A stretch of DNA of 41,342 bases. Origin: Fidelibacterota bacterium. Lineage in GTDB: Bacteria > Fidelibacterota > Marinisomatia > SCGC-AAA003-L08 > JACNLC01. This document shows positions 1 through 41,342 of the stretch, one piece after another. Position 1 is the first letter of the stretch, and every line of letters starts with the position of its first letter. The stretch lies in NCBI GenBank assembly GCA_024277615.1, contig JAJRUW010000064.1:1-41342 (forward strand). The letters are read 5' to 3'. The position numbers and the translations under genes were made by a program. A model generated the notes under the pieces. That model worked only from the letters and a program-made list of their open reading frames with translations. It had not been told where the DNA came from and searched no databases.

Positions 1-117
1 CCCAAACAGGCAGAACTATGGCTCTTTTCTCCCCAATTACAGAGAAAAATGCTGAATGAAAACTTTTATTTCAAAAAACAGAGAATTTAATGCTTGGTTT
101 TGTAGCAAGTAGGCCAA
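1..117 (-). other. Start of the next cassette or degenerate array end (no gene recognised)
   Basis: In the cassette direction (minus strand) this stretch follows the attC-like site and begins with TTGGCC, which resembles the TTRRRY start of a further cassette. No convincing reading frame or ribosome binding site is visible before the window ends. A 6-bp inverted repeat (GCTTGG at 92-97, CCAAGC at 114-119) lies at its edge. It may be the 5' end of another cassette or non-coding sequence. Confidence 0.3.
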
Positions 118-176
118 GCTCACCTGCCGCTATGGAGTGCAGCGAAATAGCGGTCAGGTGGAGCGATTTGTTAGCC
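112..176 (-). other. attC-like cassette recombination site
   Basis: On the minus strand the site starts with GGCTAAC (176-170), a fit to RYYYAAC, six bases after the stop codon of the cyclase gene. It ends with CTTGGCC (118-112), a degenerate match to GTTRRRY. Between them CACCTG/CAGGTG (121-126 with 155-160) and CCGCTAT/ATAGCGG (127-133 with 147-153) form a 13-bp stem around a 13-base loop. T154 is left unpaired, as expected for the extrahelical bases of attC sites. The 65-bp length is typical. The cassette's 5' end TTAGCC (1544-1539) is the exact complement of this GGCTAA, as expected if both ends belong to one cassette circle. The first base of the downstream core is C instead of the near-invariant G. 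Confidence 0.72.
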
Positions 177-181
177 GATTG

Positions 182-988
182 TCAATCGTCTAATTCAATT
201 ATTTTCTCGCAATATTCTTTACCATGAATACTGCACCATCTTGTTTTTAGTAAATATGCTTTATCAAAATCAAATTTATCTTCTTCCGATAAATCAATCT
301 CATTCCATAAATCAATTTTCTTACCATCACTTCCACAACCGCATGATTTTAGTACTAATTCAGATGAGAAATTATCAAAATATCTATCTGAAACTAATAA
401 TTCACCAGCATTAGTTAGGGAAGAAAGTTTTGCAGCCATATTAACAGGTTTACCTGCCCAAACTTCATTTTGTCTATCTGTTCTTCCTTCATATCTTTTT
501 AAACCAAGTTTTCTTACCAAAACTGTCTTTTGATCAATTCCAATATGAGCACCAATAGTAAAATCTATTTCTTTTTTTATTCTTGGAGTAAACTCTTCTT
601 CAATAAATGTTTTAAAGGTAACAGCCGCTGCAAGTACCCTATGTGCTTGATCAGAATTAAATAATGCAAAAATGCCATCACCTTTGACATCTATATATGG
701 TGATTCAAATTCATCAAAAATTCTAACAGCTGTGCTTGTGAACAAACGGTAAATACCTGCAGTACTATTATCATGTTTGTTTGCACTTAATAAAGTGGAA
801 TTAATCATATCAACAAAAACGCAGATTACATCTGGAATTTTCAGCCAATAATTAGGTTTTTCAATTGGAATTTTTGTGGTATCTGGTATTCGATTTACTA
901 CGGTTATTGAACGTTTATTTTTGTAATTTCCTAATTCATCATCGATTATTTCTTTTAAAGATTTGAGGATTTGTGTTTCGCTAATCAT
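182..988 (-). CDS. pycC: PycC-like class III pyrimidine nucleotide cyclase (Pycsar)
   Basis: This 268-residue protein is predicted to make a cyclic pyrimidine nucleotide (cCMP or cUMP) signal on phage infection, which activates a partner effector. The class III cyclase catalytic domain covers about residues 52-210. Visible motifs are the first metal-binding aspartate D60 in VFVDMINST, the second D104 in KGDGIFALF, and N183 with K187 in VWAGKPVNMAAKL, in the transition-state position. The DMxxST and WAGKxVNxAAK wording is characteristic of Pycsar cyclases rather than ordinary adenylate cyclases. The C-terminus has a cysteine group (C216, C218, C252, C260, with H255) that could bind metal. The ATG at 988 overlaps the end of the effector gene by 8 bp, so the two are co-translated. 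The choice of UTP or CTP as substrate cannot be decided by eye. Another class III cyclase role is possible but less likely given the partner gene. Confidence 0.86.
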   Translation of the reverse strand: MISETQILKSLKEIIDDELGNYKNKRSITVVNRIPDTTKIPIEKPNYWLKIPDVICVFVDMINSTLLSANKHDNSTAGIYRLFTSTAVRIFDEFESPYIDVKGDGIFALFNSDQAHRVLAAAVTFKTFIEEEFTPRIKKEIDFTIGAHIGIDQKTVLVRKLGLKRYEGRTDRQNEVWAGKPVNMAAKLSSLTNAGELLVSDRYFDNFSSELVLKSCGCGSDGKKIDLWNEIDLSEEDKFDFDKAYLLKTRWCSIHGKEYCEKIIELDD

Positions 989-1529
989 TTTTAACCTTCG
1001 ATTTTATATATTTAATTAATGGATATAGCAGAATAAAAGGCGTTAATAAAATTGCAAGATTTAACCATACTGCTATTTTGAAGCAAACATACTTAAAAAC
1101 AGCAATTTTTGAATTATTTATTACTTGAATTAAAAGACCACTTTCAAAAGTTTTTAATTCTAAAGAAAAATCGTTTGCCAGTTTTTCTTCAAATTCCTCG
1201 TAATCTAATTTTGCTAGATCAAAAAAGTAAGTTAAATTTAATTTATCTATGTCAATATCAGATGTTTTATCTTTTAATGAAAACTGTGGGACAAATGAAT
1301 ATAATAATACAATAATAGATATTACTAATAAAAATAGAGATAAATAGCTGTAATAAACTAAATCTGCACAAAAAAGTTTATTATTTTTCAATAAAGAAAT
1401 AATTGCACACAAAGCCGCACTATCAAATGCAATAAGCATACCATTTTTTGCTTCAGCAAATTTTAACCAATCATTTATATTATCAAAAATATATTTAATG
1501 TCATAGTTTTCCATGTAATTACATTCCAT
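981..1529 (-). CDS. pycTM: PycTM-like membrane effector (Pycsar effector, DUF5706 type)
   Basis: This 182-residue membrane protein is predicted to be the effector of the Pycsar system: when cCMP or cUMP accumulates, it damages the inner membrane and stops phage growth. Hydrophobic segments lie near residues 30-47, 57-80 and 146-172. Family-type features are an N-terminal helix reading WLKFAEAKNGMLIAFDSA, a cytosolic NLTYFFDLAK segment near 98-107, and QVINNSKIAVFKYVCFKIA (135-153) leading into the last membrane helix. The first ATG lies ten bases after the cassette core site. A second ATG six codons in is also possible, and neither has a strong ribosome binding site. It comes first in the operon and overlaps the cyclase by 8 bp. 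Confidence 0.83.
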   Translation of the reverse strand: MECNYMENYDIKYIFDNINDWLKFAEAKNGMLIAFDSAALCAIISLLKNNKLFCADLVYYSYLSLFLLVISIIVLLYSFVPQFSLKDKTSDIDIDKLNLTYFFDLAKLDYEEFEEKLANDFSLELKTFESGLLIQVINNSKIAVFKYVCFKIAVWLNLAILLTPFILLYPLIKYIKSKVKND

Positions 1530-1538
1530 ACTTTAACC

Positions 1539-1545
1539 GGCTAAC
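1539..1545 (-). other. Cassette 5' crossover core GTTAGCC
   Basis: GTTAGCC on the minus strand matches GTTRRRY in six of seven positions, and the expected crossover is between G and TT. It marks the attI/cassette junction just upstream of the first cassette gene. The same GTTAGCCG octamer occurs in inverted orientation at 170-177, at the other end of the cassette. Confidence 0.6.
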
Positions 1546-1573
1546 TATGATTATACGGCTCGCGCATCTGCAC

Positions 1574-1596
1574 TATACGGCTGAAAAAGCCGTATA
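1574..1596. repeat. Inverted repeat TATACGGCT / AGCCGTATA
   Basis: A perfect 9-bp stem with a GAAAA loop. A direct copy of the left arm sits 22 bp away at 1552-1560. No T-tract follows on the plus strand, so it is not a standard plus-strand terminator. Confidence 0.85.
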
Positions 1597-1632
1597 AACA
1601 AAATAGCGCTGTTTGTCTTAACTTTTTGTCAG

Positions 1633-1651
1633 TATTGTGATAAACACAATA
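1633..1651. repeat. Inverted repeat TATTGTG / CACAATA
   Basis: A perfect 7-bp stem with an ATAAA loop, lying between the two TATACGGC hairpins. It could be a regulator-binding palindrome or part of the recombination platform. Confidence 0.7.
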
Positions 1652-1670
1652 TTCTTCTTGTTTTCCTCCT

Positions 1671-1701
1671 GTGTTATACGGCCAAAACAGCCGTATAACA
1701 C
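1671..1701. repeat. Inverted repeat GTGTTATACGGC / GCCGTATAACAC
   Basis: A perfect 12-bp stem around a 7-base loop (CAAAACA), 15 bp beyond the integrase stop codon. It shares its core with the hairpin at 1574-1596. It could end intI transcription, but no U-rich tail follows the hairpin on the minus strand. Confidence 0.85.
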
Positions 1702-1716
1702 AAATTGAAATTTTAC

Positions 1717-2754
1717 TCATAAATTATCTCCAGGACTTTTTACCGCCAGCGGACCTTTATTAAGTACATGTGTGTATATCATTGTAGTCTCCAAACTTTT
1801 ATGTCCTAACAATTCTTGAATAGTCCGAATATCGTATCCGTCCTCAAGCAGATGAGTTGCAAAACTATGTCTAAATGTATGACACCCTCCATGTTTAAAT
1901 ACACCTGAAGATTTTATCGCCCGTTTAACCGCTCTCTGTAGTACAGACTCGTTTATATGATGTCTTTTTACTTCGCCCGTTTGAGGATCTCTTGACAGTT
2001 TATTCGAAGGAAAAATGTATTGCCAGGACCATTCACTTGAAGCAGCCGGGTATTTTCTTTCTAATGCATAGGGCAAAGAGACTTTTCCATATCCCTTTTC
2101 TAAATCAGAATCGTGGATTTGCCTAACCCGTTTTAAATGCTTTTTTAATTGAGGAACGATGTTCGTTGCCAGTAATGTTACACGATCTTTTTCACCCTTA
2201 CCGTCTCTCACGATTAACTGCATATTTCCAAAATCCAGGTCTTTTACACGTAACCTCAAACATTCCATTAACCGTAATCCCGAACCGTATAACAGCAACA
2301 CCATTAATTTATCGGTTCCGGTTAAACCATTAATTATCGCCCCAACTTCGTTTTTTGTAAAAACTACCGGTATATTTCTTGTTCTTTTAGCTCGAATAAC
2401 ATTTCCGAGATCTCCCAAATCTCTTCGAAGTATATGTTTGTATAAGAATAAAATAGCACTTAAAGCCTGGTTTTGAGTTGATGCTGAAACGTGTTTGTCA
2501 GTTGCTAAAAATGACAAATACTCGTTTATCTCTTTTTCTCCCATTTCATTTGGGTGTCTCTTATTGTGGAAATAGATGTATCGTTTTATCCAACTTACAT
2601 AGGTATTTTCTGTTTTTAAGCTGTAATGACGTGTTTGTATTTGTGTGCGAACTTGATCTAATAACCTGGGCTTATTGACCGTGACTGTAAAACCTGATGA
2701 TTTCATAAATTGGCAGGTGTGGTTAAATTGTGATCCGTCCAACATAATTATCAT
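1717..2754 (-). CDS. intI: Integron integrase (IntI-family tyrosine recombinase)
   Basis: This 345-residue site-specific recombinase is predicted to insert and excise cassettes at attI and attC sites. An N-terminal SAM-like core-binding domain (about 28-115) includes [19 protein letters not shown] and [17 protein letters not shown]. Catalytic residues are R161 in [18 protein letters not shown]186 in GKGEKDR, H292 and R295 in [14 protein letters not shown]318 in LLGHKS and nucleophile Y327 in TMIYTHV. The extra segment found in IntI but not in XerC/XerD is present at about 228-268 ([25 protein letters not shown]). The gene points the same way as the cassette, unlike classical integrons. The ATG at 2754 or the one at 2745 could be used; the latter has better spacing to a weak GAG motif. 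The sequence appears intact. Confidence 0.93.
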
Positions 2755-2782
2755 TCTCGTTGAATGTTAAACGGAAAACTGT

Positions 2783-2845
2783 CTGTTTATAAATAATTAT
2801 TATTTCAAAATACATAGAATATCCTTATGATAAGTTTATAAACAG
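2783..2845. repeat. Separated inverted repeat CTGTTTATAAA / TTTATAAACAG upstream of intI
   Basis: Perfect 11-bp arms lie at 2783-2793 and 2835-2845, with a 41-bp AT-rich spacer, in the region upstream of the integrase start. They may bind a regulator of intI or mark the junction with chromosomal DNA. No function is established. Confidence 0.6.
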
Positions 2846-2921
2846 TTGTTTATCATGGACAATATAATTTTCCTTATAAATAATCTCCCGGCTTGTAACC
2901 CCCGGGGTCCCTGCGCTGTGG

Positions 2922-3920
2922 TCAGTCCCCCGGATTGACTGGCTGCGTGGCTCTGACCATTTCGATTGTGTTTTCTGCCGTGGCCTCACTGATGTCGTTT
3001 CTTTCCAGGGGCCAGAAATGGAATGTAAAGTATGAAAAACAATCAGCGGAGCGGCCAGCCAGCGGGCTTGGTGGTTCACAGGCGTCCCCTGTGGATTGTA
3101 AAACGAGTTGATCTCCAATGAAACGAGTGTGAAAGATTACTTCATAGACTTGTTCGTTACCTTCATTATCAATCGAGATGTAATTTAAATGTAAAAGATC
3201 ATTATCGAGAAACCAGGTGCCCGTTTCCGAAGGTGAAAAACCGATCTGATGGCCGAAAGTACTGTCAGCTGAAAAACTGTAATATTCCTGTTCATTGGTT
3301 AAATCCTCTGAATCGACAAATGCAGGCTGTTGTGCCTGGAGGTGGAGGGCAGCCGCTGTGACGGTACCGGAAACCAAAACTGTGTCCACAGTCAGTGAAT
3401 CGGAATGGATAAGCGTATCATTGACCGTAAGAACAAAATCCGATGCTGAAAAATTGAAGTTTGGTGGGAAAGCGATACCGGTCCAATAAATACTATTCTG
3501 CGGATTATCACTGAAATGCCACAAATGACCAATGAATGGGTCAATGGGAACACTGGAAAGAGTATAGCTCCATTGATCGCCGTTGATCTCATTGAAATCA
3601 TCCGCTGCCCATGGGAAACTGGAAACAACGATCATGTCATAGTCCGGGTCAACCCTGAGGATATCCGTGAAAGCAACACTCATATAATTAAGATCATGTT
3701 CCTGACCATCGATGAGCAGAGACCCTGTACCGGGGGCCTGCGAGTTAACCACATCTTTTGATATGTTGGCAGTTACCCAAAAGTTGCTTCTTATAGAAGT
3801 AACATTCCATTCACCGATAAGATCTGCCGCAGAAATATTCATGTGAGAACCGGTGGCGTTTCTGCAGCCGGAGAATATAAGCAATAAAAGACTGAACGGT
3901 ATGAGGGGATTTAACTTCAT
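2922..3920 (-). CDS. Secreted lipoprotein, paralogue of the next gene
   Basis: This 332-residue protein has a lipoprotein signal peptide with lipobox FSGC (cysteine at residue 19), so it is probably anchored to a membrane facing the periplasm or surface. After the signal comes SADLIGEWNVTSI, then alternating beta-like segments and an ending with FHFWPLERNDIS. The DLIGxW start and the strand-rich middle recall lipocalin-like domains, but the function is unknown. It is clearly related to the neighbour at 4098-5201 (shared DLIGxW, PGTGSL, FxLTVxDTLI and WPLExxDI motifs). AGGAG precedes the ATG at good spacing. Its 3' end is the first chromosomal-looking gene next to the integron. Confidence 0.75.
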   Translation of the reverse strand: MKLNPLIPFSLLLLIFSGCRNATGSHMNISAADLIGEWNVTSIRSNFWVTANISKDVVNSQAPGTGSLLIDGQEHDLNYMSVAFTDILRVDPDYDMIVVSSFPWAADDFNEINGDQWSYTLSSVPIDPFIGHLWHFSDNPQNSIYWTGIAFPPNFNFSASDFVLTVNDTLIHSDSLTVDTVLVSGTVTAAALHLQAQQPAFVDSEDLTNEQEYYSFSADSTFGHQIGFSPSETGTWFLDNDLLHLNYISIDNEGNEQVYEVIFHTRFIGDQLVLQSTGDACEPPSPLAGRSADCFSYFTFHFWPLERNDISEATAENTIEMVRATQPVNPGD

Positions 3921-4097
3921 GTTTTCTCCTTTTTAGTTTTTCTGTATCTCAAGACGACACCGAAATATTAGGTGATTTCAAGGAATTTGACAAAATTACG
4001 CCGGATCAGAGTCACCTGGCTCAATACAGCAGAACAAGTCCGTCGCTCAGGATAGTGCCGTATAATTAGAAGATTCCCGTTTCCGGGGAATACGACT

Positions 4098-5201
4098 TTA
4101 CCTTCCGGTCTGGTGAATCCGCTGTCTTTCTCTTCGGTTTTCCCGGCGAAGATAGGAGGGGGTTTGTGAAAGGGGAATCCCCATATCACCGGACGGCTCT
4201 CCGAATTGTGCAGGTTGCTCAATTTTTTCCAGTTCGTAAAAAATGCCTCCCACCGCTCCCGTTATGTCGCTGCCTTCCAGGGGCCAGTACTGAAATGAAA
4301 TATCAGCGTAACATTCTTCAATAGGATAATCAGGATCAGAATCATCGCAGGCATCACCGTGTTCATTGAGGCTTAACTGGTCCTGGTCAATATTGGCCGT
4401 GAAAAATAAATCTTCAGTTTGTTCGTTGCCTTCCCAATCCGTCCAGATGTAAATCAAATGCAGCACTCCATTTTCCATCGACCAGGTTCCCTCATCACTG
4501 ACTCTTGCTTCTGTGAAATATTCCTCAATAAAGGTCCCGTCGTCAAAAAAGGTGATGATATCACTATCGACAGGGAATGTTTCCTGTTCCATGACTTGTG
4601 TGGAATGATTGGCGGGAATATGCGTCTTTGCTGCAGTGACGGAACCGGTGACATAAGCCGTATCTTCTGTCATTGTCAGGTAGTCAATATTAATCAGTGT
4701 ATCAGTGACGGTCAAGGTGAAATCCGTTGTGGAAAAATTGAAATCAGGGGAATAGCTGTTCCATGATTCAAAATCACGATCCGAAGCGCTCCAGCTATGG
4801 TCCAGGTAACTGGTTACACCATAATCAAAATTAATGAAAATTAAATAATCCCAACTATCAATATTTGGATCCCAATCATACGATGAATGATTCGAAACTC
4901 GGATTGAACTGTAATCAGATAGTAATCTGTCCTCCCAATAAAATGGAGGACTAACATGTACGAAATTTATGGCTACCCTCTGATTATTAACGGACAACGA
5001 ACCCGTTCCCGGCAGATCCGGATTAACGATGTCTGTCGATACGTTAGTCGTCAGAGACAGATCAAAGATTTCATGAAAAATTGACCAGCTGCCGATGAGA
5101 TCATCAGCGGTGACATTTCCATGTGAGCTGGTAGAATTTTTACAGCTGACGAGTAAGAGCAGAGAGAGTGTACTGACAGAGCATAAATATTTAATCTTCA
5201 T
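4098..5201 (-). CDS. Secreted lipoprotein, paralogue of the preceding gene
   Basis: This 367-residue lipoprotein has lipobox LVSC (cysteine at residue 20) and the same architecture as the 2922-3920 product: DDLIGSWSI after the signal, FTLTVTDTLI in the middle and YWPLEGSDITG near the end. Function is unknown. Compared with its paralogue it carries about 30 extra C-terminal residues, the last of which are strongly basic (LRRENRRERQ) and look unlike the rest of the protein. This may reflect loss of an earlier stop codon or a frameshift. GGAG lies about six bases before the ATG. Confidence 0.73.
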   Translation of the reverse strand: MKIKYLCSVSTLSLLLLVSCKNSTSSHGNVTADDLIGSWSIFHEIFDLSLTTNVSTDIVNPDLPGTGSLSVNNQRVAINFVHVSPPFYWEDRLLSDYSSIRVSNHSSYDWDPNIDSWDYLIFINFDYGVTSYLDHSWSASDRDFESWNSYSPDFNFSTTDFTLTVTDTLINIDYLTMTEDTAYVTGSVTAAKTHIPANHSTQVMEQETFPVDSDIITFFDDGTFIEEYFTEARVSDEGTWSMENGVLHLIYIWTDWEGNEQTEDLFFTANIDQDQLSLNEHGDACDDSDPDYPIEECYADISFQYWPLEGSDITGAVGGIFYELEKIEQPAQFGEPSGDMGIPLSQTPSYLRRENRRERQRIHQTGR

Positions 5202-5333
5202 ATTGGCTCCTTTTTGTTAATTGATGAAGCATAAATCGCAGGAATTTACTAATATTTAAGTATTCAATTAACTTAACAATTAAGATACATCAATTGAATT
5301 AAGATAAAACGCTGGTTTGACTGGTTTATTATA

Positions 5334-5834
5334 TCAGTATCCCAATTTAGTCATTATTGCTGCAGACAGCGAGACAAAACAGGAGTCACTCGTATCTATT
5401 GACCAAAGTTGTATGAGGAGTTTATTTTTTTGGAAAACCCTGAACCGACTCAGGTCAGGGTTATCACTTTTCAGTAGGGAATCAGCAGTGGCAGCAGATT
5501 GTTCAGAATCAAATTCAAGACCAAACAGGCCGATTTCATGTTCCCCTTCAAAAACCGAAAATAAGCCTGATGTGACAGCATTCGCCAAAGTCTGATCATA
5601 ATTCAATAACTGCCCTGCGAAAGACTTCACAAATCCAGGATTCGAGGAGAGATACGGATTGGATGCAATATTGAAAGGAAATGAAGTGGCTCCGGCCGCA
5701 CTGTATTGCAGACAACCGTCCGGGAGTTGATTTTTATAGATGAACTCGGACAGGCTCGATTTGGAATAGGGCTGTTTGCGTGTTCCGCAGGTGACCGCCA
5801 ATACGGCCACCAATATGAGTAAATACTTTTTCAT
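5334..5834 (-). CDS. Small lipoprotein of unknown function
   Basis: This 166-residue protein has a short signal peptide ending in lipobox AVTC (cysteine at residue 16). The mature part has no family I recognise. It has an aromatic, serine-rich start (KSSLSEFIYKNQLPDGC), then a globular region with FSVFEGEHEIGLFGLEFDS. Two further cysteines (near residues 41 and 152) could form a disulfide. It stands alone between the lipoprotein pair and the PilZ gene; GGAG occurs about ten bases before the ATG. Confidence 0.62.
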   Translation of the reverse strand: MKKYLLILVAVLAVTCGTRKQPYSKSSLSEFIYKNQLPDGCLQYSAAGATSFPFNIASNPYLSSNPGFVKSFAGQLLNYDQTLANAVTSGLFSVFEGEHEIGLFGLEFDSEQSAATADSLLKSDNPDLSRFRVFQKNKLLIQLWSIDTSDSCFVSLSAAIMTKLGY

Positions 5835-5959
5835 TGGCTGCGCTCCGTATCAGAACGATTAATATAAAATTTTCTTTAAGGCCTTAGGCTTTTTATGAAT
5901 TCAGACTCCAATTACTCGATTCAAAATCCGGCAGCGCACCGCGGCAGTTCGCCAGAGCA

Positions 5960-6610
5960 TTAAATAAGGCTGGCAATAAAAGCATTCAGCTGCCTGGTGA
6001 TATCGTCGCTGATGTAGGAAAACTGTACTCCCGCATTGATTTCCCTGTCAGCCTTTTTCACGTTCCTGATTTTGCCTGAAATATCGATTTCTTTCGGATT
6101 CCCGGGTAATTTGAAATTCAATTGTATGATTTCTTTCAGGTTGAGTAACGGTGGTTTTGTATTCTGCGTTTTCAGTACGACGTTGCAGCCTGAGTCTGAA
6201 ATATTATTGATAATGCACTTAAAGGCTTCTTTCGACGTGATCAGCAGCGCCGGTAAGTAACAGGGCGTTCTGTCCAGACTGCGCAGAGTTTTTTTATTTA
6301 TTTTTTTGGGGAAACCCAAAAATATAAGCTGGACGGGCTGCTCCAGTACCTGGAGGACTGCTGTTGAAAACTCGATGAGACTGCCTTCATGTAGGTAACT
6401 TATCTGGGCGGTTTTCCCCTTCAGCCCGGTAAGGTCTGTGTAGCCTTTCAGATTGACAATCAGAGTCTTTTCATGGACCATCCCTACCAAAATACCGGAT
6501 AGGGTTTCGCCGGTTCCGGCAGGTTTTAGCTGCAAGCGTGTGCCGTGAGTAACAATTTGGTCTTCGGGGGGAAAATAATCTCCCAACCTGTCAATGATCT
6601 TTGAGTACAT
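5960..6610 (-). CDS. PilZ-domain protein (YcgR-like c-di-GMP receptor)
   Basis: This 216-residue cytosolic protein is predicted to sense cyclic di-GMP. An N-terminal beta-barrel domain (about 15-100) resembles the PilZN/YcgR-N domain that precedes PilZ in flagellar-brake proteins. The C-terminal PilZ domain begins with R110 and R114 of the RxxxR motif (RSLDR), followed by N136, S138 and G141 of the (D/N)xSxxG motif (NISDSG). Both c-di-GMP-binding motifs are therefore complete. No motility genes are nearby, so the target process cannot be named from context. Confidence 0.8.
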   Translation of the reverse strand: MYSKIIDRLGDYFPPEDQIVTHGTRLQLKPAGTGETLSGILVGMVHEKTLIVNLKGYTDLTGLKGKTAQISYLHEGSLIEFSTAVLQVLEQPVQLIFLGFPKKINKKTLRSLDRTPCYLPALLITSKEAFKCIINNISDSGCNVVLKTQNTKPPLLNLKEIIQLNFKLPGNPKEIDISGKIRNVKKADREINAGVQFSYISDDITRQLNAFIASLI

Positions 6611-6696
6611 TTGATTCAGTCCTTATTAGTAGTTCAAATTTGAGCTGAAAAACCTATTTTATGAAAAGGATTTCTGCAGAGAATATCTGATAGATA

Positions 6697-8109
6697 TCAG
6701 GAGATGCTGATATTGCGTCCACAACTGAAGCATTGTAGTTTCTCTCCCTTGAAATCCGGAGACAACAGTAAAGGTTGACCGCAGTTGCAGCTGAAGGTTT
6801 CCCAGCCGCTGCCATTGCGGTGATAGGTTTGTTCCGGGCTGCTTTGGGTCACCGCCTTGGCCGGTTTTTTCTTTTTGCCTCTGCGGACCGGTGTTCCCGT
6901 CAGCGGAACCGTATGGATCTTATGGCAGCGCGGGCAGGACAGAGTTGCATCCTTAAAATCGGGTGGAATTTTAATTTTTAAACCGCAGCTGCAGGTCAGG
7001 AAAATAAAGTTGTTGACCGCCCGCATCAAATCACCCAGATCCCGCTGGCTGGTTTTTTTATCCCGGGAGCGCGACCCGGAGGAAACATCACGAACCGGAA
7101 TGGGGCCCGTGTCCTGCAATCCTGATGGTGGAATGATTGTCCCGCCCCTGATATGGGCAAATGCGGCCTGATAGCTGTTGTAGCTGACACCCTGGGAGAG
7201 TGCCCGCAGGATCCTGATCCGCTCTTTGACAGGCGGATGTGTGCTGGTGAGAGCGGATGACTTGCGGCGGGCTTTTTTCCTCAAGGGACTTGTGATGTAC
7301 ATTGGTGCGGTGACATCGTTGGCAGATTGAAGCACAATGTCGGTTCCCGAGATTTTTTCCAGCGCAGAAGCCAGCCCTTCAGGATATCTCGTCAATCGGG
7401 CTGCCGAGGCATCCGCCAGATACTCTCGTTTACGGGAGATGGCCAGATACAGCAGTCTGGCTATGATCGGGGCTAAAATAGCGAGAAGGATGGTGAGCAC
7501 CAGCACCATGGCCTGTCCGCCGCCCTCACGGGAACTGCCCGACCGGTAACGCCGGGTGCTGCCAAACCACATACTGCGGAAGAAGACATGTGAAATCAGG
7601 ACAATGCTGCCGAGTAAAATCCCCGAAAATGTCATAAATAGAACATCCCGGTTTAAGATATGTGATATCTCATGAGCAATCACTCCCTGGAGTTCATCCC
7701 GGTTAAGACGGTCCAGCAGTCCGGCGGTAACGGCTACTGCGCATTTCTCGGGCTTAACACCGGTGGCAAAAGCATTGGGCGCCTTTTCAGGAATGATGAA
7801 TATTTTCGGCATTGCAGGCAGATTGGCGGCAATCTTCATTTCCTCAACCACATTGAAGAGCTGGGGGTGCGCATCCCTCGCAACCTCAACGGCACCGGAA
7901 GTGGCCATCAATATGGAGCCGCCTGAAAAATAGCTGATGAGGGTCAGGATGAGCCAGACAGCGGCGGCGATGAGTATTCCGGCCAGGCCGCCTTCGGAAT
8001 TTGGAAACCAGATCCGGCCGATAAAATATCCCAGGGTCAGCAGAAAGGCACCCATCAGCAGGAATAAGGCAAAGGACTTGCGTTTGTTAATCCGGATCAA
8101 TTCAAACAT
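6697..8109 (-). CDS. htpX: HtpX-like M48 membrane metalloprotease with two C-terminal zinc ribbons
   Basis: This 470-residue protein is a predicted inner-membrane zinc protease for quality control of membrane proteins. Membrane segments lie near residues 13-32, 42-62, 155-175 and 200-223. The active site is HEISH (146-150) with the third ligand E229 in KREYLADASA. It is longer than the usual HtpX (about 290 residues). The extra C-terminus carries two copies of a CxC-x16-CxxC zinc-ribbon motif (C373, C375, C392, C395 and C441, C443, C460, C463), each with PDFK between the cysteine pairs and joined by a lysine-rich linker. It lies downstream of lemA, a frequent partner, with an 81-bp gap. Confidence 0.88.
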   Translation of the reverse strand: MFELIRINKRKSFALFLLMGAFLLTLGYFIGRIWFPNSEGGLAGILIAAAVWLILTLISYFSGGSILMATSGAVEVARDAHPQLFNVVEEMKIAANLPAMPKIFIIPEKAPNAFATGVKPEKCAVAVTAGLLDRLNRDELQGVIAHEISHILNRDVLFMTFSGILLGSIVLISHVFFRSMWFGSTRRYRSGSSREGGGQAMVLVLTILLAILAPIIARLLYLAISRKREYLADASAARLTRYPEGLASALEKISGTDIVLQSANDVTAPMYITSPLRKKARRKSSALTSTHPPVKERIRILRALSQGVSYNSYQAAFAHIRGGTIIPPSGLQDTGPIPVRDVSSGSRSRDKKTSQRDLGDLMRAVNNFIFLTCSCGLKIKIPPDFKDATLSCPRCHKIHTVPLTGTPVRRGKKKKPAKAVTQSSPEQTYHRNGSGWETFSCNCGQPLLLSPDFKGEKLQCFSCGRNISIS

Positions 8110-8190
8110 CGTATCGACATCCCGGCTGCTGTGACAGAACCAACAAACTTTTTGAAACTGTAATTACGAAAGGCTGTATCAACAAACTAT

Positions 8191-8748
8191 TCAGGAGAAA
8201 TCGACCTTTGGCACTTCTTTTTCGGCGGCGTCTTCAAGCTCGAAAAATTCGGCTTTGGAGAAATTGAACATTCCGGCCATTATATTTGAAGGGAACATCT
8301 CTATCTTATTGTTAAAGAACAATACCTGGTCATTATAATTCTGTCTCGCAAAGGCAATTTTATTCTCGGTGGAGGAGAGTTCTTCCTGCACTGCCAGGAA
8401 ATTTTGGTTCGCCTTAAGATCAGGGTAGTTCTCAACAACCAGGAAAAATTTACTCATAGCACTGCTTAAGCCCTTTTCAGCCACGGCCTTTTCACCCACG
8501 GAACCGGCGCCCATGGCTCTGCTGCGGGCTTCCGTTATCCCCTCAAGCGTTCCCCTTTCATGTTTCATATAACCCTTGGCTGTCTCAACCAGATTCGGGA
8601 TCAGGTCATGGCGGCGCTTGAGTTGAACGTCAATTTGCGACCAACCGTTCTCCACCTGATTTTTCAGCCGAATCAATCCGTTATAGATGCTTATCATGTT
8701 GAAAACAAGCAGCACCAGTACGGCAATAAAAATCCACAATCCAATCAT
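8191..8748 (-). CDS. lemA: LemA family protein
   Basis: This 185-residue protein has one N-terminal membrane helix (about 2-20) followed by a long helical domain. The family signature is clear: YNGLIRLKNQVENGWSQIDV, then LKRRHDLIPNLVETAKGYMKHE and NFLAVQEELSSTENKIAFARQ, ending in the F(P)SNIMAGMF segment. LemA proteins are commonly encoded with M48 proteases, as here with the HtpX-like gene; the biochemical role is not settled. A TAGGAG ribosome binding site lies just before the ATG. Confidence 0.94.
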   Translation of the reverse strand: MIGLWIFIAVLVLLVFNMISIYNGLIRLKNQVENGWSQIDVQLKRRHDLIPNLVETAKGYMKHERGTLEGITEARSRAMGAGSVGEKAVAEKGLSSAMSKFFLVVENYPDLKANQNFLAVQEELSSTENKIAFARQNYNDQVLFFNNKIEMFPSNIMAGMFNFSKAEFFELEDAAEKEVPKVDFS

Positions 8749-8850
8749 ACTTTTCTCCTATAAACTAATTTCAGTATTCAACCCTGGGGCAACCCGCCTG
8801 GAGTTATTAACCCTGATCATATAATCCGGTAGAATAAACATGTGCGCCTG

Positions 8851-9273
8851 CTACTCCGTATTTTCCGGAGAGTTCCGTATCTCCCCGTCGATATTTTTAC
8901 CGAACATATCCTTCAATAAGCCTGCCACGGATCCCCGCTCACCGGAGGCCGGAAGTATAATGCGATTCAGTTCCCCTTCATCAAACCAGAGACCGTGTTC
9001 ACGCCGGCAACGGTCGATCAAGACCGGCGGATCTCCGGCAAAATTGACTTTCTCCATTTTTTTCCGGCAGATTGGGCAGCGACGCTGTTTCTCGGCAACA
9101 GGTCCGGCGGATTTGAAGGCGGTCAGAAAGGCTTTGCCGCTGTCAGCATCTTTCAGCAGCAGTTCCAATTCTCCGGCATCCAGCCAGATACCTTTGCAGC
9201 TCAAACAATGGTCGATCTCAACCTGGTCAAGCTCCAGAACGATCATCGGCTCTTTACATACGGGGCAGTTCAA
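8851..9273 (-). CDS. TFIIB-type double zinc-ribbon protein
   Basis: A small cytosolic protein (141 residues from the start chosen here) with two zinc-ribbon units of the zf-TFIIB kind. The first has CPVC and CLSC followed by KGIWLDAGELELLL; the second has CPIC and a partner DRCRREHGLWFDEGELNRI, in which a histidine may replace the last cysteine. A TTG at 9273 is preferred because GGAAGGA (9287-9281) lies seven bases before it and the product then begins MNCPVCKEPM, as is usual for the family. A GTG start at 9312 would add 13 residues. Its role is unknown; such proteins are often called regulators without proof. Confidence 0.78.
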   Translation of the reverse strand: MNCPVCKEPMIVLELDQVEIDHCLSCKGIWLDAGELELLLKDADSGKAFLTAFKSAGPVAEKQRRCPICRKKMEKVNFAGDPPVLIDRCRREHGLWFDEGELNRIILPASGERGSVAGLLKDMFGKNIDGEIRNSPENTE

Positions 9274-9601
9274 CTGTATATCCTTCCGATAAATTATTAA
9301 TGATCCTGCCACAGGTTCTTAATCCGGAATGCAGGACCGGATTCTTTTGAAGCAGACCGGGCCGTCTGTCAGGGCAACTCGCATTTAAAGCCCATTTAGC
9401 GGACAGCCCTTTGAAATACTTTAGTGATCTGTCCTGGATTCCGACGGGTGCTTGCAACAGCAATAGTTTGTGAATGATTAAGAACTTGCTTTCATAAAAT
9501 GACAGTGCATCAAATATATATTGGAATCTCCGTATCCGCCAAAGGCAATTCTGCCTTCTCATCAACTACTAAACAATGGAACGGCTCAGGTTATTACCGG
9601 C
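9274..9601. other. Intergenic region without recognised gene
   Basis: About 330 bp between the zinc-ribbon gene and the DUF4395 gene. The open frames crossing it have no ribosome binding site and no recognisable composition. It presumably contains the promoter of the minus-strand zinc-ribbon gene. No hairpin or repeat stands out. Confidence 0.5.
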
Positions 9602-10051
9602 TTAAGACTGGTTTCTGTTGAAAAGCGGCAGGATTATGTAGGTATAGACAACACAGCCAAAACAAAAGTTCAGGAAGGATTCCAGCATGGCGAAGAACAA
9701 TAGTATCAGTGAAACTGCTGTGGCTGTTTTGAATAATCCCAGATAATACAAGGAGATTACCGCCAATGAAAATAAGAAACCCACTCTGGCGGCAAAAATT
9801 TTAGGCGCTTTATCTATTTTGGTATCAGGAAGCTTCAGGGTTTTGCGCATGCTGTTTGCAGTCCAGCTTAGGGGACTGAATTTTACTTCGGTAAAGGCTC
9901 TGATGGCGAAATCAATACAGATGAATGTGATAAAAAAGATATTTTGGGTTATCAGAAATCCCATAATGAGCGCAGAAATCAGAAAAGCCGTAAGCCGCAC
10001 TGTATTGGCCTCAACCCGTAAGGGCGAGACGGGGCAGATTAAATTATTCAT
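9602..10051 (-). CDS. DUF4395 family integral membrane protein
   Basis: A 149-residue inner-membrane protein with four probable membrane helices. It shows the features of DUF4395: an early CPVSPLRVEANTVRLTAF motif, a central FIxxDFAIRAF segment, a cytosolic part with SPLSWTA and KIFAARVGFLFSL, and a C-terminal FCFGCVVYTYIILP. The function of the family is unknown. The ATG at 10051 is chosen because GGA lies nine bases before it; an in-frame GTG six bases upstream is too close to that site. It is transcribed away from the secreted-protein region. Confidence 0.8.
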   Translation of the reverse strand: MNNLICPVSPLRVEANTVRLTAFLISALIMGFLITQNIFFITFICIDFAIRAFTEVKFSPLSWTANSMRKTLKLPDTKIDKAPKIFAARVGFLFSLAVISLYYLGLFKTATAVSLILLFFAMLESFLNFCFGCVVYTYIILPLFNRNQS

Positions 10052-10057
10052 ACTCAC

Positions 10058-10480
10058 AAATCCATCTTAATTAAACCTTGCAGGCACTATCAGTCCTCTC
10101 CATTAAACCGGATATATCCTGCAATAACTTATCAATACTAAGAATATAGCACTTCTCAATACAATACTAAATGCTGTTGCGCCGCAATTTTCTTAAGGGA
10201 TTTATCCGATTAAGGATGTACCTAAAGATTGTATAATATCTCCGCCGGGCCTCAAATGGATAAAATTTTTTACAATATATTTAGCGTGCACATTAATTAA
10301 AACGGGTAAATTTATTGCCCTGAACCAATGATGAAATCATACAGGCCTTAGATTTCGAAAGATGAGCAGAATGAACATTGAGAGCCGGAGGAGGCATTAT
10401 TGTTCTATTTCCGGACTAAAAATATTGAGATGTTTAGCCCTGTGGTTTTGTAAACTTAAGGGTTGTTAGAAAGGATAAAT
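10058..10480. other. Divergent intergenic region
   Basis: About 420 bp between the minus-strand DUF4395 gene and the plus-strand cohesin-like gene, so it should hold promoters in both directions. It is AT-rich around 10240-10320. TATAAT occurs near 10232 and a 10-bp palindrome GGATATATCC near 10110. No RNA gene, repeat array or convincing small gene was seen. Confidence 0.5.
10471..10475 (+). promoter_or_regulatory. Ribosome binding site fixing the start at 10481
   Basis: AAGGA lies five bases before the ATG at 10481. It favours this start over an ATG six codons upstream, and the product then begins directly with a signal peptide. Confidence 0.7.
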
Positions 10481-11113
10481 ATGAAACAAATCTATGCCAT
10501 TATTTTAGCGATGAGCTTACTTTTCGCACTCGCATCAGCCGATGACGGGGCAAAAGCCGCCCCCGGTAAATCTCAAAAGGTGTCACCGCCTCAACTGGAG
10601 AATATCGTCAAAGGCGCCATGAAATCCCCGGTGAAAGCTCCCGCAAAAGATGCAGCGGTACCCGACGGAGAAAGCATTGAACTGGGAATTGAATCCATAA
10701 CCGAAAATAAAGACGGTAGCCTGACGATCGCCGTCTATATCCTCAATCCCGTAGAAATAGCTGGTTTTCAGATGGAGTTCATACCGTCGGGGTTGCTGGA
10801 GTTTGAGTCAATACAGGGTGGAATCGCCGGTGATCTTGGGTTTATGATGAAAGCCGGTAAGACCGGCCGGATACTCGGCTTTTCAATGCAAGGGACAAAA
10901 ATACCCATAGCAGAATCTGCGAAACCTGAGAAGAACATTTTATTTACCTTGACAGCGAAATTGACGGATGACTCAGTCGTTAAAAATTCTGCCTTGCTGG
11001 ACAAACAGGACAAATCCAGGGAAGTGACCCTGGATATGATTCCCATAATGGCCGGTGAGAAGGGAGTAAAGCTGCCGGTTTATACAATGCCTTATAAATG
11101 GACTTTGAAGTAA
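10481..11113 (+). CDS. Small secreted protein with one cohesin-like domain
   Basis: This 210-residue protein has a signal peptide (MKQIYAIILAMSLLFALASA, residues 1-20), a proline- and lysine-rich linker to about residue 60, and one beta-rich domain (about 62-205). The wording IAVYILNPVEIAGFQMEF followed by GRILGFSMQGTKIPI matches the cohesin-like domains of the giant protein encoded next (VGGFQFTL, GLVLGFSLTGATIPV). It has no T9SS sorting domain and no lipobox, so it may stay in the periplasm or be a soluble partner. It lies 198 bp upstream of the giant gene and may be co-regulated with it. Cohesin fold is inferred from motifs; true dockerin binding is unproven. Confidence 0.68.
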   Translation: MKQIYAIILAMSLLFALASADDGAKAAPGKSQKVSPPQLENIVKGAMKSPVKAPAKDAAVPDGESIELGIESITENKDGSLTIAVYILNPVEIAGFQMEFIPSGLLEFESIQGGIAGDLGFMMKAGKTGRILGFSMQGTKIPIAESAKPEKNILFTLTAKLTDDSVVKNSALLDKQDKSREVTLDMIPIMAGEKGVKLPVYTMPYKWTLK

Positions 11114-11311
11114 AATTTGTATGTAACAATTTATTTCAGAAGCTCATTGCTTTGCATATTCTATCACTTTATTAATAGATTCAGGGGCTGAAAAAGCGAG
11201 CTATACGTTCCGCAGGCTTTTATTTATAAAAACCCTCTAACGAAAAGGTCAAATTAAGATATATTTTAACATTAATTTAACGAAACCTTCAACTCAAAAA
11301 GGAGAAAATCA

Positions 11312-14300
11312 ATGAACCGTGTTCTAAAGAGTATGGTCATCGGTATTATGCTTGTTTCCATGAGTCTTCTGGCTCAGGATGTAACCATTAGCATCTCAAA
11401 TTCCGGTGATGATTTTATAGATGTTTACATGTCCAACACAGCTGCTGTGGGGGGCTTTCAATTTACCTTAACTGACACACCTGAAGCATTTACAGTGTCC
11501 GGCGCCTCAGGCGGAAGTGCAGGCGCAGCCGGCTTCATGATGTCAACAAATGCTGACGGACTCGTACTGGGATTCAGCTTAACCGGTGCTACAATCCCTG
11601 TTGGTGACGGGTTACTCTGTACAGTAGCTCTTTCTGCAATGGGTGATTTTACCGATGTTGGCATGGATAATCCCATTTTTTCCGATGCCACAGGGAGTTC
11701 CCTCTCAGTTGAATTGGTTGGCTTCCCTTATTCCTGGGGAACACCTCCGATGGATCCCCCCGAAGTAGCAATTCTTTCTCCTGCCGAAGGTGATTTAATC
11801 TACAATCAGGATATAGATGTTTCTCTGTCCAGCGCACACCTGGTCGAGGGCGATCAATTCCATGTTTACCTGGACGGATCTCTTGCAGGGATGTATAGTA
11901 CTACGGACTTTACTCTGACCGGAATTGCCTACGGTGCACATGAGCTTATGGTCACAGTGGCAGATGTTGATCATAATGAATACACCAATCCGGAAGCTAC
12001 CGATTCGGTGAACTTCGAAAATGCCGAACAAACCCTGGAAGGTTACACGCTCTCGATGGGAGACGGTAATGTGCTGGCAGGTGAATCCGTGGATGTAGAC
12101 ATGTCTCTTGCGAATGAAGATATTGTCGGCGGTTTTCAGCTTCAACTGATTGATTTCCCCAACTATGCAGAAGTCACGGCTGTGAATACTACCGACCGGA
12201 CCGATGGTTTTATGGTGAGCATGAATGAACAACCTGATGGTTCGGTACTGATTGTCGGTTTTGATATGTCCCTCGTGGGTGTTGCTGCCGGTACCGGCCC
12301 GATCCTCACCGTTACCTATCATTCGACCGGAATTTACGATTCTGAAATTGACCTGTCCTTTGATACCGACAATTCCATCCTCTCTGACTTGATCGGGAAC
12401 CCCCTGGACTTTACGACAGAAAACGGGATGCTGACAGTGGATGGTGAGACACCTCCGGATGTTTTCCCGCCGGCAGACCTAACCGCAGTCGGTGGCTGGC
12501 AGATGGTGAATCTTTCCTGGACACATCCCGAACCCTGGACTGTGGTTGCCTACTATATTTACCGTGATGGCGTTCAGGTGGGTGAGTCTCAGTTGCCCAA
12601 CTACGCCGATACCGGGCTAGATACTAATGTCGAATATTGCTACACTGTCGTTGCCGCCAGCGAGTTCAACGTTTCAGAACCCTCCAACGAAGCCTGTGCG
12701 ACCACGATGGAAGCCTTTTTTGATCCACCCCAAAATCTTGTTGCCGATGAAGACGGCCTGCAGATAAGCCTGAACTGGGCTCCTCCGGCCAGCGTAAATG
12801 CCTGCGGCAATGAAATGATCACCGGCCTGCCCTTCAGCGGGACGGGATCCAACGTTGGTGAAAGTGATGACTGGCCCGTGCAGGGCAGCCAGGGTGCAGA
12901 TTATGCATACATGATCAATATTTCGGAAGATACAGTAATTGATATCACGCTCTGTACAGCCAGTACGGATTATGACACAAAACTGGAAGTCTTTACCGCC
13001 GATGCAGATTGTAATGCAACCAGCACCGGTTATTACGATGATGACGCAACCTGTCAGTACAGCGGACTGTATTCATCCCTCTACGGAGTTGCCTTGACTG
13101 CCGGTCAGTATTATATTGTTGTTGACGGATTTGCAGGTCAAACCGGAAATTTCGGTATCGAAGTGACCGAATCCGGTCGTACAGCTGAAGAGCCTCCCTT
13201 TGTTGAAGACTCCATGGCACTGGAAACCGCAAAGTCAGGTATCGGTTATTCTCTGGAAAACTGGACCGTAGCCGATTTTGCCAATCCGAGAAACATGCGT
13301 GAATTTTTAGGTTATGAAGTTTACCGCGACAATCAGATGCTGGAATTCACAACCGACAATTTTTACGTGGATACTGATCCGGATCTCTGGTATCTCATTA
13401 CTTACTGCTACAATATAACAGCAGTTTACGATGAGGGTACTTCAGGATTTTCCAATACGGCCTGCGCAACACCCCAGCTGGGTGCCCCGACGAATCTGAC
13501 GGCAACCGGTGAGGGTGACGGCGTTGCTCTGGCGTGGGAAGCTCACCCGGATAATGCTCAGACGAGTTTTTATATTTATCGTGACGGAGAATTCCTCACC
13601 GAAACGACCGAAACAACTTATAATGATAATACCACAACCCACGATGTGGAATACTGCTACACCGTGACAGCTTATTATGAAGGCATCGGTGAATCACCGG
13701 CGACAAATGAAGCCTGTTCCATGTGGAGTCTATGTCCGCCTTCATATCTAGATGCCGCACCCGGTGATGGCTATATTGATGTCACCTGGGACGAAACATC
13801 CTGTGGCGAAGAAGTCTATTTGCAGTATTCCGGCGATGTGCTGGCTAATGCATTTTATTTTTACGCTACCTATGAAGATGGTTATGCGCACGGTACACGC
13901 TTTGATGTCGGGACTGATTTCGATGTAATATCAGCCTCAGTCTATATTTTATCAGAGGGTGATCAATACTGGCCCTGGCCTAATGATACTCATGGTCCGG
14001 TACGTGTAATGATCTTTGCAGATGACGGTACGGGTCTGCCAGGTGAACTGCTTTTTGATGAAGAAACCACGGCAGTGGATGGTTGGGCAACTGTAAATCC
14101 AAATATTACGGGACTTACAGGGTCTTTCTTTGTAGTTACCTCACACACTGATGATTGGTCGGTTGGCGGTGATCCTGAAGGCTTTGGAATCGATGATGCC
14201 GTTGATTATCCCGACAATATGGTGACTATGCAGGGTGGCACCTGGTCAACCGGTGATGTTCTTTTTTATGGCGGTGACTATATGACCTCTGCGCTGATCA

Positions 14301-17300
14301 ACGCCTATGGTCAGGTACAGCCTTTGAGTTACGGCAACTTACCCAGCAATCCGTTCTCTGACTTTGATGCCGTCGCCGGTACACAGGGACTGCCTTCAAA
14401 TGGATTTGGACAACAGATTGCACCTCCCTACTATCACAACGAGGCGAACCGCGAACTGCTTTCTTATGATCTGTTCAAGGACGGCGTCTTCCTGACGACT
14501 CTCGATCCTGACGTTTTCGCCTATCACGATGAAGACGTGGTGAATATGCAGGAATACTGCTATCACATGACTGCCAACTACACAGAGGGTACTTCCGAAC
14601 CCACAGATGATGTCTGTGCGATTCCGATTCCCGGTAATCCGCCGCTGAATTTGACGGCCGAAGATATGGCTGGGACCATCCACCTGGATTGGGATGAACC
14701 TCTGCCATTCGATGGTCCGGTGCTGAATTATAATGTTTATCGCGACGGCGAATTTTATGATGCTTCAGCTGCATCTGAATATGATGATACGGAGCCGGTT
14801 GCCGGCGTAACTTATTGCTACACGGTTACTGCCGTGTATGCATCTGGTGAGTCTTTTGCTTCAAATGAGGCTTGTTCCGTATATGTACTCGATCCGCCGG
14901 TTGGAGTCATTGCCGAAGGTCTGAACGACCAGCAGGCTATTCTGGTGACATGGAATGCTCCCGGTACCGAAGGTAGCGGTGAGACTATTGAAGACCCGCT
15001 TTTCGTAACCGGCCTGCCATTTGAAGACTCACGGAACACTAACGACTACATGGATGATTATGACGAAGCCTGTCCATATACAGGCAGTACTTCTCCTGAT
15101 GTAGTCTATATGTGGGCTGCCTCTGAGGGCGACTATCATATTGATATTTGTGACTCTGATTACGATACCAAGATCTATGTCTATGATGAAAACCAGAGTG
15201 TCATCGGCTGTGTGGATGACTCCTGTAATGCACCTGACGGAAGTCCTTTCAGGTCTGACCTCAATGTAAGCATTACCTCTGCCGGGACCTATTATATTAT
15301 CGTCGATGGTTACGGTGGGGCTGCCGGCACATACAATCTGCTTGTTGAGGAAGGTTTCCTGATTGCAGACCGTGAACCCCAACCCGCCAAAGATGTGAAA
15401 GCCGATCTGGTACTGGGGAGTGAAAGAGTTCAGCGTCCGCGGATTACCCGTGAACTGACCGGTTATAATGTTTACCGTGACGGCGTGCTCTATGCCGAAC
15501 TGGATAACGAGACATTTGAGTATCTCGATGAATATCCTGAAGCAGATCACGATACACAATACTGTTACACTGTCCGTGCTGTTTATGACGACGGTCTCTC
15601 CATCGACTCAAATGAAGCCTGTGCCCAATGGGTGCTGCCCGCTCCTTCCGGACTTACAGCCGTGGCCGTGGAAAGTACCATTGAACTGAACTGGACGGCA
15701 GCAGGTGGCGATGTGATCGAATATTCCATCTATCGTGACGGAACCTTTTTCGATTCTACTACCGAAACCAACTTTGTGGATACAACACCTGAACATGATG
15801 TGCTGTATTGCTATGAAGTGAGGGCCGTCCATGATCTTGGTGAGTCAGCTCCAACAAACGAAGCCTGCACAATGTGGATGATTTTGCCGCCCATGGCTTT
15901 GGTGGCCGAAGCCGGTCCGCCGAATGTTGACCCGAATGCTGTGCATCTGTCATGGATTGAACCGGGTCAGGATCTCTGTGCCGACGAAACCATTCCCTCG
16001 CTGCCATTCAGCGGCACAGGCACCAATGTGGGCATGGGCGATGATTGGCCGGTTCAGGGAAGTCAGGGTGCAGACTATGCCTATGGCATATATCTGGCCG
16101 TACCCACGACCATTGACATTACATTGTGTGATCCTGCCACAGACTACGATACCAAGTTGGAGGTTTTTACAGCCGATTTTGACTGTAATGCCACTACCAC
16201 AGGCTATTATGATGACGACTTCACCTGTGAGTTCAGTGTTCTTCAGTCAACACTGCAGGGCGTGGCATTAGATGCAGGACAATATTACATTGTCGTTGAT
16301 GGTTTCGGCGGCGGAGAAGGAAATTTCGGTATTACAGTGACCGAAGCCAACGGGGTGGCTCAGGAGCCGATGCCCGTCGAGGATCTGGTGGCTCTTGAAT
16401 CTGCAAAACTTGGCTATGATATTTCCATCGAGGACTGGCAGATTGCTGACGGTTCACAGAACAACAATGAACGGCCTTTGATTGGTTATAACATTTATCG
16501 CGACGGTTCACTGATCGACAGTGTTGACCCCGGCGTGCTTACCTATGATGATACCGGATTGGATAACTGTGCCGATTACTGTTATACTGTCAGAGCCAAC
16601 TTTGATGAAGGTGAATCACCGGATTCCAACGAATCCTGTGCTACGCCATTACCGGGAAGTCCTCCCACCGATTTACACGCCCAGGGCGAAAACGACTATA
16701 TTGCCCTCAGCTGGACCGAACCTGAATACACAGCCGGCGAAGTAATCAACTACATCATCTATCGTGATGGCGTTGAATTGGCAACTACTACTGATACTTC
16801 CTATCAGGACAGTGCAACCGAACATGATGTGGAATACTGCTACGAAGTTACCGCCGTCTATTCTGCAGATGAGTCCTGTTCAATTGACGATATCGCCTGT
16901 GATATGTGGGAACTTTGCCCGCCGTCTCATGTTGAGGCCACGCCCGGTGACCGCGCAGTGGACGTCAGTTGGGAAGAGACAGCCTGTGGTGAAGAAGTGG
17001 GCTTACAGTATGATGATGGTGTTTTAGCCAATGCCTTCTATTTTTACGATACATACGAGAATGGCTATGCTCATGGTATGCGCTTTGATGTAGGTACGAA
17101 CTTTGACGTTTTATCGGCCTCATTGTATATACTTTCAGAGGGTGATCAGTACTGGCCATGGCCCAACAGCACACATGGACCGGTCCGCGTTATGATCTTC
17201 GATGACAACAATGGTTTGCCCGGTGATCTGTTATACGATGAAGAGGCTACAGCCGTGGATGGCTGGGCCACAGTCGAGCCCAACCTTACCGGTCTGTCCG

Positions 17301-20300
17301 GTGCCTTCCATGTAGTTGCTTCTCACACTGAAGACTGGTCCGTGGGTGGCGATCCGGAAGGTTTCGGTATTGACGGCTCCGTTGATTATCCGGATAATAT
17401 GGTTACCATGCAAAACGGCACCTGGTCAACAGGTGACGTGCTCTTCTATGGTGGTGATTATATGATGGCTGCCCTGGTGAATGCCCGCGGCGGTATCCAG
17501 GCTATGTCATACGGTGATCTGCCAAGTTATCCGGCAACCGACTTCTCAATGGTCGCCTCGATACCGACGGATTTATTGACAGTGGCAAACAACAATGAAT
17601 CTCATCCTGATTACATCAATGATGTTACCAGGGAATTACTTGGGTACAATCTCTACCGTGATGATGTGATGATTGCCGAGATGCTGGCTCCTGATGTTTA
17701 CACATATCATGATGCTGACCTTGAAAACTGGGTTGAATACTGCTACACGATGGAAGCCATCTATGGTGAAGGTCCCTCACAAATGACGGATCCGGCTTGT
17801 GCTACTACTTTCCCGGGCGACCCACCCACCGATCTATCCGCTTCAGCTATGTTGGGACAGATCCACCTGGATTGGGTTGAGCCGGCAGGAGATGTAATTG
17901 AGTATATCGTTTACCGGGATGGTGAATTCTATGATTCATCCACCAGCAACTCCTATGATGATAGCGGTACTGATCCGGGAGTGACCTACTGTTACACCGT
18001 GTCCGCCATGTTTGACGGCGGTGAATCGGAACAATCCAACGAATCCTGTGCCATGTGGGATGTGGATGCACCCACCAGCGTCTCTGCAGTGGGACTTGAC
18101 GGGCAGCAGGCAATTCAGGTAGCCTGGATGCCTCCGGGTTCGGAAGCCTTCCTCACAATCGAAATTCTGACTGATACTTTCGGTGGCGAAACCTCTTGGG
18201 ATCTCGTCTCTGAAAGCGGTGAGATGATCGAACAGATGACAGGTGGGCTTTCCAGTAATACATTCTATACCTGGGATGTGGTCTTACAGCCCGGCACTTA
18301 CACCTTTACAATCTATGATGCATACGGTGATGGAATCTGCTGCGCCTACGGTGAAGGCTATTATAACCTGATCCTGAATGAAACTCTGATTGCCACGGGT
18401 GGTGAATTTGGTACGCAAGAAAGTGTCACTTTCAGTACCAGCGATGCTCTATTGAGTATTTCACAATCCTGGTATGAGATCGATAATCCTTATGAAAAAG
18501 GGACCGAGCTTACACCTGAAATGATTGCCGAAATTCCGGTAGGAGACCCGCTTGTGATCTATCAGGCTGAAGTCAGCCGTGATCTGTTAAACTACCTGGT
18601 ATATCGTGACGGTGAACTACTGGCGACAGTCGGACCGGACGTTCTCGAATACCTGGATGAATATCCTTCGGCAGAGAACGACACTGAATACTGCTACTAT
18701 GTAGTCGCGGATTACGATGAGGGAACATCAGATCCTTCCAATACCGCTTGTGCACAATGGCATCTGTCGCCGCCGACCAACCTCGTTGCAGAGGCTTCAG
18801 GCAGCGCCATTCAGTTAACCTGGGACAGCGCAGGCAGTGCCGATCTGCTGGAATATGCCATCTACAAAGACGGTGAATTCTTTACTTCGACTACTGAAAC
18901 CAGCTATTTGGATGCAGACGTAATTCACGATGTAGAATACTGCTATTATATTACCGGTATCTATGAAATCGGCGAATCGGCTCCTACGGATACCGAATGC
19001 ACCATGTGGCAGCTCTGTCCTCCGGGATACCTGGCAACCGATCCTGGTGACGGCTACATCGACCTGACCTGGGATGAAGTTTCCTGTGGTGAAGAAGTTT
19101 ACCTGCAGTATGACGACGGTGTATTGGCCAATGCCTTCTATTTTTACGATACATACGAGAACGGCTATGCTCATGGAATGCGTTTTGATGTGGGGACTGA
19201 CTTTGATGTTCTCGAAGCCTCAGTTTACATCCTGTCAGAAGGCGATCAATACTGGCCGTGGCCCAATGAAACACATGGTCCCGTGACGGTAATGATCTTC
19301 GATGATGACAACGGTCTGCCCGGGAATCTGCTGTACAGTGAAGAAGCTACTGCAGTGGATGGCTGGGCGACGGTTACACCGGATATCACCGGTTTGTCCG
19401 GGGCTTTCCATGTGGTTACATCTCATGCCGAAGACTGGTCAGTAAGTGGTGACCCCGAAGGATTTGGAATTGACGGTGCCGTTGATCATCCCGATAATAT
19501 GGTTACCATGCAGGGCGGTGTTTGGTCAACTGGTGATGTTTTATTCTATGGTGGTGACTATATGATGGCCGCCCTCATTAATGCTTACGGACAGGTGCAG
19601 CCTCTGAGTTTCGGCGACCTGCCCAGCAATCCGTTTACGGATATGAGTGTTGTTGCATCAATTCCTGAAGGTATCGACGGCGGTGCTCCTTCACAGGAAA
19701 CACATCCTCCGTTCTATGTAGACAACATGTTGAACAGAGCATTGCTATCCTATGAACTGTATCGTGACGATGCGCTCATCGCTACGCTGACACCGGATGT
19801 CTTCAGCTATCATGATGACGGCCTGGCCAATGGTATTGAGCATTGTTATACAATGACGGCAACCTATGATGAAGGCGTATCCCCGGCCACTGAACCCGTT
19901 TGTGACAGTCCCGGTGTACAGCCCACTAACCTCGTGGCAATACCGGGTGCTGACAATATCAGCCTGACCTGGGAAGGTGCACCCGATGCCATCGAATTCG
20001 TTATCTATCGCGATGGCAGCGAAATTGACCGCACAACGGAACATGCCTATGACGATAACGATTCCGCACCAGGCACAGAATACTGTTACACCGTAACGGC
20101 AAACTATTCTGCAGGCGAATCGATGCCCACAAACGAAGCTTGTACACAATGGGATCTGAACGGTGTGATGGCCTGGATTGAAAACGAAGGTTACCAGTCA
20201 TTACAGTTGTCCTGGACTGAACCGGGTGTCGCCGGTGGTGGCGATACCATTGAAGATCCTTTCTTCGTCACCGGGGTACCTTTCGATGATTCCGGTTCAA

Positions 20301-23179
20301 CAGTTGACTTTACGGATGACTACGACGAGGTCTGCCCCTACAGCGGCAGTACGTCACCCGATGTAGTGTATATGTGGAATGCCCAGCCCGGCAACTACCA
20401 TGTGGATATTTGTGACTCGGATTACGATACGAAGATCTATGTCTATGATGAAAACATGACGGTTCTGGGTTGCGTGGATGATTCCTGTAATGCACCTGAC
20501 GGCAGCCCATTTCGGTCCGATCTCAATCTTGAGATTGTCGAGAGTAGTACTGTTTACATCATTATTGATGGATACGGTGGTGCAGCGGGGAATTATAATA
20601 TGAGCATTGACGAAGGCTTCCTCGTCAGTGATGACAACACTCCCCAGCCCGTTAAAGAGGATATCATTCCCATGTCGGGCGGCAACAGCCACATGACTGA
20701 TAATGAAGCACCTCAAACGCGCAGCCTGACCGGATTTCTCATCACCCGCGATGGTGAACCCATTGATGTAGTAGAACCGGACGTTTACACCTATGTGGAT
20801 ACCGACCTGATCAACGGTCAGGAATATTGTTACACTGTTACGGCGCAGTATGACGAAGGAGATGCCGATGTCTCCAATGAGGCCTGCGGTACACCTTTCT
20901 CAAACTACCAGGAACCCGAAAACTTCCAGGTGGATATTGTTGACGGAGTGCCCTATGCTCACATGCTATGGACAATTCCGGGCGGCAGCGGGCAGGATGG
21001 CTTTAACATCTATCGGGACGGTACCCTGCTGGCACAGGTTGGCTCTGATGTGTTTGAATATGATGATGCCGACGTGGTCTTCTGGCAGGATTACTGCTGG
21101 CAAGTCGCAGCTTTTTATGGTGAATTTGAGTCTGACCTGACAACTCCGATCTGCGGTGCAGTTCCCGATCCCGGTGATTTCTCGGTGCTCTCAATCGATG
21201 ACGGCAGCGTAGTTTCCGGAGGAACAGTTACTCTGGGAATCAATCTTGAGAATCAATTCAATGTCGCCGGATTCCAGTTCACTCTGGCCGCTGCACCGGG
21301 TCTTCTGACAATTGATACTTTGGTAACGACACCCAGAACACCTGAAGCCGACGGCTGGGCGGTTCAGTATAACGAACAACCCGATGGTTCCATCATCGTT
21401 GTTGGATTCAACCTCCTCGGTGGATTCATTGAAGTGGGTACGGGTGCTATTCTCGAAGTCACTTACACTGCAGATATGGTTCTGCAAACGACGGATGTTG
21501 CGCTGAGTTTCTCTGATGCCTATCTGGGTGACGAGGGTGGTAACCCCTTACCGATGTTTGCTCAGGGCAGTATTGTGACCATCATACCGGCGGGAGCAGT
21601 TGACCTGTTCGTCGGAAGTACCTCCATGGCGCCTGAAGGCACCGGCTCGATTGACATTTCAATGACCAATGATGATCCGGTTGGCGGACTACAGTTCATG
21701 CTGACCTTCGATCCGGCCATTGCCCATTTGACTGATGTGCAAACCACTGATCGTACTGCCGACTGGATGTTGTCCGGAAGCCCGGATACCGGAACGATCA
21801 TTGGCTTCAGCCTTATGGGAACTCCGATTGAACCTGGTGAAGGCCCCATCATGATTGTCAACCTGCAGGCCACGGGTGTTGGTGATGCAGACCTGTGCCT
21901 GGCCGATATCATTCTGTCAGATCAGGAAGGACAGCAAATGCCGGCCGCAATGACCTGTGGTTTGTTGTCAATCTCGGAAGGACCTGTAGATATAACACAG
22001 GATGTACTGCTGCAGGCGTTCAGGAATAATATGTTCTCCTTCAACGTGGTTCCGGAAGACTTTACCGCTGCCACGGTGTTCGGAGATAATCTGTTCATCG
22101 CACAAGACGATGGCGGCCATTTTTATGTACCGTCATTTGGGATTGACCAGATCGGTGATCTCGAGATAGTCAATGGCTACAAAGGTTTCATCAACGGATC
22201 TGAAGACATCACTCTGTCTGTTACCGGACCTGCCGCCGATGTTTTACAGCCGATTACCTGGTCTCCGTTCATGAATAATCTGTTCGCCTATCTGCCCCAG
22301 GAATCTATGCCATCTACAGAAGCCTTCGACGGTTATGCAGATGACATCCTAATCCTGAGTAATGATTCGGGAGAATTCATTGTCCCGTCACTGGGTGTCA
22401 ATACTATGGCAACAGTTACTCCGGGAGAAGGGTATCAGGTCTTCATTAACGGAGTGGATCCGGTAGAATACTACTATCCGGTTCCGGTCGGACTGGCCCA
22501 TTCGGCACAGGAATCCATGATCAGAGATTTTGTGTCTGCCAGCGAATCCGAGTACTATGATATTGTTGAAACAGGTAATCCTTATGCCATCATTATTGTT
22601 GCCGCTGACGGTGCCATTGATGTGGGTGACGAATTGGTTGCCTATGATAATGGAACAGTTGTAGGTGCAACAAAGGTCGTTGATTTGAATCAGCCCATCA
22701 CAATAGCCGCCTGGGGCAGTATTCACGATTATAATGTGGATGTCCAGGGCTTTGAGATTGGTGATGAGATTGATTTAAGACTATATGATGCATCAACGGG
22801 GACTGAATTGAGAGTTGACGCAGACCTTGACGCCTACCATTATGGCGTTGCGCCCTTCTCATCAGGAACCATTACGGTAAGAGATATGGCTGCCGTGCCG
22901 ACCGAATACACACTGAGCCAGAACTATCCTAACCCGTTCAATCCAAGTACAACGATTGAATTCAGTTTGCCAGGAGATGCCAATGTTACCCTCAAGATCT
23001 ATGATATTATGGGTCGTCAGGTGCGGACATTGATCGCAGGTCAACTGACCGGCGGCTACCACGCTGTAACATGGGATGGTACTGATGGCAACGGCATGCA
23101 GGTATCGGCCGGAATGTATATTTATGCCTTACAGGGTGAGGATGTCTCCATCACCCGTAAGATGGTCATGATGAAGTAA
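11312..23179 (+). CDS. Giant secreted cohesin-like/FN3 repeat protein with T9SS sorting domain
   Basis: This 3955-residue protein has a signal peptide (about 1-21). Cohesin-like domains lie at about 23-148 and 245-376, with an Ig-like segment between. A long array follows (about 385-3285) of 17 FN3-like units, recognisable by Y-x-x-YRDG and YCYTV...NEAC with a conserved cysteine pair. Interspersed are two copies of a pre-peptidase-C-like module B, two of a related module C, three of a 183-residue module A and one GETSW...YGDGICC module (about 2280-2375). Two more cohesin-like domains (about 3289-3425, 3430-3555), a duplicated NNxFxF...VPSxG unit (about 3562-3720) and a C-terminal sorting domain (3862-3955, QNYPNPFNPSTT to the end) complete it. 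It is probably exported by T9SS and displayed on the cell surface as adhesin or scaffold. AAGGAG lies eight bases before the ATG. Confidence 0.85.
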   Translation: MNRVLKSMVIGIMLVSMSLLAQDVTISISNSGDDFIDVYMSNTAAVGGFQFTLTDTPEAFTVSGASGGSAGAAGFMMSTNADGLVLGFSLTGATIPVGDGLLCTVALSAMGDFTDVGMDNPIFSDATGSSLSVELVGFPYSWGTPPMDPPEVAILSPAEGDLIYNQDIDVSLSSAHLVEGDQFHVYLDGSLAGMYSTTDFTLTGIAYGAHELMVTVADVDHNEYTNPEATDSVNFENAEQTLEGYTLSMGDGNVLAGESVDVDMSLANEDIVGGFQLQLIDFPNYAEVTAVNTTDRTDGFMVSMNEQPDGSVLIVGFDMSLVGVAAGTGPILTVTYHSTGIYDSEIDLSFDTDNSILSDLIGNPLDFTTENGMLTVDGETPPDVFPPADLTAVGGWQMVNLSWTHPEPWTVVAYYIYRDGVQVGESQLPNYADTGLDTNVEYCYTVVAASEFNVSEPSNEACATTMEAFFDPPQNLVADEDGLQISLNWAPPASVNACGNEMITGLPFSGTGSNVGESDDWPVQGSQGADYAYMINISEDTVIDITLCTASTDYDTKLEVFTADADCNATSTGYYDDDATCQYSGLYSSLYGVALTAGQYYIVVDGFAGQTGNFGIEVTESGRTAEEPPFVEDSMALETAKSGIGYSLENWTVADFANPRNMREFLGYEVYRDNQMLEFTTDNFYVDTDPDLWYLITYCYNITAVYDEGTSGFSNTACATPQLGAPTNLTATGEGDGVALAWEAHPDNAQTSFYIYRDGEFLTETTETTYNDNTTTHDVEYCYTVTAYYEGIGESPATNEACSMWSLCPPSYLDAAPGDGYIDVTWDETSCGEEVYLQYSGDVLANAFYFYATYEDGYAHGTRFDVGTDFDVISASVYILSEGDQYWPWPNDTHGPVRVMIFADDGTGLPGELLFDEETTAVDGWATVNPNITGLTGSFFVVTSHTDDWSVGGDPEGFGIDDAVDYPDNMVTMQGGTWSTGDVLFYGGDYMTSALINAYGQVQPLSYGNLPSNPFSDFDAVAGTQGLPSNGFGQQIAPPYYHNEANRELLSYDLFKDGVFLTTLDPDVFAYHDEDVVNMQEYCYHMTANYTEGTSEPTDDVCAIPIPGNPPLNLTAEDMAGTIHLDWDEPLPFDGPVLNYNVYRDGEFYDASAASEYDDTEPVAGVTYCYTVTAVYASGESFASNEACSVYVLDPPVGVIAEGLNDQQAILVTWNAPGTEGSGETIEDPLFVTGLPFEDSRNTNDYMDDYDEACPYTGSTSPDVVYMWAASEGDYHIDICDSDYDTKIYVYDENQSVIGCVDDSCNAPDGSPFRSDLNVSITSAGTYYIIVDGYGGAAGTYNLLVEEGFLIADREPQPAKDVKADLVLGSERVQRPRITRELTGYNVYRDGVLYAELDNETFEYLDEYPEADHDTQYCYTVRAVYDDGLSIDSNEACAQWVLPAPSGLTAVAVESTIELNWTAAGGDVIEYSIYRDGTFFDSTTETNFVDTTPEHDVLYCYEVRAVHDLGESAPTNEACTMWMILPPMALVAEAGPPNVDPNAVHLSWIEPGQDLCADETIPSLPFSGTGTNVGMGDDWPVQGSQGADYAYGIYLAVPTTIDITLCDPATDYDTKLEVFTADFDCNATTTGYYDDDFTCEFSVLQSTLQGVALDAGQYYIVVDGFGGGEGNFGITVTEANGVAQEPMPVEDLVALESAKLGYDISIEDWQIADGSQNNNERPLIGYNIYRDGSLIDSVDPGVLTYDDTGLDNCADYCYTVRANFDEGESPDSNESCATPLPGSPPTDLHAQGENDYIALSWTEPEYTAGEVINYIIYRDGVELATTTDTSYQDSATEHDVEYCYEVTAVYSADESCSIDDIACDMWELCPPSHVEATPGDRAVDVSWEETACGEEVGLQYDDGVLANAFYFYDTYENGYAHGMRFDVGTNFDVLSASLYILSEGDQYWPWPNSTHGPVRVMIFDDNNGLPGDLLYDEEATAVDGWATVEPNLTGLSGAFHVVASHTEDWSVGGDPEGFGIDGSVDYPDNMVTMQNGTWSTGDVLFYGGDYMMAALVNARGGIQAMSYGDLPSYPATDFSMVASIPTDLLTVANNNESHPDYINDVTRELLGYNLYRDDVMIAEMLAPDVYTYHDADLENWVEYCYTMEAIYGEGPSQMTDPACATTFPGDPPTDLSASAMLGQIHLDWVEPAGDVIEYIVYRDGEFYDSSTSNSYDDSGTDPGVTYCYTVSAMFDGGESEQSNESCAMWDVDAPTSVSAVGLDGQQAIQVAWMPPGSEAFLTIEILTDTFGGETSWDLVSESGEMIEQMTGGLSSNTFYTWDVVLQPGTYTFTIYDAYGDGICCAYGEGYYNLILNETLIATGGEFGTQESVTFSTSDALLSISQSWYEIDNPYEKGTELTPEMIAEIPVGDPLVIYQAEVSRDLLNYLVYRDGELLATVGPDVLEYLDEYPSAENDTEYCYYVVADYDEGTSDPSNTACAQWHLSPPTNLVAEASGSAIQLTWDSAGSADLLEYAIYKDGEFFTSTTETSYLDADVIHDVEYCYYITGIYEIGESAPTDTECTMWQLCPPGYLATDPGDGYIDLTWDEVSCGEEVYLQYDDGVLANAFYFYDTYENGYAHGMRFDVGTDFDVLEASVYILSEGDQYWPWPNETHGPVTVMIFDDDNGLPGNLLYSEEATAVDGWATVTPDITGLSGAFHVVTSHAEDWSVSGDPEGFGIDGAVDHPDNMVTMQGGVWSTGDVLFYGGDYMMAALINAYGQVQPLSFGDLPSNPFTDMSVVASIPEGIDGGAPSQETHPPFYVDNMLNRALLSYELYRDDALIATLTPDVFSYHDDGLANGIEHCYTMTATYDEGVSPATEPVCDSPGVQPTNLVAIPGADNISLTWEGAPDAIEFVIYRDGSEIDRTTEHAYDDNDSAPGTEYCYTVTANYSAGESMPTNEACTQWDLNGVMAWIENEGYQSLQLSWTEPGVAGGGDTIEDPFFVTGVPFDDSGSTVDFTDDYDEVCPYSGSTSPDVVYMWNAQPGNYHVDICDSDYDTKIYVYDENMTVLGCVDDSCNAPDGSPFRSDLNLEIVESSTVYIIIDGYGGAAGNYNMSIDEGFLVSDDNTPQPVKEDIIPMSGGNSHMTDNEAPQTRSLTGFLITRDGEPIDVVEPDVYTYVDTDLINGQEYCYTVTAQYDEGDADVSNEACGTPFSNYQEPENFQVDIVDGVPYAHMLWTIPGGSGQDGFNIYRDGTLLAQVGSDVFEYDDADVVFWQDYCWQVAAFYGEFESDLTTPICGAVPDPGDFSVLSIDDGSVVSGGTVTLGINLENQFNVAGFQFTLAAAPGLLTIDTLVTTPRTPEADGWAVQYNEQPDGSIIVVGFNLLGGFIEVGTGAILEVTYTADMVLQTTDVALSFSDAYLGDEGGNPLPMFAQGSIVTIIPAGAVDLFVGSTSMAPEGTGSIDISMTNDDPVGGLQFMLTFDPAIAHLTDVQTTDRTADWMLSGSPDTGTIIGFSLMGTPIEPGEGPIMIVNLQATGVGDADLCLADIILSDQEGQQMPAAMTCGLLSISEGPVDITQDVLLQAFRNNMFSFNVVPEDFTAATVFGDNLFIAQDDGGHFYVPSFGIDQIGDLEIVNGYKGFINGSEDITLSVTGPAADVLQPITWSPFMNNLFAYLPQESMPSTEAFDGYADDILILSNDSGEFIVPSLGVNTMATVTPGEGYQVFINGVDPVEYYYPVPVGLAHSAQESMIRDFVSASESEYYDIVETGNPYAIIIVAADGAIDVGDELVAYDNGTVVGATKVVDLNQPITIAAWGSIHDYNVDVQGFEIGDEIDLRLYDASTGTELRVDADLDAYHYGVAPFSSGTITVRDMAAVPTEYTLSQNYPNPFNPSTTIEFSLPGDANVTLKIYDIMGRQVRTLIAGQLTGGYHAVTWDGTDGNGMQVSAGMYIYALQGEDVSITRKMVMMK
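12821..13170 (+). repeat. Intragenic module B, copy 1
   Basis: Encodes LPFSGTGSNVGESDDWPVQG...YYIVVDG, a pre-peptidase-C-like beta domain with cysteines and Asp-rich loops. Copy 2 is at about 15991-16344 and is strongly similar along its length. Confidence 0.8.
13802..14353 (+). repeat. Intragenic module A, copy 1 of 3
   Basis: A unit of about 184 codons starting CGEEVYLQYSG and including ILSEGDQYWPWP and GDPEGFGID. It has one more codon than copies 2 and 3 (DGTGLPG instead of NNGLPG). Confidence 0.85.
14980..15369 (+). repeat. Intragenic module C, copy 1 of 2
   Basis: Encodes EDPLFVTGLPF, YDEACPYTGSTSPDVVYMW and DGYGGAAG; a second copy at about 20241-20630 keeps nearly the same wording. 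The order of strands resembles module B, so B and C may share ancestry. Confidence 0.8.
15991..16344 (+). repeat. Intragenic module B, copy 2
   Basis: Second copy of the unit at 12821-13170, keeping LPFSGTGTNVGMGDDWPVQG and DGFGGGEGNFGI. Confidence 0.8.
16985..17533 (+). repeat. Intragenic module A, copy 2 of 3
   Basis: 183-codon unit, nearly the same as copy 3 over stretches such as VLANAFYFYDTYENGYAHGM, with mainly synonymous differences between the copies. Confidence 0.87.
19085..19633 (+). repeat. Intragenic module A, copy 3 of 3
   Basis: 183-codon unit of the same length as copy 2, ending like copy 1 with INAYGQVQPLSFGDLPSNP. The mixture of copy-1-like and copy-2-like stretches hints at gene conversion or recombination among copies. 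Confidence 0.87.
20241..20630 (+). repeat. Intragenic module C, copy 2 of 2
   Basis: Second copy of the unit at 14980-15369, including GSTSPDVVYMWNAQPGNYH and KIYVYDENMTVLGCVDD. Confidence 0.8.
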
Positions 23180-23246
23180 ATTGCAAGCTGATTCCTGATG
23201 TTCCGTTTTAGGATCAACAGGCGCACATTTATTTCGTCGGAAAAAC

Positions 23247-23273
23247 AGGAGGGCTCCTTTGAGGAGCCCTCCT
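23247..23273 (+). terminator. Hairpin after the giant gene
   Basis: A perfect 11-bp GC-rich stem (AGGAGGGCTCC/GGAGCCCTCCT) with a 5-base loop, 68 bp after the stop codon. A T-rich tail is weak on the plus strand. An AAAAA run on the left side would give a U-run if read from the minus strand. It is a likely transcription end or mRNA-stabilising hairpin. Confidence 0.6.
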
Positions 23274-23858
23274 CTGTAATATCAATTTAGGCCCTGTTGC
23301 TAACACATTCCGGGCCTTGATGCGGATCCGGTTTCGAATAATTTTACAGCGTGGTCCGGTCCCTGATGAAATAGTAAGCTATGCCTTAGCGTTGAAATTA
23401 AATAATAATGATTATATGGACAGTATATTTGATATAATATTAAATTATTATGTCATATTATCAATAATACTTTAATCAATTATTAAATATATTGGCTCAA
23501 AAAACAAAAAATATTTATATTATCGACGAACGTGCAGTAAGAATTAACCTGATTTGGATACGAATTACGATTCTCGCTGCTGATTCTGCTTTCCGTTGTG
23601 TTTTAAGACAGGTTGTGGAATCGTGTTGCTCCCGGAGATATTTATATGAATTCGGATTATTTTACAATATGTTCAGGGCTGGATTTTAGGTTGAATAATA
23701 CTCAGGATGTGGGGTATTTTTGACAACTTTTTTAGACAAATGTATCACAAAAATTGAGTCAGTTTTGAAGCGTATCAGATATTACTATTCCGGACATAAT
23801 TGTCCCTGGCTTCAAATTTCAAATAAATGATCAATATTAACGAAAGGCAGCAGTATTG
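23274..23858 (+). other. Long AT-rich intergenic region upstream of the receptor operon
   Basis: About 585 bp without a supported gene. The part near 23390-23520 is extremely AT-rich, and the remainder is moderately so. It should contain the promoter of the four-gene operon starting at 23859. A TTG-initiated 65-codon frame near 23492 has no ribosome binding site and was not accepted. Confidence 0.55.
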
Positions 23859-25964
23859 ATGAAGAAATTTCTAACCTTTGCCCTGGCATTGAGCATGGTT
23901 TTCATGTTTTCCCGTTGTGAAAAGTCCGCTACCGCAACCGTCAACGGTATGATAAACACAACCGGAGAATCATCGGTAGGGAATGGAAAGGTAGGTAATT
24001 CTGACGATTACTTTTATAATTTTGAAAATCAGATAAACGTAAAGTTTAATCGCTACGATTACAATACCCTCAGGCTGGGGAATTTTGATCCAAATATCGA
24101 CACCCTGAATTTCAGAACCTTTCCTGATTTTTTGCTGCAAATCGATACAGGCGGGAATACGGACGACTGGACGCAGAGAAATTTAATCTATGAAAGACTG
24201 GATACGACCCGCATTGATTCAGTGACCTTGAGTTCCTCACAGTTTAAAAATATTAACAGCATGTTTTGGGATCTGTCGGCAAATCCGGAATTTCAACGCT
24301 ACAAACCCACGCCGTCCAGTTGGGTTTATAGTGATTCAACCATCGTATATGAAGATACACTGGACTATTTAAACTACAGGTCTGTGATTGATACGCTAAT
24401 GGGAGATGGTGTAATGTTCATCGATACGACTGAATGGGTCAGTCAGGAACAATCCTTTTTAAACCAGGAGAAGTTTCTGTTTGATGTCACCTTTCATTTT
24501 ACGCGGAGGATATTAAATACGGACTCCCTGATGTTTAGGATCAATGGCGACTGCAATGATAACGGTATCTGGGACGATCAGGAACATTTCACCGATGTGG
24601 ATGGGGATGGAATTTACAATTCGGCGGCAGGAGATATTTTTGATTTGGACACCGATGATACCGGTAACGGTTCCTGGGACCGTGCCGAGATTTATTATGA
24701 TACGAATAACAATGGCTCCTGGGACCTGAACGAGCCTTTCGAAGACAGAAACTGCAACGGGTTCAGGGATGCTGCGGAGTCTTTTACGGACCAGAATGGA
24801 AACGGGACCTACGACGATGGTGAGCCTTTTGTTGACGAGGGTAACGGGATGTGGGATGGACCCGAACAGTACACCGACCTGGATCAAAACGGCGTACCTG
24901 ACCCCGGAGAATTATACATTATCGGTCAGATGCCGAGCAATTTGCTTGTCTCGTATGATAATTATTTTGATGGTGAGCCCAACTATAGTGAGCCGCGAAT
25001 CCTCATCGATGTTGAACCCGGGGATTCGGTGATAACCTATCGCGGGGAGACCTACAGGGATATCATCCAGGAAATTGAATATACGGACAACAAAACGCGG
25101 CAGGTAGATGATGTGGATTCGCTGGTGGTTTTAACGACGAATCAGATCATCGAAACCGCCAGCGAGCAATTTGCAGGTGGCAGTCACTACGTAACAAAAA
25201 CCCAGTACGGCTATTTAGACCAGGCAAACAATATCGATGTCAGGGAGTACGACTACCACATTTACAAAAAAGATGGCAATATTTATGAGTTGGTCCATCC
25301 CAGTTATTTCTATCCGGCGGGATATTATTTTGCACCTGATGAGCGGGAAGATGGCTTCTGGTATGAAGACTATGCGGTGGATCAGGTTCAATTTTATACG
25401 CCCGGGGGGTTATTCAGAGATGGTGAACGAGTCGAAACGGATACGACAATTACTACCAGTGTGGCCATCTACAATGTGCATCGCCTGATCTCTGTAGATG
25501 CAGATTCCGTTGTGGTTCCGGCTAAAAAAATTCGGGGATATACCGATAACAGCGGTGACATCATCTGCTATGCTAATGGTGCGGTCGTTCAGACAATAGA
25601 TGAATGCGAACCTGCCGATACTACTTTTTATGACTGTTTTAAAGTCAATCGACATACGGTTATTACAATGATCGGAAACGGGATTGAATACACAGAGGAT
25701 GAAGATATATGGCTGGTAAAGGGTCTGGGTATCGCCAAGGATGACTTGCGGGTAGGCTGGACAGGGATTGATGAATTCGACTACTCAATCCTGGAAATGG
25801 TGGATTTCAGGGAAGTAACTTCAAGAAATCTCATGCGAAACTTCTTTAACCCGTCAACTGCGGTTGACCTGAATACACTTCAGGAACAGCCGGGACTGGA
25901 CAACGACCCCTATGAAGTCCATCGGACTGCGGGTTTCCATAGAGTTGTATTACCCAACAGATAA
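23859..25964 (+). CDS. Large lipoprotein with calcium-binding EF-hand-like repeats
   Basis: This 701-residue protein has a lipoprotein signal (FSRC, cysteine at residue 20), so it is probably at the outer membrane. A region at about 227-352 holds a run of DxNxNGxWDxxE units (for example DTNNNGSWDLNEPFEDRNCNG and DQNGNGTYDDGEPF), which look like EF-hand or thrombospondin-3-type calcium loops. The flanking parts are beta-rich and not recognised. The ATG at 23859 is chosen over the TTG just before it; GAAAGG lies about 11 bases upstream. It is first in a tight operon with a TonB-dependent receptor 25 bp downstream, so a surface-lipoprotein partner role, analogous to but not related to SusD, is plausible. 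Confidence 0.72.
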   Translation: MKKFLTFALALSMVFMFSRCEKSATATVNGMINTTGESSVGNGKVGNSDDYFYNFENQINVKFNRYDYNTLRLGNFDPNIDTLNFRTFPDFLLQIDTGGNTDDWTQRNLIYERLDTTRIDSVTLSSSQFKNINSMFWDLSANPEFQRYKPTPSSWVYSDSTIVYEDTLDYLNYRSVIDTLMGDGVMFIDTTEWVSQEQSFLNQEKFLFDVTFHFTRRILNTDSLMFRINGDCNDNGIWDDQEHFTDVDGDGIYNSAAGDIFDLDTDDTGNGSWDRAEIYYDTNNNGSWDLNEPFEDRNCNGFRDAAESFTDQNGNGTYDDGEPFVDEGNGMWDGPEQYTDLDQNGVPDPGELYIIGQMPSNLLVSYDNYFDGEPNYSEPRILIDVEPGDSVITYRGETYRDIIQEIEYTDNKTRQVDDVDSLVVLTTNQIIETASEQFAGGSHYVTKTQYGYLDQANNIDVREYDYHIYKKDGNIYELVHPSYFYPAGYYFAPDEREDGFWYEDYAVDQVQFYTPGGLFRDGERVETDTTITTSVAIYNVHRLISVDADSVVVPAKKIRGYTDNSGDIICYANGAVVQTIDECEPADTTFYDCFKVNRHTVITMIGNGIEYTEDEDIWLVKGLGIAKDDLRVGWTGIDEFDYSILEMVDFREVTSRNLMRNFFNPSTAVDLNTLQEQPGLDNDPYEVHRTAGFHRVVLPNR

Positions 25965-25974
25965 TTGAATGTAT

Positions 25975-25980
25975 AAGGTG
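25975..25980 (+). promoter_or_regulatory. Ribosome binding site fixing the receptor start at 25990
   Basis: AAGGTG lies nine bases before the ATG at 25990. It overlaps the coding frame of an upstream in-frame ATG at 25969, which lacks such a site. The shorter start gives a compact signal peptide. Confidence 0.6.
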
Positions 25981-25989
25981 TTTTTATCA

Positions 25990-28900
25990 ATGAGACTATC
26001 AAAAGCTTTATTTATAATTTGTATTTTAGGGTTGACATTTGCCGGTACCGACGGAACCATTCGTGGTAAAATAACCGATCTTGACGGGAATCCGTTACCG
26101 GGCGCCCAGATCTTCATCTCCGAGTTGGGGTTGGGGAATATTGCGGATGCAGATGGAACCTACCTGATTTTAAATGTTCCGGTCGGCACATATGATGTTA
26201 CGATCTCCATGATCGGATACCAAAACATCAATGTCACCGATGTCGTTGTGAAAATGGATGACACCGTATGGTTGAACAAAAGCCTGGCCGTATCAGCCCT
26301 TGAAGTTGATGCCATCGATGTAAAGGCTCAAAAGGAGATGGTTGAAAAAGGGACCACCTCCAAGCAGGTAACCATGAGCAAGGAGGCCATTAAATCCCTG
26401 CCCATCAGAGATATCACCGAATTGTTTGCCCTGCAGTCAGGTGTTGTTAAAGTCGAAAGCCGTACTCAGGGCATTCCTGACAACGAAGAACGCGGACTGG
26501 AGGAAATCCATGTGCGGGGTGGACGATCCGGTGAAATCGCCTATATGATCGACGGTCTTTATATCCGCAACCCGATTTTCGGAGGTATCGGCAGCGGAAC
26601 GCGTTTGAATCTGTTTGCCATCAAAGAATTTGACTGGCAGCCGGGTGGTTTTAATTCCGAATACGGAGATGCTATGTCCGCCGTATCCAATTGGCATACG
26701 AATTCCGGGGGAGATGAATTTTCTTATCATTTTAAATATGAAACCAGTCTGGTGGGTAAAGCTCTCGGTTCAAAATTCGACGAACTCAGGGATTATAATG
26801 ACTATAATCTGGGATTCGGCGGATTGATTCCGGGTACTTCCAAATGGCATTACTGGTTATCGGGTCAGACCACCAACCGCGGAAATTACCGGGTCTATAA
26901 GTTCGATAACATCACTTATAAAAAACAGGCAGACTTCCCCTATCTGGAATACGGTGGTGACAGCCAGGCCATTATCAATGAAAACCGCAACAATCTCGTG
27001 CAGCCCTGGGATGAAGTGGCCGGCTTCCGGGGATTCGGCTTTGACAAAACCTGGGATGTTTTCGGGAAATTATCTTACAAATATTCCAGCAAACTGCGGT
27101 TTAACTCAACCTATTGGATTGTCACAAATCATCGGAAGACCTTTAACCCGCGTTACCTGTACTGGGATGAGGGTCAAAATGAACTTTTTCGGGATACAAA
27201 GAGAATTACGTTCGAGATCAATCATCAACCCACCGAAAAAATGTTTTATACCATCCGCGGAGCCCAATTCGTGCAGGACCAGTTCCAGGGTGTACGCTGG
27301 AAAGACAGTGACGGCGACGGATACCCCGATTGGTTTGAGTGGAGGAATCCTGCGGGGCAGAGGGCTTCCGTATCTGATATTCACAATCCTGAAATCGTGC
27401 CTTATTTGCTCTCTGAAAGCGGCGACACCATGATTTATACAATGAAGGACGATCGCAGCGGCTGGTACGTTGGTCAAAAACCGGGTAATTACAACTGGGA
27501 AGTAGCCGAAAAATTCAGAGATGTCAATGGCAACGGCATTTATGATGAAGGAGTTGATATCTTCGATGTCCTGGATGAAGATGGGAATCCTAAATATGAT
27601 TTGAATAATAATGGGAAATGGGATGGTCCCGAACTGGCGAAACAGTGCTATTACCGGGACGGAAGCTATTGGCTGCTTCCTGAAATGTATGAGAGTTATG
27701 AAAATTTCTACGATTATGCCGCAATTCAGAACCAATTCAATTTAGATCCTTTCTGGAGCTGGGCGGCAGGCGGATCTGCCCCCCGTTACACGGGTATGGA
27801 AGAGGACCCCTATTACTTCATGCCGTCAGTTCGGGGAGGGGCATCATGGATTGAAAACCATGCCTTTGGCGGGAATGACCGGTTTTATGGCAAATCAAGA
27901 GCGGTTACTACCGAGATCCGCTTTGATATTACCAACCAATTTTCTAATGAATGGCGTGTACGCTCCGGGTTGGACTATAAATTTCATAAACTCAATTTTG
28001 ATGAAGTCAAAGAGCCCTGGCTGGGAGCTTCAGCCTTTACACAGAGTTTTGCCGAGTCCTGGGATGACACGGGCCCGGACGGGCTCGGCCCAACCGACCC
28101 CGATTACGTTACCGCTGATCCCGGGGAAGGAAACGGTAAATGGGATAAGGGGGAGAAGTTTGAAGATGCCAATAAAAACGGTAAATGGGATGACTTCAGA
28201 GAGCCCAAAGAGTTTTCCGCATATATCGAAAATACATTTGAAGTTCCCTGGATGGTGATACATGCCGGGATCCGCATGGACGCCGTCAATTACAGCACCA
28301 AAGTCTGGAGCGATGCGAACGGCAACGCCACGCCGAATGCCCCGACCTATTTTGCCGATGTCGGACAGGACGGTGAACCGAATACACTGGCCGGCCCTGA
28401 TGGAATTACGGGTACGGCAGATGATGACCCCGGCGAAGATGACGGTGTCTGGAATTTCGATGAACCCTATTCCGATAAACCCGGCTTTCCACAGCAGAAA
28501 GTTATGTTTGTGGATGCCAAATGGTTTTACAAATACAGTCCGCGGCTGGGTTTCAGTCATGTCATCACTGACCGGGCAACCTTTACTTTCAACTACGGAG
28601 TTTATTACCAAACCCCCGTCTATCAGAATGTATATCTGAATACGAATCGCCTTGAAGACCCTGAACAGCTGTTTGAAAACAGTGACGGCGTTCTCGGTAA
28701 TGCAACCATGAATGCTTCCAGAACCCAGTCCTATGAATTTGCCTTTAATGTACAGGTCAGCCGGTCCTGGGCCTTCACCTTAGGTGCCTGGGTCAAAGAT
28801 ATGAGTGGTCTGGTGACTTCGAAGATATCACGGAGCGGAGTTTATGAATATTCGGTTTTTTCCAATGGAGATTATGGCAGTGCCAAAGGTATTGATTTTT

Positions 28901-29484
28901 CTCTGAGGAACAAAGGGCAGCTGCTGATCATGGCCATCCAGTACACTTATTCCGTCGCTAAAGCAAACAGTGAGTATGACTGGGCTGCGCTGGGTAATGT
29001 GGAAGTTGATGCCCCCTCGGTTTCATTTTTAATGCCCTACGACCGGACACACGATGCGACGCTTTCAATCTACTCGCCTTTGTTTCCTTTCGGGATCCTG
29101 GGCGGACTGACGGCCTTTTATCAGTCGGGTGCTCCTTACACTCCCATGAAATTTAACGGCAACACACCCGAGTCAGATGTGGAAAATAAGTACACCAAAC
29201 GAGCGCCGGATTATAAAAATGTTAATCTCTCCTTCTCGAAATATATCAGCCTGAATGACTACAGGGTAACACTCGGATTGAATGTATTTAACTTGTTTGA
29301 TCAAAAGAATGCCGTGGATATCTGGCCGCTAACGGGAAAGCCGGATGACCCCGGGAAATATTACACGGACTTTGTCGGTCTGCCCGATGCGAATCATGAC
29401 AAATCCGGCTCTTATTACGATCAGCCCTGGTATTTCAGTTCACCCAGAGAGATTAACTTCTTCGTGAAAATTGACTTTAATTAA
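25990..29484 (+). CDS. TonB-dependent outer-membrane receptor with carboxypeptidase-like N-terminal domain
   Basis: This 1164-residue protein is a predicted outer-membrane transporter driven by TonB. A signal peptide (about 1-19) is followed by a carboxypeptidase-regulatory-like domain (about 22-105, GTIRGKITDLDGNPLPGAQIFI to VPVGTYDVTISMIGYQ), then the plug domain (about 130-230, with VHVRGG-like EIHVRGGRSGEIAYMIDG) and a beta-barrel to the end (final KIDFN). Long extracellular-type insertions contain acidic calcium-loop motifs (about 440, 507-547 and 712-737; e.g. DANKNGKWDD) like those of the upstream lipoprotein. The substrate is unknown. The next gene starts 20 bp later. Confidence 0.86.
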   Translation: MRLSKALFIICILGLTFAGTDGTIRGKITDLDGNPLPGAQIFISELGLGNIADADGTYLILNVPVGTYDVTISMIGYQNINVTDVVVKMDDTVWLNKSLAVSALEVDAIDVKAQKEMVEKGTTSKQVTMSKEAIKSLPIRDITELFALQSGVVKVESRTQGIPDNEERGLEEIHVRGGRSGEIAYMIDGLYIRNPIFGGIGSGTRLNLFAIKEFDWQPGGFNSEYGDAMSAVSNWHTNSGGDEFSYHFKYETSLVGKALGSKFDELRDYNDYNLGFGGLIPGTSKWHYWLSGQTTNRGNYRVYKFDNITYKKQADFPYLEYGGDSQAIINENRNNLVQPWDEVAGFRGFGFDKTWDVFGKLSYKYSSKLRFNSTYWIVTNHRKTFNPRYLYWDEGQNELFRDTKRITFEINHQPTEKMFYTIRGAQFVQDQFQGVRWKDSDGDGYPDWFEWRNPAGQRASVSDIHNPEIVPYLLSESGDTMIYTMKDDRSGWYVGQKPGNYNWEVAEKFRDVNGNGIYDEGVDIFDVLDEDGNPKYDLNNNGKWDGPELAKQCYYRDGSYWLLPEMYESYENFYDYAAIQNQFNLDPFWSWAAGGSAPRYTGMEEDPYYFMPSVRGGASWIENHAFGGNDRFYGKSRAVTTEIRFDITNQFSNEWRVRSGLDYKFHKLNFDEVKEPWLGASAFTQSFAESWDDTGPDGLGPTDPDYVTADPGEGNGKWDKGEKFEDANKNGKWDDFREPKEFSAYIENTFEVPWMVIHAGIRMDAVNYSTKVWSDANGNATPNAPTYFADVGQDGEPNTLAGPDGITGTADDDPGEDDGVWNFDEPYSDKPGFPQQKVMFVDAKWFYKYSPRLGFSHVITDRATFTFNYGVYYQTPVYQNVYLNTNRLEDPEQLFENSDGVLGNATMNASRTQSYEFAFNVQVSRSWAFTLGAWVKDMSGLVTSKISRSGVYEYSVFSNGDYGSAKGIDFSLRNKGQLLIMAIQYTYSVAKANSEYDWAALGNVEVDAPSVSFLMPYDRTHDATLSIYSPLFPFGILGGLTAFYQSGAPYTPMKFNGNTPESDVENKYTKRAPDYKNVNLSFSKYISLNDYRVTLGLNVFNLFDQKNAVDIWPLTGKPDDPGKYYTDFVGLPDANHDKSGSYYDQPWYFSSPREINFFVKIDFN

Positions 29485-29503
29485 TAAGGAATCGCAGCAG
29501 CTT

Positions 29504-32500
29504 ATGAAAATCATCAAAATTTTCGGCCTACTGGCCCTGATCAACCTGTTTCTCATCGCCGCGGAACCACTGGGGTCCGGCGAAGGCGGAACTGAAACGG
29601 CGCCTGCCCCGGATGGTCTCGAAAAGGTCGGAGATCACGCCTTCCCCACTAACCCGATGAATGACCGGGCGCACGGTTATCTGCTGAAGGGAAAAATTAA
29701 AAATGTAGTCTCAAATTATGGAAACTTTGTGGACTGGGAAGCCACCCCGAACGGATATTGGGGTAATTACAATTATCTGCCGAATGTAGGATTCCTGGCG
29801 GGTGTCCCCGGGCAAAAATATTCATCCGAATTTACCTGGACCAGTGACCCTCCCTTTGCAGGTGAGACCACCGATATACAGGTCTGGGGTTCTCATGATG
29901 CTTATCAGGCCTGGACTGAGGATGGCAAGACCAATTTTGTCGGCGTCCTGTTTGAAGCCGAAAATGATGATGGTATCGTCGGTACCGCAGTGGAAAATTA
30001 TACGGACCTGGTTGCAGAGCATCAATATGTTGTGGATGAGTTCGATGAAAAAATTTATATTGCCTTAGCGTATTCAGACTTAAATTCACTTGACCCCAAT
30101 CTTTCTATTGCCCGCATCGGTTTAATCTATCCCTGGGCTCTGAGACCGAAGCTTGACCGCCGTACCGATGCTTATGATGCTTTTGATTACGGGGAGGACC
30201 TTGAAGAATGGACGGAAGATGACAATTACGTCTATTATGGCGCCACTACTACCGAATCCTGGTTCACGCGCTGGAGACCCAGCATAAACACAGAATGGAT
30301 GCCGTCAACGAAAGCCCGTGAAAACACGCATAATACCGATGTAGATGAGGGAGATATTTTTGGCGATACGCCCTGGGTCAGCCCTTCCGATACTTATCCT
30401 TTGTTAGCCCATTCTGCCTATTCTCAAACCTGGCCTGTCAGAGTAAATCCGGAAACGGGTGAAGATGAATCCTTCTGGCCCGGTTGGTGGGCGGAAGATT
30501 TCAATAAGGAACTGCCCGGCTGCAGCGGTTTACGGCAGGACCCCCTTTGCTGGGAGACCGTTCCCGGCAGATTCGTATCTGATAATGATGTTTATATGGA
30601 ATTTGACGACCGTTGGGCTGAAAACGGGAATATGGTGGATACTAATGATAATTATGAACAGACCGGTTATCCGCTGGGGCTGAAGGTCATGGCGGAAGCC
30701 CACTCCTACGGAGTCTCCTATGCCGAAGATATCATGTTTGTGACGGTTAAAGTACGCAATGAGAGTGGCGACTGGTGCGCAACCGACGAGCATGGTGACC
30801 CTGTACTCGATGAAGACGGTATGCAAAAATGTGGCGAAGCCATGGTGCTGCCGGACGGGACCACCCTGAATGGAGGTGCCGGGTTTGACTATAAGAATGT
30901 TTATCTCGGTTTTTACTTTGATGCAGATGCCGTTTGGTCAACTCAATCGGGTAATACCGGTGTACATACCAACGATGATGACTTTATGGAGTACTACATC
31001 GATTCGCTTTACGTCAATAATGAGAAGCTGCTGATCAGTATGGCCATGATCTATGATTATGACGGAGTCAGCAACTCGGCTACGGATCTTGGCGTAGTGG
31101 GTGTACAACTTCTGGATACGCCTCTGGCCACAGAGCCGGTGGATTTAAACCAGGACGGATTCATCGATATCTTTCCCGGAGAACCCCTTAAAATGACGGA
31201 CTGGCACTGGTTTGACTGGTATAACCGTCCAGGTGTCTCCAACAGAGAGACAAATTCAGGCCCCTTCGCCGGGTCTCCCGGTGTGCCCCAGGCCAGAAAC
31301 AAGGAGGAAATCCAGTACAAGGTCATGGCAGGTGATACAACCAATTTATCTGTGGATGAAAAAGCCTGGTTTTTCCATACACCGCATCCCGATACGGATC
31401 TCGATAACGAGCTGAATCCCCATTTTGATTCTATTTCCGGATTGCGTGAGACGGATGAATTCATCGAAGACCCCAAGGGTCTGGACTGTGTTCTGATTAT
31501 GAGTTGCGGTCCTTTTGATTTATCGGTCGGAGAGGAAGTGCCCTTCTCCTTCAGCATTATCTTTGGGGATGCAATCTATTTAGATAATGAAGGTACCATC
31601 GACTACTCAGACATTGTGAAAAATGCACAGTTTGGTCAAATCATGTACAATTCCCACTATCAGGGTTTCACACCTCCGGCAACCCCCACGGTTTTCGCAA
31701 CAGTGGATCATAACCGGGTGGAGATCACCTGGGATCAGGTAGCGGAAATTTCCACGGATGTTGTAACCGGCTATGGCGATTTTGAGGGCTATAAGCTCTA
31801 TAAAAGCCTGGACGGCGGAAAAACCTGGGGTCAGGAGATCGTGGACCTCGACGGGAATCATTTGGGTTGGGTACCGCTGGCTCAATTTGACCTGTCCTAT
31901 CAGCAGGATATTGAACATTGCATTTATTCGGGGGGCGCCTGCGACAATGAGGAGGACCAGCGCCAAATCGATATCAAAGGACTCGATCCTCTGGCATCCT
32001 GGAAGAACCTGGGGGATGATACCGGCATCCAGCACTCCTACATCGACAGCAATGTGGTGGATGGTATTGAATATACCTATTCTGTTACAGCATACGATAT
32101 GGGCGTTGAAGCGGATTATACACTGGAACTGATCGATAATGATGACGGTACCTTCTCACTGGATACACTTTGGTCAACTTCAAACCCTGATCACTGGTCC
32201 AGTCCGGATGGATATCAGAGCATCGAAACTTCAATGGGGACTACAACTCATGACCCCAATTTCATTACGGTTACGCCGGGTTATCATGCCAGTAATATTA
32301 CTTTTCCGGATCCTCAAAACACAGACGAATTTCTGGTTCCGGTCGGTACTACCATCGGTAACGGCGACAGGTTCTATACAATTGTCAACGAGGAGGACCT
32401 GACGGATATTTTGATCAAAATGGAAATTCAGGCGGACCCTGCACCGAATGCCTATGAAGGGTATAAAACTGAAAATCCTGCCCTCATGATCTATGAGATT

Positions 32501-33790
32501 GATAATCTGAATGATCAGAATCCGGTAAATGTTGAAACATTTGATATGAGTACTCTTACGGAGGAAGAGATCGTAGCTAAAATGGATCTGCCCGGGGCTG
32601 ACAGCAGTAATGCGCAAATCTTCATTCCTGATTATTTAATGGATCCCTATCCGCTGGCGTACCAGGATGACCTGGACTATGAAAATAACTGGTCTGAATT
32701 TTTCGATGGTATCAGAATGAGATTTGACAATGGCGTCTTTGACTTTAATAATCTGGATGATAAAGTAGCCGTCGTGAAGGAACTCTCGTCCACCCCGGAT
32801 TCAAGTTTGGTGAACCGGCTGGATATCAGTTTATTGTATAAAGGTCCCACGCAGTTTAACAGCCGGCCTCCCTATGAATACAAAATCGAATTCAGTTCCG
32901 GTGTTCTGGATACGGCCTATGCCAAAGTGTCTTCATCAGGGTGCGCAACGGATTTTAAAACCTTACTGCCTTTCAAAATAACGAATCTTACAACCGGGAA
33001 ACATGTGAAGCTGGTGCATATTGATAAGGGGATCTGCTCCTTGTCCGATGATGGTTGTGATTACCCCAATATTCTTCAGATTCCGGGGTATAAAGATTGC
33101 ACCTGGGAGCGCAATGAAGAGATGCGGTTGGCAGCAGATACGGTTTCTACGGCTTCCAATCCTGAACCCCACGCCGATCATATTTTTAATCTGAAGATCA
33201 ATTTCCAGATTCCTGAAGTATCGGCTTGGGCTGATAATATCCCATACGCCAAGGATACGCCCGTTGAACAGGAAGGTATGTTGTACATTGCATCCGATAA
33301 TATACCCGCCGGCATTGATCCTGTGGAATGGATTGATGATAATGGAGATGATGTAAATGATAATCCCTGGCAGATCTGGTATCCCTGGGAGGACGGGGAC
33401 TCAATTATTATTAAACCTGCCCGCTGGTATGTTGACGGAGATACCTGGGTCGCAGACCTGTCTTCACTCGGGAAAAGCCATTCGGTAACACAGAGCGAAT
33501 TAGAAATGGTGAGTGTAGTTCCAAATCCATATCTGGCCTATTCAGATTTTAATGAGACAGAGTTCGAAAGAAGGCTGCGGTTTACACATCTGCCCCAGCG
33601 CTGTAAAATCACTATCTTTACCATAACCGGTGAGAAGGTTAATTCATTTACCCACGATGATGAGTACGATAGTAACGAATGGTGGAATATGCGAACCGTG
33701 AACAATCAGGAGATTGCACCGGGCCTCTATTTGTACACGGTTGAGGCTGATGGAAAAAAACATGTGGGCAAGTTTGCTGTTGTCCGATAG
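29504..33790 (+). CDS. Large secreted protein with FN3-like region and T9SS-type C-terminus
   Basis: This 1428-residue protein has a signal peptide (about 1-20). Most of it is not recognised; the N-terminal half is rich in aromatic and acidic residues. An FN3-like unit (about 725-875) reads VEITWDQV, YKLYKSLDGGKTW and YTYSVTAYD. The last 90 or so residues (VVPNPYLAYS, ITIFTITGEKV, APGLYLYTVEADGKKHVGKFAVVR) resemble a T9SS sorting domain, so surface display is inferred. The ATG at 29504 is preferred to one 11 codons upstream that overlaps the receptor gene; AAGGA precedes it by 13 bases. It lies between the receptor and the PorV-like gene with gaps under 20 bp, so these products probably act together. 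Confidence 0.75.
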   Translation: MKIIKIFGLLALINLFLIAAEPLGSGEGGTETAPAPDGLEKVGDHAFPTNPMNDRAHGYLLKGKIKNVVSNYGNFVDWEATPNGYWGNYNYLPNVGFLAGVPGQKYSSEFTWTSDPPFAGETTDIQVWGSHDAYQAWTEDGKTNFVGVLFEAENDDGIVGTAVENYTDLVAEHQYVVDEFDEKIYIALAYSDLNSLDPNLSIARIGLIYPWALRPKLDRRTDAYDAFDYGEDLEEWTEDDNYVYYGATTTESWFTRWRPSINTEWMPSTKARENTHNTDVDEGDIFGDTPWVSPSDTYPLLAHSAYSQTWPVRVNPETGEDESFWPGWWAEDFNKELPGCSGLRQDPLCWETVPGRFVSDNDVYMEFDDRWAENGNMVDTNDNYEQTGYPLGLKVMAEAHSYGVSYAEDIMFVTVKVRNESGDWCATDEHGDPVLDEDGMQKCGEAMVLPDGTTLNGGAGFDYKNVYLGFYFDADAVWSTQSGNTGVHTNDDDFMEYYIDSLYVNNEKLLISMAMIYDYDGVSNSATDLGVVGVQLLDTPLATEPVDLNQDGFIDIFPGEPLKMTDWHWFDWYNRPGVSNRETNSGPFAGSPGVPQARNKEEIQYKVMAGDTTNLSVDEKAWFFHTPHPDTDLDNELNPHFDSISGLRETDEFIEDPKGLDCVLIMSCGPFDLSVGEEVPFSFSIIFGDAIYLDNEGTIDYSDIVKNAQFGQIMYNSHYQGFTPPATPTVFATVDHNRVEITWDQVAEISTDVVTGYGDFEGYKLYKSLDGGKTWGQEIVDLDGNHLGWVPLAQFDLSYQQDIEHCIYSGGACDNEEDQRQIDIKGLDPLASWKNLGDDTGIQHSYIDSNVVDGIEYTYSVTAYDMGVEADYTLELIDNDDGTFSLDTLWSTSNPDHWSSPDGYQSIETSMGTTTHDPNFITVTPGYHASNITFPDPQNTDEFLVPVGTTIGNGDRFYTIVNEEDLTDILIKMEIQADPAPNAYEGYKTENPALMIYEIDNLNDQNPVNVETFDMSTLTEEEIVAKMDLPGADSSNAQIFIPDYLMDPYPLAYQDDLDYENNWSEFFDGIRMRFDNGVFDFNNLDDKVAVVKELSSTPDSSLVNRLDISLLYKGPTQFNSRPPYEYKIEFSSGVLDTAYAKVSSSGCATDFKTLLPFKITNLTTGKHVKLVHIDKGICSLSDDGCDYPNILQIPGYKDCTWERNEEMRLAADTVSTASNPEPHADHIFNLKINFQIPEVSAWADNIPYAKDTPVEQEGMLYIASDNIPAGIDPVEWIDDNGDDVNDNPWQIWYPWEDGDSIIIKPARWYVDGDTWVADLSSLGKSHSVTQSELEMVSVVPNPYLAYSDFNETEFERRLRFTHLPQRCKITIFTITGEKVNSFTHDDEYDSNEWWNMRTVNNQEIAPGLYLYTVEADGKKHVGKFAVVR

Positions 33791-33805
33791 GAGAATAAAG
33801 AATTT

Positions 33806-34828
33806 ATGAAAATAAAGCATCTCATATTAATTACTGTTACCGCCGCCGGTTTTATTTGCGCTCAGAGTACAATCCCGGAAGAGGTTACAAAAGTTGCAAC
33901 AGCTGCGGGAAATTGGCTGAAACTGGAAAATGATGCCCGGGCAATCGGAATGGGAGGCGCCTTTGTTGCGGCCGGTACAGGCGTAGGTGCCATCCCCTAT
34001 AATCCGGCCGGTGTAGGCTTTGTAAAAGGCTCGGAATTATATTATTCAAAGACAAACTACCTTGCAGGAGTATCCTATAATGTGCTGGCCTATGGCACAC
34101 AACTTTCCAACATCGATTACCTGGGAGTACATCTGTTTTATCTGGATTCGGGTAAAATGCCGGTTACCACAGCCTGGTACCCTGACGGTACAGGTGAGGA
34201 GTTTAAGGTTATGGCATTATCGCTCCGGGTCACTTATGCCAGGGTAATGACAGACCGGTTGAAGATTGGCATCTCTATTAAATACATCCGTGAAAGGATC
34301 TATACAACCAGTATGCAATCCGTTGCGGTTGACATCGGTTCAAATTTTAATACGGGGATTTATGGTGTGATACTTGGTATGTCAGTGAGTAATTTCGGAC
34401 CCGAAGTCCAGTTCCACGGCGAGGGCTTGCAGCAACCGGTTGACCCGACGGATAATCCTGATCAGACATTGCTGAAACCCACCGAGAAATTTCCTCTGCC
34501 GCTGGTGTTCCGGCTGGGTATTAAAAACGACATCATCGGCCCTGAAAGCGTGTTCAGGGTCAATAAAAATCACAGGCTGACATTTGCCCTTGACGGGTCC
34601 AGCCCGCTTGACTATACAGTCACCGAAAATATGGGTCTGGAATACGCCTGGCGGGAAACGGCTTTTCTGCGCATGGGGACCCATTTGTCACATGATACTG
34701 CTGGATTGAGTCTGGGGGCAGGGGCAAGGCTGAAATCCAGAGGTTTTAATGTGGAAGTTGACTACGCTTATGTAAATTACGGCGTCCTGAACGAGACACA
34801 TCAATTCAGTTTGATCCTCGGTTTTTAA
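33806..34828 (+). CDS. PorV/PorQ family outer-membrane protein
   Basis: This 340-residue outer-membrane beta-barrel protein has a signal peptide (about 1-19). Family features are LKLENDARAIGMGGAFVAAGTGVGAIPYNPAGVGF near the start, repeated amphipathic strands, and a last strand ending in phenylalanine (HQFSLILGF). PorV helps T9SS cargo leave the translocon for surface attachment, while other members are of unknown function; which applies here cannot be told. It is the last gene of the 23859-34828 cluster. AGGAG overlaps the preceding stop codon and sets the start. Confidence 0.82.
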   Translation: MKIKHLILITVTAAGFICAQSTIPEEVTKVATAAGNWLKLENDARAIGMGGAFVAAGTGVGAIPYNPAGVGFVKGSELYYSKTNYLAGVSYNVLAYGTQLSNIDYLGVHLFYLDSGKMPVTTAWYPDGTGEEFKVMALSLRVTYARVMTDRLKIGISIKYIRERIYTTSMQSVAVDIGSNFNTGIYGVILGMSVSNFGPEVQFHGEGLQQPVDPTDNPDQTLLKPTEKFPLPLVFRLGIKNDIIGPESVFRVNKNHRLTFALDGSSPLDYTVTENMGLEYAWRETAFLRMGTHLSHDTAGLSLGAGARLKSRGFNVEVDYAYVNYGVLNETHQFSLILGF

Positions 34829-34924
34829 CACTCTGTTACAAGTATTTGATGATTGCTTCATTAGAATGATAATAATATTGAATGCAAAAGGTGCCTTCAA
34901 TAAAATTAATAAAGGAGAATAAAA

Positions 34925-37579
34925 ATGATTCGTAAAGTTATAATAATTTTGGTGCTGTTTATAGCATTTTCGTTTGCCCGGGAACTGAAAACGGCTGCAA
35001 ACAAACATGCGTCCCAAATTACTAGCGGCCAGAACAATATTACCGTTATACACAATCCTGCGGTACAGCAGTCCGACAGAACGGATGTCATCTTATATGA
35101 AGACGATTTTGAGGGCGATGTGAGCGGTTGGCAGACGGAAGGCCCCTGGGTCCTGACGGAAGACCAGTCCATGAGCCCCACTCACAGCTTTAACGCCGTG
35201 AATAACCCTGGTGGTGTCGATGAGGGCAGCTGGAATTTGTACTCTCCGGTTTACGCTTTGCCTGAACTCGGTGACGGGGAGGTCATGCGGTTTGGATTTT
35301 CTCTTTTCGTTGATACTCCCGACTTTGATGGCGACGGTGACAATTCTCTTGAAGACCTCTACAGGGTATCCCTTGCTGATGTTGATGCGCTGGCCTGGCA
35401 CGCCACTGATTTCAACGCATTTAACGGTATGTCGTACTGGTGTGGTGACGAATCTCTTCAGGGCTACAGCGACGGTTGGCTCCAGTTTTTGGATACACCT
35501 CCGATCACTGTTCCGGGAATTGGTTATGAACTTTCAGCTCAATTGAAATGGGGAATTGAAGAGCCCTGCGGCGGAGATTGTGGCATTGCCGGAGCCTTTA
35601 TCGATGGCTGGGATGCCGCCAATGTTCGTATTTCCACAGATGGTGGCGCAACCTGGGATTTTCTGAACGGGGACGATCCGTATGATTTTACCAGCGGCTA
35701 TGGTTGGTTTTTCAACGGTGAACCTGAATATACACCCGGTTGGGGCGGACAGCAGGACTGGCACAATGTAACTTTTGATCTTTCGGCCTATTCGGGTGAA
35801 GAAGTTATTATTCGTTTCGCTTTTGGTTCGGATCCTGCTTACTCCACAATTGATGATGCTTCTCTCGTAGGATTCTTCGTGGATGATATCACAATTGAAA
35901 ATATTATGGGTGATCAGATCTTTGCCGCCGACGCTGATAGTGGTGACGACCCCATGATCGCAGCCGGTCTGGCCTGGATTGAACAATTCTATGACTACGG
36001 TGACCCCGCAGGCCCCCGTCCCGGTGCAAACGGCTGGGAAGAATACCTTCCGGGATATCCTTACAATGGTAATGTATTTCTGGACATCAGCGATATGGCA
36101 GGGAAAAATATCCAATTTAAATTTATGATGGTCTATGATGGGAACGATGACGGCGGCAGTGGTGACGGTCTGTTTATAGATGATTTCAAAATTTATAAAG
36201 AACTGGGTGCTCCCCCTGCACCGACCGGTCTTGCAGGCGAAGCTTTGGATTCGCAATGTAATCTCTGGTGGGATGATATGAATTATGCCGGTACGGATGA
36301 TTATATTTATGACAGCGACCAGGTTACACAATTAATTACATTAACCGATGCCGGTGAAGCCTGGGCGGGTGAAAGATTCGATATTGTGGGTGCTTCCACA
36401 ATAAACACGGTTTCCGTGTTCAACGCCAACGGTTTTCCGGTTGATGTAACGGTAGCGGCCTTTGAACAGGTCGGAGCCTTTTATAATTTGACACCTGCTT
36501 TCCAGACCAACGTTACACTTGACGCCGACTGGAATGATCTGACTCTGGGGTGGGATATGGGATCCGGCTATATCATTGCCGTTACTTTCACCAATGAAGT
36601 TGCTGCCGGACTGGACGAATCCAACCCCATGGGGCATGCCATGGTCATGCTGGGAGGCAACTGGGATACTTGGCAGTCCGTTGCTGAAGGTTCCGGCGGT
36701 TCACTGAATGACGGTGAGTGGGGTATCCGGGCAAATATAACAACCCTGGGGGCTGACGTGACATATAATGTGTACCGTGACGGGGAAGCTGTTGCTTCAG
36801 GTTTCAGCACAGCCTCGTATTCCGATTTTACTGTTGAAAATAATATCACATACGAATATACGGTCAGTGCAACTTTCCCCTCCGGGGACGAGAGTGATCC
36901 CTCTGCTCCCATCGAGTTGACACCGCAGTCCAGTACAATTTATGAGATTGCGCTTGACGATGGAACATCCGAACTCGGGATATCCATGGGTTCGGGGAAT
37001 TATATGGCGGTAAAGTTCACCGCAGCGGGTGTCGATGATGATCTCGTGAGGTTAAAATGGTACCAGCAGGGCGACGGCGGTGCCTTCTATTTTTACCTCT
37101 GGAATGATGATGCCGGCCTGCCCGGAGCAGAACTCTGGCACCACATCATCGTGGGTGGAGTTGAAGGATGGAATTCTTATGACGTAAGTGCAGAAGGGAT
37201 TCAATTAACCGGTGATTTCTGGCTGGGTGTGAAAGAGTTCTCCTCCACACAGGATTTTGGATTCGACACCGGTTCTAACGGTATGGGCTACTGGAGGCAG
37301 GGTGGAAATGGTGACTGGCAGCTTTTATCGGACCTTGGATTCGACGGTAATCTTATGGTCAGACCGCTGTTGGATGGAGGCGAAGTTCAGGGTTGTACGC
37401 TGGGCGATGTGAATGCTGACGGTGTTCTCGACGTGCTCGATATCGTCAGAGTTGTGAATTTCATTATGGGAAGTGAAACGCCCACGGATGATGAAGCCTG
37501 CGCTGCCGATATTAATGAGGACGGTGTTATTGACGTTCTGGATATTGTCAATATCGTGAATATTATCATGGGTTCCTGA
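34925..37579 (+). CDS. Secreted multidomain protein ending in a type I dockerin
   Basis: This 884-residue protein has a signal peptide (about 1-18). Two jelly-roll-like domains of the MAM/immune-inhibitor-A type follow (about 58-335 and 345-425; LYEDDFEGDVSGW, FFVDDITIE, LFIDDFKIY). Next come an FN3-like unit (about 610-665, YNVYRDGEAVA) and a domain similar to module A of the giant protein (about 675-815). The end (about 822-884) is a dockerin: GDVNADGVLDVLDIVRVVNF and ADINEDGVIDVLDIVNIVNI, with calcium ligands at loop positions 1, 3, 5, 9 and 12. There is no T9SS sorting domain and no catalytic motif was seen. AAAGGAG precedes the ATG. It may dock onto cohesin-like domains encoded nearby. 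Confidence 0.8.
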   Translation: MIRKVIIILVLFIAFSFARELKTAANKHASQITSGQNNITVIHNPAVQQSDRTDVILYEDDFEGDVSGWQTEGPWVLTEDQSMSPTHSFNAVNNPGGVDEGSWNLYSPVYALPELGDGEVMRFGFSLFVDTPDFDGDGDNSLEDLYRVSLADVDALAWHATDFNAFNGMSYWCGDESLQGYSDGWLQFLDTPPITVPGIGYELSAQLKWGIEEPCGGDCGIAGAFIDGWDAANVRISTDGGATWDFLNGDDPYDFTSGYGWFFNGEPEYTPGWGGQQDWHNVTFDLSAYSGEEVIIRFAFGSDPAYSTIDDASLVGFFVDDITIENIMGDQIFAADADSGDDPMIAAGLAWIEQFYDYGDPAGPRPGANGWEEYLPGYPYNGNVFLDISDMAGKNIQFKFMMVYDGNDDGGSGDGLFIDDFKIYKELGAPPAPTGLAGEALDSQCNLWWDDMNYAGTDDYIYDSDQVTQLITLTDAGEAWAGERFDIVGASTINTVSVFNANGFPVDVTVAAFEQVGAFYNLTPAFQTNVTLDADWNDLTLGWDMGSGYIIAVTFTNEVAAGLDESNPMGHAMVMLGGNWDTWQSVAEGSGGSLNDGEWGIRANITTLGADVTYNVYRDGEAVASGFSTASYSDFTVENNITYEYTVSATFPSGDESDPSAPIELTPQSSTIYEIALDDGTSELGISMGSGNYMAVKFTAAGVDDDLVRLKWYQQGDGGAFYFYLWNDDAGLPGAELWHHIIVGGVEGWNSYDVSAEGIQLTGDFWLGVKEFSSTQDFGFDTGSNGMGYWRQGGNGDWQLLSDLGFDGNLMVRPLLDGGEVQGCTLGDVNADGVLDVLDIVRVVNFIMGSETPTDDEACAADINEDGVIDVLDIVNIVNIIMGS

Positions 37580-37604
37580 TATTTCAGTTCATAAACAATA
37601 TGCT

Positions 37605-37644
37605 AACCACCTTTCGGGCAGCAACCGCTGTCCGAAAGGTGGTT
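37605..37644 (+). terminator. Hairpin between the two dockerin genes
   Basis: AACCACCTTTCGG pairs perfectly with CCGAAAGGTGGTT, and the stem continues inward through a G-T pair to about 18 bp with an AACC loop. No T-tract follows. It lies 25 bp after the stop codon, so a transcription end or mRNA-stabilising role is likely. Confidence 0.65.
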
Positions 37645-37677
37645 CAATCAAACAACGCATGAATAATAAGTAAGATT

Positions 37678-40600
37678 ATGTTTAAACAAACCAGCCTGCT
37701 GTTATTATTTCTGACCTCAATCGTTTTCTCAACTGAGATTATCCCCGGTGAATTTCTATTCTGCCTGAAACCTGCGGTTCAGCCCCTGGAGATCAGTAGA
37801 GCTGATGATGGTGTGCTGGTGGATAATGCCGAACTAAACTCTTTTTTTACTGAAAACGGCATAATCGACATTGAGCCTTGGATACCTTTTGCAACCGATG
37901 CAGACAGGGATGGCGATATATACCTGAACCGGATCTACCGGGTCTATCTTGCAGATGGTTTCCGAAATGCCCTGTCGGACATCAAAGAGAATATTACCCG
38001 GTTGTCCTCTGTTTATTCTGCCGAGTATGACTATTATCGCAAGGCGACTCATCAGCCCAATGATCCGGGCTATATTCAGCAATGCAGTCTGTCCGCAGTG
38101 AAAGCCACCCAGGCCTGGGACCTTTGGGATATTGCCAACGGGGTCTTCCCGGGTGACCGCGAGGTTCTGTTAGCATCTGTCGATACAGCTGTAGATTACA
38201 CCCATCCGGACCTGCAAAGCAGTATTTGGATCAATCAGGATGAAGTACCCGGTGCAATTTTCGATGAGGTGGATACGGACAATGACGGTTATGTTGACGC
38301 CGACGAAGTCGTAGCATTCCTGGTTGACAGTAATATAGACGCGAATCTTGATGGCGAAATCAACCTGCAGGATGCCGTAGCATCCTCATCCCCGTTCATT
38401 AACGGAATCGATGATGATAACTGGGACAATAATTCCAATTCTTTCATCGATGATCTCATTGGTTGGGACCTTTCCGGCTGGTCGGGAACGGATGACAATA
38501 ATCCTATGCCGAAACCCGGCGTGCCCAATAACAGTACCTGGGCACATGGCACACATGTTGCCGGCATCCTTTCGGCCTCGACAGATAATAATCTCGGAAT
38601 GGCCTCCACGATGTACAACGGCAGCATTTTAAGTGTCAAATGCTCGCGTGAGAGTCAGACGGGTGAACCCTATGTCAACGATGGGTTTTCAGGGATCACA
38701 TACGCCGCAAAACTCGGACATGACAAGGGCACGCATGTGATTATTAACTGTAGTTGGGGCGGTGGCGGTTACAACAGTTATGAACAGACAGTCATCAACA
38801 ATGCCTTCAACAACTACGATGCCGTAATCGTAGCAGCCGCAGGTAACGGCAACGATCTGGGAGGAGAAGAACATGCATCGCATTATCCTTCGAGCTACTC
38901 GAATGTCATCTCCGTGGCTGCCATCGGTTGCAGCGGAAGCTGGGGGCACTGGGCTACCTACCATGAAACTGTTGATCTTTCAGCCCCTGGCGAAGGTATC
39001 TACAGTACGATCATTGACGGCGGTTATGAATCCTGGAACGGTTCTTCCATGGCAAGCCCCAATGCAGCCAGTTGTATCGGTCTGCTCTACTCATTTTATC
39101 CCGACTGGAGCAACCAGCAATTGGTGGACCGGATCATCGAATCGGCGGACCCTTTCATTTATGATGTGAATCCAGACGAATATCTTCAGGGGCAGCTGGG
39201 AACTGGAATGGTCGATGCTTTTACAGCAATCGGGGCTCTGGTTTATCCGGGACTTTACTATTACAACCATTCGGTAACCATCAACAATGGAGATGGCGAC
39301 GACAACCTTAACCCGGGAGAATCGGCAGAATTAAGGGTCACGCTGGGTAACCTGGATGGATGGCAGAATGCCGATAATGTGACCGCAATCCTGACAAGCA
39401 TGAATCCGGGCGTAACAATTACCGACTCTACAGCAGACTACGGTACCATCAACGAGGGTGGTATCGGGATTAATATTTCGGATACTTTTGCTTTTGAACT
39501 CTCCAATGACATCGATCTTGGGGAAGTCGAATTTGTCCTGGAAACCACGGCAGAAAGTGTCCCGGGATATGACTATCAGGCTGCAATCCCCTTTACCATC
39601 GTGGTCACACTTAATCAGCAGGGTTGGCCTGTTGACTCGCTTTACGAGGAGCTTAACAATGTCGAGACAGCCCCCCTGGTCATGGATGTGATGGGAGATG
39701 CGGCCAAAGAGATCATATTCGGGGATTATAACGGCTATTTATACTGTGTGAATTCAGCTGGGGATTTGATCGATGACGGACTATTCCCGTTTGATACAGG
39801 CAACCAGATCTGGGGTTCACCTGCCGCCGCCGACATTGATAATGACGGAAATATCGAAATCGTCACAACTTCTAAAAGTAAGCATTTATTTATTCTGGAT
39901 CCCGGTGACGGTGTTATGCAGGTTGACTATAATGCAGGACAGTATCTGATGGGGTCACCTGCAATCGGAAACCTCGACGACGATGATGAACTTGAGATTG
40001 TCGTCGGCGGTTATAAATCTACGGGAAAGCTCTTTGTGATAAACCCGGATGGATCTGATGTTACCGGTTTTCCCTATGATTTAGACGAAAAGGTACTCAG
40101 GGGTGTAGCGCTTGCGGATTTCAACAATAACGGCAAGGCAGATATTGTCTGTGCAACCGAATCGCATCATGTGTGGCTGATCTATGATGACGGCACGATA
40201 GCTCCGGGATTTCCATTTACTGCCGAGAATAAGTTTAAATCTGCACCTTCCATTATGGATCTGGATGGGCAGAAAGTTATCTTTGCCGGCAGCAATGATG
40301 ATAAATTCTACGCGATCAATAGTGACGGCAGCCTGCGGTTTGAGGTTGTTACAGGGGACGATATTATCACATCTCCGGGATTTATGACTTCCGGTTCAGA
40401 TAATTATATCTTCTGGGGATCCAATGACGGCTTTGTTTACGGCATTGATGCGGCCGGCAATCAGCTGCCGGGCTGGCCTGTGGATACCGGTATTTCCGTG
40501 AAATCCTCCCCAGTGTTTTCTGATCTCGATGGCGACGGCCTGCCGGAGATTATTTTTGGTACGGGATCGGGTCAGCTGATGGGATTGACTCTGGCCGGTT

Positions 40601-41022
40601 TGCCCGTAACTTTCTTTCCCATTTATGCTCTGCCTGCTCTGAACGGCACGGCAACCATTGCCGATACCGATGGTGATGGCGATCTGGAAATTCTGATTGG
40701 TTCCGTTTCGAGTCTTGTAGATATCGATTACAAAGCATCCGGATCGAATGCTGATTTTTGGTTCACGCACCGGGGCAATAGCAGGCGCACGGGGTATTAT
40801 GGTGACCTTGAGAGCGGAGGCTGTGGGGACTGTATGAGCGGCGATGTTAATTGTGACGGCATTATCGATATACTCGATGTAGTCCGCACGGTGTTCATCG
40901 TTTTGCATGGCACCGATGAAGTAACCGAATGCGAAGCCCAGCTTGCCGACATGACAAATGACGGGATCGTTGATGTGCTTGATATTGTCACCATGGTGAA
41001 TGCCATCATTGGCAGGGAGTAA
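37678..41022 (+). CDS. Subtilisin-like (S8) secreted protease with FG-GAP-like repeats and C-terminal dockerin
   Basis: This 1114-residue protein has a signal peptide (about 1-18) and a propeptide-like region to about 130. The catalytic triad is D169 (SVDTAVDYTHPDL), H290 (WAHGTHVAGI) and S457 (NGSSMASP), with oxyanion N390 (AAAGNG). Between D and H lies an unusual acidic insertion (about 198-275, DTDNDGYVDADE and DANLDGEINLQD) with EF-hand-like loops. After the protease comes a beta domain (about 520-640), then about six FG-GAP/propeller-like repeats (about 655-1035; AAADIDNDGNIEIV, VFSDLDGDGLPEIIFG). A dockerin closes the protein (about 1048-1114, GDVNCDGIIDILDVV and ADMTNDGIVDVLDIV). It is predicted to degrade or process extracellular proteins. 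Ribosome binding site is weak. Confidence 0.88.
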   Translation: MFKQTSLLLLFLTSIVFSTEIIPGEFLFCLKPAVQPLEISRADDGVLVDNAELNSFFTENGIIDIEPWIPFATDADRDGDIYLNRIYRVYLADGFRNALSDIKENITRLSSVYSAEYDYYRKATHQPNDPGYIQQCSLSAVKATQAWDLWDIANGVFPGDREVLLASVDTAVDYTHPDLQSSIWINQDEVPGAIFDEVDTDNDGYVDADEVVAFLVDSNIDANLDGEINLQDAVASSSPFINGIDDDNWDNNSNSFIDDLIGWDLSGWSGTDDNNPMPKPGVPNNSTWAHGTHVAGILSASTDNNLGMASTMYNGSILSVKCSRESQTGEPYVNDGFSGITYAAKLGHDKGTHVIINCSWGGGGYNSYEQTVINNAFNNYDAVIVAAAGNGNDLGGEEHASHYPSSYSNVISVAAIGCSGSWGHWATYHETVDLSAPGEGIYSTIIDGGYESWNGSSMASPNAASCIGLLYSFYPDWSNQQLVDRIIESADPFIYDVNPDEYLQGQLGTGMVDAFTAIGALVYPGLYYYNHSVTINNGDGDDNLNPGESAELRVTLGNLDGWQNADNVTAILTSMNPGVTITDSTADYGTINEGGIGINISDTFAFELSNDIDLGEVEFVLETTAESVPGYDYQAAIPFTIVVTLNQQGWPVDSLYEELNNVETAPLVMDVMGDAAKEIIFGDYNGYLYCVNSAGDLIDDGLFPFDTGNQIWGSPAAADIDNDGNIEIVTTSKSKHLFILDPGDGVMQVDYNAGQYLMGSPAIGNLDDDDELEIVVGGYKSTGKLFVINPDGSDVTGFPYDLDEKVLRGVALADFNNNGKADIVCATESHHVWLIYDDGTIAPGFPFTAENKFKSAPSIMDLDGQKVIFAGSNDDKFYAINSDGSLRFEVVTGDDIITSPGFMTSGSDNYIFWGSNDGFVYGIDAAGNQLPGWPVDTGISVKSSPVFSDLDGDGLPEIIFGTGSGQLMGLTLAGLPVTFFPIYALPALNGTATIADTDGDGDLEILIGSVSSLVDIDYKASGSNADFWFTHRGNSRRTGYYGDLESGGCGDCMSGDVNCDGIIDILDVVRTVFIVLHGTDEVTECEAQLADMTNDGIVDVLDIVTMVNAIIGRE

Positions 41023-41129
41023 AAATTATTATGGAAGCTGTCAGAACTACCGGCAGATAATTGCATTTTCAAGTGTAAGTTTGAAAATCACAAACGTAAA
41101 GAAAAACAAACAAAGGAGCAGAGTAAAAT

Positions 41130-41342
41130 ATGAAGGGATTTAAACTCTTATTTATTACTGTTGCCAGTTTAGGATTAGTCCTGAGCGGTCCGAAATTAGC
41201 CCCGCGTAAAGTGAGTGCTGCATTTCATCCGCAGGTTGAGCCGGCTGGTGACATGAACCTGAATCATGGCGAAGCCGGTCCAATCCTTATGCCAAATTCA
41301 AGAAATGCGATGTCGGTCACTTTGGTTGATTCCTCTAAAAAC
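41130..41342 (+). CDS. Secreted protein, cut by the window end
   Basis: The first 71 codons of a gene that continues beyond the window. AAGGAG lies about 12 bases before the ATG. The product begins MKGFKLLFITVASLGLVLSG, a signal peptide, then a basic and proline-containing stretch and MNLNHGEAGPILMP. The family cannot be assigned. It follows the protease gene in the same direction with a 107-bp gap. Confidence 0.7.
   Translation, partial: MKGFKLLFITVASLGLVLSGPKLAPRKVSAAFHPQVEPAGDMNLNHGEAGPILMPNSRNAMSVTLVDSSKN

Follow-up and report, generated by a model that had tools for sequence, protein, structure and literature searches.

The window, i.e. the whole 41,342-nucleotide stretch analysed here, belongs to an uncultured marine bacterium of the Marinimicrobia/Fidelibacterota (Ca. 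Neomarinimicrobiota MAG, 2.41 Mb). All of its features described below lie on the plus strand. A gene at 10481..11113 encodes a small protein that is 210 aa long from ATG and 216 aa long from an upstream TTG. Judged by its translation and hydrophobic N-terminus, it is a secreted protein with one cohesin-like domain (10661-11110) and without a T9SS tail. This 216-aa protein has no Pfam match, and its domain, recognised by alignment to the cohesins described next, AlphaFold and Foldseek, is the most divergent cohesin of the window. Nevertheless, structure prediction, which had been proposed as a check, returned a cohesin fold: the AlphaFold model has a pLDDT of 84.9 and cohesins make up the majority of its best Foldseek matches in PDB.

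The following gene (11312..23179) codes for a non-catalytic giant of 3955 aa, in which Pfam fn3, RGI_lyase, Cohesin and FlgD_ig score above cut-off. Behind a hydrophobic N-terminus it displays two cohesin-like domains, many fn3/RGI-lyase beta-sheet repeats, two further cohesin-like domains and a T9SS C-terminal sorting tail. Domain 1 (11372..11740) matches our profile with E 8.7e-29, being itself a member of that profile, while domains 2 (12032..12445) and 4 (21593..21982) were delimited by alignment and our own profiles. Domain 3 (21167..21589) corresponds to Pfam PF00963, which within the window exceeds its cut-off in the giant alone (the whole protein scores 28.4 bits against a cut-off of 24.1; best stretch residues 3293-3404). 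The tail (22907..23176) is detected by our CTD profile with E 2e-30 and reaches 26.1 bits against Pfam Por_Secre_tail, slightly below the cut-off of 27. No CBM was matched in the giant by Pfam, and its architecture can be called scaffoldin-like. All five cohesin-like domains counted by the first-pass annotation, one in the 216-aa protein and four in the giant, were thus recovered. They align mutually at 19-39% identity around a common GFQF...GFS.G core, and they resemble classical cohesins only weakly in sequence (best E 0.04 when the window set is searched against PDB).

Further downstream, four genes separate the giant from two dockerin proteins. p702 (23856..25964), whose homologs share about 22-94% identity, is probably a lipoprotein, as suggested by FMFSRC near its N-terminus. 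It is followed by a TonB-dependent receptor (TBDR; 25969..29484, CarboxypepD_reg and Plug in Pfam), by p1439 (29471..33790), a conserved protein in which profile searches find a weak T9SS-type tail, and by an outer-membrane protein of the PorV/PorQ family (33806..34828). The last scores 178 bits with NCBIfam PorV_fam (cut-off 90) and remains under both PorV and PorQ equivalog cut-offs.

The two dockerin proteins themselves, announced by the first-pass annotation, were confirmed by Pfam and by a lineage-specific profile. An InhA-like MAM protein (34925..37579; Dockerin_1 34.0 bits, InhA-like_MAM 33.7 bits) ends in a dockerin at 37400-37573 (residues 826-879; own profile E 6e-25). Its neighbour (37678..41022) is a subtilisin-like S8 peptidase with FG-GAP repeats, the catalytic domain of which (38158-39162) scores 124 bits with Peptidase_S8. 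Its C-terminal dockerin (40834-41013, residues 1055-1110) reaches 22.2 bits with Dockerin_1, below the cut-off of 22.9, and E 2e-20 with the lineage-specific profile, which includes this very sequence. Both dockerins consist of two EF-hand-like loops. Calcium ligands, claimed to be complete throughout, are so in the MAM dockerin and in the first S8 repeat; in the second S8 repeat, DMTNDGIVDVLD, ligand position 3 is occupied by Thr. Loop positions 10-11 read VL/VL and IL/VL, exactly as claimed. Such likeness between both repeats is common among dockerins of this genome and would be compatible with dual-mode binding.

We wondered how the window relates to the rest of the genome. The genome-wide count proposed earlier yielded 72 dockerin matches in 2.41 Mb. 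Since 0.91 dockerins are then expected per 30.5 kb and the probability of finding two or more is 0.23, the closeness of cohesins and dockerins within some 30 kb, on which the first-pass annotation had relied, is within chance and proves little. The position of the window is still meaningful, because MAM and S8 genes adjoining p702-TBDR-p1439-PorV form a conserved cassette in relatives. Of 70 dockerins, 54 occupy the extreme C-terminus, and an N-terminal hydrophobic segment, taken as a proxy for signal peptide, is present in 52 of the 64 proteins checked. Peptidases dominate (at least 19; C25, S8, M14, trypsin, M6 and C1), among them seven C25 gingipain-like ones; a Porphyromonas-type arginine deiminase carries a dockerin as well. 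No cellulase family was found among the approximately 70 dockerin proteins scanned. Glycoside hydrolases had been described as absent. This holds for the window proteins scanned with Pfam (some upstream minus-strand genes aside) but not for the genome, where four dockerin proteins are glycoside-hydrolase-like (GH13 with CBM53, GH53, GH114 and a GH130/GH32-like domain). In about 13 proteins, a domain X lies between dockerin and T9SS tail (Doc-X-tail); only one of these X domains matches the cohesin profile, weakly (E 1e-3).

Cohesins are likewise found elsewhere in the genome. Besides the giant with its four cohesins, non-catalytic multi-cohesin proteins with T9SS tails are encoded on contigs C50, C76, C89 and C95; the tail of the C89 protein is above Pfam cut-off. 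Proteins combining both domains (Coh-Doc) occur on C49, C17, C60 and C90. Contig C93 encodes a small protein of about 250 aa, referred to as anchor, which consists of signal peptide, cohesin and T9SS tail. Its structure model matches solved PDB cohesins in Foldseek, and the anchor-family profile matches PDB cohesins already by sequence (E 1.5e-5). The cohesin fold is hence indicated by two models, those of the 216-aa protein's domain and of the anchor, along with the Pfam match in the giant.

Further, we examined distribution of these elements among relatives. Four of the five families sampled in the order are rich in dockerins, mostly with 31-88 matches per genome, and the fifth has 0-2. Full-length homologs of the anchor were detected in 26 of 28 dockerin-rich genomes and in 3 of 32 dockerin-poor ones, a co-occurrence that tracks families and so reflects few evolutionary events. 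T9SS tails number 5-48 against 8-83 dockerins per genome in family f3, and 14-66 against 0-2 in family f4. An inverse relation between tails and dockerins was considered and dropped, because both are abundant in families f1 and f5; we therefore do not propose a simple trade-off.

The cassette is widely preserved. Of 60 relatives, 59 have a TBDR match, with the same gene order in the closest, and p702 homologs immediately precede TBDR in most relatives examined. The arrangement of p702-TBDR-p1439-PorV beside dockerin peptidases suggests that surface proteolysis and uptake may be coupled. The slot upstream of p702 is filled in relatives by T9SS-tailed proteins of variable size, most of them without detected cohesins; those of G031 and G030 also have cohesin matches. 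A small Coh-T9SS-tail gene shares one cassette with dockerin proteins in four genomes (G001, G003, G009 and G025), directly adjoins the dockerin S8 gene in two others (G006 and G008) and lies two genes past it in the same-genus contig L140. In the present genome, such a gene would fall past the contig end. Contig C2 was tried as continuation of the window and rejected, as its first 8 kb contain no small cohesin gene; it starts within a Doc-X-T9SS-tail protein.

Comparison of homologs suggests that the C-terminus is exchangeable. Among 18 scorable S8 homologs, nine have a terminal dockerin and nine a T9SS tail. The S8 tree requires at least four changes of tail type and rejects a single dockerin clade, the number of changes falling to one when four doubtful rows are removed. 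MAM homologs likewise end in dockerin or T9SS tail. Tails were scored for neighbouring MAM and S8 genes alike in 12 genomes, and in 11 of these the two are of the same type. In these two families, dockerin thus probably replaces the tail. Cohesin-like genes adjoin S8 also in G042, G049 and G052, where both S8 and MAM are T9SS-tailed; these genomes retain at least one dockerin protein, M14. The replacement appears to be gene-specific, since M14 and most PAD homologs keep their dockerins. M14 was rejected as a further case because all 30 homologs read have a dockerin. The sole tail-bearing PAD (G002) pairs on a long branch with the G057 copy, which has no tail. This indicates a divergent or transferred copy, and PAD was therefore rejected too.

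On the whole, we consider it likely that secreted peptidases are displayed at the cell surface by a cohesin-dockerin system which is anchored through T9SS and encoded across the genome, the window being one of its loci. It would represent a protease counterpart of the cellulosome, with about 70 secreted dockerin proteins probably fitting cohesins fixed at the surface, a location to which the T9SS sorting tails point. Gene order, domain identities, tail types of homologs, cohesin fold models and counts across the genome are results of the analysis, whereas binding, surface location, export route and peptide uptake are inferred. Dockerin enzymes would be exported by Sec, bearing a C-terminal dockerin where a T9SS sorting tail would be. 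Small anchors or multi-cohesin giants would be exported and surface-fixed by T9SS, and dockerins would plug into their cohesins, so that many enzymes could share few T9SS-delivered sockets; Coh-Doc proteins may connect layers. We tentatively add, with considerable doubt, that dockerin enzymes might bind T9SS-tailed cohesin proteins already in the periplasm and cross the T9SS pore together with them. Such piggyback export would allow many tail-less enzymes to leave per T9SS substrate and would make C-terminal dockerins and T9SS tails evolutionarily interchangeable. The interpretation of the first-pass annotation as a whole is partly supported. Its central idea of a surface complex for proteolysis rather than cellulose degradation gains support from the many peptidases and the lack of any cellulase family among the dockerin proteins of the genome, and from T9SS-tailed cohesin proteins.

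In a variant of this reading, the local partners could differ from those in the window. The 216-aa protein and the giant may not serve the two window dockerins, the giant only filling the variable T9SS-protein slot and the true local partner being a small Coh-T9SS-tail protein missing from the contig. The mostly cohesin-free content of this slot in relatives and the gene order of L140 fit such a variant, which we regard as a serious possibility without favouring it; the cohesins of the giant are themselves clear, and cohesin matches in the slot recur in G031 and G030. A more radical view, that cohesin-like domains are general beta-sandwich adhesin modules and dockerins bind other partners or serve as stabilising tails that depend on calcium, the two forming no pair, seems unlikely. 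Family f4 does have cohesin-like proteins despite its 0-2 dockerins per genome, so the cohesin fold alone is no proof of a dockerin partner; the similarity to classical cohesins is weak and the giant is built mainly of fn3-like repeats, typical of adhesins. Anchor-type cohesins, however, follow dockerin-rich genomes, the same genome encodes Coh-Doc proteins, and in relatives Coh-T9SS-tail genes reside near dockerin peptidase genes.

It is still less probable that the site of action of the complex is the periplasm or released vesicles rather than the cell surface. C-terminal dockerins leave the 54 proteins concerned without a T9SS tail of their own and with no visible outer-membrane route. Against this view, their presumed cohesin partners are T9SS-tailed, and such tails also occur on S8 and MAM homologs themselves. 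In Porphyromonas, moreover, T9SS delivers C25 peptidases and arginine deiminase to the surface or the medium.

Most of what is known about cohesin-dockerin assembly comes from anaerobes that degrade cellulose in gut and soil. Clostridial and ruminococcal cellulosomes (type I/II/III) resemble the present system in cohesin fold, duplicated calcium-loop dockerins, non-catalytic multi-cohesin proteins, Coh-Doc adaptors and single-cohesin surface anchors. They differ in that the host here is diderm, anchoring relies on T9SS tails instead of S-layer or sortase, and dockerin proteins include no cellulase families; a cellulosome in the strict sense, in which cellulases or hemicellulases bear dockerins and the scaffoldin has a CBM, is not seen. 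Non-cellulosomal cohesins of C. perfringens (NagJ GH84, sialidase; 2jh2, 2w1n, 2vo8) are among the closest structures to both models; there the cohesin is located within an enzyme, whereas here most cohesins reside in proteins of their own, either T9SS-tailed or small and secreted, and dockerins are on the enzymes. The nearest precedent, a putative complex resembling a cellulosome, is that of Ca. Stygibacter (Cloacimonadota; PMC8542988). Its enzymes, S8 and C25 peptidases among them, have signal peptides and end in dockerins, and its non-catalytic scaffoldin of 3,755 aa combines several cohesins with a C-terminal domain of T9SS type that serves to attach it to the surface. Both traits recur here, in peptidases with hydrophobic N-terminal segment and C-terminal dockerin and in the T9SS-tailed giant and C89 protein. 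The Ca. Stygibacter scaffoldin, unlike the fn3-rich giant, has CBM2/CBM3, and the few dockerin enzymes reported there, chitinase/amylase-like ones among them (PMC8542988), contrast with some 70 peptidase-dominated dockerin proteins here. Conserved single-cohesin anchors and homologs with either dockerin or T9SS tail are further distinctions.

Our literature search, incomplete in coverage, found no paper linking dockerins with Marinimicrobia. These bacteria are abundant in the sea and uncultured, and little is known of their part in protein turnover. Cohesin-dockerin pairing would here be a main organising principle for secreted proteins, above all peptidases, and 30-88 dockerins in genomes of 1.1-3.2 Mb amount to heavy investment. 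The same surface-bound families, C25 and arginine deiminase, constitute T9SS cargo of Bacteroidota (gingipains, PPAD), yet most such proteins end here in dockerin and not in a T9SS sorting tail. The exchange of the two among homologs provides a testable statement on how tail-less enzymes exit a diderm cell.

All five cohesin-like domains of the window are mutually alignable, and profile-to-profile comparison relates them, with 96.9% probability, to a family whose members are small cohesin proteins with a T9SS tail. Among the window's cohesin-like proteins, Pfam Cohesin exceeds its cut-off only in the giant, a 3955-aa T9SS-tailed protein carrying four of the domains. The most divergent domain is that of the 216-aa secreted protein; its AlphaFold model (pLDDT 84.9) finds its best PDB matches in cohesins from species that include C. 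perfringens, R. flavefaciens and C. thermocellum. The model of the anchor family (single-cohesin proteins with a T9SS tail, see below) likewise matches PDB cohesins, which the family profile also detects by sequence (E 1.5e-5). The giant's four domains are assigned as cohesins by homology to the other cohesin domains. The cohesin fold proposed in the first-pass annotation is thus borne out by both models and by profile homology.

The window is one complete contig of a 2.41 Mb genome (77% complete). Its region from 10481 to 41022 (plus strand) encodes the small secreted cohesin-like protein, the giant, p702, a TonB-dependent receptor, p1439, a PorV/PorQ-family protein (178 bits, cut-off 90), an InhA-MAM protein (MAM) and a subtilisin-like protein (S8), the last two both terminated by a C-terminal dockerin. 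This proximity of dockerins to cohesins, emphasized in the first-pass annotation, is no more than expected by number: 72 dockerin matches per 2.41 Mb predict 0.91 in 30.5 kb, and two or more occur with probability 0.23. It is by gene order that the co-location stands out. The order p702-receptor-p1439 is repeated throughout the class, with PorV wherever the contig extends that far, and MAM and S8 homologs come after PorV in several relatives (e.g. loci L135 and L136; in L138 with one intervening gene). Close to the contig start lies a phage integrase family tyrosine recombinase gene (1717-2754, minus strand). Neighbouring similar lipoprotein-like genes (2922-3920 and 4098-5201, minus strand), with a lipobox near the N-terminus, are probably a tandem duplication.

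We further examined dockerins in the window's genome. They are located at the extreme C-terminus in 54/70 cases, and 52/64 dockerin proteins checked possess an N-terminal hydrophobic segment. According to Pfam scans, dockerin peptidases comprise C25 (7), S8 (6), M14 (2), trypsin-like (2), M6 (1) and C1 (1) types, accompanied by Porphyromonas-type arginine deiminase (PAD), nucleases, a phosphatase and an esterase; only four dockerin proteins are glycoside-hydrolase-like. Four consecutive same-strand dockerin genes, two trypsin-like and one subtilisin among them, form a compact peptidase cluster (G000:C21:15867-21505, L032). Behind about 13 dockerins the protein runs on for roughly 190-220 residues, the last of which form a T9SS tail; X denotes the part between dockerin and tail. 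This Doc-X-T9SS-tail arrangement recurs in L036, L037, L040, L041, L042, L043, L045, L051, L052 and L070; X appears cohesin-like by eye, but only one such stretch matched the cohesin profile, and weakly.

Among incomplete MAGs compared, families f1, f2, f3 and f5 of the window's order mostly have 31-88 dockerin matches per genome, high counts being read as at least (exceptions: G002, 7; G034, 8; G033, 15), and f4 genomes have 0-2. Elsewhere in the phylum at least 0-21 are mostly found among the matches listed. Pfam counts are lower bounds, because the C-terminal dockerin of an M14 peptidase (G052:C42, L213) was found only by a lineage-specific profile, in a genome devoid of Pfam dockerin matches.

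The cohesin-domain profile, built with the five window domains included and therefore counting members, gives 26 matches in the window's genome. Besides the giant, T9SS-tailed proteins with at least three cohesins are encoded on contigs C50, C76, C89 and C95, cohesin-dockerin proteins on C49, C17 and C60, and a 655-aa protein with Pfam cohesins and a C-terminal dockerin on C90. The latter, of cohesin-Big_2-dockerin structure, adjoins a beta-helix-Doc-Coh-T9SS-tail gene (G000:C90:2003-7370, L060) whose frame is interrupted by a single TGA codon, which may reflect recoding, a pseudogene or an error in the assembly. The anchor on C93 has about 250 aa, one cohesin, a hydrophobic N-terminus and a T9SS tail, and is flanked by murA-like and trkA-like genes (named by reading). 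Almost all relatives of its cohesin belong to Candidatus Neomarinimicrobiota (also known as Marinimicrobia, SAR406 and, more recently, Fidelibacterota); the record closest to it, at 95% identity, is an "FCB group bacterium" MAG. Full-length anchor homologs (frames of about 235-292 aa, at least 90 bits) occur in 26/28 genomes with at least 15 dockerins versus 3/32 with fewer (G002, G034, G042); the Fisher p-value is not a fair probability, because presence runs along family lines and the genomes are not independent observations. Both dockerin-rich genomes lacking such a homolog, G005 and G021, are incomplete. Cohesin-like proteins are present in dockerin-poor f4 too.

Dockerins and T9SS tails replace each other between homologs. 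Full-length S8 homologs (n=19) end in a dockerin (9), a T9SS tail (9) or neither (1). Their tree requires at least 4 tail changes with all rows included and rejects a single dockerin clade (AU p about 1e-40); successive removal of the most doubtful rows, G002, G011 and G038 (possible paralogs or transferred copies), then of G023 (syntenic, tail-bearing), gives minima of 4, 3, 2 and 1. In 12 genomes, tails were scored on both members of an adjacent MAM-S8 pair; the two tail types agree in 11, being dockerins in G000, G001, G003, G005 and G027 and T9SS tails in G002, G023, G042, G049, G052 and G054; G009 combines dockerin on MAM with T9SS tail on S8. Since M14 (30/30 read) and PAD (27/30 read) homologs keep dockerins, the replacement is gene-specific. 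PAD homologs G002:C76 and G057:C133 (L267, L268) come from different families, yet group on a long branch apart from the rest, possibly by gene transfer.

Taken together, the domain and fold assignments, the genome counts, the order of the genes and the types of tail lead us to infer that dockerin enzymes would bind cohesins of T9SS-delivered proteins at the cell surface, where they may form a proteolytic layer adjoining the TonB-dependent uptake receptor. T9SS transports folded proteins and requires a folded C-terminal domain (reviewed in PMC9251779), and substrates exit the translocon CTD-first together with PorV (PMC10994853); it is thus conceivable that a T9SS substrate carries a docked partner, here a dockerin enzyme without a T9SS tail of its own, through the outer membrane. 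Our literature search found no report of such export.

Among systems described so far, the putative Ca. Stygibacter complex (Cloacimonadota) comes closest, with dockerin S8 and C25 peptidases and a 3,755-aa cohesin scaffoldin bearing a T9SS-type domain (PMC8542988). The present system is of the same kind in another phylum, but differs in scale, conserved single-cohesin anchors, strong peptidase bias and dockerin/T9SS-tail exchange between homologs. By the strict definition it is not a cellulosome. A Ca. Hydrothermota protein (L158, JAGGUL010000005.1) combines, in this order, a cohesin-like domain, a dockerin, a second stretch that looks cohesin-like by eye and a T9SS-type tail, which suggests similar systems in another phylum.
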